A DNA stretch of 64,000 bases from Pararhodobacter sp. SW119 (GTDB taxonomy: Bacteria > Pseudomonadota > Alphaproteobacteria > Rhodobacterales > Rhodobacteraceae): positions 1-64,000 of the forward strand of contig NZ_JADDJF010000010.1 in the NCBI RefSeq assembly GCF_017811755.1. Direction: 5' to 3'. Position 1 is the stretch's first letter. Every line of letters starts with the position of its first letter. Below the pieces are notes generated by a model. That model was not told the origin of the DNA, ran no database searches, and saw only the letters and a program-made list of their open reading frames with translations. Of the stretch, positions 1 to 64,000 are shown in pieces. A program made the translations under genes and the position numbers.

Positions 1-57
1 ACGGCGACGACTTAACGCGTGAAATCAAGCGCTTGGAAAATTGTGCACGCGTGCACA
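1..57 (+). repeat. Intergenic palindrome element, copy A (left part cut by window edge)
   Basis: First of seven copies of a fixed-geometry intergenic element. The visible part has TCA at 25-27, CTTGG at 32-36, a 6-bp spacer, and the perfect 16-bp palindrome TGTGCACGCGTGCACA at 42-57. The paired tetramers that the other copies carry 31 bp before CTTGG would lie just outside the window. The palindrome differs from the common GTCCACGCGTGGAC form by one base pair changed on both sides (GTGCACGCGTGCAC). It lies 10 bp beyond the stop codon of the leftward GNAT gene and reads towards it. Confidence 0.75.
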
Positions 58-67
58 CCCTTCGGTT

Positions 68-772
68 TCAGCCGCCATTTCCGGCCAGAAGCGGGTCGCG
101 GGCGACCAGGACGGGAGCTGTCAGCACCGCCAGGCTTTCCTTCTGCCGGCCCGCCGCGTCGAAATTCGCGGGATCGAGCCAGCGTTCATAGGCCGCCTGC
201 AGCGCGGGCCAGTCGCTGTCGATGGCGGCGAACCAGGCAGTGTCGCGGTTGCGGCCCTTGACGACGCCCGCCTGTCGGAAGACCCCCTCATAGCTGAAGC
301 CGAACCGCTCCGCCGCCCGGCGCGACGGCAGGTTCGCGGCGTCGCATTTCCACTCGAACCGCCGGTAGCCCGCCTCGAACGCCCAGCGCATCAGCAGCCA
401 GACCGCCTCGGTCGCTTCGCGGGTGCGCTGCAGGCGGGGGGCGAAGGTCAGCCAGCCGGTCTCGATCGAGCCGGCGCGCGGGTCCATCCGCATCAGGCTC
501 ATCGTCCCGCCCAGCCGCCCGTCCGCCATGCGGATCGCGTAGTGCAGCGGGTCGTGCAATAGCCGCGCCGCGTCCAGCCAGCCGCCATAGGCCGCCAGAT
601 CGGCGAAGGGGCCGACCGGCAGGTAGCGCCACATCGCGCCCTCGGTATCCTTGGCGAAGGCGTCGAAAAGCCCCGCCGCGTGGTCGGGCATCAGCGGCTC
701 CAGCCGGACATACCGCCCCGCCAGCGGCGCGCGGGGCGGCAGGGGCGGCGGGGTCCAGCCGGACAGGTCCAT
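68..772 (-). CDS. GNAT family N-acetyltransferase (RimJ/RimL type)
   Basis: A 234-residue protein of the acetyltransferase_3 group, which transfers acetyl from acetyl-CoA to an amino group on a protein N-terminus or small molecule. It opens with a RimJ/RimL-like segment (GRYVRLEPLMPDHA, about residues 19-32). Later come the beta-strand region GGTMSLMRMDP and a C-terminal CoA-fold stretch (FEWKCDAANLPSRRAAERFG, about residues 139-158) typical of family members that act on the N-termini of ribosomal proteins or on amino acids. The start codon lies 1 nt after the aspS stop, so it is probably co-transcribed behind aspS. The substrate cannot be told from sequence. Confidence 0.85.
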   Translation of the reverse strand: MDLSGWTPPPLPPRAPLAGRYVRLEPLMPDHAAGLFDAFAKDTEGAMWRYLPVGPFADLAAYGGWLDAARLLHDPLHYAIRMADGRLGGTMSLMRMDPRAGSIETGWLTFAPRLQRTREATEAVWLLMRWAFEAGYRRFEWKCDAANLPSRRAAERFGFSYEGVFRQAGVVKGRNRDTAWFAAIDSDWPALQAAYERWLDPANFDAAGRQKESLAVLTAPVLVARDPLLAGNGG

Positions 773-773
773 C

Positions 774-2552
774 TCACGCCTCGGGCGGCAGGACGCGCAG
801 GCGCAACTCGCGCAACTGCTCGTTCGAGGGTTTGCTGGGCGCGCCCATCATCAGATCCTCGGCGCGCTGGTTCATCGGGAACATGATGACCTCGCGGATA
901 TTCGTCGTGCCGGCCAGCAGCATCACGATCCGGTCGATCCCCGCCGCGCAGCCCCCATGCGGGGGCGCCCCGTAGCGGAAGGCCTTGACCATGCCGCCGA
1001 ACCGCTTCTCGACCTCCGCGCGTCCGTAGCCGGCCAGTTCGAACGCCTTGAACATGATCTCGGGCTTGTGGTTGCGGATCGCGCCCGACAGGATCTCGTA
1101 GCCATTGCAGGCGAGGTCGTACTGGTAACCGTTGACCGCCAGCGGATCGCCCGACAGCGCCTCCAGCCCACCCTGCGGCATCGAGAACGGGTTGTGCGAA
1201 AAGTCGATGGCGCCGGTGTCGGCGTCCTTCTCGTACATCGGGAAATCGACGATCCAGGCGAAGCGGAAACCGCTTTCTTCGCTCAGCTTCAACTCGCGCC
1301 CGATCTCGACCCGCGCCTTCGCCGCGACCGGCTCGAAGCTTTCGGGCTTACCGCCGAGGAAGAACGCCGCGTCGCCCGCGCTCAGGCCCAGTTGCCGTCG
1401 GATCGCCTCGGTCCGCTCGGGGCCAATGTTCTTGGCGATGGGACCGGCACCCGTGGTCTCGCCGCCCTCCTCGCGCCAGAAGATGTAGCCCATGCCCGGC
1501 AGACCCTGCGCCTGGGCAAAGCTGTTCATCCGGTCGCAGAACGCGCGGCTGCCGCCGGTGGGTGCGGGGATGGCACGGATCTCGGTGCCGGCGTTTTCCA
1601 GCAGCTTCGCGAAGATGCCGAAGCCCGAGCCGCGGAAATGCTCGCTCACCTCCTGCATCTCGATCGGGCAGCGCAGGTCGGGCTTGTCGGTGCCGTATTT
1701 CCGCAGGCTTTCGGCAAAGGGGATGCGCGGCCAGTCGGCATGGACCGTCTGCCCGTCGGCGAACAGTTCGAAAACGCCCTGGATGATCGGCTGCATCGTG
1801 GCGAAGACATCCGCCTGCTCGACGAACGACATCTCGACATCGAGCTGGTAGAAATCGGTGGGCGAGCGGTCGGCGCGCGGATCCTCGTCGCGAAAGCAGG
1901 GCGCGATCTGGAAGTACTTGTCGAAGCCCGCGACCATGATCAGCTGCTTGAACTGCTGCGGCGCCTGCGGCAGCGCGTAGAACTTGCCCGGATGCAGCCG
2001 CGACGGGACCAGGAAATCGCGCGCGCCCTCGGGCGAGCTGGCGGTGATGATCGGGGTCTGGAATTCGGTGAAGCCGGCATCCCACATCCGGTCCCGGATC
2101 GACCGAACGACGTTCGAGCGCAGCATCATGTTGGCGTGAAGCGTCTCGCGCCGCAGGTCGAGGAAGCGGTAGCTCAGGCGCGTTTCCTCGGGGTAGTCGG
2201 GCTCGCCGAAGACGGGCAGCGGCAGCTCGTCGGCCTGCCCCAGCACGCGCAGCTCGCGCACGTAGACCTCGATCGCGCCGGTCGGGATCTTGGTGTTGAC
2301 CAGGCTTTCGTCGCGCGCCTTGACCGTCCCGTCGATCGAGATGACCCATTCGGCGCGCACCTTTTCCATCGCCTTGAAGGCCGGGCTGTCGCTGTCGGCC
2401 AGCACCTGGGTGACGCCGTAGTGGTCGCGCAGGTCGATGAACAGCACGCCGCCGTGGTCGCGCACGCGATGTACCCAGCCCGAAAGGCGCACGTCCTGTC
2501 CGACATGTTCGGACCTGAGGGCGGCGCAGGTGTGGCTGCGGTAGGGGTGCAT
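774..2552 (-). CDS. aspS: Aspartyl-tRNA synthetase
   Basis: A 592-residue class II aminoacyl-tRNA synthetase that charges tRNA-Asp, and in many alphaproteobacteria also tRNA-Asn (non-discriminating form). The N-terminal OB-fold anticodon-binding domain ([20 protein letters not shown]) is followed by the catalytic domain, with motif 2 around [19 protein letters not shown] and motif 3 at the C-terminus ([16 protein letters not shown]). The bacterial GAD insertion lies between them. Length matches bacterial AspRS (about 590). The downstream GNAT gene follows after 1 nt. The 96-bp upstream gap separates it from the ATPase gene on the same strand. Confidence 0.97.
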
Positions 2553-2648
2553 CGCGGGCTCCGTTCGACTGGGTCAAGGCTCGCCGCGATACACCCCGGC
2601 AGACCGCCGGAGTCAAGCCCGGCACGGCGGGCACGGGGCGGCCCGCGC

Positions 2649-3494
2649 TCAGCCCTCCTCGCCCAGGGCGTCCGGTCGGAAGCCGAAGAAGACGCCATCC
2701 TGCAGGACCTCGACCACGGTGGCGCGGCGCACATCGGGCGCCTCTGCCGCCGCGGCGTAGGTCAGCGCCAGATCGCAGAGCTGGTTGACCGGCCGCGGCA
2801 ATCCGCCAGTGGCGCGATGCACCATCTCGGCAGCCTGCCGGCTGAACATGGCGGGGCTGCCCCCGGCGGCCTGCAGGCGCGCGGCGATATACCCGCCCAC
2901 CCCGTCCAGATCCAGCGCACCAAGGTGCCGGCCGACCGAAACCCGCTGCGCGAAGGCGGCCATTTCCGGCGCCCGGATAAGTCGGGCCAGCGGCGGCTGA
3001 CCGACCAGGAGCAGCTGAATCCCCGCCCCGTCATCCGTCGCCAGGTTCCCCATCAGGCGCAAGTCCTCCAGCGCGGCGGGGCTCAGGTTCTGCGCCTCGT
3101 CGATGACGACCAGGATGCGGCGGCCGGCGCCGGCCTCGGCCTCCAGCGCCGCGCCCAGCAGGTCGAACGCATCGCCGCTGGTCGCGTCCAGGTCCAGGGC
3201 CGCGCCGACCCGGTCCAGAATTCCCGCCTGTCCGGGCCGCGGCGTCGTGATCACGCCCGCGGTCACGCTGTCGTCCAGTTCGGTCAGGAACTGCGCCAGC
3301 ACCGTCGACTTGCCGCTGCCGATCTCGCCGGTCAACACCGTCACCGGCGCACCCGAGGTCAGGCCGAAGTCGAGCACCGCATAGGCCATCCGATGCGCCG
3401 GCGACCAGTACAGGAACGCCGGGTCCGGCGCGGCCCCAAAGGGCGGCGCAGCCAGGCCGAAATGGTCGATGTAGTGCTGGCCTGCCTGTCGCAT
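2649..3494 (-). CDS. ExeA-like AAA ATPase
   Basis: A 281-residue AAA ATPase of the ExeA/GspA type. The N-terminus (YIDHFGLAAPPFGAAPDPAF, about residues 8-27) is the usual ExeA lead-in. Walker A is GEIGSGKST (about 56-64) and Walker B is ILVVIDEAQNL (about 125-135). There is no transmembrane or peptidoglycan-binding C-terminal extension, so it resembles the stand-alone ATPases often found near polysaccharide or secretion loci rather than full GspA. No secretion genes lie beside it, so its partner is unknown. The region from 3495 to 3765 upstream carries no convincing gene. Confidence 0.8.
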   Translation of the reverse strand: MRQAGQHYIDHFGLAAPPFGAAPDPAFLYWSPAHRMAYAVLDFGLTSGAPVTVLTGEIGSGKSTVLAQFLTELDDSVTAGVITTPRPGQAGILDRVGAALDLDATSGDAFDLLGAALEAEAGAGRRILVVIDEAQNLSPAALEDLRLMGNLATDDGAGIQLLLVGQPPLARLIRAPEMAAFAQRVSVGRHLGALDLDGVGGYIAARLQAAGGSPAMFSRQAAEMVHRATGGLPRPVNQLCDLALTYAAAAEAPDVRRATVVEVLQDGVFFGFRPDALGEEG

Positions 3495-3765
3495 CGTCCC
3501 CGGGAGCCTTGCTGCCGCCGCTCTCCGGCGGTTGCTCTGCCTTCGTGTCTATCGGACGCACTGCCGATGACAAAGCCTTGATCGCGGCGCTTTCCGCAAC
3601 TTCGTGGCGGGAAGTGCCCCGCAGAACTACGTCCGGTTGCAGGCCGGCGTGCGGGTGCAAACCTTGCGCGAAAGCGGGCCTTGCGCGCGATATGTTGAGG
3701 TGATCGATTCATCCGACGCGGCGCCGCATCTTGCGCCGACCGCAAGCGCCTGTCATGGCTTGCGG

Positions 3766-4428
3766 ATGAACCGACGCTTCCGCTCATCGGCCGACAGCCA
3801 CGCCCCGATCGTGCTCTGGATCGTGGCGCTCTGCGCCCTGCCCGAGGTCGTCTTCACCCTGCTCGAAACCCCGCTTTTCGACCTGCCCGATGTTCGGCGT
3901 GCGGCGCTGCTCGCTTTCGCCTTCTGGCCGCCGCTGCTGTCCGGGGGCTGGCAGACGCTCTGGCCGGGGCAGTCGGTCTCGATGTTCGTCACCTATGCGT
4001 TCCTCCACGTCGGCTTCCTGCACCTTCTGTTCAACATGCTCGTGCTCGTGCAACTGGGCCGCGAATGCGTCGGAAGGCTGGGGGAATGGGGCTTTTCGGT
4101 CCTCTACCTCCTTTCGGCGATCGGCGGCGCGGCGGGCTTCCTCCTGCTCCCCTCATCGTCGGGTCCGATGGTCGGCGCCTCGGGCGCGATCTTCGGGCTT
4201 TTCGGCGCGGTGCAGTACTGGGACTGGCAGCGCCGGCGGGCGACGGGCGCGTCCCTGGGCCCGTTCTGGAAGGTGATGTTCGGGCTTGTGCTGATGAACG
4301 TGCTGCTCCTGCTGCTGGTCGGCAGCTACCTCGCCTGGCAGGCGCATCTGGGCGGCTACATTGCCGGATTTCTGGTCGCGCGCCTGGTCACGCCGACCCT
4401 TGGGCACCGCGCGCGCGGATTTCATTGA
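3766..4428 (+). CDS. Rhomboid family intramembrane serine protease
   Basis: About 220 residues with six hydrophobic segments. The rhomboid hallmarks are all present: an HxxxN loop (FLHLLFNMLVL), the GxSG nucleophile motif in MVGASGAIFGLFGA, and the catalytic His in AHLGGYIAGF in the last helix. It should cleave transmembrane substrates in the inner membrane. The ATG at 3766 is chosen because the upstream in-frame extension (to 3604) is polar and unlike family members. It is a single gene. A hairpin with a possible promoter for the next operon follows it. Confidence 0.88.
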   Translation: MNRRFRSSADSHAPIVLWIVALCALPEVVFTLLETPLFDLPDVRRAALLAFAFWPPLLSGGWQTLWPGQSVSMFVTYAFLHVGFLHLLFNMLVLVQLGRECVGRLGEWGFSVLYLLSAIGGAAGFLLLPSSSGPMVGASGAIFGLFGAVQYWDWQRRRATGASLGPFWKVMFGLVLMNVLLLLLVGSYLAWQAHLGGYIAGFLVARLVTPTLGHRARGFH

Positions 4429-4449
4429 CAAACACGGCAAAGATACGTT

Positions 4450-4487
4450 GCATTCCGGCAAGGAATGCGCGCTAAACAAAATATGAT
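4450..4487 (+). promoter_or_regulatory. Putative operator hairpin and -10 box ahead of the ABC operon
   Basis: A perfect 7-bp inverted repeat, GCATTCC (4450-4456) and GGAATGC (4462-4468) around a 5-nt centre, lies just before a TATGAT box at 4482-4487. The operon's first codon (TTG) is at 4507. A symmetric site directly upstream of a -10 box is a natural place for a repressor or activator. There is no T-run after the dyad, so a role as terminator for the rhomboid gene is less likely. The regulator is unknown. Confidence 0.4.
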
Positions 4488-4506
4488 CAAAAACTGACGG
4501 TGCCTC

Positions 4507-5295
4507 TTGACCGCCCCTGCCCCCGGAACGACCCCGGTCATCGCCATTCGCGGATTGCACAAGCGCTATGGCCCGCTCGAGGTGCTCAAGGGCATCGACG
4601 TGACGGCGTTGCCGGGGCAGGTCATCTCGCTGATCGGGTCTTCCGGTTCGGGCAAATCCACCCTGCTGCGCTGCTGCAACCTGCTGGAAGACAGCCAGCA
4701 GGGCGAGATCCTGTTCGAGGGCGAACCGGTGCGCTGGCGCGGCAGCGGGCTGCATCGCCACCCCGCCGACAAGGCGCAAGTCGTCCGGATCCGCACCAAC
4801 CTGTCGATGGTCTTCCAGAGCTTCAACCTCTGGTCGCACATGACCGTGCTGCAGAACGTGATGGAGGCGCCGCTTACCGTGCTGAGACAGGACCGCGCGG
4901 AAGTCGAGGCCCGGGCGCGGGAATTGCTCGACAAGGTCGGTATCGGCGACAAGGCCGATGTCTACCCCGCGCAGATGTCCGGCGGCCAGCAGCAGCGCGC
5001 CGCGATCGCCCGCGCGCTCTGCATGGAGCCCCGCGCGCTTCTGTTCGACGAACCCACCTCCGCCCTCGACCCCGAACTGGAGCAGGAGGTGGTGCGCGTC
5101 ATCAAGGCGCTGGCCGAAGAGGGGCGCACGATGCTGCTGGTCACCCACGACATGCGGCTTGCAGCGGATGTATCGGACCACGTCATCTTCCTCCATCTGG
5201 GCCTGATCGAGGAAGAAGGGCCGCCCGAAACGCTTTTCGGGGCGCCACGCTCGGCGCGGCTGAAGCAGTTCCTCAGTGCGACCGAACCCGCCTGA
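4507..5295 (+). CDS. Polar amino acid type ABC transporter, ATP-binding protein
   Basis: A 262-residue ABC ATPase of the HisP/GlnQ/OccP group that powers import across the inner membrane. Walker A is GSSGSGKST (about residues 44-52), the Q-loop lies in FQSFNLW, the signature is MSGGQQQR (about 157-164), Walker B is LLFDEPTSALD, and the switch His lies in LLVTHDMRL. The start codon is TTG with a weak ribosome site, chosen because the protein then begins a normal distance before the first strand. It is the first gene of a seven-gene operon with its binding protein, two permeases and amine-ligase genes. Confidence 0.93.
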   Translation: MTAPAPGTTPVIAIRGLHKRYGPLEVLKGIDVTALPGQVISLIGSSGSGKSTLLRCCNLLEDSQQGEILFEGEPVRWRGSGLHRHPADKAQVVRIRTNLSMVFQSFNLWSHMTVLQNVMEAPLTVLRQDRAEVEARARELLDKVGIGDKADVYPAQMSGGQQQRAAIARALCMEPRALLFDEPTSALDPELEQEVVRVIKALAEEGRTMLLVTHDMRLAADVSDHVIFLHLGLIEEEGPPETLFGAPRSARLKQFLSATEPA

Positions 5296-5336
5296 AGAAG
5301 AAACGAAGAAAAACGCTCGAACCAAGGGAGACACAC

Positions 5337-6065
5337 ATGAAGAAACTGATCCTGACCCTCGGCGCGCTGGCGCTGGCAGCCACGACCGCCACCGCGCAGG
5401 ACGTGATCCGCATGGGCACCGAAGGCGCCTATCCGCCGTTCAACTTCATCAACGACGCGAACGAACTCGAAGGCTTCGAGATCGATCTGGGCAACGAGCT
5501 GTGCGCCCGTGCCAACCTGAACTGTGAATGGATCGTCAACGACTGGGACACGATCATCCCCAACCTGGTCGCCGGCAATTATGACACGATCATCGCCGGC
5601 ATGAGCATCACCGACGCCCGGCGCGAGGTGATTTCCTTCACCCAGGAATACAAGATGCCCGACCCGTCGCTCTATGCCGCGCTGGAAGGCACCGATCCAT
5701 CGGTGATCGAGAATGGCGTGATCGCGGCGCAGTCGAACACGATCCAAGCGGGTCATGTCGCCGAAACCGGCGCCGACCTGCTGGAATTCCCGACACCGGA
5801 CGAGACCATCTCGGCCGTCCGCTCGGGCGAGGCCGATGCGGTGCTGGCCGATGGCGACTTCCTGCGGACGATCGTGGGCGAGGCGGCGGATCTGGAGTTC
5901 ATCGGCGATCCGGTCTTCGTCGGCGGCGGTGTCGGCATGGGCCTGCGCCAGTCCGACACCGAGCTGCGCGAGACCTTCGACGCGTTGATCTCCGAAATGA
6001 AGGCGGACGGGTCGCTCAACGAAATGCTGATCAAATGGTTCGGTGAAGAGACGCCGACGTTCTGA
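5337..6065 (+). CDS. Periplasmic substrate-binding protein of the ABC importer
   Basis: A 242-residue family 3 (SBP_bac_3) solute-binding protein. The signal peptide MKKLILTLGALALAATTATA ends at about residue 20. The mature start RMGTEGAYPPFNFIN and the motif IDLGNELC are typical of the polar amino acid/opine/octopine subfamily. The ATG at 5337 follows an AAGGGAG ribosome site and is supported by the signal peptide. Two cysteine pairs (CARANLNC) may form a disulfide. The ligand is probably a cationic amino acid or amine, judged from the ligase genes downstream; this is inference. Confidence 0.92.
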   Translation: MKKLILTLGALALAATTATAQDVIRMGTEGAYPPFNFINDANELEGFEIDLGNELCARANLNCEWIVNDWDTIIPNLVAGNYDTIIAGMSITDARREVISFTQEYKMPDPSLYAALEGTDPSVIENGVIAAQSNTIQAGHVAETGADLLEFPTPDETISAVRSGEADAVLADGDFLRTIVGEAADLEFIGDPVFVGGGVGMGLRQSDTELRETFDALISEMKADGSLNEMLIKWFGEETPTF

Positions 6066-6116
6066 TCCGTAACCGGGTGGCGGGGCCCTGCGCCCCGCCA
6101 CCTGCGCAGGTGCGCG

Positions 6117-7001
6117 ATGTTCCATTTCTGCGCCGATCCCTCGATCCTGCCCGACTGGCAGTGGTTTGCGTGCTACCTGACCAGTGGCACGCACCTTGCG
6201 TTCTACCGCTCCTTTCTGGTGGTGATCGTCCTGTTGCTGGTCGTCGCGCCATTGGCCTTGGGCATGGGCATGCTGGGGGCACTGGCGCAGCGCTCGCAAG
6301 TGCTGCCGCTGAGCCTGCTGGGCCGCGGCTACGTCAACCTGGTACGCGGCGTGCCCGACATCGTCTTCTTTCTGTTCGTGCCCATAGCACTGGGTCAGGG
6401 GATCGAGTGGGTCCTGCACCAGGTCAACTGCCCCGACTGGGACCAGCCGATCCGTCAGGGCGACGATTTCGTCGTCTGCCGCGAGGCGAAGATGCCGCCC
6501 ATCGGTGCCTCGGCCTGGGTGCGCAATGTCTATGGATTTGCCATGGCGGCTGTTGCCTTCGCCCTGGTCTTCGGCGCCTTTGTCGCCAACACGCTCTATG
6601 GCGCCATGCAGGCCGTCCCCCGCGCGCAGATCGAGACGGCCGAGGCCTATGGCCTGACCCGCGCGCAGGCCTTCCGCCGGATCGTCCTGCCGCAGATGTG
6701 GGTCTTTGCCCTGCCGGGCCTGTCGAACATCTGGCAGATCCTGATCAAGGCAACGCCGCTTCTGTTCCTTCTGGGCATTCAGGATGCGGTCTTCTGGGCG
6801 CGCGAACTGGGCGGCGCCAAGACGTCCCTGTTCACCTATCCGCATCCGGACTGGCGGGTCTGGTATTTTCTGGTGCTGCTGGTCTTCTACCTGCTGCTCA
6901 CCTGGGCGAGCGAGCGCGGATTCGGATGGCTGACGACCCGGGTGTCGCGCGGCCAGGCCACCGCCGAGGGCGAACGCCAACGCCGGAGGGCCGCCGCATG
7001 A
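6117..7001 (+). CDS. ABC transporter permease (HisM/HisQ type) with a Cys-containing insert
   Basis: A 294-residue inner-membrane permease. The EAA loop that contacts the ATPase is ETAEAYGLTRAQAFRRIVLP (about residues 180-199). Several hydrophobic helices surround it. Between the helices near residues 80-95 and 135-150 is a hydrophilic insert of roughly 35 residues with Cys105 and Cys121, longer than in usual HisM/HisQ proteins and probably periplasmic. The start at 6117 lies 51 nt after the binding protein stop. It pairs with the next gene to form a heterodimeric channel. Confidence 0.9.
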   Translation: MFHFCADPSILPDWQWFACYLTSGTHLAFYRSFLVVIVLLLVVAPLALGMGMLGALAQRSQVLPLSLLGRGYVNLVRGVPDIVFFLFVPIALGQGIEWVLHQVNCPDWDQPIRQGDDFVVCREAKMPPIGASAWVRNVYGFAMAAVAFALVFGAFVANTLYGAMQAVPRAQIETAEAYGLTRAQAFRRIVLPQMWVFALPGLSNIWQILIKATPLLFLLGIQDAVFWARELGGAKTSLFTYPHPDWRVWYFLVLLVFYLLLTWASERGFGWLTTRVSRGQATAEGERQRRRAAA

Positions 7002-7017
7002 CGGCGCGCGCCCGTCC

Positions 7018-7869
7018 ATGAGAACCTGCGCCGAAAGCTTCGCCGGCTACTTCCTGCGTCCGCTGGGCCGGGAGCATGGCGAGAACCTGCTGCCGCGCGG
7101 GCTCGACATCACCTTCTGCGACCAGGCCTTCCTGATCGCGGGCGGGCTGATCTGGAACCTCTATTTCGCCGGGATCGCGATCCTCGTCGGCTTCTTCCTG
7201 GCGACCGGCGTGGCGCTGGCGAAATTCTCGGAACGCGCCTGGCTCAACCGGCCGGCATCGGCCTTCGTCTTCGTCTTTCGCGGCTCGCCGCTCTTCATCC
7301 AGTTCTTCTTCTTCTACTCGGCCTTCGTGCTGCTGCCGCGGGCCGGGCTGGAAATCCCGCTGGGTTTCACGACCCTCACGCTGCATACCTCGGCGCTGAC
7401 GACGGCGCAGGTGGGGGCGCTGATCGTGCTGATCCTCAACACCACCGCCTATTCGGCGGAACTCTTCTACGGCGCGTTGCGCGCCATCCCCAAGGGCGAT
7501 CTGGAGGCCGCGGATGCCTACGGGCTGACCGGGCTGGGGCGCTTTCGTCGCATCGTCTGGCCGAACATGCTACGCCTTGCCTGGCCCAGCTACACGAACG
7601 AGGCGATCTTCCTGACCCATTCCACCACGCTGGTGTTCCTTTCCGCCTTTCCCGCGCGCCAGCAGTCGGGCGAGGCGTTCTATTATGCACGCTATTTCGT
7701 CGACCAGACCTTCAACCCCTTCGTGGCCTACCCCCTGGTCGCCTTCTACTTCATCCTGCTCACGCTCGCGATCATCGCCGGCTTCGGCCTTGTCAACCTG
7801 CGCCTCAACCGTCATCTGCCGCGCCCGCAGCGCGCGCGCATCCGCTTCCGTCCCCAATACATCAGGTAG
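7018..7869 (+). CDS. ABC transporter permease (HisQ/HisM type)
   Basis: A 283-residue second permease of the importer. The EAA loop is LEAADAYGLTGLGRFRRIVW (about residues 161-180), and FRGSPLFIQFFFFYSAF is the conserved family segment ahead of the channel helices. It starts 16 nt after the first permease and stops 3 nt before the first ligase gene, so translation is probably coupled. Its N-terminus (about 40 residues before the first membrane helix) is longer than in standard family members. Confidence 0.9.
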   Translation: MRTCAESFAGYFLRPLGREHGENLLPRGLDITFCDQAFLIAGGLIWNLYFAGIAILVGFFLATGVALAKFSERAWLNRPASAFVFVFRGSPLFIQFFFFYSAFVLLPRAGLEIPLGFTTLTLHTSALTTAQVGALIVLILNTTAYSAELFYGALRAIPKGDLEAADAYGLTGLGRFRRIVWPNMLRLAWPSYTNEAIFLTHSTTLVFLSAFPARQQSGEAFYYARYFVDQTFNPFVAYPLVAFYFILLTLAIIAGFGLVNLRLNRHLPRPQRARIRFRPQYIR

Positions 7870-7872
7870 ATC

Positions 7873-9207
7873 ATGCGTGACTGGTTCCGCCACCACCCCG
7901 ACGTCAAGACCATCCGTATCGCCGCCGCCGACCTCAACGGCCAGGCCCGGGGCAAGCGCGTGCCGGTCCGCTTTGCCGAGAAGATCGTGAAGGAAGGCAC
8001 GCGGTTTCCCTATTCGGTCCTCAACCTTGACATCTGGGGCGAGGATATCGAGGACAGCCCCCTGGTCTTCGAGACCGGCGATGCCGATGGCGTCCTGAAA
8101 CCGACCGAACGCGGCTTCATGCCGATGCCCTGGCTGGAGGCGCCGACCGCCCTTCTGCCGATCTGGATGTTCCACGAGGACGGCAAGCCCTTCGCCGGCG
8201 ATCCGCGCCATGCCCTGGCGCGGGTGCTGGAACGCTACGCGGCGCGCGGCATGCACCCGGTCTGCGCGACCGAGCTGGAATTCTACCTGATCGACGATTC
8301 GGGGCGCGAGCTGCGCGTCCCGCCCTCGCCCCGGTCGGGCAAGCGCCGCCCCGGCGCCGACACGCTGGCCCTGCGCGCGCTCGATGCCTTCGACCGCTTC
8401 TTCACCGACCTCTACGACGCCTGCGAGGCGATGGACATCGACGCCGACACCGCAATCTCCGAAAGCGGCATCGGCCAGTTCGAGATCAACCTGCTGCATT
8501 CCCCCGACGTGCTGAAGATCGCCGACGACACCTGGCTCTTCAAGATGCTAGTCAAGGGCGTCGCGCGCCGCCACGGTTTCGCCGCCAGCTTCATGGCCAA
8601 ACCCTATGCCGAACAGCCGGGCAGCGGCATGCACATGCATTTCTCGGTCATCGACACCGAGGGGCGCAACCTTTTCGACGACGGCGGCGCGAAGGGGTCC
8701 CCGCTTCTGCACCAGGCCATCGCCGGGTGCCTGGCCTTCATGCCCGACATGATGCTGCTTCTGGCGCCGCACGCCAACAGCTACGAACGCATGCAGCCCG
8801 GCGCCCATGCCCCCACCGGCGTCAGCTGGGCCTACGAGAACCGCACCGCGGCGATCCGCGTGCCCTCGGGCAGCCACAAGGCGCGGCGGATCGAGCATCG
8901 GGTTGCAGGCGGCGACATCAACCCGTATCTGATGATGGCCGGCGTTCTGGGCACGGCGCTGATCGGCATCGAGGACGAAATGACCCCGCCGCCGCCGATC
9001 ACCGGCAATGCCTACGACCTCGACCTGCCGCAACTGCCCACAACCTGGGCCGGCGCGCTGGACAGCTTCGAGCAGAGCGCCGCGATGAAGCGCATCTTCG
9101 CGCCGCAACTGATCGATAACCTGGTCCGCACCAAGCGCCAGGAGATTCACTACATGGCCGAGCTTTCCGAAGCGGAGGTGCTCGACCTCTACCTGGAAAC
9201 CGTCTGA
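7873..9207 (+). CDS. Glutamine-synthetase-like gamma-glutamyl ligase (PuuA/GlnT type)
   Basis: A 444-residue class I glutamine-synthetase fold enzyme. The catalytic domain shows the metal/Glu motif ATELEFYLIDDSG, the ligand strand GQFEINLLHS, the His loop GSGMHMHFSV and the ATP motif RTAAIRVPSG. The N-terminal beta-grasp domain is short (IRIAAADLNGQARGKRVP), as in gamma-glutamylpolyamine synthetases and unlike housekeeping GlnA. It probably couples glutamate to an imported amine using ATP. It lies in the importer operon, next to an amidotransferase and a second ligase. The exact amine is not known. Confidence 0.85.
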   Translation: MRDWFRHHPDVKTIRIAAADLNGQARGKRVPVRFAEKIVKEGTRFPYSVLNLDIWGEDIEDSPLVFETGDADGVLKPTERGFMPMPWLEAPTALLPIWMFHEDGKPFAGDPRHALARVLERYAARGMHPVCATELEFYLIDDSGRELRVPPSPRSGKRRPGADTLALRALDAFDRFFTDLYDACEAMDIDADTAISESGIGQFEINLLHSPDVLKIADDTWLFKMLVKGVARRHGFAASFMAKPYAEQPGSGMHMHFSVIDTEGRNLFDDGGAKGSPLLHQAIAGCLAFMPDMMLLLAPHANSYERMQPGAHAPTGVSWAYENRTAAIRVPSGSHKARRIEHRVAGGDINPYLMMAGVLGTALIGIEDEMTPPPPITGNAYDLDLPQLPTTWAGALDSFEQSAAMKRIFAPQLIDNLVRTKRQEIHYMAELSEAEVLDLYLETV

Positions 9208-9214
9208 GGCCAGA

Positions 9215-9892
9215 ATGCTGATCGGAATACTGCAGACCGGCTACGCCCCCGACGCGCTGCGCGCGCAGGGCGACTATCCGGACATGTTCACCCGGCTGCT
9301 TGCCGGCAAGGGGTTCGACTTCCGCACCTGGCCGGTGGTCGATGGCGAATTCCCCGAAAGTGTGACCGACGCCCAGGGCTGGCTGATCACCGGCTCGAAG
9401 CATGGCGTCTACGAGGGTCACGCCTTCATCGCCCCGCTTGAGCAGTTCGTGCGCGACGCCTTTGCCGCCGGCGTACCGGTCGCGGGCATCTGCTTCGGCC
9501 ACCAGATCATGGCGCAGGCGCTTGGCGGCAAGGTGGAAAAATACGCCGGCGGCTGGTCAGTCGGGCCGACCGAGTACGATTTCGACGGCGAAATGCTGAC
9601 CCTCAACGCCTGGCACCAGGACCAGGTGGTGGCACCCCCGCCGGGGGCGCGCGTCATCGCATCGACCCCGTTCTGCGCCTACGCCGGCTTCGCCTATGAC
9701 GACCACGGGATCTCGGTCCAGCCGCATCCCGAATTCGCCGACGATTTCGTCGCCGGCCTGATCGAAACCCGCGGCCGCGGCCTCGTCGAGGACGACCTGC
9801 TGGACGCCGCCCGCGCCCGGCTCGGCCGACCGCTGGACGCCGACCGGATCGCCGACCGGATCGCCACTTTCTTCCGGGCCAGCCGCAACTGA
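9215..9892 (+). CDS. Class I glutamine amidotransferase-like protein
   Basis: A 225-residue GATase1 domain protein. The nucleophile elbow is GICFGHQ (Cys at about residue 93) and the His-Glu pair lies in QPHPEFADDF. It resembles stand-alone GMP-synthase-like amidotransferases rather than the slightly longer PuuD (gamma-glutamyl-GABA hydrolase, peptidase C26), but a hydrolase role on gamma-glutamyl intermediates fits its place between two gamma-glutamyl ligases. It starts 7 nt after the upstream ligase. Function in the pathway is inferred from context only. Confidence 0.8.
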   Translation: MLIGILQTGYAPDALRAQGDYPDMFTRLLAGKGFDFRTWPVVDGEFPESVTDAQGWLITGSKHGVYEGHAFIAPLEQFVRDAFAAGVPVAGICFGHQIMAQALGGKVEKYAGGWSVGPTEYDFDGEMLTLNAWHQDQVVAPPPGARVIASTPFCAYAGFAYDDHGISVQPHPEFADDFVAGLIETRGRGLVEDDLLDAARARLGRPLDADRIADRIATFFRASRN

Positions 9893-9924
9893 CCGACCCG
9901 CCCCACCGGGCCAGAGGACCGACC

Positions 9925-11286
9925 ATGTCAAACTGGACGAACAAGATCCCCGAAGCCGCGCGCGACTATCTTGCCGGCCGACGCCTTGATGAAATCGAAT
10001 GCATCCTGCCCGACATCGCCGGGGTTGCCCGCGGCAAGGCGATGCCCGCCTGGAAATTCGACAAGCAGGCCAGCTTCTACCTGCCGACCACGATCTTCCT
10101 GCAGACCATCACCGGCGACTGGGCCACGTCGCCCAAGGGCGAGGACGAATACAAGGAACCCGACATGACGCTGGTGCCCGATTTCGGCACCGCCACCGCG
10201 GCGCCCTGGACCGCCGACGTCACGCTGCAGATCATCCATGACGCCAGGGATACCGCGGGCGATCCGATCCCGACCGCGCCGCGCAACGTCCTCAAGCGGG
10301 TGATGAAGCTCTATGCCGACAAGGGATGGCGCCCGGTCGTCGCGCCCGAGATGGAGTTCTTCTTCGTCGCCCGCAACACCGACCCGAACAACCCGATCAT
10401 CCCGCCGGTCGGCCGCACCGGCCGCCGCGCGGCGGCCAAGCAGGCCTATTCCATGTCCGCCGTCGACGAATACGGCAAGGTGATCGACGACGTCTACGAT
10501 TTCGCCGAGGCGATGGGACTCGAGATCGACGGCATCCTGCAGGAAGGCGGCGCCGGCCAGGTCGAGATCAACCTGGCGCACGGCGACCCGGTCGCGCTGG
10601 CCGACAACATCTTCTACTTCAAGCGGATGATCCGCGAGGCCGCGCTGCGCCACGACTTCTTCGCCACCTTCATGGCCAAGCCGATCGAGGGCGAACCGGG
10701 CTCGGCCATGCACATCCACCATTCGGTGGTCGGCATCGAGTCGGGCGGAAACATCTTCACCGGCGCGGACCAGGCCGAGACACCGGCCTTCATGCAATTC
10801 ATCGGCGGCATGCAGCGCTATCTGCCCTCGGCGGTGGCGCTGATGGCACCCTATGTGAACAGCTACCGCCGCTACGTCCCCGACTTTGCCGCGCCGATCA
10901 ATCTGGAATGGGGGCGCGACAACCGCACCACCGGGCTGCGCGTTCCCCTCTCCACACCCGAGGCCCGCCGGGTCGAGAACCGCCTCGCCGGAATGGACTG
11001 CAACCCCTATCTCGGCATCGCGGCCAGCCTTGCCTGCGGCTATCTCGGGCTGCTGAACGACAGCAAGCCGCGCGCGGAATGCGTCACCAACGCCTACATG
11101 GGCAACGACGAACTGCCGCTGACCCTGGGCGACGCGATCGACCTGCTGGACGAGGATCAGGACCTGCGCGAGGTGCTGGGCGGCGAATTCGTGGACCTCT
11201 ACGTCGCGGTGAAGCGCCACGAGTACAAGGAATTCCAGCAGGTCATCAGCCCGTGGGAACGCGAGCACCTGCTGCTCAACGTCTGA
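9925..11286 (+). CDS. Second glutamine-synthetase-like gamma-glutamyl ligase
   Basis: A 453-residue paralogue of the ligase two genes upstream, with the same fold: APEMEFFFVARNTD, GQVEINLAHGD, GSAMHIHHSVVG and NRTTGLRVPLS. It differs in its N-terminus (EIECILPDIAGVARGKAMP) and has an insertion after the ligand motif. Two such ligases with one amidotransferase in an ABC operon suggest either two amine substrates or two steps of one pathway. It is the last gene of the operon. No clear intrinsic terminator follows, and intergenic element copy B lies 88 nt downstream. Confidence 0.87.
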   Translation: MSNWTNKIPEAARDYLAGRRLDEIECILPDIAGVARGKAMPAWKFDKQASFYLPTTIFLQTITGDWATSPKGEDEYKEPDMTLVPDFGTATAAPWTADVTLQIIHDARDTAGDPIPTAPRNVLKRVMKLYADKGWRPVVAPEMEFFFVARNTDPNNPIIPPVGRTGRRAAAKQAYSMSAVDEYGKVIDDVYDFAEAMGLEIDGILQEGGAGQVEINLAHGDPVALADNIFYFKRMIREAALRHDFFATFMAKPIEGEPGSAMHIHHSVVGIESGGNIFTGADQAETPAFMQFIGGMQRYLPSAVALMAPYVNSYRRYVPDFAAPINLEWGRDNRTTGLRVPLSTPEARRVENRLAGMDCNPYLGIAASLACGYLGLLNDSKPRAECVTNAYMGNDELPLTLGDAIDLLDEDQDLREVLGGEFVDLYVAVKRHEYKEFQQVISPWEREHLLLNV

Positions 11287-11373
11287 GCGCGCGCCCCGAA
11301 CGAGCCCCGTCGCGCACTCCGGCCAAACGCCACGCCAGGGCATGACCCCCGGTATCCTTGCGCCGGGCAGAAG

Positions 11374-11447
11374 TTTCGTTTCGGTTAACGACGGTCGTTT
11401 ATGCGTTAAAATTCAACGCCTTGGGGGGGGGCTGCACAAATTTGTGC
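11374..11447 (+). repeat. Intergenic palindrome element, copy B
   Basis: TTTC (11374-11377), 7 bp, TTAA (11385-11388), a 31-bp spacer with TCA at spacer positions 25-27, CTTGG (11420-11424), 9 bp, then the perfect palindrome GCACAAATTTGTGC (11434-11447). This is the only copy with a 9-bp instead of 6-bp (or nearly 6) gap before the palindrome; the extra length is a G-run. It sits in the 230-bp convergent gap between the second ligase gene and rpoH2, and reads into the 3' end of rpoH2. A TAAAAT sequence 16 bp after TTAACG could be a -10 box. Confidence 0.85.
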
Positions 11448-11516
11448 GCCCCTCCGGCCAAGCTAGGGTCCTGACCGTACCGGGGGCGCCCCCGCCCTCC
11501 GACCGGATTGCACGCC

Positions 11517-12395
11517 TCAAGCCAGCAGCGTCTGCACCTCGCGCGACTGACCTTCCAGGTTCTTGCGCATCTTGGCAAAGGCCGCGGCCTCGATCTGGCG
11601 GATGCGTTCCTTCGACAGGCCCAACTCGTCGCCCAGCGATTCCAGCGTCCGCGCCTCCTCGCGCAACTTGCGCTCGGTGACCACGTAGCGCTCGCGCTCG
11701 CTCAGCGCCATCATCGCCTTCGCCAGCCAACTCCGCAGCGTCTCGCGATCATGGCTGACTTCAACACGGTCGGCGGCTTGCGTGGCGTCGTCCTCGATCG
11801 TCTCGATCCACTCGCGCCCGTCCTCGTCGTGCGACTGGACCGCGTTCAGCGACAAGTCCGATCCCGCAAGCCGGCCCTGCATCATCTCGACATCCGCCAG
11901 CGGCACGCCGATCGACTGCGCGATTCGCTGGCGCAACTGGTGCCCGTCCAGTTCCTCGCCCGTGCCCTGCGCCTCGCGCAGCAACTGGGCCTGAACGCGG
12001 CGCATGTTAAAGAAAAGCGACTTCTGGCTCGAGGTCGAGCCGGTGCGCACCATCGACCAGTTGCGCATCACGTAATCTTGGATCGAGGCCTTGATCCACC
12101 AGACCGCATAGGTCGAAAACCGCACGCCACGGTCGGGGTCGAACTTGTCGGCCGCCTTCATCAGGCCCAGCCCGGCCTCCTGGATCAGGTCGTTCATCGG
12201 CGCGCCGTAATGGCGGAACTTCGACGCCATCGAAATCGCAAGCCGCATGTAGGCCGTGATCAGCCGGTGAAGCGCCGCCTCGTCGCGCTCGTCGCGCCAA
12301 GCGTAGGCAAGCCGCAATTCGGTCTCGGCGTCCAGAAGCTCGGCGCGCATCGCGGACCGCGAAAAACGGCGCTGTTCGATCCCGTCAAGTGCCAT
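11517..12395 (-). CDS. rpoH2: RNA polymerase sigma factor RpoH2 (RpoH-II)
   Basis: A 292-residue sigma-32 family factor. Region 2 holds RLAISMASKFRHYGAPMNDL, with FSTYAVWWIKASIQDYVMR as the 2.3/2.4 segment, followed by the RpoH box area SQKSLFFNMRR. Region 4 ends with the helix-turn-helix LESLGDELGLSKERIRQIE. The family in Rhodobacter is the second RpoH, placed under RpoE and used in singlet-oxygen and oxidative stress responses; that role is taken from the family. It is transcribed alone, with a 109-bp gap upstream to queG. Confidence 0.9.
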   Translation of the reverse strand: MALDGIEQRRFSRSAMRAELLDAETELRLAYAWRDERDEAALHRLITAYMRLAISMASKFRHYGAPMNDLIQEAGLGLMKAADKFDPDRGVRFSTYAVWWIKASIQDYVMRNWSMVRTGSTSSQKSLFFNMRRVQAQLLREAQGTGEELDGHQLRQRIAQSIGVPLADVEMMQGRLAGSDLSLNAVQSHDEDGREWIETIEDDATQAADRVEVSHDRETLRSWLAKAMMALSERERYVVTERKLREEARTLESLGDELGLSKERIRQIEAAAFAKMRKNLEGQSREVQTLLA

Positions 12396-12504
12396 CTCGA
12401 TCTCCCCGTGTTTCCCAAGAATACGGGACGCAGCGCAGATCGGTTCAAAAAGCTGATTGAATTATTCGTGAACGATCCTCACGCGCCCTTGAAGCGACAC
12501 CCGC

Positions 12505-13551
12505 CTATCCCGAAACCGCCGAAAGCCGCGCGACGGCCCAGTGGGCCGCATCTGCGACCGCGGAATCGGGATCATCGCGCAGCGCCAGGGCGGCGGGCAA
12601 GAGCCGCGCACTGCCGGAATTGCCGATCGCGTAAAGCACGTTGCGCACGAAGCGGTCGCGCCCGATCCGCTTGATCGGCGAGCCGGAAAAGCGCGCGCGA
12701 AACGCCGCATCGTCCAATCCCGCCAGTTCGGCCAGATCCGGACCGACAAGATCGGGCCGCGCGGCATAGCGAATTTCGGAGGAGGTGCGGGCGAACTTGT
12801 TCCAGGGGCATATCGCCAGGCAATCATCGCAGCCGTAGATCCGGTTGCCCATCATCGGTCGCAACTCGGGGTCGACGGGGCCGCGCTGCTCGATCGTCAG
12901 GTAGGAAATGCAGCGGCGCGCATCCAGCTGGAACGGCGCGGGAAAGGCCCGCGTCGGACAGATGTCCAGACAGGCCGTGCACGACCCGCAACGCTCCCTC
13001 GCCGGTTCATCGACCGGCAATTCGAGCGTGGTGAAGATCGCCCCCAGAAAGAACCAGTTGCCCAGATCGCGCGACAAAAGGTTCGTGTGCTTGCCCTGCC
13101 ACCCCAGCCCGGCGACGGCCGCAAGCGGTTTCTCCATCACCGGCGCGGTATCGACGAAGACCTTGATCTCGCCCCCCGCCGCCGCGATCAGCCAGCGTCC
13201 CAGACGCTTCAGTCGCTTCTTGACCACGTCGTGATAGTCGCGACCCATCGCATAGACCGAGATCGCGCCGGCCTCGCGCGCCTCCAGCAGCTTCAGCGGG
13301 TCGACCTCGGGCGTGTAGGTTTCCGCCAGCATGACGACCGACCGCGCCTCGGGCCACAGCGCGCCAGGGTCCGCGCGCCAATCGATCCTGTCTTCCATCC
13401 AGCCCATCTGCCCGTGTCGGCCCTCGGCGACGAACCGGCGCAACCGCCCGCCCGCCTCCGGGATCGCATCGGGCCGGGTCACGCCGATCGCCGCAAAGCC
13501 CTCGGCGCGCGCCTGTTCGGCCAGCGCCGATTTCAGCGCCGCGCCGTCCAT
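12505..13551 (-). CDS. queG: Epoxyqueuosine reductase
   Basis: A 348-residue cobalamin- and iron-sulfur-dependent enzyme for the last step of queuosine tRNA modification. Two 4Fe-4S clusters are visible: [16 protein letters not shown] and [16 protein letters not shown]. The N-terminal QueG domain carries [15 protein letters not shown] and [15 protein letters not shown]. The start [19 protein letters not shown] at 13551 is chosen because the upstream extension lies in GC-hairpin DNA. A short HEAT-like tail ends the protein. A leader with two hairpins separates it from the upstream GST gene. Confidence 0.93.
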
Positions 13552-13587
13552 GATCCATTTTCTGTCGTCAAGTATCCTCGGGGGGTG

Positions 13588-13625
13588 AACGGGCCGCAGG
13601 CCCGGAGGGGGGCAGACAGCCCCCC
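13588..13625. other. Two adjacent GC-rich hairpins between GST and queG
   Basis: GGGCC-GCA-GGCCC (13591-13603) and a 7-bp stem, GGGGGGC (13607-13613) with GCCCCCC (13619-13625) around AGACA. They lie in the 99-bp gap after the leftward GST gene and before queG. Read leftward they are followed by CCCCGAGGATACTTGACG just ahead of the queG start. From general memory, arrangements of this kind are common in Rhodobacteraceae gaps. They may end GST transcription or form part of a leader. No T-run is present. Confidence 0.5.
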
Positions 13626-13650
13626 TGCGCCCTCGCGGCAATGCGCCACC

Positions 13651-14316
13651 TCAGAAATCCAGATCGGCATAATGCCGCGCCGGCTGAAACCCCGGCACCT
13701 GGTCGGCCAGAAGCGTGCGAAAGCAGGGGCGCGACTTGATCTTGGCATACCACTCGCGCACCACTGGCTGGCGGTCCCAGTCCACGTCTGCGATGTAGTC
13801 CAGACAGGACAGATGCGCCGCGGCGGTGAAATCGGCCAGCGACATCGCATCCCCGGCCAGCCAGCGCCGATGCTCCAGCAGCCAGCCCATGTAATCGAGG
13901 TGGTACTTGATGCGTGAGGCCCCGGCCTTGATCTTCTGCGAATCCGGATAGCCGCGCCCCATCAGCTTCTTGTTGACCCGCTCATAGAGCAGGTTGGCCG
14001 TCACCTCGCGGTGGAACCCGTCGTCGAACCAGCCGCAAAGCCGCCGCACCTCGCACCGCGCCAGCGGCTCGGTGGGCATCAGCGGCGGTTCGGGATGGGT
14101 CTCCTCGATGAACTCGCAGATCGCCTGGCTTTCGGTCAGGGTCCGCCCGTCGTAGCGCAGGACCGGCACCTTGCCGGCGGGATTGCGGCGCAGGAAGTCG
14201 GCGCTGGGTTCCCAGTAGCGTTCTTCCACCAGTTCCACCTCCAGCCGCTTTTCGGCCAGCGTCAGGCGGATCTTGCGGCAGAAGGGCGACAGGGGAACGT
14301 GGAACAGGCGCAGCAT
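13651..14316 (-). CDS. Glutathione S-transferase family protein
   Basis: A 221-residue GST with the thioredoxin-like N-terminal domain (MLRLFHVPLSPFCRKIRLTL; Ser/Cys region near residues 10-13), the cis-Pro glutathione site GKVPVLRYDG and ESQAICEFIEE. The all-helical C-terminal domain has the N-capping motif region GDAMSLADFTAAAHL. It probably conjugates or isomerises an unknown electrophile in the cytoplasm. A 7-bp dyad (TGCACGC/GCGTGCA) lies in the 56-bp gap to mtgA. Confidence 0.88.
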   Translation of the reverse strand: MLRLFHVPLSPFCRKIRLTLAEKRLEVELVEERYWEPSADFLRRNPAGKVPVLRYDGRTLTESQAICEFIEETHPEPPLMPTEPLARCEVRRLCGWFDDGFHREVTANLLYERVNKKLMGRGYPDSQKIKAGASRIKYHLDYMGWLLEHRRWLAGDAMSLADFTAAAHLSCLDYIADVDWDRQPVVREWYAKIKSRPCFRTLLADQVPGFQPARHYADLDF

Positions 14317-14372
14317 GGGCGACGATCACCAAAGGAAAACTGTGTCCGTTCTGCACGCACCGCGTGCAAAGT

Positions 14373-15104
14373 TCAACCGCCGAAGCAGGCGGCGCGTCCA
14401 TCCCGCGCAATGGTCGCGGCGCCGTCCTCGATGGCGCGCGCGCGCCGCGTGACGCGGTCGGTCGGCCGCGACGCGCTGCGCGCCTGCGGCGCGGGCAGGA
14501 TCGCGGCCAGAAGCGCGGCCTGGCGCGGGGTCAGATCGGCCGCCGCGCGGTTGAAGTAATGCTGCGCCGCCGCCTCGATCCCGAAGACGCCGGTGTCGAA
14601 CTCGGCCACGTTCAGATAAACCTCCAGCACCCGCTCCTTGGACCACATCAGCTCCATCACCGGCGTGATCCCCGCTTCCAGAACCTTTCTTGGCCAGCTG
14701 CGACCATGCCACAGGAAGACGTTCTTCACCACCTGCTGGCTGATGGTCGAGGCCCCACGCGTCCCCCCCGCCTCGATCGCCGAGCGGATCGCCACAACAT
14801 CAAAGCCCCAGTGGCGGCAGAAATTGGCATCCTCGGCGGCGACGGCCGCGCGCGCCATCACCGGCGCGATCTGCAGCATCGGCACCCAGCGACGCTCGAT
14901 CGCGCCGAGCCTGCGCCATTCCTGCCACATGTAAAGGCCGCCGGGCGGATCGACGAAGCGGTAGACCCCGATCCAGGCGATCAGCAGCAGTACCAGCGCC
15001 ACCGCCGCGACCACCATCCAGCGCAGCGTCCGCCGGATCGCGCGGGCGAGCCGGTCGATCGGGCCGCCGCGCGGCGATTTGCGAGAGGTCTTGCGTCGGG
15101 GCAT
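14373..15104 (-). CDS. mtgA: Monofunctional biosynthetic peptidoglycan transglycosylase
   Basis: A 243-residue GT51 enzyme that polymerises lipid II glycan strands. One N-terminal transmembrane helix (about residues 27-45, VVAAVALVLLLIAWIGVY) anchors it. The GT51 motifs follow: AAEDANFCRHWGFD with the catalytic Glu, GASTISQQVVKNVFLW, and KERVLEVYLNVAEFD. No penicillin-binding transpeptidase domain is present. An ATG at 15104 is preferred over a TTG twelve bases upstream. It points away from the next small gene. Confidence 0.94.
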   Translation of the reverse strand: MPRRKTSRKSPRGGPIDRLARAIRRTLRWMVVAAVALVLLLIAWIGVYRFVDPPGGLYMWQEWRRLGAIERRWVPMLQIAPVMARAAVAAEDANFCRHWGFDVVAIRSAIEAGGTRGASTISQQVVKNVFLWHGRSWPRKVLEAGITPVMELMWSKERVLEVYLNVAEFDTGVFGIEAAAQHYFNRAAADLTPRQAALLAAILPAPQARSASRPTDRVTRRARAIEDGAATIARDGRAACFGG

Positions 15105-15239
15105 GGCGGCGCTCAAACCATGCCGCGCAACCGATGGTCAAGCGAATTGCTCCCGCACAGCCTGTGCCTCGCCCGATCGCGCCTTGATTGCGGCGCCCGC
15201 TCCGGTATCCTCTGCCCGAACGCGCCAACGGAGAAGCCC

Positions 15240-15524
15240 ATGCCCCTGCCCCTCGTCCCCCTCGCCGGCACGGCGCTGAAGATCGGCGGTGTCGCCCTCG
15301 CCGCCTGGTTTGTCACCCGCCATGTGCAACTCGCGCGCATCGACCAGCGCGCCGAAGACGCGCTCGACGACCTGCCCGACGGGTTGGCCGCGCGCCACGT
15401 CGCGGACCGCGAGCAGGCCAACATGACCGGCCGCCTGCGCCGCACCATCCGCCTCGCCCGGTCCGGCCGCGCGATCGAGATCGATGCCGCCTTCATGGCC
15501 CGCCTGCGCACGCGGAGGGTCTGA
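15240..15524 (+). CDS. Small membrane-anchored protein of unknown function
   Basis: A 94-residue protein with one N-terminal hydrophobic segment (about residues 9-25) followed by a charged helical tail rich in Arg, Asp and Ala (ARIDQRAEDALDDLPDGLAA). It starts after a CGGAGAAGCC ribosome site and stops 2 nt before the GST gene, so the two are probably co-translated. I do not recognise the family. The pattern suggests a single-pass inner membrane protein with a cytoplasmic tail. Confidence 0.7.
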   Translation: MPLPLVPLAGTALKIGGVALAAWFVTRHVQLARIDQRAEDALDDLPDGLAARHVADREQANMTGRLRRTIRLARSGRAIEIDAAFMARLRTRRV

Positions 15525-15526
15525 GC

Positions 15527-16141
15527 ATGTACACCCTGCATTACAGCCCGACCTCTCCCTACGTGCGCAAGGTCATGATCGTGCTGCACGAAACCGGGCA
15601 GCTGGACGCGGTCACGCTGGCCACGGCAAGCGGCACGCCGCTCGCGCCCGGCTCCATGCCGGTCGGCCACAACCCGCTGGGCAAGATCCCCGCGCTGGAA
15701 CGTCCGGACGGCTGCACGCTCTACGACAGCCGGGTGATCTGCCGCTTCTTCGCCGAAAGCGCCAAGGACGGCCCCGCGTTCTACCCCAAACCACCCCGCC
15801 TGTGGGAAGTGCTGACCCTCGAGGCCACGGCCGACGGCATCCTCGATGCCGCGATCCTGATGCGCTACGAGACCGCCCTGCGACCCGAGGAAGGCCAGCT
15901 GCCCGACTGGATCGAAGGGCAATGGGCAAAGATAGCGCGCAGCCTCGATGCGCTCGAATCGCGCTGGATGGGGCATCTCAACGGCCCCCTCGACATGGGC
16001 CAGGTCGCCGTCGCCTGCGCGCTCGATTATCTCGACCTGCGCCACGACGCGCGGCGCTGGCGCGCGGGTCGCGACACCCTCGCCGCCTGGCATGCCACCT
16101 TCGCCGAACGCCCCTCAATGCAGGCAACGCGACCCGAGTGA
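15527..16141 (+). CDS. Glutathione S-transferase family protein
   Basis: A 204-residue GST, only distantly like the one at 13651-14316. The N-terminal thioredoxin-like domain begins MYTLHYSPTSPYVRKVMIVL (candidate Ser near residue 10) and has the GSH-binding NPLGKIPALERPDG and YDSRVICRFF. The C-terminal helical domain has GPLDMGQVAVACALDYLDL. It is translationally coupled to the small membrane protein gene upstream (2-nt gap). The substrate is unknown. Confidence 0.88.
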   Translation: MYTLHYSPTSPYVRKVMIVLHETGQLDAVTLATASGTPLAPGSMPVGHNPLGKIPALERPDGCTLYDSRVICRFFAESAKDGPAFYPKPPRLWEVLTLEATADGILDAAILMRYETALRPEEGQLPDWIEGQWAKIARSLDALESRWMGHLNGPLDMGQVAVACALDYLDLRHDARRWRAGRDTLAAWHATFAERPSMQATRPE

Positions 16142-16328
16142 CCCATCAGCCAGACCACGCCACGCAGGCGCCTTATCGCGCCCATCCGCCCCCCAGGTGC
16201 GGCTTTTTGCCCGAGATTGCGGCTGGACGCCCCCAATATTCACCGCTAATTACCCGCAGGGGCCGCTTTCGTTTTGCGCGGCACTTTCGGGCATTGCGCC
16301 GGAAACCTAACTGGAATGGAGAAGATCC

Positions 16329-16892
16329 GTGTCCCACGCAGAAGACAACGCAGGCACTCGCCGGGATTTTCTGTACTACGCCACGGCCGGCGCCGGAGTG
16401 GTGACGGCGGGCGCGGCGGTCTGGCCGCTCGTCAACCAGATGAATCCTTCCGCTGACGTGCAGGCGCTCTCGTCGATCTTTGTCGATATCAGCGGTGTCG
16501 AGGAAGGCAGCCAGTTGACCGTGAACTTCCTCGGCAAGCCGGTCTTCATCCGGCGCCGCACCCCCGAAGAGATCGAAGAAGCGCGCGCCGTGTCGCCGGA
16601 CGATCTGTCCATCGACCGCCAGTCGCGCAACCCCAACCGCCCCGGCTCGGACGCCAGCGACGCCAACCGCTCGCTCGACGAGGCCGGCGAATGGCTGGTG
16701 ATGACCGGCGTCTGCACCCATCTCGGCTGCGTGCCGCTGGGCAATGGCGCGGGCGATTTCAACGGCTGGTTTTGCCCCTGCCACGGGTCGCACTACGACA
16801 CGTCGGGGCGCATCCGCCGCGGCCCCGCGCCTGAGAACCTTCATATCCCGGTGGTCCAGTTCGTGGACGACACCACCATCCAGCTCGGCTGA
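16329..16892 (+). CDS. petA: Ubiquinol-cytochrome c reductase Rieske iron-sulfur subunit
   Basis: A 187-residue Rieske protein of the bc1 complex. The N-terminus has a twin-arginine motif ([14 protein letters not shown]) in front of the anchor helix. The 2Fe-2S cluster ligands are CTHLGC and CPCHGSH, with the conserved disulfide cysteines inside them. It starts at GTG after GGAATGGAG. It is the first gene of petABC; the 187-bp upstream gap (16142-16328) should hold the operon promoter but no clear boxes were identified. Confidence 0.96.
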
Positions 16893-16905
16893 TAGGGAGT
16901 AGCCC

Positions 16906-18261
16906 ATGTCCGGAATTCCGCACGATCACTACGAGCCGAAATCCTCGGGTGAGAAATGGCTGCACCGTCGGTTGCCGGTCGTCTCGCTGCTTTATGACAC
17001 GCTGATGATCCCGACCCCCAAGAACCTCAACTGGATGTGGATCTGGGGTGTGGTTCTGGTCTTCTGCCTGGTGCTGCAGATCGTCACCGGCATCGTGCTG
17101 GCGATGCACTACACGCCGCATGTCGACATGGCCTTCGCCTCGGTCGAGCATATCATGCGCAACGTCAACGGCGGGCACATGCTGCGCTACATCCACCAGA
17201 ATGGCTCGATGCTGTTCTTCCTCGCCGTCTATCTGCACATCTTCCGCGGCATGTACTACGGCAGCTACAAGACCCCGCGCGAGGTGACGTGGATCATCGG
17301 CATGCTGATCTACGTGCTGATGATGGCCACCGCCTTCATGGGCTACGTGCTGCCCTGGGGCCAGATGTCCTTCTGGGGCGCGACGGTGATCACCGGGCTC
17401 TTCGGCGCGGTTCCCGGCGTCGGCGAGGCGCTGCAGACCTGGCTTCTGGGCGGCCCCGCGGTGGACAACGCGACGCTCAACCGCTTCTTCTCGCTGCACT
17501 ACCTCTTGCCCTTCATCATCCTCGGGCTGGTGATCGTGCACGTCTGGGCGTTCCACACCACGGGCAACAACAACCCCACCGGGGTCGAGGTGCGCCGCGC
17601 CTCGAAGGAAGAGGCCGAGAAGGACACGCTGCCCTTCTGGCCCTACTTCGTGATCAAGGACCTCTTCGCCCTGGCCGTGATCCTGATCATCTTCTGGGCC
17701 GTCGTCGGCTTCATGCCCAACTACCTGGGCCATGCCGACAACTACATCGAGGCCAACCCCCTGGTCACGCCCTCGCATATCGTGCCGGAGTGGTACTTCC
17801 TGCCCTTCTACGCCATCCTGCGCGCCTTCACCTCGGACGTGTGGATCGTGATGGCCGCCAACTGGGTCAGCTTCGGCATCATCGACGCCACCTTCTTCGG
17901 CGTGCTGGCCATGTTCGGCGCGATCTTCGTGCTCGCGCTGCTGCCTTGGCTCGACACCTCGGCGGTCCGCTCGGGCCGGTACCGGCCGGCGTTCAAGATG
18001 TGGTTCTGGCTCTTCATCATCAACTTCGTGGTCCTGACCTGGGTCGGCGCCATGCCGGCCGAGGGGATCTACACCACGATCGCGCTGATCGGGACCACCT
18101 ACTGGTTCGCCTACTTCCTAGTGATCCTGCCGCTTCTGGGCGTGCTCGAAAAACCCACGGTGCCCCCCTCGACCATCGAGGAGGATTTCAACCAAACCCT
18201 GGGCAAGCCCGCACCGAAGGGTGGCAAGCGCCTCGATCCCGAACCGATCCCGGCCGAATGA
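16906..18261 (+). CDS. petB: Cytochrome b of the bc1 complex
   Basis: A 451-residue cytochrome b with eight or more transmembrane helices, carrying the quinol oxidation and reduction sites. Heme-ligand histidines lie in LAMHYTPH and in [14 protein letters not shown], and the Qo motif PEWY is present in [12 protein letters not shown]. Length is like other Rhodobacteraceae proteins (about 440), which carry a small C-terminal extension. It starts 13 nt after petA after a GGGAGTAGCCC ribosome site, and its stop overlaps the region where cytochrome c1 begins. Confidence 0.97.
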
Positions 18262-18278
18262 GAAAGGACATGCCCATC

Positions 18279-19082
18279 ATGACCATCAGACAGCTTGCCC
18301 TCTCGGCGGTCGCGGCGCTCGCGCTCGGCACGGGTCCGGTGCTTGCCGCCGGCGGCGATGGCGATATCACGGACTTCTCCTTTCCGTTCGAAGGGCCATT
18401 CGGCAGCTACGACCGGGCGCAACTCCAGCGCGGGCTTCAGGTCTATACCGAGGTCTGCTCGGCCTGCCACGGCCTGCAGTATGTCCCGTTCCGCACTCTG
18501 ACGCAGGAAACCGGCCCTGCGATCTCGCCCGAGGCGATGCGCGCCTATGCCGGCACGTTCGAGATCTTCGATGCCACCCTTGACGATTGGCGCCCGGCCG
18601 ACGGCCCGGATCACTTCCCCGGCTCGCAGATGGAAACGGCCCCCGACCTCAGCCTGATGGCCAAGGCCAGGGTCGGCTTCTCCGGCCCCTACGGTCTCGG
18701 CATCAACCAGTTTCTTTTCGGCATGGGCGGCCCGGAATACATTGCCTCGTTCCTGCTCGGCTTCGATGGGCGCGAGGAAATGCAGGCGGGCACGATGTTC
18801 TACTACAACACCGCCTACGACGGCTGGGTCTCGATGGCCCCGGTCCTGTGGGAGGATGGCGTGGAATACGCCGACGGCACGCCGGCCACGGTCGAGCAGC
18901 AGGCCCAGGACCTCGCCGCCTTCCTGATGTGGACGGCCGAGCCGCATCTGACGGAACGCAAGCGCGCGGGCCTCGTCGGCGTCGTCTTCCTGACGCTGCT
19001 CGCCTCGCTCCTCTACCTCACCAACAAACGCCTCTGGGCGCCGGTCAAATCGGCAGCCAAGGGCAAGAACCGGGAAGCCTGA
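18279..19082 (+). CDS. petC: Cytochrome c1 of the bc1 complex
   Basis: A 267-residue cytochrome c1. A cleavable signal peptide (MTIRQLALSAVAALALGTGP) is followed by FSFPFEGPFGSYDRAQLQRG and the heme-binding motif CSACH. A C-terminal helix (GLVGVVFLTLLASLLYLTNK) anchors it in the membrane. Three in-frame ATGs exist at 18258, 18270 and 18279; 18279 gives the usual signal peptide and has AAAGGA about 10 nt upstream. The operon ends here at a strong terminator. Confidence 0.95.
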   Translation: MTIRQLALSAVAALALGTGPVLAAGGDGDITDFSFPFEGPFGSYDRAQLQRGLQVYTEVCSACHGLQYVPFRTLTQETGPAISPEAMRAYAGTFEIFDATLDDWRPADGPDHFPGSQMETAPDLSLMAKARVGFSGPYGLGINQFLFGMGGPEYIASFLLGFDGREEMQAGTMFYYNTAYDGWVSMAPVLWEDGVEYADGTPATVEQQAQDLAAFLMWTAEPHLTERKRAGLVGVVFLTLLASLLYLTNKRLWAPVKSAAKGKNREA

Positions 19083-19106
19083 GACCCCGGCAGCGCCTGA
19101 TCCTGG

Positions 19107-19132
19107 AAACGCGCCCCCCTCGGGGCGCGTTT
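19107..19132 (+). terminator. Intrinsic terminator of the petABC operon
   Basis: A perfect 11-bp stem, AAACGCGCCCC (19107-19117) and GGGGCGCGTTT (19122-19132), with a CCTC loop, lies 25 nt after the petC stop. The right arm ends in four T residues. It would also act in the other direction because the left arm begins with AAA. Confidence 0.85.
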
Positions 19133-19285
19133 TGCCTTGGCGGCGGCAGGCAATCCGCCCCGGACGCCGGACGCCAGCGCGAGCGAGATCCCGCGCGCCG
19201 CCCTGGCCGGCCCCGAGCTGAAAACGGCCGATCGGCCCCCCACCGGCCTTACCCCGCCCCTTCAGGCGCGGCGCCTTGCACCAGG

Positions 19286-19358
19286 TTTCCATCCGGTTAA
19301 TTATTTGACCGAGATCCCATGATTTCAGATACTTGATCGGCGGTCCACGCGTGGACCG
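19286..19358 (+). repeat. Intergenic palindrome element, copy C
   Basis: TTTC (19286-19289), 7 bp, TTAA (19297-19300), a 31-bp spacer with TCA at spacer positions 25-27, CTTGA (19332-19336), 6 bp, then the core GTCCACGCGTGGAC (19343-19356), extended to a perfect 18-bp palindrome at 19341-19358. It lies in the 376-bp convergent gap between petC and the BKACE gene. Apart from the petC terminator and this element, I see nothing in that gap. Confidence 0.9.
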
Positions 19359-19458
19359 TGCATCGCGCGACCTTCCCAACCCCCGCTTGAACGAGATCCA
19401 GAACGCTTATCCCGCGCATGAGCCGCGCCGCGCAGGCTCCCTCGGCAGAGCGGCCGGT

Positions 19459-20307
19459 TCACTGCCGCAGCGGCAGCGCCAGTATCTCGCGCGCCTGCTG
19501 CCAGCTGGCGACCGGACGGCCATGCTTCTCGCACAGTTCGACCGTCCGGTGCACCAGCGCCGCGTTCGACGGCGCCAGCGTCCCGCGGTCCAGCCGGACG
19601 TTGTCCTCCAGCCCCGTGCGCGCATGACCGCCCGCCCCGATGCACCAGTCGTTGAGCAGGATCTGCCCCGCCCCGATGCCCGCCCCGCACCACTGCGCAT
19701 CGGGCGCCAGCCGCTTCAGCGTCGCCACATAGAAATCGAAGACCTCGCGGTCGATCGGCATCGCGTTCTTCACGCCCATCACGAACTGCACGTAGAGCGG
19801 CGACTTCAACCGCCCGTCCTGGCTCATCTTCACCGCCTGGAAGATGTGGCTCAGATCGAAAGCCTCGATCTCGGGCTTCACCCCATGCGCAATCATCTCC
19901 TCGGCCAGCCAGTCGACCAGATCGGGCGCGTTCTCGTAGACGCGCGTCGGAAAGTTGTTCGACCCCACCGCAAGCGACGCCATGTCGGGCCTCAAGGGCA
20001 GCATCCCCCCGCGCGCCGCCCCCGACCCCGACCGACCACCGGTCGAGAACTGGATGATCATGCCCGGGCAGTGCTTCTCCAGCCCTTCCTGCAGCCGCGC
20101 GAACCGCTCAGGGTCCGAGGTTGGCTTGCCCTCGTCGTCGCGCACATGCGCATGCACGATCGTCGCGCCCGCCTCGAACGCCTCCTGCGTGCTCTCGACC
20201 TGCTCGTCGATCGTGATCGGCACGGCGGGGTTGTCGGCCTTCGTCGGAACCGACCCGGTGATCGCGACGCAGATGATGCAGAGGTCGGATGTGTCAGTGC
20301 TGGGCAT
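19459..20307 (-). CDS. Beta-keto acid cleavage enzyme (BKACE, DUF849)
   Basis: A 282-residue TIM-barrel BKACE protein. The zinc site His-X-His lies in TIVHAHVRDDEGKPTSDPER, the phosphate/CoA area in FSTGGRSGSG, and the catalytic-Glu region in GAGGHARTGLEDN. The family condenses a beta-keto acid with acetyl-CoA to give acetoacetate and a new acyl-CoA. Here it follows pcaG after 1 nt, so beta-ketoadipate is the likely substrate, yielding succinyl-CoA and acetoacetate; this is inferred from context. It is the last gene of the pob/pca operon. The start at 20307 drops an upstream in-frame stretch that overlaps pcaG. Confidence 0.88.
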   Translation of the reverse strand: MPSTDTSDLCIICVAITGSVPTKADNPAVPITIDEQVESTQEAFEAGATIVHAHVRDDEGKPTSDPERFARLQEGLEKHCPGMIIQFSTGGRSGSGAARGGMLPLRPDMASLAVGSNNFPTRVYENAPDLVDWLAEEMIAHGVKPEIEAFDLSHIFQAVKMSQDGRLKSPLYVQFVMGVKNAMPIDREVFDFYVATLKRLAPDAQWCGAGIGAGQILLNDWCIGAGGHARTGLEDNVRLDRGTLAPSNAALVHRTVELCEKHGRPVASWQQAREILALPLRQ

Positions 20308-20308
20308 G

Positions 20309-20908
20309 TCAGAGATCCAGAAAAACGGTTTCGGTTTCGCCTTGCAGGCGGATGTCGAACCGATACTGGCCCGGCGCGGTCTTCTTCGCAACCAGCGTCT
20401 GGACGCGCTGGCGTTGCTCGATCCGGTTCAGAAGCGGATCGGCGCTGTTGTCGGCGTCCTCGAAATAGATCCGTGTCTGCAGCCCGATGTTGATCCCGCG
20501 CGCGACGATCCACAGCGAGATGTGCGGCGCCTGCCACCTCCCGTCCGGCAGAAGTACCGACCCCGGCCGGATGGTCCGCAGGGTGAATTCGCCCGTGTCG
20601 GCATCGGCGGCGAACCGGGCGAAGCCCGTCACTTTCGGATCGGCCCCTGCCTGCCCCGGAAAGCGGCCGGCGGCATCGGCCTGCCAGCTTTCCAGCATCG
20701 CGTCGCGCATCGCCCAGCCGGTCCCGTCGAAGACGGACCCGGTGACCGTGGCGACTTCGCCCTCGGCACCCTCCGCGAAGGGGCTTCGGCCCAGATCCTC
20801 GGGGTAGATGCCCGTCAGCCCCGCGAAACTCGGGATGCAGCCGATATGCACATAGGGCCCCGCGGTCTGCGAGGGCGTCTCGTCCAGCCAGTCGAGTTTC
20901 TGCACCAT
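20309..20908 (-). CDS. pcaG: Protocatechuate 3,4-dioxygenase alpha subunit
   Basis: A 199-residue intradiol dioxygenase alpha chain. The N-terminal ETPSQTAGPYVHIG is the alpha-subunit signature, and the beta-sandwich core ends with the RIYFEDADNSADPLL segment. The alpha chain lacks the iron ligands, which are in PcaH, and forms the heteromer that opens the protocatechuate ring to 3-carboxy-cis,cis-muconate. The start at 20908 is 1 nt after the pcaH stop. Confidence 0.95.
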   Translation of the reverse strand: MVQKLDWLDETPSQTAGPYVHIGCIPSFAGLTGIYPEDLGRSPFAEGAEGEVATVTGSVFDGTGWAMRDAMLESWQADAAGRFPGQAGADPKVTGFARFAADADTGEFTLRTIRPGSVLLPDGRWQAPHISLWIVARGINIGLQTRIYFEDADNSADPLLNRIEQRQRVQTLVAKKTAPGQYRFDIRLQGETETVFLDL

Positions 20909-20909
20909 C

Positions 20910-21635
20910 TCACATCCCCTCGGGCCGGTTTTCGAACATCGTCTGCCGCAGGCCGCGCAGCACGATGTCGAACTTGTAAGCCAGAAAATCCAGCGGGCGC
21001 GCCTGCCCCATGTCCAGCGGCGCCACCAGCCGGTCGATCTGCGCACGCGACTTGATCGTGTGGACGATGGGGCAGCGGTCGATCAGCGGATCGCCCTCGA
21101 AATACATCTGGGTGATCAGCCGCTGCCCGAACCCGTGCCCGAAGACCGAGAAATGGATATGCATCGGCCGCCAGTCATTGCCACGGTTGGGCCAGGGGTA
21201 GGCACCAGGCCGGATGGTCAGGAACTGGTAGCGCCCCGCCTCATCGGTCAGCGTTCGCCCGCAGCCCCCGAAATTCGGATCGAGCGGCGCCATATAGCTG
21301 TCCTTCACATGCCGGTAACGCCCGCCGGCATTGGCCTGCCAGATCTCGACCAGTGTCTCGGGCACGCCCCGGCCGGTCTGATCCATGATCCGGCCATGCA
21401 CCAGGATCCGCTCGCCGATCGCCGGCGCCGCGCCCTTGGTCCAGTTCAGGATCAGGTTGTTGTCCAGAGGCCCGATCAGCGACGCCCCGAAGCGCGGGCC
21501 GGTCTCCTCGGCCGGGGTCGCGTCCATCGACAGAAGCGGCAGGCGCGGCGCACGCACGACACTGGTCTTGTAGTCCGGATCCAGCGGCACCGGGTGCACG
21601 CTGCGGTCCCGCGGGATCAGCGGGCCGTCAGCCAT
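20910..21635 (-). CDS. pcaH: Protocatechuate 3,4-dioxygenase beta subunit
   Basis: A 241-residue intradiol dioxygenase beta chain that binds the catalytic non-heme Fe(III). Iron ligands are visible as the Tyr in AGGRYRHVKDSY and the Tyr-His-His set in AYPWPNRGNDWRPMHIHFSV. The N-terminal PcaH-specific stretch (LDPDYKTSVVRAPRLPLL) is intact. The start at 21635 overlaps the end of pcaC by 8 nt, which implies coupled translation. Confidence 0.96.
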   Translation of the reverse strand: MADGPLIPRDRSVHPVPLDPDYKTSVVRAPRLPLLSMDATPAEETGPRFGASLIGPLDNNLILNWTKGAAPAIGERILVHGRIMDQTGRGVPETLVEIWQANAGGRYRHVKDSYMAPLDPNFGGCGRTLTDEAGRYQFLTIRPGAYPWPNRGNDWRPMHIHFSVFGHGFGQRLITQMYFEGDPLIDRCPIVHTIKSRAQIDRLVAPLDMGQARPLDFLAYKFDIVLRGLRQTMFENRPEGM

Positions 21636-22011
21636 CGGCCTGTTCCATCTCGGCAAAGACCGCCTTGGCGATCTTGATCGCGCTGTTGGCGCGCGGCACC
21701 CCGGCGTAGATGGCGACGTGCTGGAACGCCTCCATCACGTCGCGGGGGCTGGCGCCGGTGCGCGCGGTTGCGCGGACATGCATCGCGATCTCCTCGGTAT
21801 TGCCGGTCGCCGCCAGAATCGCCAGCGTCAGCATGGAGCGTTCGCGCGCGCTGATCGCGTCCGAGGCCCAGAGGTTGCCCCACGCCGCCTCGGTGATCAG
21901 CACCTGGAATGGCTTGTCGAGCGCGGTCATTGCCGCGTCGGCGCGGTCGACATGCGCGTCGCCCAGCACCGCCCGGCGCACCTGCACGCCCTTCAGGTAT
22001 CGGTCGTTCAT
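21628..22011 (-). CDS. pcaC: 4-carboxymuconolactone decarboxylase
   Basis: A 127-residue carboxymuconolactone decarboxylase (CMD family) with the helical core WASDAISARERSMLTLAIL and HVRATARTGASPRDVMEAFQHVAIYAG split across residues about 40-110. It converts 4-carboxymuconolactone to beta-ketoadipate enol-lactone. The ATG at 22011 follows a GGGGGAAGCG ribosome site. It lies 10 nt after pobA. The cycloisomerase (pcaB) and enol-lactonase (pcaD) that act on either side of this step are not in the window. Confidence 0.95.
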   Translation of the reverse strand: MNDRYLKGVQVRRAVLGDAHVDRADAAMTALDKPFQVLITEAAWGNLWASDAISARERSMLTLAILAATGNTEEIAMHVRATARTGASPRDVMEAFQHVAIYAGVPRANSAIKIAKAVFAEMEQADG

Positions 22012-22021
22012 CGCTTCCCCC

Positions 22022-24159
<2,138 letters not shown>

Positions 24160-24253
24160 CCGGCTGCCGTCGCGTCGCGCGCCAAACGGCGTTGCCGCGC
24201 CGCGCGCGCCTGATAGGATCGCCCGAAACAGGACCGATCAGAAGGACGCCCCG

Positions 24254-25285
24254 ATGACCCTGCCCCGGACGACCACCGCGCTGGCGCTGCGCGACGGCGG
24301 CTTCGCCAAGACCCCCGTGCCCCAGGTACCCGAAACGCTCTCGCCGCATCTGGAACTGCGCGAGGTGCCGCTACCCGACCTGACCGATGGTCAGGTCCTG
24401 ATCGAGGTGACGTTGGCGCCGGTAAACCCCTCGGACCTGTTCTTCGTGCAGGGCGGCTACGGCCAGCCGCGCACCGCCGGGCTCGCCGCCGGGTTCGAAG
24501 GCGTGGGCCGGGTGGTCGCCGGCAAGGGCAAGACAGCCGAGGCGCTGGTCGGGCAGCGCGTGTCGTTTCTGGGCACGCGCACCGGCACCTGGGCCGCGCA
24601 TGCGATCAGCGACGCCGCGCTCTGCATCCCCCTGCGCAAGGACCTGCAGGACACGGACGGCGCGGCGCTGATCGTCAATCCGCTGACCGCCGTCGCGCTT
24701 CTGGAGACGGCGCGCGACAGCGGCGCGAAATCCTTCATCGTCAACGCTGCGGGCTCGCAACTCGGTCGGCTGATCCTCGGGCTGGCGCGCGACGAAGGTC
24801 TGCAACCCATCGCCTTGATCCGCCGCCCCGGTGACCGCGAAGCGCTGCACGGCCTCGGCGCCGCCGAGGTGCTGGTGTCCGGTGAAGGCGACTTTGCCGA
24901 GGCCGCGCAGAAGGCGCTGAAGGACCACAAGCCGCGCGTCCTTCTCGACGCGGTGGGCGATCAGATCACCGCCGATCTCTTCTTCGCGATGCCCCGCGGC
25001 GCGGTCTGGGTCAGCTACGGCAAGATGGGGTCCGAAGCGCCGCAGCTCACACAGATGGGGCAGTTCATCTTCATGGACAAGCGGATCGAGGGGTTCTGGC
25101 TCTCGACCTGGCTGCCGGCGAAATCGGCTGCGCGGCGCGCAGAGCTGATCGCCCGCGTCCAGAACCGCTTCGCCAGCGGCGCCTGGTCGACCCGTATTGC
25201 CGCGACCCTGCCGCTGCCCGACGCGATTGAGGGGATTCTGCCGGCCTACCGCAAGAGCGCGGGCAAGGTCTTGCTGGCGCCCTGA
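24254..25285 (+). CDS. Zinc-independent medium-chain dehydrogenase/reductase (quinone oxidoreductase-like)
   Basis: A 343-residue MDR superfamily protein. The GroES-like N-terminal domain has VTLAPVNPSDLFFVQGGYG, and the Rossmann domain has FIVNAAGSQLGRLILGLARD with an AAGSQLG variant of the nucleotide motif. The structural and catalytic zinc cysteines of alcohol dehydrogenases are absent, so it is of the quinone-reductase/enoyl-reductase (MECR) side of the family and probably uses NADPH. It is a single gene; it may be unrelated to the aromatic pathway next door. Confidence 0.85.
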   Translation: MTLPRTTTALALRDGGFAKTPVPQVPETLSPHLELREVPLPDLTDGQVLIEVTLAPVNPSDLFFVQGGYGQPRTAGLAAGFEGVGRVVAGKGKTAEALVGQRVSFLGTRTGTWAAHAISDAALCIPLRKDLQDTDGAALIVNPLTAVALLETARDSGAKSFIVNAAGSQLGRLILGLARDEGLQPIALIRRPGDREALHGLGAAEVLVSGEGDFAEAAQKALKDHKPRVLLDAVGDQITADLFFAMPRGAVWVSYGKMGSEAPQLTQMGQFIFMDKRIEGFWLSTWLPAKSAARRAELIARVQNRFASGAWSTRIAATLPLPDAIEGILPAYRKSAGKVLLAP

Positions 25286-25471
25286 TCCGACCCCGATCCG
25301 AGCTGCGGGGGCGTTCATGAAAGGTTTCCGGGGGCTTTCCAGGCTCCTGCTCGACGGTTACGGGGCATGAACGTGATCCCTAGGCGGTCGCCCACGCCCC
25401 AGCGGCAACGGGCGCGCTTGATTCCGCCCCCCACAAGGCATAGTCAGTGCCCGACAACGCCGGAGACGCCC

Positions 25472-26644
25472 ATGCCCGCCCCCCTTGTTTTCAACGCCCA
25501 AGCCCGCCCCACTGCCTGCCTGGCGCTTGCCGACGGCACCGTCTTCTACGGCCGCGGATTCGGCGCGACGGGTGAGACCGTTGCCGAACTCGTCTTCAAC
25601 ACCGCCATGACCGGCTACCAGGAAATCATCACCGACCCCTCCTATGCCGGGCAGGTCGTGACCTTCACCTTTCCGCACATCGGCAACGTCGGCGTCACCC
25701 CCGAGGACGACGAAACCGCCGATCCCTTCGCCGCCGGGATGGTGGTGAAATGGGACCCGACGGCTCCTTCAAACTGGCGCGCCGCGGGCGATCTGGCGGA
25801 TTGGCTGGCGCGCAAGGGGCGCATCGGCATCGGCGGAATCGACACCCGCCGGCTGACCCGCGCCATCCGCCAGCAAGGCGCCCCGCACGTCGCCCTGTCC
25901 CATGATCCAGAAGGGAAATTCGACATCGAAGCCCTGATCGCCAAGGCCCGCGAATGGCGCGGACTTGTCGGACTCGATCTGGCAAAGGATGTCTCCTGCC
26001 GACAAAGCTATCGCTGGGACGAGATGCGTTGGGCCTGGCCCGAGGGCTATCGCCCGCAAACCGCGCCGCGTCACCGGGTGGTGGCAATCGATTATGGCGC
26101 GAAGCGCAACATCCTGCGCTGCCTCGCGTCGGCCGGCTGCGAAGTGACCGTGCTGCCGGCCACCGCCACCGCCGAGGACGTGCTGGCGCTGAACCCCGAT
26201 GGCGTCTTCCTGTCGAACGGGCCCGGCGATCCGGCCGCGACCGGCGACTATGCGGTGCCGATGATCAAGGGGGTCCTGACACGCGACATGCCCGTGTTCG
26301 GCATCTGCCTCGGCCATCAGATGCTGGCGCTGGCCCTGGGGGCGAAGACGGTCAAGATGAACCACGGCCATCACGGCGCCAACCACCCCGTCAAGGATCT
26401 GGAAACCGGAAAGGTGGAAATCACCTCGATGAACCACGGTTTCACCGTGGACAGCCAGACCCTGCCTAAAGGCGTCATCGAGACGCATGTCAGCCTTTTC
26501 GACGGCTCGAACTGCGGCATTCGGCTGGCGGATCGTCCGGTCTTTTCGGTTCAGTATCACCCCGAAGCCAGCCCCGGCCCGCAGGACAGCTACTACCTGT
26601 TCCAGCGTTTCGCGGCGGCGATGGAGACGCGCAAGGTTGCCTGA
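25472..26644 (+). CDS. carA: Carbamoyl-phosphate synthase small (glutaminase) subunit
   Basis: A 390-residue CarA that supplies ammonia from glutamine to CarB for pyrimidine and arginine synthesis. The N-terminal CPSase small domain holds GETVAELVFNTAMTGYQEI and the C-terminal class I amidotransferase has GICLGHQMLALALG (Cys nucleophile) and QYHPEASPGPQDS. The ATG at 25472 is used because family members begin there; the longer in-frame upstream stretch is Arg/Pro-rich and unlike CarA. CarB is not in the window. Confidence 0.96.
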   Translation: MPAPLVFNAQARPTACLALADGTVFYGRGFGATGETVAELVFNTAMTGYQEIITDPSYAGQVVTFTFPHIGNVGVTPEDDETADPFAAGMVVKWDPTAPSNWRAAGDLADWLARKGRIGIGGIDTRRLTRAIRQQGAPHVALSHDPEGKFDIEALIAKAREWRGLVGLDLAKDVSCRQSYRWDEMRWAWPEGYRPQTAPRHRVVAIDYGAKRNILRCLASAGCEVTVLPATATAEDVLALNPDGVFLSNGPGDPAATGDYAVPMIKGVLTRDMPVFGICLGHQMLALALGAKTVKMNHGHHGANHPVKDLETGKVEITSMNHGFTVDSQTLPKGVIETHVSLFDGSNCGIRLADRPVFSVQYHPEASPGPQDSYYLFQRFAAAMETRKVA

Positions 26645-26659
26645 TCGCCGCACGCCCCG

Positions 26660-26674
26660 TTAACCTTGCGTTAA
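26660..26674 (+). promoter_or_regulatory. Consensus CtrA box upstream of the glycosyltransferase
   Basis: TTAACCTTGCGTTAA is an exact TTAA-N7-TTAA site, the consensus known for the cell-cycle response regulator CtrA in alphaproteobacteria. It lies 69 nt before the chosen start of the glycosyltransferase gene and 16 nt after carA, in non-coding DNA of otherwise high GC. A CTTGG follows at 26709-26713, but there is no palindrome behind it, so this is not a copy of the intergenic element. Confidence 0.65.
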
Positions 26675-26742
26675 AGTCCTGCACGACAGCCTGAGCGTCC
26701 TCCGCTAGCTTGGCGAGTATTGTTTCCGGGGCGTGCAAGACG

Positions 26743-28701
26743 ATGGGATTTGGCCGGACAGGCACGACGCAACAGACCGTCTGGCAAGCGGCCACGCCGG
26801 CCCGGCCGGTCCCGCTGGACGTTCCGCGCGCGCCGCCTGAGCCGCCGCGACTCGATCCGCCCCAACCGCCGGCCTGGAAAACCCCATTGGGCATGTTGCT
26901 GGTGAAAGCCGGTGATCTTGGCCCAGCCGACCTGATGCGCGCCCTCAAATCCGCGGATGGGGACGAGGTGCGCCTGCGCGATATCCTTCGGCTGGAGGGG
27001 CTTGTCGGCGAAAGGTCCCTGACCCAGGCCTTGGCCACGCAATACCGTACCACCGCGATGGACCCCGATCTGACGCCACCGGACCCAAGGCTCTTTGACC
27101 GACTGGACGCGTCGGAATGGCTGCGCCGTGGCTATCTGCCCTGGTGCCGTATCGGCGGGGCGACGCTGATTGCCACAACCCGCCCCGAGGCCTTCGCGGC
27201 GGAAAAGGAAGGGCTCCAGCAGCTGTTCGGCCCGCTGGCGATGGCGCTGGTCAGTGAACGCGATCTGCACCGTGCCATCGCCGAGATCAGGGGCGGTAGC
27301 CTCAAGCAGAGCGCCGAAACCTGCGTCGCGGCGCGCGAAAGCTGCCGGACCTGGAAGGCCAGTCGCTTCGGCTTGGGCCTGTGGTCCTTGATTGCCGCCG
27401 GCCTTTTGGCGACAGCGCTTGCGCCCCTCGCGGTCTTCCTGACGCTGCTGGCGATCGTCGGCCTAGCCCTTTTGGCGGGAACCCTGCTGAAGATCGTCGC
27501 GGCGGCCACCATGCTACGCGCGCGCGCCCGGCCGCGCCCGACCCCGCCCCTGCCTGGCCGGGAACGCCCGGTGATCTCGATCCTCGTGCCGCTTTATCGC
27601 GAACCCGACATCGCGCCGCGACTGGTTGCCCGATTGGGCGCCCTGACCTGGCCCCGCGAAAAGCTCGACGTGCTGCTGGCCATCGAGGAGAACGACCACC
27701 TGACGCGCAATGCGCTGCGCCGGGCGCGGCTGCCGGCGTGGATGCGCGTGATCGTCGTCCCCGATTCGAAGCTGAAGACGAAGCCCCGCGCGATGAACTA
27801 CGCGCTCGATTTCGCCCAGGGCAGCATCGTCGGCGTCTACGATGCCGAGGACGCCCCGGCCCATGACCAATTGCACCGCATTGCCGCGCGCTTCGCCGAG
27901 GCCGGACCGGACCTCGCCTGCATCCAGGGCGTGCTCGACTACTACAATCCTCGCACGAACTGGATCGCACGCTGCTTCACCATCGAATACGCCTCATGGT
28001 TCCGCCTGATGCTGCCGGGTTTCCAACGCCTCGGTCTGGCGGTGCCACTGGGGGGAACGACGCTCTTCTTCCGGCGCGAAATCCTTGAGAAACTGGGCTG
28101 CTGGGACGCCCACAACGTGACCGAGGATGCCGATCTCGGCATACGCCTCGCACGCCACGGCTACCGCACCGAACTGATGGAAACCGTCACGCTGGAAGAG
28201 GCGAACTGCGGGATCGTGCCGTGGATAAAGCAGCGCTCGCGCTGGCTCAAAGGCTACGCGATGACCTACGCGGTGCACATGCGCGATCCGGTCCTTTTGT
28301 GGCAGCAGTTCGGCTGGCGGAAGTTCCTGGGCTTTCAACTGGTCTTCCTCGGAATGCTCATCCAGTTCCTTTTCGCGCCCGTTCTCTGGACTTTCTGGCT
28401 GCTCCTTGTCGGCTTCGGTCACCCACTCTCCGCGGTCGTGCCGGTTCTCGCGCTGACCGGGCTTTTTCTGGTGGCCGAACTCACCAGCCTGACGGTCAAT
28501 CTCTGCGCGCTGCACGCGCGCGACCACCGCGGCCTGCGCCCTTGGGTGCTGATGATGCCGCTCTACTTCCCCCTCGCGACGTTCGCGGCCTGGAAGGGAC
28601 TGTTCGAGATGGGCGCGCGTCCGTTCTACTGGGACAAGACCACCCACGGCCTGCATGACAGCGCGCTCCAGCCGGCGCTGGCCGGCGGTCAGGGCAGCTG
28701 A
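26743..28701 (+). CDS. Membrane glycosyltransferase family 2 with N-terminal GspE/MshE-like domain
   Basis: About 652 residues. Residues about 45-185 form a GspE/MshEN-type domain (LGMLLVKAGDLGPADLMRAL, LRDILRLEGLVGERSLTQAL, ending near the DRLDASEWLRRGYLPW stretch), which in other proteins can bind c-di-GMP. Two hydrophobic helices follow, then a processive GT2 domain like BcsA (ISILVPLYREPDIAPRLVAR, DAEDAP, NVTEDADLGIRLARHGY, QRSRWLKGYAMTY), and C-terminal membrane helices. It probably makes or exports a surface polysaccharide. It lies alone behind a CtrA box. An upstream TTG at 26710 is possible; the ATG at 26743 is preferred. Confidence 0.85.
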   Translation: MGFGRTGTTQQTVWQAATPARPVPLDVPRAPPEPPRLDPPQPPAWKTPLGMLLVKAGDLGPADLMRALKSADGDEVRLRDILRLEGLVGERSLTQALATQYRTTAMDPDLTPPDPRLFDRLDASEWLRRGYLPWCRIGGATLIATTRPEAFAAEKEGLQQLFGPLAMALVSERDLHRAIAEIRGGSLKQSAETCVAARESCRTWKASRFGLGLWSLIAAGLLATALAPLAVFLTLLAIVGLALLAGTLLKIVAAATMLRARARPRPTPPLPGRERPVISILVPLYREPDIAPRLVARLGALTWPREKLDVLLAIEENDHLTRNALRRARLPAWMRVIVVPDSKLKTKPRAMNYALDFAQGSIVGVYDAEDAPAHDQLHRIAARFAEAGPDLACIQGVLDYYNPRTNWIARCFTIEYASWFRLMLPGFQRLGLAVPLGGTTLFFRREILEKLGCWDAHNVTEDADLGIRLARHGYRTELMETVTLEEANCGIVPWIKQRSRWLKGYAMTYAVHMRDPVLLWQQFGWRKFLGFQLVFLGMLIQFLFAPVLWTFWLLLVGFGHPLSAVVPVLALTGLFLVAELTSLTVNLCALHARDHRGLRPWVLMMPLYFPLATFAAWKGLFEMGARPFYWDKTTHGLHDSALQPALAGGQGS

Positions 28702-28723
28702 TACCCTTCCCCCCTGTGCCCCC

Positions 28724-29383
28724 TTAGGCGTCGCCCAGCCGACGCAGGTCCCCTGACTCGAGCTTCAACCTTGTTTCGAACGCACGCGAAATATGCTGCT
28801 TGAGCGCCTGCGCCGCCGCATCGCCGTCCGAGCTGGCGATCGCTTCGACGATCGCGGCATGCTCATCCAGCGTCTCCGCCCCCCGCCCCTCCGCCGCGAG
28901 CGAGGTCGAGGCCAGCAACGCCATGGAGCGATGAACCAGATCGAGTTGCCGAACCAGAAACCGGTTGTGCGAGGCAAGGTGGATCTGGCGATGAAAGCGC
29001 TTGTTCGCCCGGCTCAGCGCGCTCGGCTCCGCGACAAGCGCGCGGTCGGCCGCCACCATGTCGCGCAACAAGCGTACTTCCTCTATCGTTGCGTGCCGCG
29101 CGGCCAGTCGCGCGGCCAGCCCCTCCAGTTCCGCGCGCACCACGTACAACTCCGCCAACTGGTTGTGATCGAGTGAGGCCACGATCAGCGAACGCCCGTC
29201 CCGCGTGAGAAGTGACTGTGTTTCAAGCCGCTGCAATGCCTCCCGGATCGGGGTTCGTGAAACGCCGAAACGTTCCGCCAGCTCCGATTCGACCAGTCGG
29301 TCGCCGGGCCGGTAGACCCCTTCGTCGATTGCGGCCAGGACCATCGAATAGGCGTCAGCCTGTGTCGGGCGGGTTTCCGTCAT
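28724..29383 (-). CDS. GntR family transcriptional regulator (FadR/FCD subfamily)
   Basis: A 219-residue repressor-type regulator. The N-terminal winged helix shows LVESELAERFGVSRTPIREALQRL in two parts (about residues 37-60), and the C-terminal FCD ligand domain has the metal-site helices ELYVVRAELEGLAARLAARH and FHRQIHLASHNRFL. The ATG at 29383 is chosen because GGAG precedes it; a second ATG lies 12 nt upstream. The regulated genes and ligand are not evident from the neighbours. Confidence 0.88.
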   Translation of the reverse strand: MTETRPTQADAYSMVLAAIDEGVYRPGDRLVESELAERFGVSRTPIREALQRLETQSLLTRDGRSLIVASLDHNQLAELYVVRAELEGLAARLAARHATIEEVRLLRDMVAADRALVAEPSALSRANKRFHRQIHLASHNRFLVRQLDLVHRSMALLASTSLAAEGRGAETLDEHAAIVEAIASSDGDAAAQALKQHISRAFETRLKLESGDLRRLGDA

Positions 29384-29482
29384 GTGCAACTCCATCGCAC
29401 CAGCTTAGCCCCGCACCGACCTGCCGCAACCGCTTTTCACGCCAAACTTGCGACGATCCCGTTTTCGCACTAGCTGTCGGGC

Positions 29483-30133
29483 ATGGTTGCCGATGCCTTT
29501 ACACATGTCCGGGCCTGGGTCTTCGATCTGGATAACACCCTCTACCCGCCCCAGGCGCGCCTCTTCGATCAGGTCGATCGGCGGATGACGGACTATGTCA
29601 TGCGCATGCTCGGTCTCGACCACGCCGAGGCCGACCGGCTGCGCAAGCAATACTGGCTCGACTATGGCACCACGCTGGCGGGATTGATGATGCACCACGG
29701 TATCGACCCCGCCCCCTATCTGGTCGACGTGCACGCGATCGACTTCTCGGTCCTCAGCCCCGATGAAAGCCTGCACGCGGGCATCTCGCGCCTGCCGGGT
29801 CGGCGGATCGTCTATACGAACGGCTCGGCCCCCTACGCCGAACGCGTGATCGAGGCGCGCGGCCTTGCCGGTCTTTTCGACGCGGTCTACGGGGTCGAGA
29901 ATGCCGGATTTCATCCCAAGCCCCGGCGCGAGGCCTTCGACACGGTTTTCACCGCCGACGGCCTGAACCCGCGCGCGGCCGCGATGTTCGAAGACGATCC
30001 GCGCAATCTGCGCGTGCCACATGAACTGGGCATGCGCACCGTCCATGTCGCGCCCGAGGCCCTGCCGGCTGCGGACGCCGCGCATATCCACCACCACACG
30101 AACGATCTGAGCGGGTTCCTCCACCGGCTGTGA
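29483..30133 (+). CDS. HAD family hydrolase, pyrimidine 5'-nucleotidase type
   Basis: A 216-residue HAD phosphatase of the SDT1/YjjG-like 'pyrimidine 5-nucleotidase' group. Motif I is VFDLDNTLYPP (two catalytic Asp), motif II is YTNGSAPYAERV, motif III uses the Lys in HPKPRREAFD, and motif IV is FEDDPRNLRVP. The family dephosphorylates nucleotides such as UMP or damaged pyrimidines. It is transcribed divergently from the GntR gene; the gap between them is 99 bp. Confidence 0.9.
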   Translation: MVADAFTHVRAWVFDLDNTLYPPQARLFDQVDRRMTDYVMRMLGLDHAEADRLRKQYWLDYGTTLAGLMMHHGIDPAPYLVDVHAIDFSVLSPDESLHAGISRLPGRRIVYTNGSAPYAERVIEARGLAGLFDAVYGVENAGFHPKPRREAFDTVFTADGLNPRAAAMFEDDPRNLRVPHELGMRTVHVAPEALPAADAAHIHHHTNDLSGFLHRL

Positions 30134-30227
30134 CCCCGGCGCGACGCGTTGCCGCATCGCCGCACTCCCGACTTCACCCCGAGTAGGGAAAACCTACATC
30201 AAATACCAGAGTTTACCGGAGGCCGAG

Positions 30228-30488
30228 ATGAGCGTTCAAACCGATCCGCAGACCCGTTCCCCGAGCCGCAGGCAGCGCGAACCCTTTCTGCGTCGCATTC
30301 CGCTGATCGGCCCCATCGCACGCGAACTGGCCGAAGGGCATGCCGACTTCCCCTTCTACCTGCTGCTCGCCTTCGGCACCGCCTGGGCAAGCGCGGTCCT
30401 GATCTGGGGCCTGCCGGCGCTCTACCTGCCGGCGCTCGGGCTCGCCCCGGCGGTGATGCTGATGCTCATTGCCATCACCCGCGGCTGA
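30228..30488 (+). CDS. Small two-helix membrane protein of unknown function
   Basis: An 86-residue protein with a basic N-terminus (RSPSRRQREPFLRRIPLIGP) and two hydrophobic segments (about residues 43-62 and 66-83). It starts after an accepted CCGGAGGCCGAG ribosome site. The family is not recognised. Two closely spaced helices and a positive N-terminus predict both ends in the cytoplasm. The next gene (UbiH-like) starts 58 nt downstream and may be in the same transcript. Confidence 0.75.
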   Translation: MSVQTDPQTRSPSRRQREPFLRRIPLIGPIARELAEGHADFPFYLLLAFGTAWASAVLIWGLPALYLPALGLAPAVMLMLIAITRG

Positions 30489-30546
30489 ATGCACCCTCGC
30501 CCCGCCTGTCGCCCCAGACTATAACGCGACCAGACGGAGGATCGGC

Positions 30547-31737
30547 ATGCGCGCAACAACGGATATCCTGGTTTCGGGCGGCGGAGTGGCCGGACTTGCC
30601 GCGACCGCGGCCTTCGGCGCGGCGGGCTACCGCGTCATCTGTGTCGACCCGGTCGCCCCCGTTACCGCGCAGGACGCCCCCGACGCCGATCTGCGCACGA
30701 CCGCGTTTCTGCAACCCTCGGTGCGGGTCCTGCAGGCAGCCGGCCTCTGGGATCGACTTGCCCCGCATGCCATGCCGCTGCAAACCATGCGCATCGTCGA
30801 TGCCGGTGGCGACATGCCGGTGCCGCGCGTCGCCCACGACTTCGACGCAGCCGATATCTCCGACCAACCCTTCGGCTGGAACCTGCCGAACTGGCTGCTG
30901 CGGCGCGAATTCCTTTCCCGCCTGAACGAGCTGCCGACAGTCGACTTCCGGCCCGGCGTCGGGACGGCGCGACTGTTCACGCGCGAAGGCGAAGCCCGTG
31001 TCACGCTCAGCGACGGAACCTCGGTCTCGGCGCGACTGCTGATCGCCGCCGACGGGCGCAATTCACCGATGCGGCAGGCGCTGGGGATCGGCGTCAAGAC
31101 CACGCGCTACCGGCAAAAGGCGCTGGCCTTCACCGTCACGCATCCCCAACCGCATCAGATGGTCTCGACCGAGATCCATCGCTCCGGCGGGCCTTTCACG
31201 CTGGTTCCGTTGCCCGATCGGGACGGCAAGAACGCCTCCGCGGTGGTCTGGATGGAAACCGGCACCGAGGTCGCGCGCCTTCAGACCCTGTCGGTCACCG
31301 CGTTCGAGGCCGAGATGACGCAACGCTCCGGCTCGGTCTTGGGTGCGTTGTCGCTGGATTCGCCGCTGACTGTCTGGCCGATCATCAGCCAGATCGCCGA
31401 TCGATTCTCCGGCGAACGGACCGCGCTGATGGCCGAAGCCGCGCATGTCGTGCCACCCATTGGGGCGCAGGGCCTGAACATGAGCCTTGCTGACCTGAAC
31501 GTCCTGCTCGACCTTGCGACACCCGACACGCTCGGCAGTGCCACGATGCTCGACGCCTACCACCGCCGCCGCTGGCCCGAGGTGAGGATGCGGATCGCCG
31601 GAGTGGACGTGCTGAATCGCGCCTCGATGCTGGGGGCGCGCCCCCTGCGCGACATGCGCGCCGCGGCGCTGAACCTGCTTTATGGCGTGGCGCCGGTGCG
31701 CCGCGGGATCATGAAACTCGGCATGGGACTGCGCTGA
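30547..31737 (+). CDS. UbiH/UbiF family FAD-dependent monooxygenase
   Basis: A 396-residue flavoprotein of the ubiquinone-hydroxylase family. The N-terminal Rossmann motif is SGGGVAGLAATAAFGAAGY, DGRNSPMRQALGIGV is the DG motif, and VVPPIGAQGLNMSLADLNVL matches the C-terminal FAD motif. The residues just before this are LMAEAAH instead of the usual L-x-GDAAH, so the Gly-Asp pair that touches the FAD ribityl chain is replaced by Ala-Glu. The Glu may still serve. It probably hydroxylates a ubiquinone precursor ring, although which position cannot be told. Confidence 0.85.
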   Translation: MRATTDILVSGGGVAGLAATAAFGAAGYRVICVDPVAPVTAQDAPDADLRTTAFLQPSVRVLQAAGLWDRLAPHAMPLQTMRIVDAGGDMPVPRVAHDFDAADISDQPFGWNLPNWLLRREFLSRLNELPTVDFRPGVGTARLFTREGEARVTLSDGTSVSARLLIAADGRNSPMRQALGIGVKTTRYRQKALAFTVTHPQPHQMVSTEIHRSGGPFTLVPLPDRDGKNASAVVWMETGTEVARLQTLSVTAFEAEMTQRSGSVLGALSLDSPLTVWPIISQIADRFSGERTALMAEAAHVVPPIGAQGLNMSLADLNVLLDLATPDTLGSATMLDAYHRRRWPEVRMRIAGVDVLNRASMLGARPLRDMRAAALNLLYGVAPVRRGIMKLGMGLR

Positions 31738-31771
31738 ACGGCGGCACGAGGTGCCAGGCGGGGGTTTCCCG

Positions 31772-32143
31772 TCAGAGTGTCATGATGCGGGCTGCGGCGC
31801 GCGCGTAATCATAGTTGCAGCGCACATCGAAGACCTGCTGGCCGCGCGCGATCCGCAACATCACATCGCGCGAAGCGGGCTGGCCATCGCTGCCGGACAC
31901 CTCGCGCGTGCCGACGACCGATCGCACATTCATGCCCTGCGATTCGCCCTGCGCGACACAGGCGGCTTCCGCTGCGCCAGCGGCGCGCCGGATCCCGATA
32001 TCGCCCATCGGCGACATCGGCGCGGGCGCGGACTGCACCGGCGCCACGGCGCGGGGTTGTGTCTGGCGCAGATCGGGAAAATCCGCGCAGCCGGCCAAGG
32101 CGAACGCCCCGCCGAGTACCGCAAGCGTGATGGATCGCCGCAT
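31772..32143 (-). CDS. Putative lipoprotein
   Basis: A 123-residue protein with a lipoprotein signal peptide (MRRSITLAVLGGAFALAGC); the lipobox LAGC gives Cys19 as the acylated residue. The mature part contains a Pro/Ala linker (about 30-45) and a conserved-looking domain with two Cys (AACVAQGESQGMNVRS and FDVRCNYDYARAAAR). Family not recognised; likely anchored to a membrane. It lies 21 nt downstream of recN on the same strand. Confidence 0.75.
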   Translation of the reverse strand: MRRSITLAVLGGAFALAGCADFPDLRQTQPRAVAPVQSAPAPMSPMGDIGIRRAAGAAEAACVAQGESQGMNVRSVVGTREVSGSDGQPASRDVMLRIARGQQVFDVRCNYDYARAAARIMTL

Positions 32144-32164
32144 ATGTCCCTCCTACTTCTTTTT

Positions 32165-33826
32165 TCAGGCCGCCGCATCGGGTTCGATCAGCGCGCGGGC
32201 GGCTGCGCGGGCCGCCTCGGTCACGGTGTCGCCGGACAGCATCCGCGCGATTTCATCAACTCGCGCCGCGGCGGATAGTTCCGTCACGCGGCTGAATGTC
32301 GCGCTATCGCGGACCTGCTTCTCTACCCGCCAGTGATGCGCGCCGCAGGCCGCGACCTGCGGGCTGTGGGTGACCACCAGCACCTGCCCGTCGGCGGCCA
32401 GCGCGCGCAAGCGCCGGCCGACCGCGTCCGCCGTCGCGCCCCCGACGCCGCGATCGATCTCGTCGAAGATCAGGGTCCGGTCATTCCCTGCCCGGCTCAG
32501 GCAGACCTTGAGGGCAAGCAGAAACCGCGACAACTCCCCGCCCGAGGCGATGCGGTTCAACGGTCCCGCCGGCGCCCCGGGGTTGGTCGCAACCTCGAAG
32601 GTCACCGCATCGCTGCCCTCGGGCCCGGGTTCGGCATCGGTGAGCTGCGTGGAAAACACCGCGCGCTCCATCTTCAGCGGCGCGAGCTCGGCGGCCATCG
32701 CCGCATCCAGCGCCCGCGCCGCGCGCGCGCGGGCCTCACGCAGCGCCCGGGCCGCGTCACGATATGCGGCCTCGGCGTCGGTCTCGGCGCGGGCAAGGGC
32801 GTCGTCGCGACTGTCCGAGGCATCGAGAAGCGCAAGGCGTTCACGCAGCACCCCGGCATGCGCGCCCAGATCGTCGGGCAGGACCCCGTGCTTGCGGGCC
32901 AGCGCGCGCAGGGCGAAAAGCCGCTCCTCGGCGGCTTCCAGCGCCCGCGGGTCCATGTCCAGCGCGTCCAGGCAGCCGTCGACCTCGACCTGGGCGTCAC
33001 CCAGTTCCGTCAGCGCGCGTCCCAGCGCCGCGATAGCCGCGTCAAGCCGTCCGTCCACACCCTCGGCGGTGTCCTCCAGCCAGCGCATCGCATCCAGGAT
33101 CTGCCGTTCCGCCCCGTCCTCGCCCATCGCGGTGCGCGCGCGCTCGACGTCGCCGCGCAGCCGTTCCGCCGCCTGCATCAGGCGACGGCGCGCGTCCAGT
33201 TCGGCCTCCTCGCCGGGTTGCGGGTCAAGCTTGTCGAGTTCGCCGACCGCGTGACGCAGCCAGTCTTCCTCGGCGCGCAGGGACGCCAGCCGCTCCCCGG
33301 CTTCGGCGCGCGCCTTCCGCGCCGCCTGCCAGTCCCGCCACGCCGCCCGCGCGCGAGCCAGAAGCGCCTCGGCGCCGGCAAACGCGTCCAGAAGCTGGCG
33401 ATGCCCGCGCGGGTTCAGCAATCCGCGATCGTCGTGCTGACCGTGCAGCTCGACCAGCGTGTCCGACAGCCCGCGCAGCACCTCGCCCGATGCGCGGCGG
33501 TCATTGATCCACGCGGTCTTGCGTCCGTCGGGGGTGTTGATCCGGCGCAGGATCAGCTCATCCTCGGCCTCGATCCCCGCCTCCAGCAGGATCGCGCGCC
33601 CGGGGTGATCCGGCTCCAGATCGAAGACCGCCTCGACCTCGCCCTGCGCGGCCCCGGCGCGCACCAGTTCTGCGCGCCCCCGCCAGCCCAGCACGAAGCC
33701 CAGCGAATCGAGCAGGATCGACTTGCCCGCCCCGGTCTCGCCGGTCAGCACGTTGAGCCCCGGTCGAAACTCCAGTTCCAGCCGATCGATCAGCAGCATG
33801 TCCCGGATTGCGAGGGTTCGAAGCAT
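32165..33826 (-). CDS. recN: DNA repair protein RecN
   Basis: A 553-residue SMC-like ATPase for double-strand break repair. Walker A is LTGETGAGKSILLDS (about residues 28-42), a coiled coil occupies the middle (Ala/Arg/Glu-rich, about 150-380), and the C-terminal half has SGGELSRFLLALK (signature) and LIFDEIDRGVGG (Walker B). Length fits family members. It follows bamD after 22 nt on the same strand, a common order in this family of bacteria. Confidence 0.95.
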   Translation of the reverse strand: MLRTLAIRDMLLIDRLELEFRPGLNVLTGETGAGKSILLDSLGFVLGWRGRAELVRAGAAQGEVEAVFDLEPDHPGRAILLEAGIEAEDELILRRINTPDGRKTAWINDRRASGEVLRGLSDTLVELHGQHDDRGLLNPRGHRQLLDAFAGAEALLARARAAWRDWQAARKARAEAGERLASLRAEEDWLRHAVGELDKLDPQPGEEAELDARRRLMQAAERLRGDVERARTAMGEDGAERQILDAMRWLEDTAEGVDGRLDAAIAALGRALTELGDAQVEVDGCLDALDMDPRALEAAEERLFALRALARKHGVLPDDLGAHAGVLRERLALLDASDSRDDALARAETDAEAAYRDAARALREARARAARALDAAMAAELAPLKMERAVFSTQLTDAEPGPEGSDAVTFEVATNPGAPAGPLNRIASGGELSRFLLALKVCLSRAGNDRTLIFDEIDRGVGGATADAVGRRLRALAADGQVLVVTHSPQVAACGAHHWRVEKQVRDSATFSRVTELSAAARVDEIARMLSGDTVTEAARAAARALIEPDAAA

Positions 33827-33848
33827 CTCCCTGCCCTGGCCGCGGCAG

Positions 33849-34709
33849 TCAGAGCCACTCGCCGCGGATGGTCTGACGATAGATCGTGCGCAGCCATCCT
33901 TCGCCGCGCGCCTCGGGGGCCAGCCCGGCGCGGGTCAGCAGGCGGAAGCTGTCCTCGTAGAACGGATTGGCGCGGAAGTTGTGCCCCAGGATCGCGGCCG
34001 CCGTCTGCGCCTCGTCGCGCAGACCGAGCGCGAGGAAGGATTCGACCAGCCGGTGCAGCGCCTCGGGCGTGTGGGTGGTGGTCTGGAAATCCTCGATGAC
34101 CACGCGGAACCGGTTGATCGCCGCCGGGTAGTTGCCGCGCCGAAGGTAGTAGCGCCCGATCTCCATCTCCTTGGCGGCCAGATGGTCGAAGGCCAGATCG
34201 AACTTCAGCACCGCAGAGCGGGCGTATTCGGTGTTCGGGTATTCCTCGATCACGCGGCGCAGATGCACCAGCGCCTGGAACGTCAGCCCCTGGTCGCGGC
34301 CGACATCCTCGATCTGGTCATAGAATGTCAGCGCCAGGATGTAGGCCGCCCAGGCCGCATCGGGATCGCCCGGATACTGGTCCAGGAAACGCTGCGCGCT
34401 GGCGCGCGCCTCCTCGTAGTTGCGATCGCGGTGATGCGCGTAGGCCTGCATGATGATCGCCCGACGCGCCCAGTCGGTGAAGGGATAGATCCGCTCCACT
34501 TCCTGGAAGTAGCGCAACGACGGCTCCGCGCGCGATCCGGTCTCCAGCAGGAATTCACCGCGTCGATAGATTTCCTCGGCGCTGAAACCGTCCAGCGGCT
34601 CGCCGCGTCCGACCCCGTCGCCGCAGGCGGCCAATGCCATCACCAGCGCCGACGCCAGAATTGTGGCCCGCCTTGCGGTCCTGCCGCGTCCCGCCCCCGT
34701 CCCAGTCAT
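33849..34709 (-). CDS. bamD: Outer membrane protein assembly factor BamD
   Basis: A 286-residue TPR lipoprotein of the BAM complex that inserts beta-barrel proteins. The signal peptide ends in ALVMALAAC, where the lipobox LAAC gives the acylated Cys. Five TPR-like repeats follow (for example IYRRGEFLLETGSRAEPSL and EEARASAQRFLDQYPGDPDA). The ATG at 34709 with AGGCAGGG upstream is chosen; a GTG at 34730 would add seven residues. It lies downstream of lpxC, so envelope assembly genes are linked here. Confidence 0.93.
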   Translation of the reverse strand: MTGTGAGRGRTARRATILASALVMALAACGDGVGRGEPLDGFSAEEIYRRGEFLLETGSRAEPSLRYFQEVERIYPFTDWARRAIIMQAYAHHRDRNYEEARASAQRFLDQYPGDPDAAWAAYILALTFYDQIEDVGRDQGLTFQALVHLRRVIEEYPNTEYARSAVLKFDLAFDHLAAKEMEIGRYYLRRGNYPAAINRFRVVIEDFQTTTHTPEALHRLVESFLALGLRDEAQTAAAILGHNFRANPFYEDSFRLLTRAGLAPEARGEGWLRTIYRQTIRGEWL

Positions 34710-34850
34710 TGCACGCACCCTGCCTGACACATCTGCTCCACCTGCGCGGCCTTTTCAGGTGGCCTGCGGCATGCGGTTCGAGGTTCTCGTAGCACAGAAA
34801 AATCGGACACGCAAAACGCCTTTGCGCCCTTGTGCATAGCTGTGGCGGCT

Positions 34851-35777
34851 TCAGGCGGCAGCGTGCAAGGCACCATGATCGATGCCGATTCCGGGCAGGA
34901 TCGCCGCGGTCTTGGCATCGACAGGCATGCGCTCGTAATTTGCGGGGTCGGCAAGCAGCGCGCGAACGAGTCGCCCGGTCAGCGTATGTCCTGCCCGGTG
35001 GCCCGTGTAGCGCCCCAGGATCGGCGCGCCGGCCACGGCCAGGTCGCCCATCGCGTCCAGCATCTTGTGGCGCACCGGTTCGTCCGGGTGCCGCAGGCCA
35101 CCCGGGCTGAGAACGCGCGCGCCGGAAACGACCACGGCGTTCTCGTAGGTTCCGCCAAGTGCAAGGCCCTGCGTCCGCATGGTTTCGACATCCGACTGCC
35201 GGCAGAAGGTGCGGCTGTCGCTGAGTTCACGCACGAACGCACCATTGCGCAACGAAAGATCCAGGACCTGCCGACCGATCGCGCGGTCTGGAAAGTCGAT
35301 CTCGAAGGCAATCGACAGCTCCGGCGCCGGGTCCAGCCGGGCGCGCGCGTCGCCCATCCGCACCTCGACCGGTCGAAGGACGCGGATCGCGGCCAGCGGC
35401 GCGGCCAAGCGGCGAATGCCGGCGCGCAGGAAGCTGTCGACGAACGGGCGGGCCGAACCGTCGAGGATCGGCACTTCCGGCCCGTCGAGCGTGATCAGCG
35501 CATTGTGGATGCCGCAACCGGCCAATGCCGCCATCAGGTGCTCGATGGTCGACACGGTCACGCCGTGCGCGTTCCCGATCCGCGTGCAGAGGTTCGTCTC
35601 GATCAGCGCGTCGATCGAAACCAGGACGCGGCGCGCAGCGCGCGGCATCGCCAGGTCGAGGCGTTCGAAAACGATCCCGGTATCGGCCGCCGCCGGACGC
35701 ACACACAGCGTCACGGTTGCGCCGGCGTGAAGCGCCACGCCCGAGAAGCTCACGGCTGTCTGAATGGTTGTCTGCAC
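34851..35777 (-). CDS. lpxC: UDP-3-O-acyl-N-acetylglucosamine deacetylase
   Basis: A 308-residue zinc enzyme for the committed step of lipid A synthesis. Visible features are the N-terminal HAGATVTLCVRPA, zinc ligand His in VSTIEHLMAALAGCGIHNAL, DGPEVPILDGSA, and HKMLDAMGDLAVAG and TGHRAGHTLTG with the other zinc and catalytic residues. The start codon is GTG at 35777 with AGCAGG upstream. It is separated from ftsZ by 447 bp that contain the ftsZ terminator and intergenic element copy D. Confidence 0.95.
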   Translation of the reverse strand: MQTTIQTAVSFSGVALHAGATVTLCVRPAAADTGIVFERLDLAMPRAARRVLVSIDALIETNLCTRIGNAHGVTVSTIEHLMAALAGCGIHNALITLDGPEVPILDGSARPFVDSFLRAGIRRLAAPLAAIRVLRPVEVRMGDARARLDPAPELSIAFEIDFPDRAIGRQVLDLSLRNGAFVRELSDSRTFCRQSDVETMRTQGLALGGTYENAVVVSGARVLSPGGLRHPDEPVRHKMLDAMGDLAVAGAPILGRYTGHRAGHTLTGRLVRALLADPANYERMPVDAKTAAILPGIGIDHGALHAAA

Positions 35778-36007
35778 GGCGGACCTGCTCTTTGTTACGG
35801 CCCCTGCTCGTTGCGGACCGGGAAATGCTGCGCGGCGTTTGGCCGTCGCCTGGCGGGGTTCATCCCCTTCTTCTTGACGAATATGTAAACATCCCCCGTT
35901 CGGGGCTCAATTCACGCTTTGCGACAGGCTGAAATACGTCGCCTGCCGGCTACAGCGGTACGTTCGCAGGGGCATGAAGCGCACAATTGACGCCCCCCGG
36001 CAGAAAG

Positions 36008-36077
36008 TTTCATTGCGGTTAATTCGCGCGATTCCGAATTCAATTTCAAGTGGTTAGGAAAGTGTCCACGCGTGGAC
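36008..36077 (+). repeat. Intergenic palindrome element, copy D
   Basis: TTTC (36008-36011), 7 bp, TTAA (36019-36022), about 30 bp with TCA one base earlier than in other copies, GTTAG in place of CTTGG (36053-36057), 6 bp, then GTCCACGCGTGGAC (36064-36077). A single-base deletion in the spacer explains the 70-bp length. The 447-bp gap 35778-36224 holds this element, the ftsZ terminator and, closer to lpxC, a CCCCGTTCGGGG hairpin near 35892; the lpxC promoter must also be there but no sure boxes were found. Confidence 0.88.
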
Positions 36078-36166
36078 GCTTCGCTATTTTCTGCCTCACG
36101 CGCGCCTACACGGGGGCCGGGGCAGTCTGCCTGCATCCCCGCGGACCGGATTGAAACAGTCGCCGG

Positions 36167-36196
36167 AAAAAGAAGAAGCCGGCTTTCGCCGGCTTC
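36167..36196 (-). terminator. Intrinsic terminator after ftsZ
   Basis: Read leftward, a perfect 9-bp stem GAAGCCGGC/GCCGGCTTC (36196-36188 and 36183-36175) closes a GAAA tetraloop and runs into TTCTTTTTCC. It begins 29 nt after the ftsZ stop codon. This places intergenic element D outside the ftsZ transcript. Confidence 0.9.
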
Positions 36197-36224
36197 AGTC
36201 AGGCGGTTTCGCTGCTCGAACGGC

Positions 36225-37946
36225 TCAGTTCGCCTGGCGGCGGAGGAAGGCCGGAATTTCGATCCGGTCCTCGGCCTCGCGCATTTCCGGGTCCTCGTCG
36301 TAGGAACTGACCGGCGGCTGGTGCCTCGGGGCGGTCGCCTCGGCGCCGGTGCCGGCCATCTTGTTGATCAGCGCCCCCAGCCCGAAACGCGAGCTGCGCT
36401 CCCCCGCGTGCTGCGGATGCTGCGGGGGCTCGGGTGCGCGGCGCTGATAGCCCTGCGCCGGTTGACGCGACACCGCCTCACGCAGGCGGGCCAGCGTCTC
36501 AGGCGAGGGGGTGCCGGGTGTGCGCGGCTGGCCCTCGGCGACCGGCGCCGGCTGCACGCGCGGTTGCGGTGCCGCGGGGCGCTGCACGTTCTCGCGCACC
36601 CGCGCGATCGCGGCTTGATGCGCATGATGGTGGTGCAGATCCAGCTCGTCCTGCACAGGCTCCGGGGCGTAATTTTCGTAGACCTCCGGCTCCTGCGCGA
36701 CCGGGCGCGGATCGGCCGCGGGCTGCGGGCGATGATAGCCCGCCGCCGGGCGCGCCGCCGGGCGTTCGCGCATCGGCTCGGGCGGCACGCTGGCCGCCGG
36801 CGCGGCTTGCGCAGCCGGGGCATGACGCGGCTCGTGCCGCGGTTCCGGCCGCATCTCGGGCTGCATCTGCGGGCGCGGCTCATGGCGCGGCTCGGGCTGG
36901 TGCGCCTGCTCGGCCTGGGTCACGGGCACAAGCGGTTCGGACAGCTTGCGCCGCGGCACGTCCAGGGTCAGGGCGTCGGCCTGCGCCTCGATGCCGGTCG
37001 CGACAACCGACACGCGGATCGCGCCTTCCATCTCGGGGTCCAGCGTGGAGCCGACGATGATGTTGGCGTCCGGATCGACCTTGTCGCGAATGATATTCGC
37101 GGCCTCGTCCAGCTCGAACAGCGTCATGTCGTAGCCGCCGGTGATGTTGATCAGCACGCCCTTCGCGCCGTTCAGGCTGATCTCGTCCAGCAGCGGGTTG
37201 GCGATCGCCTTCTCGGCGGCCTGGCGGGCGCGGTCCTCGCCCTCGGCCTCGCCGGTGCCCATCATCGCCTTGCCCATCTCGTCCATCACCGCGCGCACGT
37301 CGGCGAAGTCGAGGTTGATCATGCCCGGCCGCACCATCAGGTCGGTGACGCCCTTGACGCCTTGGTAGAGCACATCGTCGGCCATCGCGAAGGCCTCGGT
37401 GAACGTGGTTTTCTCGTTCGCCAGTCGGAAGAGGTTCTGGTTGGGAATGATGATCAGCGTGTCGACCACCTTCTGCAGCGCCTCGACGCCTTCCTCGGCT
37501 TGGCGCATCCGCTTCGCGCCTTCGAACGCGAAGGGCTTGGTGACGACGCCGACGGTCAACACGCCAAGTTCGCGCGCGGCCTGGGCGATGATCGGCGCGG
37601 CGCCGGTGCCGGTGCCGCCGCCCATTCCGGCGGTGATGAAGCACATGTGCGCGCCGGCCAGGTGATCGACGATCTCCTCCAGCGTCTCCTCGGCGGCCGA
37701 GGCGCCGACCGACGGCCGCGCGCCGGCGCCCAGCCCCTCGGTCACGCGCACGCCCAACTGGACGCGGGCCCGTGACTTCGACTGCTGCAAGGCCTGCGCG
37801 TCGGTATTGGCCACGACGAACTCGACCCCTTCGAGGTTCTTCTCGATCATGTTGTTGACCGCGTTGCCACCGGCCCCGCCCACGCCGAAGACCGTGATCC
37901 GCGGGCTCAGTTCGTTCGTCTGGTTCTCAATGAAGTTCAATGCCAT
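36225..37946 (-). CDS. ftsZ: Cell division GTPase FtsZ with a very long C-terminal linker
   Basis: A 573-residue FtsZ. The GTPase domain (about residues 1-320) has [14 protein letters not shown], the tubulin signature [10 protein letters not shown] and NVDFADVR-like [14 protein letters not shown]. After it comes a linker of more than 230 residues rich in Pro, Ala, Glu, Arg and His (many EPRHEP-type repeats), then the conserved C-terminal peptide [12 protein letters not shown] that binds FtsA. The start [17 protein letters not shown] at 37946 is preferred to a longer polar extension. Linkers of this length are known in several alphaproteobacteria. Confidence 0.97.
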
Positions 37947-38057
37947 CGCTATGTCCGCCTGTCTCTTTTCCGCCTGGTCTCGCGCCTGCCGTCCGTGGCC
38001 GTTTCGGCCGTTTTCCGGTTCTCCCAAGGACGGCGCCAAGGTTGTCCGGTGATTTGC

Positions 38058-38153
38058 CTAATTTCCGATCCTACCCGCTGCCCGGGCAGTCGTCACCAGA
38101 AAAAGGGTAAACGCCACCATATCTGGAGCACTTTTTCGCAACTTTCCGCTCAT
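38058..38153 (-). CDS. Possible 31-residue peptide between ftsA and ftsZ
   Basis: A 31-codon frame, MSGKLRKSAPDMVAFTLFLV continuing to a TAG at 38058, lies in the 233-bp ftsA-ftsZ gap. It starts 26 nt after the ftsA stop and has a near-perfect GGAGG ribosome site 8 nt before the ATG. The product would have a short basic N-terminus and a hydrophobic middle. It could be a real small membrane peptide or a leader that tunes ftsZ expression. There is no homology evidence. Confidence 0.35.
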   Translation of the reverse strand: MSGKLRKSAPDMVAFTLFLVTTARAAGRIGN

Positions 38154-38179
38154 CTCGGTCGCCTCCCCAAGGGTTGTGG

Positions 38180-39514
38180 TTACCAATTGTCCCGGAACCA
38201 CCGGATCGCCCGGCGCAACGGCCGCGCCGCGAAGCGATCGGCAGGGATGTCGAAGTCCCACCATTCGTCCTGCGGATGCGCCGCGAACATGCAAAGCCCC
38301 ACCAGCGCCGAGAAGGCCGGCCCCGTCGTCACTTGCGGAAGACCGTGCACGCGTATCGGACGGCCCAGGCGCACCTGCTGGCCCAGGATCCGCGTCGCCA
38401 GACCGTCGAGGCCGGGCACCTGGCTCGCGCCACCGGTCAGCACGATCTGCTGACTGGGCAAATGGTCGAAGCCTGCCGCATCGAGGCGGGCGCGCACATC
38501 CTCCAGCATCTCCTCGACGCGCGGACGCATGATCCCGATAAGCTCCGAGCGCGTGATCCGCCGGCGGTCCTTTTCCCAGTCGCCCGAATCCGCCCCGATC
38601 TCGATCAGTTCACGGTCGTCCTTGCCCGTCGCGTGCACCCCGCCGTGCAGGCACTTGATCCGCTCGGCCGTGGAATGCGGGATCTGCAGCCCCTTGGCGA
38701 TGTCCGAGGTGACATGCGCGCCGCCCAGACGCACCGCATCGGCATAGATCATGTGCTTCTTGATGAAGACCGAAACGCCGGTCGACCCGCCGCCCAGATC
38801 GATCAGCGCCGCACCCAGTTCCTGCTCGTCCTCGACCAGCGCCGACAGCCCCGCGACATAAGTCGAGGCCGCAAGGCCCGCCACTTCGACATCGCAGCGC
38901 TTCATGCAATGGACCAGGTTGCGCACCGCGTCGGCCTCGACGCTCAGAAGGTGCATGTCGCTGCTCAACCCCTGTCCGGCCTGCCCCCGCGGGTCCGCCA
39001 ACCCCGATCTATGGTCGAGCGTGAAGTTGACCGGCTGCGCGTGCAGAACCTCGCGCCCCTGGCCGATATCGGGCAGTTCGCAGGCGGCCAGAACGCGCGC
39101 GATGTCCTGTTCGCTCACTCGTTGGCCTTCCAACTCGACCTGTCCCTCCAGCCCGTAGGATCGCGGCTCGCCCCCGGCGAAGGCGACGATGGCGTGATCG
39201 ACACGGACCTGCGCCATCTTCTGCGCGCTCTGCAATGCGGTACGCACCGCGCGCTCGGTTTCGGCCATCGCGGCAATCTCGCCGAAGCGCACGCCCCGCG
39301 ACCGCGTCGTCCCGGCGCCGATCACGCGAAAGCGGGCCTGCCCCGCCATCGCCCCCACGCCCGATCCCTCGGCGGGGGCCGCGAACTCGTCGAACTTGAG
39401 GATCAGCGCGGCGACCTTGAAGCTGCCGATGTCCAACACCGCTATGACACCGCGCTGCATGGCGATCCGCCGCAGGTTCCGCATGGCGCGCTGTGTCTGG
39501 TAAAGGTCGGTCAT
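38180..39514 (-). CDS. ftsA: Cell division protein FtsA
   Basis: A 444-residue actin-fold protein that ties FtsZ filaments to the membrane. ATP-site segments are IAVLDIGSFKVAALILK near the N-terminus, LIDLGGGSTGVSVFI, and VLTGGASQVPGLDGLATRIL. The 1C (SHS2) domain occupies about residues 95-175. The last residues (RPLRRAIRWFRDNW) form the amphipathic membrane-targeting helix. Its ATG overlaps the ftsQ stop (ATGA), implying coupled translation. Confidence 0.95.
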   Translation of the reverse strand: MTDLYQTQRAMRNLRRIAMQRGVIAVLDIGSFKVAALILKFDEFAAPAEGSGVGAMAGQARFRVIGAGTTRSRGVRFGEIAAMAETERAVRTALQSAQKMAQVRVDHAIVAFAGGEPRSYGLEGQVELEGQRVSEQDIARVLAACELPDIGQGREVLHAQPVNFTLDHRSGLADPRGQAGQGLSSDMHLLSVEADAVRNLVHCMKRCDVEVAGLAASTYVAGLSALVEDEQELGAALIDLGGGSTGVSVFIKKHMIYADAVRLGGAHVTSDIAKGLQIPHSTAERIKCLHGGVHATGKDDRELIEIGADSGDWEKDRRRITRSELIGIMRPRVEEMLEDVRARLDAAGFDHLPSQQIVLTGGASQVPGLDGLATRILGQQVRLGRPIRVHGLPQVTTGPAFSALVGLCMFAAHPQDEWWDFDIPADRFAARPLRRAIRWFRDNW

Positions 39515-40761
39515 GGGCGGGAAGCTCCGGTCGAGACACCCCGGATCTGATGGAGGGCTTCCATCGCGGCCGGGGTCATGCGGATGGTGGGGCGCGACGG
39601 GTTGCGCAGATCGACGATCTCGATATCCCGCGACAGAAGGTCCTGCGCGGCATGCAGCGCCAGCACGCGCTCGAGCGCCTGAAGCGCGCCGCTTTCGGGC
39701 AGCATGATGCGCTGGTCGCGATCCAGGACCAGGTCCCAGCGCCGCTCTCCGACGCGCAGAAGGCCCCGCACGCGATGCTGGATCGGCCCTGCCGCGGTCA
39801 GCAGGATGCGCGCCTCGGAAATTGCCGCCGTCGCCCCCTCGCCGGCGATCAGCGGCAGATCGGGGCGCGCGGCGCGCGTCGTCAGCAGCGCCACCCGGTG
39901 GCCTTCGGCATCGACCAGTTTCAGCCCGTTCCGGCTGCGCCAGACCATGACCGGCACGCGCTCCTGCGCGGCGACCTCCAGCATGCCGCCACCGCGAATG
40001 CGCAGCCGCGCGCTTTCGACCGCGTCCAGCGCCTCGGCGCGCGCGCGCAGATCTTCCATGTCCAGATGGAAGGAGGAAATCGGCAACTCCAGCGCCAAAC
40101 GTTCGGCGATCGCGCTGGCGACAGCCGGCGTCTCGCTGTGCACACTCAGCGTGCGGACCTGAAACTCGGGGCGGTTTTCGAAGGCCAGGCGCATCTCGCG
40201 CAGGCTTTCGGCGATCGCCAGGCGCCGCCCCTCATCGGCGAAGGTGACAACGATCAGCGCCGCCAGGGCAAGGGCCGGCACCCCTGCCTTCAAGGCTATA
40301 CGCACCGCCGGCGTCAGCCAGAGCCGGTGCATCCGGTAGACCAGCCGGCTGGGTGAGGGATCGCGCGGTGTCGCAGTGTCCTTTGGCGCAGGGTGCACAC
40401 GCCGCCGTGAACGCGGCCCGGAGGGCCTCGATCCGGGCACGACGAGCGGGGGGTCGATCCTTGCAGGCGCGCCAAGCGCGGCGGGGGCGCTGCTGCTGCG
40501 CAGGCCCTCGGCCGGGCTTGTGACCGGTGCGTCCTGGCTCAAGCGCATCGCATCCGGCAACGGCCCGTCGACCGGCTCCGGGGCGAGCCCGTCCCAGGGC
40601 CTCACCGGGTTGTCGTCCTCGTCATGGATCAGGCGCAGGTCGACCGGCGTGTCGAAGGGCCGCGGCGGCGGCGCGGCCGGAAACGGAATGGTCGCGGCGT
40701 TGCCCTCGGCGCGCTTGCGCGGGGGCTCGGTCGAAAGCGGCGGCTCGCTCAGCGGTCGCAT
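39511..40761 (-). CDS. ftsQ: Cell division protein FtsQ with extended N-terminus
   Basis: A 416-residue bitopic divisome protein. The cytoplasmic N-terminus (about 150 residues, Pro/Arg/Ser-rich and low complexity) is much longer than in enteric FtsQ. One helix follows ([20 protein letters not shown]), then the POTRA domain ([20 protein letters not shown]) and the FtsQ beta domain ([20 protein letters not shown]). The start at 40761 overlaps the ddl end by 13 nt. The cytoplasmic extension is poorly conserved by composition, so the exact start could be further in. Confidence 0.92.
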
Positions 40762-41672
40762 GAGGCGTCCTCCACCAGGCGGCGACAGAGATCGGGAAAC
40801 GAAATGTCGCAATGCGCCGCCTGCTCGGGCGTCAGCGAGGTCGGCGTCATCCCCGGCTGGGTATTGGTTTCCAGCAGCACCAGACCTTCCATCCCGCGCG
40901 CCTCGTCCCAGCGGAAATCGGTGCGGGACAGGCTGCGGCAGCCCAGCACCCGATGCGCGGTCAGCGCGTGATCCATGCAAGCGTCGAAGATCCGCTTCGG
41001 CAATTCGGCCGGCAGGACATGCCGGGATCCCCCCGGGCGGTACTTGGCGTCATAGTCGTACCAGCCGTCGGTCACGATGTCGGTCACGGTCAGCGCCCGG
41101 CCGTCCAGCACGCTGACGGTCAGTTCCCGGCCCGGCGCGTAGGCCTCGACCATCACCGTCGCGGGCATCTCGGCGGCAAGCCGGGGCGGGCGGTTCGCGC
41201 CCTCCATCACCAGGTAGACGCCGACCGAAGAGCCTTCATTGTAGGGCTTGACCACATAGGGCGGGGCCATCGGATGCGCGGCCTCGACCTCGGCGCGGGC
41301 GGCAAGCCGGCTCTCGGCGACCGGCAGGCCCGCGGCGCGGTAGACGGCCTTCGTGCGCTCCTTGTCCATGGTCAGCGCCGACGCCAGCACGCCCGAATGC
41401 GTATAGGACAGGCCCAGCCATTCCAGCACCCCCTGCACGCAGCCATCCTCGCCCCAGCGGCCATGAAGCGCGTTGAAGACGACATCCGGAGAATGCTTGA
41501 GCAGAACATGTGGAAGATCGCGGCCGGCATCGACCTCGACCACCGGGTATCCGGCCTCCCGCAGGGCGGCGGCGCACATGCGCCCCGAAGACAGGGACAC
41601 CTCGCGCTCGGCCGAGATGCCACCCATCAGTACCGCCACCATGGGGGCTGTCCTGCTCGACCTGCCCGCCAC
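40749..41672 (-). CDS. ddl: D-alanine--D-alanine ligase
   Basis: About 297-307 residues of an ATP-grasp ligase that makes the D-Ala-D-Ala terminus of peptidoglycan precursors. Seen are [18 protein letters not shown], the loop [12 protein letters not shown], and the Mg/ATP segment [20 protein letters not shown]. The start is either GTG at 41672 or ATG at 41642 (MVAVLMGG); both give family-like proteins. It overlaps ftsQ by 13 nt and follows murB after 89 nt. Confidence 0.94.
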
Positions 41673-41761
41673 CTTTGCCTCATGCGGCCCATTCGGGCCA
41701 ATGGGGGCTTTGCGCCCCGCTTTCGTTGCTTGCGCCCGGGTTGGCCCCGGTGCGTCTTTGT

Positions 41762-42694
41762 TTATCCGCGCGCCGGTTCACCAACGCGCATGATTTCCCA
41801 TTCTAGCGAAATCCCACGCTTTTCCAACACCCTTTTTCTTACCAATTCCCCAAGACCCTCCAGATCGGCGGCCGTCGCCCCTCCGGTGTTGATCAGAAAA
41901 TTCGCGTGCATTTCCGACATCTGCGCCCCGCCCAGCCGCGCGCCGCGCATGCCCGCGTCCTCAATCACCTTCCAGGCCTTCAACTCTTGGGTGTCGTCGG
42001 CGTGCCCGGTCGAGCTGAACCCGGCCGGATTGCGGAAGGTCGAGCCCGCGGTGCGTTCCTTCGTCGGCTGGGTCGCATCGCGCTTGGCGAGCTGGTCTTC
42101 CATCCGCGCGGCCAGTTCGGCCGGGTCCCCGCGCGGCGCTTGAAACGTCGCGGCGGTGATCACCCAGCCCTCCGGCAAATCCGACTGGCGGTAGCGCAGG
42201 TTCAGATCCGCGGCGGGAAGCGTGAGGATGCGCCCGTCGCGGGTCACCGCCCTGACCTCGACCAGCCGGTCGGCGACATAGGTGCCGTAGCAGCCGGCGT
42301 TCATCCGCACCGCGCCGCCGATGGCGCCGGGGATGGTGCGCAGGAAAGTCAGGTCCAGCCCGGCTTCAGCCGCCTTGCGCGCCACATGCGCGTCGAGCGC
42401 GGCAGCCCCGGCCGTGACGCGGTTGCCTGCGATCTCGATCGCGTTGAACCCGCGGCCCAGTCGGATCACCACCGCCCGGATACCGCCGTCGCGGACGATC
42501 AGGTTGGATCCGACGCCCATCGGAAAGACCGGACACTCCGGCGGCAGCGCGCCGAGGAACCCGGCCAGATCGGCCTCGTCCGCGGGCTGGAAGAGCCAGT
42601 CGGCCGGCCCGCCCACGCGCAGCCAGGTCAGACCGTCGAGCGGACGGTCAGGGATCAGCGTGCCGCGCACGGGAATGTCGGAAGGCAGGGTCAT
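41762..42694 (-). CDS. murB: UDP-N-acetylenolpyruvoylglucosamine reductase
   Basis: A 310-residue FAD enzyme that reduces the enolpyruvyl group to make UDP-MurNAc. FAD-binding segments are [20 protein letters not shown] and [35 protein letters not shown] holds the substrate region, and GSTFRNPAG the catalytic Ser. The C-terminal MurB domain ([21 protein letters not shown]) is present. Upstream, copy E of the intergenic element points into this gene, the only copy that faces the 5' end of a gene in sense. Confidence 0.96.
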
Positions 42695-42800
42695 GCGGGG
42701 GAGCTATCCTTCACCCAGCGGTCTGTCCAGCGGTGCGCGCGCCCGCGGCAGCCGTCATCGGAGCGTGACGGCAGCACCCCGGAGCAATGCCGGGCCGCAG

Positions 42801-42872
42801 GGTCCACGCGTGGACCATCGGCCAAGGCACTGATTTCAATAAACAAGGTATTTTCTGTCAACCGGATTTTAA
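42801..42872 (-). repeat. Intergenic palindrome element, copy E (facing murB)
   Basis: Read leftward: TTAA (42872-42869), 7 bp, TTGA (42861-42858), exactly 31 bp with TCA at spacer positions 25-27, CTTGG (42826-42822), 6 bp, GTCCACGCGTGGAC (42815-42802), extended by one pair to 16 bp. TTGACA with TGAAAT 17 bp later makes a good promoter pair, so transcription could enter murB 107 nt further on. It starts 21 nt after the putative stop of the small membrane protein gene. Confidence 0.88.
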
Positions 42873-42893
42873 CCGGCCGAAGGGCCTGTTCGG

Positions 42894-43125
42894 TCACCGC
42901 CGCCACTTGACCCATATCCCGGCCAACGCCGCGCCCAGGCCGGCCGGCGCGGCCATGAAGACCCTGCGCCGCGCGCGCCGCCACGATCAGCGCAACCGCC
43001 GCCACTGCCAGGGCGGACGCGAGCCACCAGGCAGCCCGCGCCCCCCGCCACCGCGCAATGACCCAACCCACCGAAAAGCCGATCAGCGCCGCGACGGTCG
43101 GGATCAGCCAGATCCGCCATTCCAC
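42894..43125 (-). CDS. Small membrane protein between murC and murB, apparent +1 frameshift
   Basis: A GTG start 1 nt after the murC stop opens a hydrophobic protein (EWRIWLIPTVAALIGFSVGW, then WLASALAVAAVALIVAARAA). After the codon for Gln in CAGGG the frame turns into Arg/Gly-rich sequence that runs through element E to murB. Skipping one G there gives VFMAAPAGLGAALAGIWVKW and an immediate TGA at 42894, a natural hydrophobic end and about 76 residues in total. I read this as a small membrane protein gene with a one-base insertion or sequencing error. The alternative is a 144-residue unshifted product. Confidence 0.45.
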
Positions 43126-43126
43126 C

Positions 43127-44521
43127 TCAGCCCCCGAGCCGCGAGACGAGGCCCTGCGCCCAGCCACTGATCGAGCCCGCGCCAAGGCACATGACGATAT
43201 CGCCCGGCCGCACCTCGGCGCGGACGAAGGCTTCGAACGCGGCCTCGTCGTCCAGCGCATGGACCGAAGCCTGCCCGGTCGCCCGGATGCCGCGCACCAG
43301 ATCGTCGCGGCTGGCGCCGGGGATCGGGTCCTCGCCGGCGGCGTAGACCTCGGCGATGGCGACGATATCGGCATCGGCGAAACAGCGGCGGAAATCGTCG
43401 AACAGCGCCGAAAGCCGCGAATAGCGATGCGGCTGGTGCACCGCAATCACCCGCCCGCCGGTCGCGACCTGCCGCGCGCCGCGCAGGGCGGCGGCAATCT
43501 CGACCGGGTGATGGGCGTAGTCGTCGATGATCCGCACCCCGCCGGGACTGCCCAGATGCGTGAAGCGCCGCCCGACGCCCTGAAACCCCGCCAACCCCTG
43601 CCGGATCGCCGCGGGCGCGATGCCCAGGTGCAGGGCGACCGCGACCGCGGCCAGCGCATTCGACACATTGTGATCCCCGGGCAGGGGAAGAAAGCAGTCC
43701 GGGATCGAAGGGCCTTCACGGTGGAAGATATCGAAGCGCATGCCGCCCGCCTCGCCGCGCAGGTTGGTCGCGCGCAGATCCGCGCCATCGCCCAGCCCGA
43801 ATGTCACGACGCGGCGCCCGGTGACCTGACCCGCCAGCGCCCGCACCTCGGGGTGGTCGACGCCAAGGACGGCAAGACCGTAGAAGGGAACGCCCTGGAC
43901 GAAGCGCCGGAAGCCCGCGCGCAATTCGTCGAAGTCGCGCCAGTGATCCAGATGTTCGGGGTCGATGTTGGTGACGATGGCCACGGTCGTCGGCAGGCGG
44001 TTGAACGAGCCGTCGGACTCGTCGGCCTCGACCACCGTCCAGTCGCCAGCGCCCAGACGCGCGTTTGACCCATAGGCCCCGATGACGCCGCCGTTGATCA
44101 CCGTCGGATCAATTCCGCCGGCATCCAGCAGCGTCGCGACCAGCGTCGTGGTCGTGGTCTTGCCATGCGTGCCGGCAACCGAGACCGTGCGCTGCAGGCG
44201 CATCAGTTCGGCCAGCATCTCGGACCGGTGGACTACCGGCAATCCGCGCCGACGCGCCTCGGCCAGTTCGGGATTGTCTTCCCTGATCGCGGTCGAGGCG
44301 ACGACGACACCGGCCTCGCCCAGATTCTCGGCCCGGTGGCCGACATGGACCGTGACGCCCAGACCCGACAGCCGTTCGGTCAGAGCCGAGCCCTTCGCGT
44401 CCGACCCCTGCACCTTATGTCCCAGCCCGGCAAGGATCTCGGCGATTCCCGACATGCCGATCCCGCCGATGCCGATGAAATGGATCGGCCCCAGGCGTGC
44501 CGGCAACAGCGTGCGCGCCAT
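43127..44521 (-). CDS. murC: UDP-N-acetylmuramate--L-alanine ligase
   Basis: A 464-residue Mur ligase that adds L-Ala to UDP-MurNAc. The N-terminal domain has [20 protein letters not shown], the ATP P-loop is [16 protein letters not shown], and the central domain has [33 protein letters not shown] and [18 protein letters not shown]. The ATG at 44521 shares one base with the murG stop (TAATG), so the longer upstream frame is rejected. Confidence 0.97.
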
Positions 44522-45648
44522 TATTCCCATACCGCGTGCGGAAGGCCGGCGATGTCGCATACCAGATCGGCCAGACACTCGGCGGCATCGGGAATGCCGA
44601 TCGACAGCGCGCCCTCGGCCATACGCTCGGCGGCCTCGGGATTGGTCAGGATCGACTCCACGTTTTCGGCCAGCGCCTCGGGTGTGAAGTGACGTTCGGG
44701 GATCAGGATCGCCGCCTCGGCGCCCAGCAGGGCGCGGGCGTTGGCGGTCTGCTCGTCGCGGATCGCCGCGGCCAGCGGCACCAGGACGGAGGGACGCCCG
44801 ATCACCGCCAGATCCGCCACTGTCGAGGCACCGGACCGCGCGATCACCAGCTGCGCCTCGGAAAAGCGGCGCGGAATGTCGTCGAAGAAGGGCGCCACCT
44901 CGGCGCGGATCCCCGCCGCGTCATAGGCCGCATCGACACGCTCCAGATCCTCGGGACGGGCCTGGTGCGCGACGCGCAGATGCGCGCGCAACCCCTCGGG
45001 CAGTAGCGCCAGGGCGTCGGGTACCACGTCGGACAGGATGCGCGCGCCCTGGCTGCCGCCGATCACCACAAGGCTCATCGGGTAGTCGCCGGGCGGGATG
45101 TAGGGCGATCCGGCGCGTTCGCGGATCGCGTCGCGCACCGGGTTGCCGACATGCACGCCCTCGACGCCCGCGGGCAGTTGCGTGGGCCAGGCGCCGCAGG
45201 CCACCGCCTGGACGCGCCCGGCAAAAGCCTCGTTAACGCGGCCCAGCACGCCGTTCTGTTCGTGAATCACGCGCGGAACCCGCAACAGCCACGCCGCCCC
45301 CAGCGCCGGGATCGCGGGATAGCCGCCAAAGCCCACCGCCACGCGCGGCCGGTCGAACACCATGCCGGCCGCCGACTTCAGCACGCCGCCCGCGATGCGC
45401 AGCGGCACCATCAGCTTTTCCGCCGCCCCGCCGCGCGCCGGCGTGGCCGAGGAGACGACGCGCCGCGCGACCGCCGGCGGGAAGTTGCCGGCATAGCGTG
45501 CGCCCCTTTCGTCCGTCGAAAGCTGGACGCGCCAGCCACGCGCCAGCAGGGCCTCGGCCAGCGCCTGGGCCGGGAACATGTGCCCGCCCGTGCCCCCCGC
45601 GGCGATCACCGCGAGTGGCGCGCGCCCGCTTCGCTCGCCTGCCATCAT
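44521..45648 (-). CDS. murG: Undecaprenyldiphospho-muramoylpentapeptide N-acetylglucosaminyltransferase
   Basis: A 375-residue GT28 enzyme that forms lipid II at the inner face of the membrane. The N-terminal glycine loop is [19 protein letters not shown], the acceptor side holds [11 protein letters not shown] and [11 protein letters not shown], and the UDP-GlcNAc domain has [11 protein letters not shown] and [17 protein letters not shown]. Two ATGs (45648 and 45645) are possible; the first overlaps the ftsW stop as ATGA. It sits between ftsW and murC. Confidence 0.96.
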
Positions 45649-46820
45649 CCCCTCCGTGCGGCGCCCTGGGCAAGGATCTCGCCAATCTCGCCCTGCGGGC
45701 GGGTGCGCGTCAAGGCAAGCAGCATCCCCACCATGATCCCCATCGCCACCAGCGAGGAGCCGCCATAGCTGACGAAGGGCAGCGTCATCCCCTTGGCCGG
45801 CAGCAGCCGCACCGCGACGCCCATGTTGATCATCGCCTGCGCCGAGAAGACCGCGACAAGCCCGGTGCCGGCGATGCGGGTGAACGGATCGCGTTCCCGC
45901 GTCAGCCGCGACAGCGCGCGCAGGCAGATCACCGCGTAGAGCATGACGATGAAGGCGACCAGCAGGAAGCCGTATTCCTCGGCCGCGACGGCGATGATGA
46001 AATCGGTATGCGCGTCGGGCAATTGCCATTTGACCTGCCCCTCGCCCACGCCCATGCCGAAGAGCCCGCCCTCCTGAATCGCCGAGGCGGCGAAGCCGAG
46101 TTGCGAGCGGGCGTCGACCTCGGCGGCCAGGAACCCGTCGATGCGGCGGGCGAAATGCTCGGAATGGTTATAGGCGCCCACCCCGCCGGCAATCGCCAGC
46201 CCGGCCAGCGTCAGGATCAGCACGATCGGCGCCCCGGCCGCGAAATACATCACCCCCCAGCCGAAGAGAACCAGCGCCGCCTGGCCGAAGTCCGGCTGCA
46301 GGACCAAGAGGAAGACCACGGCCAGCGTCACGCCCAGCGACAGCGACTTGCCCGGCGGGCCGTTGATCTCCTGCCCGGCGGCCAGGAACCAGGCGGCGAG
46401 CACCGCAAGGCAGGGTTTCATGAACTCGGACGGCTGCACGCTGACGAAACCGAGGCTGAGCCAGCGCACCGCGCCCTTGCCGAAGTCCGTGCCGATGACC
46501 GGCAGCGCCATCAGCGTGAGGAAGGCGCCGACGAAACCCACCACCGCCCAGCGACGGATCGCGGCGGGCGACATCATCGACACCAGGAACATGATCGCCA
46601 GCGCGACCAGGCCGAAGACCACCTGCCGCTCGAAATAGAAGAAGGGCGCGAGGTTGTTCCGCGCGGCCAGCGGCGGCGAGGATGCCAGCGCCAGCAGCAG
46701 CCCGGCGCCGAAAAGAACCAGCACGCAGGAGATGGTCCATCGATCCACCGTCCGCCACCAGCGTGAAAGAACCGCCTCGCCCGCCTGTGCGGGCAGGGTG
46801 CCATGAACCATTTCCGTCAT
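45645..46820 (-). CDS. ftsW: SEDS peptidoglycan glycosyltransferase FtsW
   Basis: A 391-residue polytopic SEDS protein, the septal glycan polymerase. About ten membrane helices are seen. Family motifs are [56 protein letters not shown] and [15 protein letters not shown]. The ATG at 46820 is chosen since the upstream frame is polar. It is the first gene of the cluster portion in this window; its usual upstream neighbours (murD, mraY, murF, murE, ftsI) are missing here, and priA lies there instead. Confidence 0.96.
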
Positions 46821-46920
46821 GGATGCACTGCCTTTGCCTCTGCTCTGCCCGTTTTCCGGGTCTGGCGCGCAGGATAGCGGCAAAGCCCGCGCAAAGCCAG
46901 TGATTTGCGCGCGGGCCTGT

Positions 46921-46942
46921 GCGCGCCGGCGAACCGGCGCGC
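46921..46942 (-). other. GC-rich stem-loop between priA and ftsW
   Basis: A perfect 9-bp stem, GCGCGCCGG (46921-46929) and CCGGCGCGC (46934-46942), with a 4-nt loop lies 31 nt beyond the priA stop. A second, imperfect GC stem lies at about 46885-46917. There is no T-run, but the pair could slow polymerase or separate priA from ftsW, which follows on the same strand. Confidence 0.45.
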
Positions 46943-46972
46943 AACACCCGACACCGGGCCCAGACGCCGCCG

Positions 46973-49165
46973 CTACCAGAAGCTCTGCGGGTCGATGTCG
47001 AGGGCAACACGCAGGTCGTGCGGCGGCTTGAGCTGCGCCACCCAGGCGCGCAGCGCCGGTTGCAGGGCCGCGCCCTTCGCGGCCTTGACCAGCATCCGCA
47101 CCCGGTGGCGGCCGCGCACCCGCGCGATCGGGGCGGGCGCGGGCCCGAATACCTGCGCGCCGATCCGGCGCAGCGGCGCGTCGCGCTCGGCCAGCGCCAT
47201 GGCGAAATCCGACAGCTCTTCCAGCTTCGGCGACGACAGGATGATCCCCGCCAGCCGGCCATAGGGTGGCATCCCCAGCGCCTGTCGCTCGTTCGCTTCG
47301 GCGCGCCAGAACCCCTCGTCATCGCCCGACAGGATGGCGCGGATAACCGGGTGGTCGGGCTGGTGCGTCTGGAGCAGCGCCACCCCCGGCTTTTCGGCCC
47401 GGCCCGCCCGGCCGGCGACCTGGCGGATCAGCTGGAACGTGCGCTCGGCGGCGCGCAGGTCGGCACCATGCAGGCCCAGGTCCGCGTCGATCACACCAAC
47501 CAGCGTCAGCAGCGGAAAGTTGTGCCCCTTGGCGACCAGTTGGGTGCCGATGATCAGATCGGCCTCGCCCGCCGCGATGGCGTCGATCTGCGCCTTCAAC
47601 GCGCGGGACGAGGCGAAAAGGTCCGAGGAGAGGACCGCGATGCGCGCCTCGGGGAAAGTCGCGCGCGCTTCCTCCTCCAGCCGCTCGACCCCCGGGCCGA
47701 TGGCCGCCATGCGCCCTTCGACGCCGCAGGCGGGGCAGACGGTCGGGATCGGCGCGGTGGCCCCGCACTGGTGGCACATCAGCCGCTTGAGGAAGCGATG
47801 CTCGACCATCCGCGCGTCGCAATCGGCGCACTGGATCTGGTGGCCGCACCCACGGCAGACGGTGATCGGCGCGTATCCTCGCCGGTTGATGAACAGAAGC
47901 GCCTGTTCCTTCGCCTGCAACCGCGCGTCGATGGCACGCCTCAAGGTGGGCGAGATCCAGCGCCCGCCCGGCATCTCCTCGGCGCGCAGGTCGATGGCGC
48001 GCATGTCCGGCAGTTCCGCCACGCCGAACCGCGCCGGCAGGTCGATGCGGGCGTATTTGCCGGCCTCGGCATTGGCCCAGCTTTCCAGCGACGGCGTGGC
48101 CGAGGCCAGCACCACCTGCGCCCCCACGATGGACGCCCGCAACACCGCCATGTCGCGCGCATTGTAAAGGACGCCATCCTCCTGCTTGTAGCTACTGTCG
48201 TGTTCCTCATCGACGACGATCAGGCCCAGGTCGCGGTAGGGCAGGAACAGGGCCGAGCGCGCGCCGACGATCAGCTGCGCGCCGCCCTGCCCGACCATCC
48301 GCCAGAGCCGCCGGCGTTCGGTCAGCGTCACGCCCGAATGCCACTCGGCGGGCCGCGCGCCGAAGCGTTCCTCGACCCGGCCGATGAACTGCGCGGTCAG
48401 CGCGATCTCGGGCAGCAGGACCAGCGCCTGCCGCCCGGCGGCCAGGCAGGCGGCGACGGCTTCCATGTAGACCTCGGTCTTGCCCGATCCGGTGACCCCC
48501 TTCAGCAGCGTCACGCCAAAGGCGCCCGTCCCGGTACACAGCCGCTCGGCCGCCGCGCGCTGGTCGTCCGACAGCGCCTTGCCCGGCAGCCCCGCGTCCA
48601 GCCGGGGATAGGGCGCATCGACCGGTGCCGCCGCCTCGATCAGCCCGCCCTGTGCTGCCAGCGTCTGCACGACCGAGGGGCTGACGCCGGCGGCGCGCGT
48701 GATCTCGGTCATGGTCAGCGCCGCGCCGCCATAGGCGTCGAACGCGTCCATCACGCGGGCGCGGGCATCGGTCATCCGCGCCAGCTCCTCGCCCGCCAGA
48801 TAGACCTTGCGCATCTTCGGCGCGTCGAACAGCCCCGGCGCGCGCGTCGCCAGCCACAGCATCAGCGCCATCGGCGTCAGCGTGTAATCGGCCGCGCGGG
48901 TCAGGAAGGCGCGCAACTCGTCGCGCATCGGCGGCACGCCCAGAACCCGCAGGACCGGGCGCAGCTTCGCGCGCGGCAGGTCGCTCTCAGGCCCGCCCCA
49001 GACCACGCCCAGCACCTTGCGCGGGCCCAGCGGCACCTCGACGAAGTCGCCGGTGCGCGCGCCGCCCTCGGGCGCGCGGTAGTCCAGAAGCCGGTCGATC
49101 GGCTGCGTGGTCAGCACGGCAAGGGCGGCGTCGGCGGGAAAGAAGCGGACCTCGTCCAGGGTCAT
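46973..49165 (-). CDS. priA: Primosomal replication restart helicase PriA
   Basis: A 730-residue superfamily 2 helicase that reloads the replisome at stalled forks. After the N-terminal 3'-DNA binding domain come Walker A (LLKGVTGSGKTEVYMEAV) and the DEEH box (LIVVDEEHDSSYK). The zinc-binding cysteines lie in CRGCGHQIQCADCDARM and MCHQCGATAPIPTVCPACG. The C-terminal helicase lobe has IIGTQLVAKGHNFPLLTLVG. It is divergent from the fsa gene, a common arrangement in this family of bacteria. Confidence 0.95.
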   Translation of the reverse strand: MTLDEVRFFPADAALAVLTTQPIDRLLDYRAPEGGARTGDFVEVPLGPRKVLGVVWGGPESDLPRAKLRPVLRVLGVPPMRDELRAFLTRAADYTLTPMALMLWLATRAPGLFDAPKMRKVYLAGEELARMTDARARVMDAFDAYGGAALTMTEITRAAGVSPSVVQTLAAQGGLIEAAAPVDAPYPRLDAGLPGKALSDDQRAAAERLCTGTGAFGVTLLKGVTGSGKTEVYMEAVAACLAAGRQALVLLPEIALTAQFIGRVEERFGARPAEWHSGVTLTERRRLWRMVGQGGAQLIVGARSALFLPYRDLGLIVVDEEHDSSYKQEDGVLYNARDMAVLRASIVGAQVVLASATPSLESWANAEAGKYARIDLPARFGVAELPDMRAIDLRAEEMPGGRWISPTLRRAIDARLQAKEQALLFINRRGYAPITVCRGCGHQIQCADCDARMVEHRFLKRLMCHQCGATAPIPTVCPACGVEGRMAAIGPGVERLEEEARATFPEARIAVLSSDLFASSRALKAQIDAIAAGEADLIIGTQLVAKGHNFPLLTLVGVIDADLGLHGADLRAAERTFQLIRQVAGRAGRAEKPGVALLQTHQPDHPVIRAILSGDDEGFWRAEANERQALGMPPYGRLAGIILSSPKLEELSDFAMALAERDAPLRRIGAQVFGPAPAPIARVRGRHRVRMLVKAAKGAALQPALRAWVAQLKPPHDLRVALDIDPQSFW

Positions 49166-49259
49166 GCGAGGCTCAGTCTCTGCAAAGCTCGGGGCTTTCG
49201 GGATGATCGGAGTTCAGGTATGACGCCGCCCGAACCCCTCTGCAACCCGAGAGCGATCC

Positions 49260-49913
49260 ATGAAATTCTTTGTCGATACCGCCGACGTGCAGGCGATTGC
49301 CGAACTCAACGACCTGGGCATGGTCGATGGCGTGACCACCAACCCCTCGCTGATCCTGAAATCCGGCCGCGACATCGTCGAGGTCACGAAAGAGATCTGC
49401 GATATCGTCTCGGGCCCGGTTTCCGCCGAAGTCGTGGCGACCAAGGCCGAGGACATGATCGCCGAAGGCCGCCGCCTGGCCGAGATTGCGCCCAACATCG
49501 CCATTAAGCTGCCGCTGACCTGGGACGGTCTGAAGGCCTGCAAGGTGCTGACCGGCGAGGGGCGGATGGTCAATGTCACGCTCTGCTTCTCGGCCAACCA
49601 GGCGCTGGTCGCGGCCAAGGCCGGCGCCTCGTTCATCTCGCCTTTCATCGGCCGGCTCGACGACATCAACCTCGACGGGATGGAGCTGATCCGCGACATC
49701 CGCCAGATCTACGACAACTACGGGTTCGAGACCGAAATCCTCGCCGCCTCGATCCGCACGGTGAACCACGCCGCCCAGGCCGCGCTGATCGGCGCCGACG
49801 TGATGACCGCCCCGCCCGAGGTGATCCGCAAGCTGGCCAGCCACCCGCTGACCGATGCAGGGCTGGCACAGTTCCTGAAGGACTGGGAAAAAACCGGTCA
49901 GAAAATTCTCTGA
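49260..49913 (+). CDS. fsa: Transaldolase/fructose-6-phosphate aldolase (small type)
   Basis: A 217-residue TIM-barrel aldolase of the TalC/FSA (transaldolase subfamily 3) group. The opening [20 protein letters not shown] and [15 protein letters not shown] are typical, the Schiff-base Lys lies in [14 protein letters not shown], and [19 protein letters not shown] is the phosphate site. It may act as the transaldolase of the pentose phosphate pathway. It diverges from priA with a 94-bp gap; a small clear ribosome site is CGAGAGCGATCC before the ATG. Confidence 0.9.
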
Positions 49914-49956
49914 CCTGGTGTAGGCTCCGCCGACAAGAAGAAAACACGAGGCAGAA

Positions 49957-50670
49957 ATGGCAGTCACAGAACACGCCGAACCGGCGCGTGTCGTCAAGGA
50001 TTGGCGCACGCGCGTCCTGGCCGACCCCACCCTGATCCTGGACGACCGCGCGCTCATGCGCGCCCTCGTCGACGCGGCCGAGGGCCAGGTCGCGAGCAAC
50101 GTGGTCGACCTGCGCGCGATGGCCATGGCCCGGCTCGAAGCGCAACTGGCCAAGCTGGAAGACACCCACCGCGCCGTCGTCGCCGCCGCCTATGAAAACG
50201 TCGCGGCCACCAACCAGATCCACCGCGCCGTCGATGCGATCCTGTCGGCGAGCGAATTCGACCGCTTCGTCCAGGTGCTGGAGGGCGAACTGGCCGACAT
50301 CCTGCAGGTCGATACCGTCCGCCTGGTGCTGGAGGATGCCGGCGCCCCGGCCCCCGGCCAGCGCGACACGGTCGTCGCGATGCAGCCGCCGGGCTTCGTC
50401 GTCGACTACATGCGCCAGGGCCGCAACGCCCCCGCCCGCCGCATCGTGCTGCGCCAGGCCGTCCCTTTCGAGGGCGACCTCTACGGTGCCGCCGGCGCCT
50501 CCGTCCGGTCCGAGGCGCTGATGCGCATCGACCTCGGGCGCGGACGGGCCGCGGCGATGCTGGCGCTGGGATCGACCGACCCGCAGCACTACAAGCCCGG
50601 CCAGGCGACCGATCTGATGGCCTTCTTCACCGGCGTGGTCGAGAAGGTGCTGCGCCGCTGGCTGGGATGA
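49957..50670 (+). CDS. DUF484 family protein
   Basis: A 237-residue DUF484 (GAF-like) protein. The N-terminal helical part has RTRVLADPTLILDDRALMRA and VVDLRAMAMARLEAQLAKLE, and the GAF-like C-terminal half ends in the usual DLMAFFTGVVEKVLRRWLG. Function in the cell is unknown, but it is regularly found next to xerC. Its last four bases overlap the xerC start (ATGA), which indicates translational coupling. Confidence 0.88.
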   Translation: MAVTEHAEPARVVKDWRTRVLADPTLILDDRALMRALVDAAEGQVASNVVDLRAMAMARLEAQLAKLEDTHRAVVAAAYENVAATNQIHRAVDAILSASEFDRFVQVLEGELADILQVDTVRLVLEDAGAPAPGQRDTVVAMQPPGFVVDYMRQGRNAPARRIVLRQAVPFEGDLYGAAGASVRSEALMRIDLGRGRAAAMLALGSTDPQHYKPGQATDLMAFFTGVVEKVLRRWLG

Positions 50671-51644
50671 GCCCGGATCAGCCGGCGATCAGCCCCGCGC
50701 TGCGCCAGGCACTCCACGACTGGCTGCAAGGAATGGCCGCGTTGCAGGACGCGGCCGACCACACGATCACCGCCTACCGCGCCGATGTCGCGGGCTTTCT
50801 TGGCTTTCTGGCCCGCCATCACGACGGCGCCGCCGGCATTGCGCAACTGCGCGCCGTGACGCAATCGGACCTGCGCGCCTTCATGGCGGCGGCTCGGGCG
50901 CGCGGCGTCGGCGCCCGGTCGCTGGCGCGCGGCCTCTCGGCGCTGAAATCCTTCGCCCGCTGGCTGGCCGAGCGGGAGCCGGGCTTCGACCCCGACGTCT
51001 TCCTCGCCGCCCGCGCGCCGCGCCACGCCCGCCCCCTGCCCCGTCCGCTCAGCGAAACCGACGCGCGCGAGATGCTGGACACCATCAGCGACGACCACGC
51101 CCACCCCTGGATACAGGCGCGGGACGCGGCGGTGCTGACGCTGCTCTACGGCTGCGGGCTGCGTATATCCGAGGCGCTGGCGCTGACCGGCCGCGACCGC
51201 GACCTCGCCGGCAGCCTGCGCGTCCGCGGCAAGGGCGGCAAGGAACGCGTGGTGCCGGTGATCCCCGCCGCCGCCGTCGCCGTCGCCGAATATGCCCGCC
51301 TCTGCCCCTGGCCGCTGGACCCCGGCGCGCCCCTCTTTCGCGGCGCCCGCGGCGGGCCGCTGAACGCGCGCCTGATCGCCCGCGCGGTCGAGGGGGCGCG
51401 CCTGCGCCTGGGCCTGCCGGCGACCGCGACCCCGCACGCGCTGCGCCATTCCTTCGCCACGCATCTGCTGGCCGCCGGCGGCGATCTGCGCGCCATCCAG
51501 GAGCTTCTCGGCCACGCTTCGCTGTCCACGACGCAGATCTACACCGGCGTCGATACCGTGCGGCTGATGCAGGCCTACCGGGCCGCCCACCCCCGCGCCA
51601 CCTCCACGCCGCCCCCGGGGCGGTTGCACGACAGCCAGAACTGA
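50667..51644 (+). CDS. xerC: Tyrosine recombinase XerC
   Basis: A 325-residue tyrosine recombinase that, with XerD, resolves chromosome dimers at dif. The N-terminal SAM-like domain carries GMAALQDAADHTITAYRADV. The catalytic set is complete: Arg in YGCGLRISEALAL, Lys in GKGGKERVVPVIP, His-Arg in TPHALRHSFATHLLAAGGDL, His in LGHASLSTTQIYTGVD and the final Tyr in the same segment. It is located after DUF484. No dif site was recognised in the window. Confidence 0.95.
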   Translation: MSPDQPAISPALRQALHDWLQGMAALQDAADHTITAYRADVAGFLGFLARHHDGAAGIAQLRAVTQSDLRAFMAAARARGVGARSLARGLSALKSFARWLAEREPGFDPDVFLAARAPRHARPLPRPLSETDAREMLDTISDDHAHPWIQARDAAVLTLLYGCGLRISEALALTGRDRDLAGSLRVRGKGGKERVVPVIPAAAVAVAEYARLCPWPLDPGAPLFRGARGGPLNARLIARAVEGARLRLGLPATATPHALRHSFATHLLAAGGDLRAIQELLGHASLSTTQIYTGVDTVRLMQAYRAAHPRATSTPPPGRLHDSQN

Positions 51645-51658
51645 GCAACAACGGCACG

Positions 51659-52396
51659 ATGTACGAAATCTGGCGCGCCTACTCGGTCCATCTCTTCACC
51701 GCAACGGGCGCGGTGTTCTCGATGCTGGCCATGCTCGCCGCGGCCGAAAACGCCTGGAGCCTGATGTTCCTCTGGCTGGTCGTCGCCTTCATCGTCGACG
51801 GGATCGACGGGCCGCTGGCGCGCCGCTACCACGTCAAGACCCGCGCCCCGATCATCGACGGCGCCCTTCTCGACCTGATCATCGACTACCTGACCTATGT
51901 CTTCATCCCGGCCTTCGCGCTCTTCCAGTCGGGCCTGCTGCCGGGCTGGACCGGCTGGGTGGCGATCATCGTCATCACCTTCGCCAGCGTCCTCTACTTC
52001 GCCGACACCCGGATGAAGACCGCCGACAATTCGTTCTCGGGCTTCCCGGCCTGCTGGAACATGGTCGCGCTGGTGGTCTTCGCCACGCGCCCCGACTTCT
52101 GGATCATCCTGGCGCTGGTCGTGGTTCTGGCGCTCTCGATGTTCGTGCAGGTGAAGTTCGTCCATCCCGTGCGCACGGTCCGCTGGCGCAACCTCACGCT
52201 GCCGATGGCCGTGGTCTGGACCCTGCTCGCCGGCTGGGCGGCGCTGGCCGATTTCACGCAGCCGGCGCTGGTCACCTGGGGGCTGATCGTGACCTCGGTC
52301 TACCTGCTGGTCGTGGGCGTGGTGCAGCAGGCAACCGAAAAGGCGAACACCATGCGCCCGCGCCGCAGCCTGTTCGTCCGGCGCCAGAAATACTGA
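51659..52396 (+). CDS. pcs: Phosphatidylcholine synthase
   Basis: A 245-residue CDP-alcohol phosphatidyltransferase that joins choline directly to CDP-diacylglycerol to give phosphatidylcholine, a pathway found mainly in alphaproteobacteria. The family motif is VDGIDGPLARRYHV followed by APIIDGALLDLIIDYLTYVF, with the catalytic Asp residues. About eight membrane helices are seen. It starts 14 nt after xerC and meets the EamA gene tail to tail with one base between stop codons. Confidence 0.93.
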   Translation: MYEIWRAYSVHLFTATGAVFSMLAMLAAAENAWSLMFLWLVVAFIVDGIDGPLARRYHVKTRAPIIDGALLDLIIDYLTYVFIPAFALFQSGLLPGWTGWVAIIVITFASVLYFADTRMKTADNSFSGFPACWNMVALVVFATRPDFWIILALVVVLALSMFVQVKFVHPVRTVRWRNLTLPMAVVWTLLAGWAALADFTQPALVTWGLIVTSVYLLVVGVVQQATEKANTMRPRRSLFVRRQKY

Positions 52397-52397
52397 G

Positions 52398-53234
52398 CTA
52401 CAGCCGTGTCAGCGCCACGCCGGTGACGATCAGCGCCGCCGCCAGGATCTTGCCCCGGTCCATCCGGTCGCCGAAGACCAGCCAGCCCAGCAGCACCGCG
52501 AACAGGATCGAGGTCTCGCGCAGCGCGCCGACCAGCGGGATCGGCGCCTGCGTCATCGCCCAGACCGCAATCGCATAGGCCAGGAACGACGCCGCCGCCG
52601 CCCCCATCCCCAGCGCCCAGGCACGCCCGTCGGCGCGCAGCACGGCCCGCCCCTTCAGCGCCAGCGCCGCGGGCGTGTAGAACACCGCCGACAGCACCAT
52701 CAGCCAGGCGACGTAGGCGACCGGCTCGCCCCAGACCCGCGCGCCCAGCCCATCGGCCAGCGTATATCCCGCCGTGGCGCAGGCGGCGCCCAGCGCGAAC
52801 GGCAGCAGCCGCCGCGATTCGCCGTTGTGAAAGACCCCGCGCGCCATCAGCGCAATGCCGAAGCCCAGCACGACGATCCCGGCGATCTCGGCCGTCGTCA
52901 TCGGGTCGGACAGCGCGACGATCCCGACCAGCAGCACGATCATCGGCGCCGCGCCCCGCGCGATCGGATAGACCCGGCTCAGATCGCCCTGCTCATAGGC
53001 GTAGGCCAGGAACAGCTGATAGGCCATGTGGATCAGCCCCGAGGCCAGTAGCCACGGCCAGACCTCGGCCGGCGGCGCGGGAAAGAAGGGCACGATCGCC
53101 AGCCCGATCAGCGCATGGCCGACCGACAGCAGGAACATCGAGGTCTGCTTCGACAGACCCGTCTTGACCACCGCGTTCCAACCGGCGTGCAGCACCGCCG
53201 CCAGCATCACGGCAAGGAAGACGGAAAGGCTCAT
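52398..53234 (-). CDS. EamA/DMT family transporter
   Basis: A 278-residue drug/metabolite transporter superfamily protein with two EamA repeats and about ten membrane helices (first: VFLAVMLAAVLHAGWNAVVK; second-repeat features LMVLSAVFYTPAALALKG and LVGALRETSILFAVLLGWLV). DMT proteins export amino acids, nucleobases or drugs; the substrate is not known. It is transcribed leftward, convergent with pcs, and its upstream 311-bp gap to ileS contains intergenic element F. Confidence 0.87.
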   Translation of the reverse strand: MSLSVFLAVMLAAVLHAGWNAVVKTGLSKQTSMFLLSVGHALIGLAIVPFFPAPPAEVWPWLLASGLIHMAYQLFLAYAYEQGDLSRVYPIARGAAPMIVLLVGIVALSDPMTTAEIAGIVVLGFGIALMARGVFHNGESRRLLPFALGAACATAGYTLADGLGARVWGEPVAYVAWLMVLSAVFYTPAALALKGRAVLRADGRAWALGMGAAAASFLAYAIAVWAMTQAPIPLVGALRETSILFAVLLGWLVFGDRMDRGKILAAALIVTGVALTRL

Positions 53235-53415
53235 GCGCTCGGCTCGACAACGGCGGGGATCAGCGCCTCAGATCACAGTTTGATGACAGAGCCAAGGGCG
53301 CACCAAAGCGGCGTCGGACAAGGCCGAAGCGCGCCAGGCGCCCGCCCGCGCCGCAGGCGCGGAGAAGGCCAGAGACGCCCCATTCACATGCCCCTTTCGG
53401 CGGCCGATCCGGTGG

Positions 53416-53488
53416 TTAACAAATTCTTTCAATCACGGATTTTATCTCTTTCTGTCAGCCACTTGATACACGGTCCGCTAGCGGACCG
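53416..53488 (+). repeat. Intergenic palindrome element, copy F
   Basis: TTAA (53416-53419), 7 bp, TTTC (53427-53430), 31 bp with TCA at spacer positions 25-27, CTTGA (53462-53466), 6 bp, then GTCCGCTAGCGGAC (53473-53486), inside an 18-bp perfect palindrome at 53471-53488. The order of the two tetramers is the reverse of copies B, C, D and G. It is in the 311-bp gap 53235-53545 between the EamA start and the ileS 3' end; apart from this element and the EamA promoter area I see nothing there. Confidence 0.88.
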
Positions 53489-53545
53489 CCCGTTTCTTGA
53501 CGAAAAGAACCCCGGAATCAGGTCCAGAAAGCCGCCGGAATCGCC

Positions 53546-56503
53546 TCAACCCAGCGCATCGTTGCACCGCTTGCAGGTGCCGGGATGGGCATGGGTGCCC
53601 ACGTCCGGCAGGATCTTCCAGCAGCGCAGGCATTTCGTGCCCTCGGCCTTCTCGAACTCGACACCGACGCCCGACACCTCGGGTAGCCGGAAGGCCTCGG
53701 CCGGGATCGGGTCCGGGGTCAGCGTGATGTCCGAGGTGATGCAGATATCGGCAAAATCGACCGTCTTCAGCACCGCCAGCACCTCGGCGTCGCGGACATG
53801 CACGACCGGCGCCGCCTCCAGGCTGGCGCCGATCACCTTGTCCCGGCGCTGCACCTCCAGCGCCGCCGTCACCGCGCGCCGCGCGGCGCGGATGCCGGCC
53901 CATTTCTTCGCCAGCGCCGGGTCGCGCCAGTCGGCGGGCGTTTCGGGGAAGTCCTGCAGGTGGACCGAACCGTCGTCGCCCGGATAGCGCGACAGCCACA
54001 CGTCCTCCATGGTGAAGACCAGAAGCGGCGCCAGCCACGTGGTCAGACGGTGGAACAGCAGGTCCAGCACCGTCCGCGCCGCCCGCCGGCGCCGGCTGTC
54101 CGGCGCGTCGCAGTAAAGCGCGTCCTTGCGGATGTCGAACCAGAAGGCCGACAGGTCCGAGGTGGCGAAGGTAAAGAGCTTCTGGAACACGCCTTGGAAG
54201 TCGTAGGCCGCATACCCTTCGCGGACCTGCACGTCCAGTTCCGCCAGCCGGTGCAGCACCCAGCGTTCCAGTTCCGGCATCTCGGCCGGGTCCAGCCGCT
54301 CGCCCTCGTCCCAGTCCTTCAGGTTGGCGACCAGGAAGCGCAGCGTGTTGCGCAGCCGGCGATAGCTGTCGGCGGTGCCCTTCAGGATCTCCTTGCCGAT
54401 GCGCAGATCGGCCGTGTAGTCCGCCTGCGCCACCCACAGCCGCAGGATATCGGCGCCGTACTGGTCGATCACCTCCTGCGGGGCGACGGTGTTGCCCAGC
54501 GACTTGGACATCTTCATGCCCTTCTCGTCCAGCGTGAAGCCGTGGGTCAGCACCCCCCGATAGGGCGCCCGCCCCTTGGTCCCGCAGGCCTGCAACATCG
54601 AGGAATGGAACCAGCCACGATGCTGGTCCGTGCCCTCAAGGTAAAGGTCGGCGATGCCGTCCTCGGTCCCGTCTTCGCGGTCGCGCAGCACGAAGGCGTG
54701 GGTCGAGCCCGAGTCGAACCACACGTCGAGGATGTCGAAGACTTGGGCATAGGCCGCGGGGTCGTGCAGGCCGTCGAGCATGCGCTCCTTGAAGCCCGGC
54801 TCGTACCAGACATCCGCGCCGTCGGCCTCGAACGCCGCGACGATACGGGCGTTCACTTCCGGGTCGCGCAGCAGGAAGTCGGGATCGGTGGGCTTGGCGC
54901 CCGTCTTCACGAAACAGGTCAGCGGCACGCCCCAGGCGCGCTGGCGCGACAGCACCCAGTCCGGCCGGTTCTCGATCATCGAATAGAGCCGGTTGCGCCC
55001 CGAGGGCGGGGTCCATTGCACCAGCTTGTCGATCGAGGTTAGCGCCCGCTCGCGGATCGTCGCGCCATGTGCGCCCATCCCGTCATCCAGCGGTCGGTCG
55101 ATGGCGACGAACCATTGCGGCGTGTTGCGATAGATGACCGGCGCCTTGGAGCGCCAGGAATGCGGGTAGGAATGGCGGAACTTGCCCTTGGCCAGCAGCG
55201 CGCCGGCATAAGCCAGCTGCTTGATGACCGACACGTTCGCCGGGCCTTCCTTGCCCTCGGACGTGATGATGTGCTGCCCCCCGAACAGCGGCAGGTCGGC
55301 GCGAAAACTGCCATCTTCGGTCACGTTGTAGGTCATCGGCAGGCCGTGCTTCTGGCCCAACACATAGTCGTCGTCGCCATGGCTTGGCGCGGTATGCACG
55401 AAGCCGGTGCCGGCCTCGTCGGTGACGTGGTCGCCGGGCAGCATGGGCACGTCGTAATCCCACTCACCCTGCGCGCCCTCGACGCCGCGGAACGGATGGG
55501 CGAGGGTCAGGGCCGAAAGTTCCTCGGCCGACACCGCGCGCAGCTTCTCGTAGGCCGCGCCCTTGGCAGCGGCAAAGACGCTCTCGGCCAGATTGTCGGC
55601 CAACACCAGCGTCTCCCCCACCTGCGCCGTGCTGCCCTCGGGCGCCTCGGTCACACGGTAGAGGCCGTAGTCGATCTCGGGGTTGAAGGCGACGGCGCGG
55701 TTCTGCGGGATCGTCCAGGGGGTGGTGGTCCAGATGAGGACGTGCGCCTCCATCAATTGGTCCGCGCGACTCTTCATTTCCGAGAGATCGGTTCCGCCGA
55801 CACCGAGGACTGATACCGAAAACCGCACCCAGACCTGGTGGCTGGTGTGCTCGTGATACTCCACCTCGGCCTCGGCCAGCGCGGTCTTTTCCACGGGCGA
55901 CCACATAACCGGCTTCGAGCCCTGATAGAGCGTCCCGTTCATCAGAAACGTCATGAACTCGGACGCGATCACCGCCTCGGCGTGGTAGTCCATCGTCAGG
56001 TAGGGCTTTTCCCAGTTGCCGATCACGCCCAGGCGCTTGAACTCCTCGCGCTGCACCTCGATCCAGTGTTCGGCAAAGCGGCGGCATTCCTGGCGGAAAT
56101 CGACGACATCGACCTCGTCCTTGTTCAGCCCCTTGGCGCGATACTGCTCCTCGATCTTCCATTCGATGGGCAGGCCGTGGCAGTCCCAGCCGGGCACGTA
56201 GCGCGCGTCATGCCCCATCATCTGGCGCGAGCGCGTGACGAAATCCTTCAGCACCTTGTTCAGCGCATGCCCGATATGAAGTTTGCCATTGGCATAGGGC
56301 GGGCCGTCGTGCAGCGTGAAGGGCGTGCGCCCCGGCTTTTCGCGAAGGCGATCATAGACCCGCATCTGCGCCCAGCGGGCCAGCCAGTCGGGCTCGCGCT
56401 GCGGCAGTCCGGCCCGCATCGGAAATTGCGTGTCGGGCAGAAAAAGCGTGTCGCGGTAGTCGATCGTGTCGGAACGGGTGTCGGCAGGCGTCTCGGCGGG
56501 CAT
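53546..56503 (-). CDS. ileS: Isoleucyl-tRNA synthetase
   Basis: A 985-residue class Ia synthetase. The N-terminal Rossmann domain has the HIGH motif in GKLHIGHALNKVLKDFVTRS, the editing (CP1) domain has TTTPWTIPQNRAVAFNP and GTGFVHTAPSHGDDDY, and the KMSKS motif is in DEKGMKMSKSLGNTV. The C-terminus ends in zinc-finger cysteines (CLRCWK and CKRC). The start MPAETPADTRSD at 56503 is used; a longer Pro-rich upstream frame is rejected. Intergenic element F lies just past its stop. Confidence 0.97.
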   Translation of the reverse strand: MPAETPADTRSDTIDYRDTLFLPDTQFPMRAGLPQREPDWLARWAQMRVYDRLREKPGRTPFTLHDGPPYANGKLHIGHALNKVLKDFVTRSRQMMGHDARYVPGWDCHGLPIEWKIEEQYRAKGLNKDEVDVVDFRQECRRFAEHWIEVQREEFKRLGVIGNWEKPYLTMDYHAEAVIASEFMTFLMNGTLYQGSKPVMWSPVEKTALAEAEVEYHEHTSHQVWVRFSVSVLGVGGTDLSEMKSRADQLMEAHVLIWTTTPWTIPQNRAVAFNPEIDYGLYRVTEAPEGSTAQVGETLVLADNLAESVFAAAKGAAYEKLRAVSAEELSALTLAHPFRGVEGAQGEWDYDVPMLPGDHVTDEAGTGFVHTAPSHGDDDYVLGQKHGLPMTYNVTEDGSFRADLPLFGGQHIITSEGKEGPANVSVIKQLAYAGALLAKGKFRHSYPHSWRSKAPVIYRNTPQWFVAIDRPLDDGMGAHGATIRERALTSIDKLVQWTPPSGRNRLYSMIENRPDWVLSRQRAWGVPLTCFVKTGAKPTDPDFLLRDPEVNARIVAAFEADGADVWYEPGFKERMLDGLHDPAAYAQVFDILDVWFDSGSTHAFVLRDREDGTEDGIADLYLEGTDQHRGWFHSSMLQACGTKGRAPYRGVLTHGFTLDEKGMKMSKSLGNTVAPQEVIDQYGADILRLWVAQADYTADLRIGKEILKGTADSYRRLRNTLRFLVANLKDWDEGERLDPAEMPELERWVLHRLAELDVQVREGYAAYDFQGVFQKLFTFATSDLSAFWFDIRKDALYCDAPDSRRRRAARTVLDLLFHRLTTWLAPLLVFTMEDVWLSRYPGDDGSVHLQDFPETPADWRDPALAKKWAGIRAARRAVTAALEVQRRDKVIGASLEAAPVVHVRDAEVLAVLKTVDFADICITSDITLTPDPIPAEAFRLPEVSGVGVEFEKAEGTKCLRCWKILPDVGTHAHPGTCKRCNDALG

Positions 56504-56722
56504 CGGAAAACCTTCGCAGAAATTCGGGGGCGGCGGCGGCGGTGCGGGCATACGGCACCTGGTCCCGGCGACTCGGTCAGAGCGCCGGGCAGCTAATTCG
56601 GGGGATCGCCACGCAGAGTGTCCACATGCCCCGCCTTATAGGGTCCCGCCGCGCGCGGGTCCAGAGGGGCGCAGGACACCGAATCCGCTTGCATTCGTTG
56701 CGGATGCGGCGACTATTACCAC

Positions 56723-57235
56723 ATGGAAACAAGCTCTGATTCACCCCGGTCGATCCTGTGGGACATCCCCTCGGGCAAGGAGTATTACGAGCGTTCGCTC
56801 ACCGTGGCGCTGCTGCGCGCGCGCGAGGTCACGATGCGGCGCTTCAAGCGCTTTGCCGACGCCCATGACCTGACCCTGCCGCAATGGCGGGTCCTGCGCG
56901 CGCTGGCCGATGGCGACCCCCTCGATGCCGGCACGCTGTGCCAGCGCTGCGTGATCCTGCCGCCGTCGCTGACGCGCATCCTGCGGGCATTGAGCGAGCG
57001 CGGGCTGATCGCCCAAGTGGCCAGCACGGATGCGCGCCGCCACACGGTGACGATCACGCCCAAGGGCAAGGCGCTCTTTGAGACGCTGGTCGTGCAGTCC
57101 GACGGCATGCGCCGCGAGATCGAGGACGCCTTCGGCCCCGAGCGGATGCAGCATCTGCTCGACCTTCTCAACGATCTGCGGATCATCACCGAAGCGCTGC
57201 CGCAACCCGAACCGGGGCTCAACGGCCACTCCTGA
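56723..57235 (+). CDS. MarR family transcriptional regulator (HpaR-like)
   Basis: A 170-residue winged-helix regulator. The MarR core has VTMRRFKRFADAHDLTLPQW, the recognition helix area ILPPSLTRILRALSERGLI and the wing DARRHTVTITPKGKALF. The N-terminal layout is like HpaR, which represses homoprotocatechuate catabolism, but no hpa genes lie near it, so its targets are unknown. It is convergent with yqgE (5-nt gap) and divergent from ileS. Confidence 0.85.
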   Translation: METSSDSPRSILWDIPSGKEYYERSLTVALLRAREVTMRRFKRFADAHDLTLPQWRVLRALADGDPLDAGTLCQRCVILPPSLTRILRALSERGLIAQVASTDARRHTVTITPKGKALFETLVVQSDGMRREIEDAFGPERMQHLLDLLNDLRIITEALPQPEPGLNGHS

Positions 57236-57240
57236 CGGGG

Positions 57241-57804
57241 TCAGGCCCGCCCGGCGGTGGCCGAAAGCGTGCGCGAGTCGACCCCGATCGAACGCAGGGC
57301 GGCGTGCCATTGCGCTTCGCCGGGGGCATCGGTGAAGATCAGCGCCTCTTGCGCGTCGCAGGTCAGCCAGGCGTTTTCCGCGATCTCGCCTTCCAGCTGA
57401 CCCTCGCCCCAACCGGCATACCCCAGCGCCAGCATCCAGGCCGAAGGCCCCTTACCCTGCCCGATCGCCGTCAACACCTCGGTCGAGGCGGAGAGTGCAA
57501 GCCCCGCGGGCAACGGCTGCGAGGCCCCGGGCTCAGTCAGGTCGTTGCGGTGAAGCACGAAACCGCGCGCCGGCTCGACCGGGCCGCCCAGCAGAACCGG
57601 GCGATCCTCGTCCAGCCCGGCATCGTCGATCGACAACTGATCCAGCACTTCGCGCACCCGCAGATTCGGCACCGGGCGGTTGACGACCAGCCCGAAGGCC
57701 CCCTCGGCCGAATGCGCGCACAGATAGATAACGCTGCGCTCAAACCGCGGATCCGCCATCGCGGGCGTCGAGATCAACATCTTGCCGGTGAGATCGAATG
57801 CCAT
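57241..57804 (-). CDS. YqgE/AlgH family protein (DUF179)
   Basis: A 187-residue cytosolic UPF0301 protein. Typical segments are DLTGKMLISTPAMADPRFER at the start, AHSAEGAFGLVVNRP, VLLGGPVEPARGFVLHR and LALGYAGWGEGQLEGEIAEN. The molecular role is unknown; in Pseudomonas alginate regulation was proposed for AlgH, but this is not firm. The ATG at 57804 gives the family start; the longer upstream frame overlaps the divergent gene's leader. Confidence 0.92.
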   Translation of the reverse strand: MAFDLTGKMLISTPAMADPRFERSVIYLCAHSAEGAFGLVVNRPVPNLRVREVLDQLSIDDAGLDEDRPVLLGGPVEPARGFVLHRNDLTEPGASQPLPAGLALSASTEVLTAIGQGKGPSAWMLALGYAGWGEGQLEGEIAENAWLTCDAQEALIFTDAPGEAQWHAALRSIGVDSRTLSATAGRA

Positions 57805-57925
57805 GGATCGAGTGTGCAGCGGCAGCAGCCGAAAGCCAAGGGGGGACGCGGCCGGAACGCGACACCCGGCGCGCTTCCCCGAGATGTGACTTCCCCCCGC
57901 GCGCAAGCCTGCTAAGCAGACGGTC

Positions 57926-58771
57926 ATGCACAGGATATCCCGCCCTTCCCCCCTTGCCCTGATCGCGCTCCTGGCGTTTTGCATCGTGCAGTTCGGCGCG
58001 CCGCGCGCGGCGGCGCAGGTCCTGGGCGGGCTGCCGCCCCAGATTCTGCACGCAGAACTTCGGCCGGGTTGGCAGACCGCGGAGGGCGTGCATGTCGCCG
58101 CCTTGCATCTGCAACTGGCCGAAGGCTGGAAGACCTATTGGCGGATTCCGGGCGAAGCCGGCATCGCGCCGCAGTTCGACTGGTCCCGCTCGCAGAATGC
58201 GGCGTCGGTGCGCGCGCGCTGGCCGCGGCCGGTGGTGTTCGATCAGAACGGCTATCGCAGCATCGGCTACGCCAACGAACTGGTCCTGCCGCTTGAGGTC
58301 ACGCCGCGGCGCGCGGGCCGGCCGGTCGCACTGCGCGGTGAATTCACGATCGGCATTTGCAGCGATATCTGCATTCCGGTGGACCTGTCGCTGGCGCAGG
58401 TCCTGCGCGGCGGCACCGCCCCCGACCCGCTGATCGCCGCCGCCCTGACGCGCGGGACCGAACCCGCGGCAGGCGCCGGACTTGGGCGTGTCGTCTGCAG
58501 CGTGCGTCCGGGCGACGGCATGGTCGAGCTGGAGCTTCGCGCGCAATTCCCCCGGCAAGGGGGGGACGAGACGCTGGTGATCGAGTTGCCGGGCACCGAT
58601 TACTGGATGACCCAGGCCACAAGCCGGCGCGAAGGCGGTGAACTGGTGGCGCGCGCGAACGTCCGCGGATCGAACGGGGGGGCAGTCGGAATAGAAAGAA
58701 GCGTCGTGGCCTTCACCATCCTGACGGAAACCCGGATGCTGGCGCATCAGGGCTGCAACGCCGCCGATTGA
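57926..58771 (+). CDS. Secreted DsbD-alpha-domain-like protein
   Basis: A 281-residue exported protein. The signal peptide (SPLALIALLAFCIVQFGAPR region) ends near AAAQ at about residue 30. The rest is a DsbD N-terminal (alpha)/DsbC-corrector-like domain: GWKTYWRIPGEAGIAPQFDW, and a cysteine pair in GICSDICIPVDLSL near residue 150. No membrane or thioredoxin domain of full DsbD is attached, so it is a stand-alone alpha-type domain, probably part of periplasmic thiol exchange or cytochrome c maturation. It is divergent from yqgE. Confidence 0.8.
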   Translation: MHRISRPSPLALIALLAFCIVQFGAPRAAAQVLGGLPPQILHAELRPGWQTAEGVHVAALHLQLAEGWKTYWRIPGEAGIAPQFDWSRSQNAASVRARWPRPVVFDQNGYRSIGYANELVLPLEVTPRRAGRPVALRGEFTIGICSDICIPVDLSLAQVLRGGTAPDPLIAAALTRGTEPAAGAGLGRVVCSVRPGDGMVELELRAQFPRQGGDETLVIELPGTDYWMTQATSRREGGELVARANVRGSNGGAVGIERSVVAFTILTETRMLAHQGCNAAD

Positions 58772-58903
58772 AGCCAGCGCCCCGAGTCTGCGGCCCGGCG
58801 CTTCAGCAGTATTCGCCACCGAACGCTGAGGTGCCACACGCGTAGGCCGCAAAGGTCGAAGCGGGCCGCCATGTTTCGGAAAAGACCATGCCCGGCGGAG
58901 GGG

Positions 58904-58975
58904 TTTCGATAAGGTTAAGAAAAATTCCCTTATCGCTTAGAATCAACACCTTGGAAGTTTGTCCAAGCTTGGACA
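58904..58975 (+). repeat. Intergenic palindrome element, copy G
   Basis: TTTC (58904-58907), 7 bp, TTAA (58915-58918), 31 bp with TCA at spacer positions 25-27, CTTGG (58950-58954), 6 bp, GTCCAAGCTTGGAC (58961-58974), extended to a 16-bp perfect palindrome at 58960-58975. A TAGAAT box 17 bp after TTAAGA fits a promoter. It is in the 277-bp convergent gap between the DsbD-alpha-like gene and the RND transporter and reads into the 3' end of the latter. Confidence 0.88.
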
Positions 58976-59048
58976 CTGCCCTGAGGCACCCTCCCGTCGT
59001 TCCCTCGACCGGAAAATTCCTGCCAAGCCTGTACCGGTGGTGCCCCGC

Positions 59049-62000
59049 TCATCCTGCCCGACGCTGCAGTCGAAAGAACATCGCGGCACTGCCCACCCCC
59101 AAAAGCAGGAGCCCGACCGTCGCAGCCCCGGCGAACGCGACAAGTTCGGCCAGGGGACCCGTCCAGCCGGGCAACAGCACCACAGTCAGCACCCCCGGCG
59201 CGCCGGTCACCAGATGCCAGCCCAGCGTCCCCGCGAAGGTCGCGGCGACCAGCGCCAGCGCCGCGCGCGGCACCCAGCGAAGCCCCGGCCCCACCGATGT
59301 CCCAGCCATGCCAAGCGCCCGGCGGAACGACCGGCCGGCGCGCGACAGATCGTGCCCGACCGCGAGCAGCGCCGGCACGATCAGAAGCACCAGCAACATG
59401 CCGAAGCCCAGACCGTAGACCAGCGTGACCACCGTCGGCTTCAGGAACTGCGCCTGGCTCGCCCGTTCGAACAACAGCGGCGCCAGACCCAGGATCGTGG
59501 TCAGCGTCGTCAGCAGCACCGGCCGCAACCGGTCGCAGGCCGCGTCGACAATCGACGGGATCAGGCCGCGCTCCCGCGCATACTGGTCCACCGTGGTCAC
59601 CAGAACGATCGAGTCGTTGATGATGATCCCGGCCATGCCCAGCATCCCCACGACCGAAAACATCGACATCGCCATGCCCCAGCTCAGGTGCCCGTAAAGG
59701 ACACCGATCAGCCCGAACGGTATGACCGCCATGACCACGAGCGGCCTCATCCAGCTAGAGAACACCCAAGCCAGCGTCAAGTAGATCACCAGCAGGCAGG
59801 CAATCAGCCCGACAAGCGCGTCGCTCAGAAAGTCCCGCTCCTGCTCGGCCAAGCCCGAAAGCCGCGTGGCGATACCGAAATCCTCTTCCAGCCGCGGCAG
59901 GATAGTGCGGCGCAGATCCTCGGTGATGGCGCGGGCGCGTGCCGCGTCGTCCTCGGATATGGCGCCCGAGACGGTGACCACCGGAACGCCGTTCTCGCGC
60001 TGGATCGACGAGAACCCCCGCCGGGTCTCCATGCGGACGATATCGCCCAGCGGAACATACTGACCGCTCGCGCTGCGCAGCAGCGCGGCTTCCAGAAAAT
60101 CGGCGCCCCGCTCGGGTTCGGGCAATTCGACACGGATCGCCCCCGACCGCATCCCTGCCGGGAAGGTCGCGGCCTCGATCCCGCTCAACCGGTGGCGCAA
60201 TTCACGGGCCAACCCGTCGGTGGTGAACCCCAACGCACGGCCTTGCGGCGTCAGTTCCAGCACCGTCTCTTCCTTGTCATAGGGCAGGCTGTCCTCCAGC
60301 CCCGAGATCTCGGGGAAGGGGGCAAGGCGGGTCTTCAGCGTCTCGGCGGCGGATTTCAGCGTCACGGCATCCGCACCAAAGAGCTGCACCGAAAGCGAGT
60401 CGCCCCCCGGCCCCATGCCGAAGCTGCGGAAGCTGATCTCGTCCAGAAGCGGGTGACGCTTCACCTCGTCCTGCAGGGCGGTCGTGAATTCGAAGGCGGA
60501 CCAGTGGCGCGAATCGGCGTCGATCAGCTCGATCGTCACCGACCCGACAAGCTCGCTCCGGCGATTGGCCGCGCCCGCAAGCTGCCGGCCGGCGTTGCCG
60601 CCCAACTCAGCGATGACATGGGTCACCGGCCAAGTGCCGTGCTCGGCCTGAAGGTGGGTCGAGACGGCATCGGCGGCGCGCTGAATCTCCCGCAACTGGG
60701 TCAGGGTGTCGGCGCGCGTTGCGTCCTGCGCCATGACGAAGTTGCCGCTGAGCGTGCCCTGTTCGGGCGGAACGAAGAAGCGCCAGACCACGTCGCCGCG
60801 GATGACATTCGCCGCTTGGACCGCGAGTAAAAGCACCAGCCCGGCAAGAACGGCATACCGGCCCGCAACAACCATGCGCATGAGCGGCCGGAACGCACGC
60901 TCGCGCACCCACCCGAACCCCCGGTTCACCTGCCGCGAGGGCCAGTCGTACCAATGCTCCCGCGCGGCGCCGATCAGGGCGTGGTGCATATGGTGCGGCA
61001 GGATCAGGAAGCACTCGATCAGCGACGCCGCCAGCACCGCGATCACCGTCAACGGGATGTCTGCGATCATGTTCCCGAAACGGCCGCCAATGACCATGAG
61101 GCCGGCAAACGCGGTGATCGTGGTGATCGTCGCCGCGAAGACCGGCAGGGCCATGCGCGTTGCGGCATTCTCGGCCGCCGCGGCGGGCGGCTCGCCCAGG
61201 TCGCGGTGGCGATAGTCTGCGTGTTCGCCGACCACGATGGCATCGTCGACTACGATTCCGAGGGTGATGATCAACGCGAAAAGCGAGATCATGTTGAAGC
61301 TCATGCCAAGGGCATACATCGCGGCGATGGCAGCCAGCATGGCGACCGGAATGCCCGCGGCGACCCAGAAGGCGGTGCGCGCATTCAGGAAAAGGAAAAG
61401 CAGCAGCACCACCAGCCCCAGGCCGATCGCGCCGTTGACGAGCAGAAGTTGCAACCGTCCCTTGATCAGATCGGCGCGTGCCTGAACGAGTTCGATCCGT
61501 ACCCCTTCGGGAAGGGTTGTGACAAGATCGGCGGCAAGGCGCTGAACCTCGGCCTGGATGCCGATCGCATCGCCCGACTGCGAACGATCCACGCGCAGCG
61601 AGATGGCCGGGTCGTCGCCCACCCAATAGGCGCGGTCACGGTCGATGCTGCCCGCTTGCACACTCGCAACGTCCCCTACACGCAGCGTGGTGCCATCCGG
61701 CCGGGTGTGCAACACGATCGCCCCGACCGCCTCGGCGCTCCGCCGCTCGACCCCGGTGCGCACGCGGGCGGAGCCGTCGGCGAGATCCCCGGCGGGGTCG
61801 GCTGCAACCGATGCCGCGATGGCCTGAGCGATCTGCTGAAGTGAAAGGTCGTGTTCCACCAGCTTCAGGAGCGGCACTTCAACAGCGATTTCGGGCGCGG
61901 CAACGCCCTGAATCGTCGTGCGCGTGATTCCGGCGTCGAAAAGCCGCGCAGCAACTTCATCCGCGAAGCGCGCGAGTTGATCGACACCGACAGGACCAGT

Positions 62001-62456
62001 GATCACGACATTGGTCACCCGGTCGGCCCAGGTCGAGCGCAGGATCCGGGGGTCCTCGGCATCCTCGGGCAGGGTGCGGATCAGGTCCAGCGCGTCCTGC
62101 ACGTCCGACACCGCGCGGGTCATGTCCCAGCCAGAGTCGAATTCCAGCGTGATGCGCGCGCTGCCCTCCGAAGCCCGGGCAGAGCTCCCCAACACACCCT
62201 CGAGCGCCAGAAGTGCCGGCTCCATGACCTGGACGATCCCGGCATCTACATCCTCTGCCCCCGCCCCGGGCCAGGCGACCGAAACCGAGATGCTGTCGAC
62301 GACGATGTCAGGAAAGAACTGCGCGTGCATCCGCGGCAAAGCCAGAAGGCCGGCTGCCAGCATCAGCACCAACAGAAGGTTGGCGGCCGTCCGATGACGT
62401 GTGAAGTATCTAAAGATCCCGACCGCCGAGACCTTCAGAAGCGCCTGCCGCCCCAT
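59049..62456 (-). CDS. RND family efflux transporter permease (HAE1-like)
   Basis: A 1135-residue inner-membrane RND pump. The opening RTAANLLLVLMLAAGLLALP is the first helix, the TM4 proton-relay region is LGIVVDDAIVVGEHADYRHR with two Asp, and large periplasmic loops follow helices 1 and 7. Length is about 100 residues more than AcrB, with an extended C-terminus. It is of the 'AcrB/HAE1-like' group of alphaproteobacteria, possibly for hydrophobic drugs or lipids. It follows the adaptor gene after 3 nt. Confidence 0.92.
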   Translation of the reverse strand: MGRQALLKVSAVGIFRYFTRHRTAANLLLVLMLAAGLLALPRMHAQFFPDIVVDSISVSVAWPGAGAEDVDAGIVQVMEPALLALEGVLGSSARASEGSARITLEFDSGWDMTRAVSDVQDALDLIRTLPEDAEDPRILRSTWADRVTNVVITGPVGVDQLARFADEVAARLFDAGITRTTIQGVAAPEIAVEVPLLKLVEHDLSLQQIAQAIAASVAADPAGDLADGSARVRTGVERRSAEAVGAIVLHTRPDGTTLRVGDVASVQAGSIDRDRAYWVGDDPAISLRVDRSQSGDAIGIQAEVQRLAADLVTTLPEGVRIELVQARADLIKGRLQLLLVNGAIGLGLVVLLLFLFLNARTAFWVAAGIPVAMLAAIAAMYALGMSFNMISLFALIITLGIVVDDAIVVGEHADYRHRDLGEPPAAAAENAATRMALPVFAATITTITAFAGLMVIGGRFGNMIADIPLTVIAVLAASLIECFLILPHHMHHALIGAAREHWYDWPSRQVNRGFGWVRERAFRPLMRMVVAGRYAVLAGLVLLLAVQAANVIRGDVVWRFFVPPEQGTLSGNFVMAQDATRADTLTQLREIQRAADAVSTHLQAEHGTWPVTHVIAELGGNAGRQLAGAANRRSELVGSVTIELIDADSRHWSAFEFTTALQDEVKRHPLLDEISFRSFGMGPGGDSLSVQLFGADAVTLKSAAETLKTRLAPFPEISGLEDSLPYDKEETVLELTPQGRALGFTTDGLARELRHRLSGIEAATFPAGMRSGAIRVELPEPERGADFLEAALLRSASGQYVPLGDIVRMETRRGFSSIQRENGVPVVTVSGAISEDDAARARAITEDLRRTILPRLEEDFGIATRLSGLAEQERDFLSDALVGLIACLLVIYLTLAWVFSSWMRPLVVMAVIPFGLIGVLYGHLSWGMAMSMFSVVGMLGMAGIIINDSIVLVTTVDQYARERGLIPSIVDAACDRLRPVLLTTLTTILGLAPLLFERASQAQFLKPTVVTLVYGLGFGMLLVLLIVPALLAVGHDLSRAGRSFRRALGMAGTSVGPGLRWVPRAALALVAATFAGTLGWHLVTGAPGVLTVVLLPGWTGPLAELVAFAGAATVGLLLLGVGSAAMFFRLQRRAG

Positions 62457-62459
62457 CGC

Positions 62460-63920
62460 TCAGCCCCCCTGATGGCCCTGTTCAAGCCGCTCGATCAGCT
62501 GCGCCGGGACGGATTCGGCTTCAAGCTGGTTCAGAATACGGCTGCGCACCGGATCGGGCAGGGTTGCGTTCTCGGTCACGCGCGCCACGAGCGCGGCACG
62601 GCGCGCGGTATTCAGCGCGACCATCGGCGCGGGGGCACGGGCCTCGCCGGTTTCATCCCGTTCTGGTCGGATGCGAATGCCCGCACCAAGAAGCGGTGTG
62701 CGGGCGGTAACGACCTCTTGTCCGTTCAACCCGTGGGCACGGATCAGGACCATGTCGTCCTGCCGGCGCAGCAGATCGACCTGCCCCGTTTCCAGCCGGT
62801 CGCCGGCCCCCAGAACCAGGACGCCGCCATTTGCGTCCACCGCGGTGGCAGGCACAAGCGCCACGCCCTGCAGCGGCGGTTCGGCCACGCGCACCGTGAC
62901 AAAGTCGCCGGGACGGAATCCGCGCGGCGCCTGAAGCTCGGCATAGAGCAGTCGCCCGGTTTGGCCTTCGCCCACCGCGGGGCTTGCGCGGACCAGTCGG
63001 ATCGGTGATGTGATCGTTTGTCCGCCCAGATCGATCGTCGCTTGGCCCGCGGAATCGATCAGGTTCCCATCGTCATCAAGCAGCCGCAGATACTGTGCGG
63101 TCGAAAGCCTGAAGGCCACTTCCAGCGCGTCAGGGTCGATCAGTTGAGCGAGCCGTTCATTGGATCCGACCAGACCGCCAGCGACCACCGTGACATCCGA
63201 AAGCACGCCGGTGAAGCCGGCAGTGATCGCGGTCTCGGCGAGCCTGCGCTCTGCCTCGGCGAGGTTGATGCGCTGGCGTTCCAGCGTGGTTTCGGCGGCT
63301 TCCAGACGTGCTTCGGCCTGGGCCTCGGCCTGGAATCGGGCGATTACTGCCGCACGGGAGGCCGCGAAGGCCAGTTCGGCCTCCTCGATCGCCGCTTCCG
63401 TGCCGACGCCGCGTTCCGACAATGTGCGCCGACGCTCGAACGCGCGACGCCGCAGATCAGCCTGCGCCTGAGCTTCGGCAACGTCGGCGCGGGCCAGATC
63501 CAGGCTGCGGGCGGCATCGCGCAAGTCGGCCTCGGCGCGGCGCAGATCCGCGCCGGCCAGATCGCGCACGGATTCGGCATCTGCCGGATCGAGGCGGATC
63601 AGGACCTGTCCGGCGGTCACCGCGGCACCATCCTCGACCCCCTGAGCGATCTCGATTACGCGGCCAGCGAAGGGCGCACGCATCTCCAGCGTGCGCCGCG
63701 CGCGCACTTCGCCATAGGCCACAAGGTCTGGCGCAATCTCGCCGGGCTGGATCGTGACGACGCGGGCGGTAAAGATGCGTTCGCGGGCCGTGCGTTCCGG
63801 TGCATCCTGCGCGGCGCGATCCGAGAATGCGCCCTGCACGATCAAGCCCGCCAATCCCAGAAGGCCAAGCGTCATCGCCGCAAGAAACACGGCGATCAGA
63901 CTGCGGGAGAGGAAACGCAT
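62460..63920 (-). CDS. RND efflux periplasmic adaptor (membrane fusion protein)
   Basis: A 486-residue HlyD-type adaptor. An N-terminal helix (RSLIAVFLAAMTLGLLGLAG) anchors or exports it. A lipoyl half (GRVIEIAQGVEDGAAVTAGQ), a long alpha-hairpin (Ala/Glu/Arg-rich, about residues 115-215), a second lipoyl half (AETAITAGFTGVLSDVTVVA) and beta-barrel/membrane-proximal domains follow. It is the first gene of the two-gene efflux operon. Only 80 bp of upstream DNA are in the window and no regulator is visible. Confidence 0.92.
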   Translation of the reverse strand: MRFLSRSLIAVFLAAMTLGLLGLAGLIVQGAFSDRAAQDAPERTARERIFTARVVTIQPGEIAPDLVAYGEVRARRTLEMRAPFAGRVIEIAQGVEDGAAVTAGQVLIRLDPADAESVRDLAGADLRRAEADLRDAARSLDLARADVAEAQAQADLRRRAFERRRTLSERGVGTEAAIEEAELAFAASRAAVIARFQAEAQAEARLEAAETTLERQRINLAEAERRLAETAITAGFTGVLSDVTVVAGGLVGSNERLAQLIDPDALEVAFRLSTAQYLRLLDDDGNLIDSAGQATIDLGGQTITSPIRLVRASPAVGEGQTGRLLYAELQAPRGFRPGDFVTVRVAEPPLQGVALVPATAVDANGGVLVLGAGDRLETGQVDLLRRQDDMVLIRAHGLNGQEVVTARTPLLGAGIRIRPERDETGEARAPAPMVALNTARRAALVARVTENATLPDPVRSRILNQLEAESVPAQLIERLEQGHQGG

Positions 63921-64000
63921 CGGCGCGGGCCTTTGGCTATGATCGAAACGAATACGTCGGGAACGCGACGGCGGTTCATGCTTGCACGCGCCGATAGGTC

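Follow-up and report, generated by a model that had tools for sequence, protein, structure and literature searches.

A dispersed palindromic element with a predicted IHF-type site is linked to a ParB/Noc-like gene in Rhodobacteraceae

Introduction

Seven noncoding sites recur in a 64,000-nucleotide stretch of the Pararhodobacter sp. SW119 genome, the whole of which we call the window. An earlier note described them as copies of one dispersed intergenic element with fixed internal spacing. What kind of element is this, and which protein may act on it? In the following, G000 is the source genome, and other G and L numbers denote genomes and loci.

Several known systems offer points of comparison. 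REP elements are dispersed, species-specific extragenic palindromes, and RIBs are built on REP sequences. A lambda-type attL consists of a core, the H' IHF site and the P'1-P'2 arm sites, and its palindromic core, IHF bend and arm repeats lie at distances similar to those of the element described here. Excerpts of one study present the NBS (TATTTCCC-GGGAAATA) and parS (TGTTTCAC-GTGAAACA) as short palindromic sites, the NBS as spread over the chromosome, specificity as having diverged within the ParB-CTPase family, and Noc orthologs as restricted to Firmicutes (PMC7383237). In excerpts of two others, VirB is a ParB-type anti-silencer that uses specific sites against the silencing of AT-rich DNA (PMC10770331, PMC10653881).

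The element and its copy number

All seven copies are present in the window (Table 1), each with a perfect palindrome. The site is 71 bases long, and its parts follow in a constant order: a TTAA-type direct repeat (the box), an AT-rich stretch, a 13-bp match to the IHF consensus, usually exactly 7 bp, and a 14-bp palindrome. The direct repeat lies approximately 57 bp from the palindrome centre. Its consensus is TTNN-N7-TTAA, and that of the CtrA box is TTAA-N7-TTAA. The body of the element is not a homogeneous repeat; conservation is found mainly at the motif positions, and the spacing is rigid. For the motif alignment we used 85 of 126 copies, the remainder being without a clear IHF anchor. 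The layout alignment holds 113 rows with palindrome and box, at least two of which are the same site in overlapping loci, and one tabulation is biased, its rows having been picked for perfect palindromes.

Table 1. Copies of the element in the window, with their predicted parts and surroundings
Copy	Position	Strand	Box	IHF-type core	Palindrome	Remarks
A	1..57	+		23-35 (AATCAAGCGCTTG)	42-57	cut at window edge, box missing; core agrees at 9/9 IHF consensus positions
B	11374..11447	+	11374-11388	11411-11423	11434-11447	run of G between core and palindrome
C	19286..19358	+	19286-19300	19323-19335	19341-19358	between 3' ends of cytochrome c1 gene (+) and BKACE gene (-)
D	36008..36077	+	36008-36022	36044-36056	36064-36077	palindrome faces ftsZ 3' end
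E	42801..42872	-	42858-42872	42823-42835	42801-42816	between tRNA gene and start of murB
F	53416..53488	+	near 53416-53430 (TTAA, then TTTC)	53453-53465	53471-53488	palindrome faces ileS 3' end
G	58904..58975	+	58904-58918	58941-58953 (9/9)	58960-58975	between convergent genes

The earlier note held that the spacing goes beyond chance and named a genome scan against shuffled DNA as its check. A strict scan for core plus palindrome found 58 sites in 686 kb of the source genome (window included) and 15 in 194 kb of the sister genome G014, both being stretches chosen for holding elements, with none in the reversed and none in the Markov-shuffled sequence of either. The excess is real, and so is the dispersed intergenic layout. 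Where the note's density suggested hundreds of copies per genome, the count is well over 100, as a lower bound. Across the whole source genome, a covariance model built from 14 copies has at least 144 matches at E<=0.01, with 150 of 628 first-look candidates scored. Rfam gave no match at gathering score in the window, and neither outcome that the note had named as refuting the element came about; around copy E at E<=1, there was one irrelevant sub-threshold match outside the element.

Some details of the earlier pattern needed revision. Its TCA and CTTGG pieces exist and are better described as one 13-bp IHF-type motif, WWTCARNNNNTTR or near. The tail CTTGG or CTTGA does not occur in copy D, which reads GGTTAGG there. 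The two tetramers are lost with the cut box of copy A and stand in the opposite order in copy F. The pattern itself is real, and the element extends beyond it because the palindrome is the changeable part.

A predicted IHF-type core at a fixed distance

By its consensus, the middle motif is a predicted IHF-type site. In six of the seven window copies, it begins 27 bp to the left of the palindrome centre, and in copy B 30 bp to the left; there the spacing between core and palindrome is 3 bp longer than the rule. The IHF match may point either way in four other genomes, and one of its edges then lies approximately 27 bp from the palindrome centre. Of the 30 copies kept from these genomes, 12 have their best core in forward orientation, starting at -27/-28, and 13 in reversed orientation, starting at -39/-40, with ties counted in both orientations and other cores elsewhere (three of G061 at -43). 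The reversed cores therefore end at -27/-28. Since the match lies either way round with one edge at a fixed distance, DNA bending is likely the constraint behind the spacing.

Symmetry of the palindrome

A centre search detected a perfect palindrome of at least 14 bp in 102 of 126 copies. Anchoring was possible for 97 of the 126 (the others had no clear IHF anchor), and it gave 80 perfect 14-mers, 12 with one mismatch and 5 out of register. The half-sites are spaced 6-2-6. The palindrome changes from genus to genus, and copies in one genome tend to share it, although many types coexist in G000, G014 and G008. A palindrome half-site also adjoins the box in 7 of 9 G061 copies, in 2 of 4 G110 copies and in the single G163 copy read; it is found in none of the 10 copies of G060 and the 7 of G288.

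A transcription terminator or RNA 3'-end hairpin would explain the strong hairpin potential and the position at gene 3' ends, and one G014 copy (L244) is followed by a run of T. By eye, however, most copies inspected have no T run after the palindrome. The symmetry usually runs through the centre, G-T pairs occupy only 2 of 679 pair cells, and co-directional spacers give no clear preference of orientation (20 vs 15; 14 vs 10). We therefore rejected the RNA hairpin and regard termination as very improbable.

Placement at gene ends and patchy distribution

Copies lie mostly just past gene ends and avoid promoters. Only 1 of 125 copies lies in a divergent region, compared with 80 of 322 background regions that are divergent. 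The background comes from stretches chosen for holding elements, and one of the copies in this comparison overlaps a predicted ORF. Of the 45 copies in a second placement set, three overlap predicted ORFs, and for six a gene is missing on one side. VirB sites lie upstream of promoters, whereas the sites here lie at gene ends.

Model R2 matches 24 of 394 genomes of the family, sampled at about one per genus, so the distribution is patchy. Copy number is uneven, from four palindromes in G413 to the source genome's count given above; the model searches, which covered more than 40 genomes, had 12-81 candidates scored in each, and the counts are lower bounds. On a first reading, the element seemed absent from 15 genus members. 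This was overturned by R2 matches at E<=0.01 in 5 of 18 members (three in G003, one in G017) and by ParB-linked palindromic sites in G016 and G017, which we found by palindrome and spacing. The latter sites imply that R2 overlooks copies whose IHF site is reversed or whose palindrome is new. Spread by viruses was rejected: one pattern with GTCCACGCGTGGAC had no match in viral contigs, and the ParB family (see below) has there one generic relative (33% over the N-terminal half).

Judged by analogy, the nearest analogue of the element is RIB/BIME of enterobacteria. Passively spreading extragenic repeats of this kind, IHF-binding palindromes at transcript ends whose action, if they have any, would be on supercoiling or the ends of mRNAs, would account for the IHF-type site (RIB/BIME carry an IHF site, and the element has a consensus core at a fixed place), the palindrome, the 3'-end placement with its avoidance of divergent regions, and the uneven copy number. 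Spacing and palindrome differ from RIB/BIME, however, and the rigid spacing of an inhomogeneous body does not fit. Y1/RAYT proteins, expected beside REP with RAYT, were found in none of the 12 other element-bearing genomes tested, and we rejected a RAYT/REP origin on this account; the source genome itself does have Y1 matches, in three stretches of two contigs. The RIB/BIME-like explanation would also make the ParB linkage described next incidental, whereas that linkage goes beyond chance. We consider this explanation unlikely.

A ParB/Noc-like gene beside the element

Clustering of 961 neighbour proteins revealed no general trans gene beside the dispersed sites. One two-genome cluster, ParB_N-like and near one site each in G000 and G413, led to the linkage. 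In 20 fetched loci, R2 gave nine matches at E<=0.1, eight of them on the same strand and at most 3.5 kb downstream of the ParB-like gene (p 3.5e-8); without the two discovery loci, 6 of 7 matches are linked (p 3.4e-6). Sixteen loci were usable, with at least 2.4 kb downstream, and 13 of them have a same-strand site whose palindrome lies 0.07-3 kb past the ParB-like stop codon. Eight of the 13 sites were recognised by core-plus-palindrome geometry, four more by R2 at E<=0.1, and that of G016 by palindrome and eye. The gene is present in G110 and G013 with no site in 3.25-3.5 kb downstream, and the second ParB-like gene of G136 is followed by a bare palindrome only. L266, L273 and L281 end too soon for a downstream search; L282, with a weaker relative (37% over 135 aa), was searched by R2 only and gave no match.

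The linked palindrome is often shared with dispersed copies. It recurs at dispersed copies of the same genome for 8 of the 13 sites. In seven genomes, one palindrome prevails at the dispersed copies read; the linked site has it in six (G413, G136, G327, G079, G146 and G061) and differs in G422, although for some of these seven the reading covered no more than one or two dispersed copies. In G000, the two linked palindromes each recur among the dispersed types (16 and 10 of 126).

Close relatives of the ParB-like protein (E<=1e-50) occur in 11 of 17 element-bearing genomes and 3 of 18 others (p 0.006), in a search that left out genomes with only R2 matches, such as G085, G328, G329 and G382; two of those three others carry a linked site. 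G000 and G008 have two close genes each. No close relative was found in five of the 17 searched, namely G014 and G163 (92% and 84% complete) and G288, G430 and G029 (99-100%), and in G060 the one relative is partial and lies at the end of a contig. Around the ParB_N genes of these five genomes, no site was seen within approximately 1.5 kb on either side, a weak control in which the flank is too short for most linked sites.

In an hmmsearch of the PDB, Noc ranked first (7ol9, E 1.4e-12), followed by ParB/Spo0J. TIGR00180 matches 15 of 15 sequences at E<=0.01, the one tabulated member scoring below the curated cut-off, and Pfam ParB_N matches 14 of 15. GLRxPxEV, LxSGxRR and ENxxR, which we take to be CTP-binding motifs, are invariant in all 15. 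These similarities suggest that the linked protein is a ParB/Noc-family CTPase. As in Noc/NBS and ParB/parS, the sites are short and palindromic, and like the NBS they are dispersed. Unlike in those systems, they combine the palindrome with an IHF-type site and a TTAA direct-repeat box at a set distance, have 6-2-6 half-sites, lie at gene 3' ends, and accompany a gene beside AT-rich cargo.

The AT-rich slot and its cargo

In ten loci, the ParB stop codon is followed by approximately 0.6-2 kb with a GC content of 38-56%, and on the far side of the element the value is 60-76%; in G146 and G079, some of the sequence leading up to the element is once more GC-rich. The slot looks empty in G136, G016 and G146b. 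Where cargo is present, it occupies the interval from the ParB-like stop codon to the element and differs by genome, and three loci hold phage-defence genes.

These features could mean that the element is an attachment site, the end of a capture platform where a recombination system would place AT-rich cargo in the gap from the ParB-like gene to the box side, loosely like an integron. AT-rich box-side flanks are in weak excess at dispersed copies, both in other genomes (3 of 19, vs 3 of the 181 gene ends that served as control; p 0.012) and in the source genome (4 of 127 vs 0 of 265, p 0.011, one of the four being ParB-linked). On the other hand, outside the ParB loci only one dispersed copy (L221) has a clear AT-rich ORF, and neither G413 nor G000a has a second element on the far side of the cargo. 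Leaving aside the ParB-like gene and overlapping ORFs, at most six of the 19 loci compared have any one gene family in common. The element-poor G013 and G017 have 7 and 8 tyrosine recombinases (PF00589), five element-rich genomes have 9-12, and none lies closer than 24 kb to a G413 site; a tyrosine-recombinase att site was rejected accordingly. In contrast to a lambda-type attL, the element has tens to hundreds of copies and no linked integrase was seen at the G413 positions or in the 19 loci. We find the attachment-site explanation improbable, and equally so its corollary that solo copies are spare or emptied sites.

A putative loading site on a bent scaffold

Several features are read directly from the sequence: a layout with rigid spacing, an IHF consensus that may point either way about one fixed point, a symmetric palindrome that tends to be genome-specific, the 3'-end placement and, in many genomes, the ParB linkage. 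On these grounds, we somewhat favour the prediction that the element is a dispersed binding (loading) site of a ParB/Noc-family CTPase of the same genome on an IHF-bent scaffold. A ParB-like homodimer would bind the palindrome, and IHF would fold the DNA so that the TTAA direct repeat is brought against it. The same protein or a CtrA-like regulator may bridge or block at that side, and with CTP the clamp would spread from the palindrome. The complex at dispersed sites may structure or insulate the DNA that separates gene ends, in the manner of Noc at its scattered sites; the one at the home site may bound the AT-rich slot with its exchangeable genes, some for phage defence. Against this reading, many palindrome types coexist in G000, G014 and G008, for which two, no and two close ParB genes were found, and one relaxed homodimer would not force symmetry at each site. 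The five element-bearing genomes without a close relative, the ParB-like genes without a full site and the differing palindrome of G422 count against it as well.

A broader proposal, which we regard as tentative and rather doubtful, is a chromosomal platform in which the ParB/Noc-like CTPase gene and the IHF-bent palindromic site frame a slot that captures and exchanges single foreign anti-phage genes. The site would have multiplied to hundreds in some lineages, with recognition and palindrome changing together. None of the titles and abstracts surveyed describes this combination. If the loading-site prediction is true, a ParB/Noc-type system would work outside chromosome partition, with its sites at gene ends instead of around the origin and with an IHF scaffold undescribed in the titles, abstracts and excerpts surveyed. 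The position of the cargo, past the ParB-like stop codon and before the element, could then make the home site a simple marker for accessory and defence genes in Rhodobacteraceae.

The fast-changing palindrome would further make the evolution of DNA recognition visible across genera. Half-site position 3 covaries with residue 135 of the protein (p 0.001, n 12), a value from many tested columns without correction for columns or relatedness and equalled by one other column. The element orthologous to copy B in G014 carries a different palindrome.

Existence and distribution of the element

All seven copies that the earlier note described in the window are present, and a model built on 14 copies recovers 7/7 there. 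Their proposed layout holds in general; it fails in copy D, which has no CTTG, in copy A, which is cut, and in copy F, whose box tetramers are swapped. In line with the many copies per genome that were expected (the note spoke of hundreds), the SW119 genome has at least 144 matching places (E<=0.01), a lower bound obtained with 150 of 628 candidates scored by the 14-copy model. In the comparison with shuffled DNA that the note had proposed, a strict scan found 58 sites in 686 kb of SW119 and 15 in 194 kb of the sister genome G014 (stretches chosen for elements in both). Of the 200 kb scanned in each of two further genomes, that of G013 gave one site, lacking a box, and that of G017 gave none; the reversed and shuffled versions of all four sets yielded 0.

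The search model R1 matched 3 of 60 relatives, SW119 included, and 15 of 394 family genomes; it was the only model used on 24 other families of the class, where it gave no match. With R2, whose training copies come from eleven genomes, a match was obtained in 5 of 18 members of the genus (E<=0.01) and, at the stricter E<=0.001, in 24 of the 394 genomes from the family. The SW119 palindrome type also occurs at nine loci in named records of Pseudorhodobacter antarcticus, Tabrizicola and the CSSed Rhodobacteraceae MAGs, which we take to be soda-lake MAGs.

The literature search turned up no printed mention of the five palindromes looked for, and the titles and abstract openings that it listed contain no description of the layout. 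RIBs are the nearest analogue. In excerpt, PMC5217627 deals with different pairs of motifs close to the 3′ ends of genes, and PMC5082802 and PMC12306157 have REP elements as their subject.

Anatomy of the element

Towards the palindrome, the element reads TTNN-N7-(GG)TTAA(C), a mixed AT-rich stretch, WWTCARNNNNTTR, 7 bp, and the palindrome. The distance from motif to 14-mer is 7 bp in 106/113 rows, and that from GGTTAA to motif is 27–29 bp in 111/113. The TTAA box presumably resembles a CtrA site. In one copy of G110, it is replaced by two TGTGGATA sequences, which we take to resemble DnaA boxes.

The 13-bp motif fits what we take to be the IHF consensus, WATCAANNNNTTR. Four other genomes were inspected, and in three of them many copies carry the motif reversed. 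The forward core lies at -27 to -15 from the palindrome centre and the reversed core at -39 to -27 (or -40 to -28); among 30 copies, with ties counted in both, 12 are forward at -27/-28 and 13 reversed at -39/-40. In the IHF structure, one side of the core lies at the bend centre. Since forward and reversed copies share one fixed core edge, the predicted bend-centre side keeps the same position in both, roughly halfway from box to palindrome. The consensus and this fixed position argue that IHF would bend the element there.

The palindrome is perfect in 80 of 97 anchored copies, has one mismatch in 12 and is out of register in 5, with G-T cells at 2/679. SW119 palindromes come mostly from a small combinatorial set: GTCC, GTGC, GCTC, GCGC and GCAC, combined with centres that include ACGCGT, AAATTT, GCATGC, AAGCTT and GCTAGC. 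In other genera, the palindrome tends to be genome-specific: within the search pattern used, GTCCACATGTGGAC occupies 24/25 places in G288 and GTGCAAGCTTGCAC 4/4 in G413. The copies read carry TTTCACGCGTGAAA in G136, G430 and G327, and TTATCGC-GT/AC-GCGATAA in G146; several forms coexist in G110. At orthologous SW119/G014 sites, the element is retained with a different palindrome in the cases read (B, L113/L071, L115/L054, L123/L102, L129/L096, L049/L098). Nine G014 elements have both flanks alignable; SW119 has an element on the expected strand for four and none for five. In some copies, GTCCAC or GTGCAC, a half-site of the palindrome that the genome itself carries, adjoins the TTAA box. One G014 copy, with TTTTTT after the palindrome, looks like an ordinary intrinsic terminator.

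Linkage to a ParB/Noc-like gene

The flanks of the few G413 copies revealed an AT-rich ORF followed by a ParB_N gene, and SW119 has a similar arrangement. Close relatives (E<=1e-50) of the G413 protein occur in 11 of 17 element-bearing genomes versus 3 of 18 others. Of the 16 ParB-like loci with sufficient sequence, 13 have a site downstream of the gene on the same strand; eight of these were assigned by a geometry test, four more by R2 at E<=0.1, and that of G016 by palindrome and eye. A linked site is present even in G016 and G017, previously classed as having no or almost no elements. The second ParB-like gene of G136 is followed by a bare palindrome without box, and those of G013 and G110 have no site downstream. 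With 5–7 copies per genome, numbers that are minimum values for G146, G079 and G327, chance alone would place about 0.002–0.003 sites in 3.5 kb. In five genomes, 11 further ParB_N loci, the strongest ParB matches included, have no site within about 1.5 kb on each side, flanks short enough to make this a weak control; our odds are unaffected, since the linkage itself is their basis.

By profile, the closest PDB relatives of the linked protein are Noc and ParB, whose family motifs it retains. In excerpt, a survey describes ParB-CTPase proteins that act elsewhere than in partition, frequently orphan and associated with mobile elements (PMC12704722), and two papers treat specificity change in ParB/Noc (PMC7383237) and the spreading of Noc from NBS sites (PMC8429893).

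We propose that a ParB-like dimer would bind the palindrome, for three reasons: the gene and the site are found near each other; in 6 of the 7 genomes whose copies read show mainly a single palindrome type, the linked palindrome is of that type; and a half-site is seen again next to the box in G061, G110 and G163 (not seen in G060 or G288). Half-site position 3 varies together with a residue of the putative recognition region: C goes with L/S, T with A, and G or T with Y, a pattern that is no more than suggestive. The dispersed sites may organise the nucleoid as Noc does, or act as insulators at the ends of genes. Weighing most against the ParB reading are the element-bearing genomes in which no close ParB relative was found, together with the variety of symmetric palindromes within the genus.

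Cargo and neighbourhood of the linked gene

GC content after the ParB stop falls to 38–56% in ten loci, where the ParB genes have 65–75% and the sequence beyond the element 60–76%. In G413, G061 and G079, phage-defence genes sit in this AT-rich stretch between gene and element. PADLOC gave a strong match for three of 11 ParB-linked cargo ORFs, a weak one for one and none for seven. The slot looks empty in G136, G016 and G146b.

By eye, a dinB-like gene lies downstream of the ParB-like gene in G136 (L269), G110 (L278) and G146 (L275), and an EamA-like transporter gene near it in G013 (L277), G016 (L274) and G017 (L279). The two neighbourhoods are chromosomal hot spots.

Linked sites, cargo and other features (G000, SW119; G014, sister genome; other G numbers, further genomes; L numbers, fetched loci)
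Feature	Genome	Locus and positions	Assignment	Match
Linked sites	G413, G422, G008, G000 (twice), G136, G079, G327, G146 (twice), G061, G016, G017		same strand	
Cargo	G413	L283 3987-5624	DRT RT_UG20	PADLOC 3.7e-198
Cargo	G061	L272 11076-12806	OLD/GajA-like nuclease	4e-61
Cargo	G079	L270 8093-9556	GmrSD/HEC-06	1e-160
Cargo	G000		DUF4238	weak, 9e-4
Cargo	G146		SocA/Panacea	
Cargo	G327		DUF3800 + VasI-like protein	
Half-site beside box	G061	L134, L142, L146, L150, L154, L158, L045		
Half-site beside box	G110	L201, L211		
Half-site beside box	G163	L202		
Box replaced	G110	L199 1459-1537	two TGTGGATA	
Terminator-like copy	G014	L244:1222-1320		
Element at glmM-like gene		L091:4890-4963	gene named by eye	
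Element at glmM-like gene		L223:9557-9628	gene named by eye	
tRNA call	G000	window 42968-43058	tRNA-Ala(cgc)	ARAGORN

Genomic placement

Among 126 copies, 89 lie in convergent, 35 in co-directional and one in divergent regions, with one at the window edge. Against all intergenic regions >=90 bp in the same stretches, convergent regions are enriched (p 3e-18) and divergent ones depleted (p 6e-12). In other genera, 1 of 45 copies is in a divergent region. Orientation is free in co-directional spacers (20 vs 15), and in close pairs the palindromes are outermost in 20/20 (12 in SW119, 8 in G014). In two different genera, the 3′ end of a glmM-like (phosphoglucosamine mutase) gene is followed by an element with its palindrome facing the gene. 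We also notice a 91-base tRNA call in the window, a length that would fit a tRNA whose variable arm is long better than tRNA-Ala(cgc).
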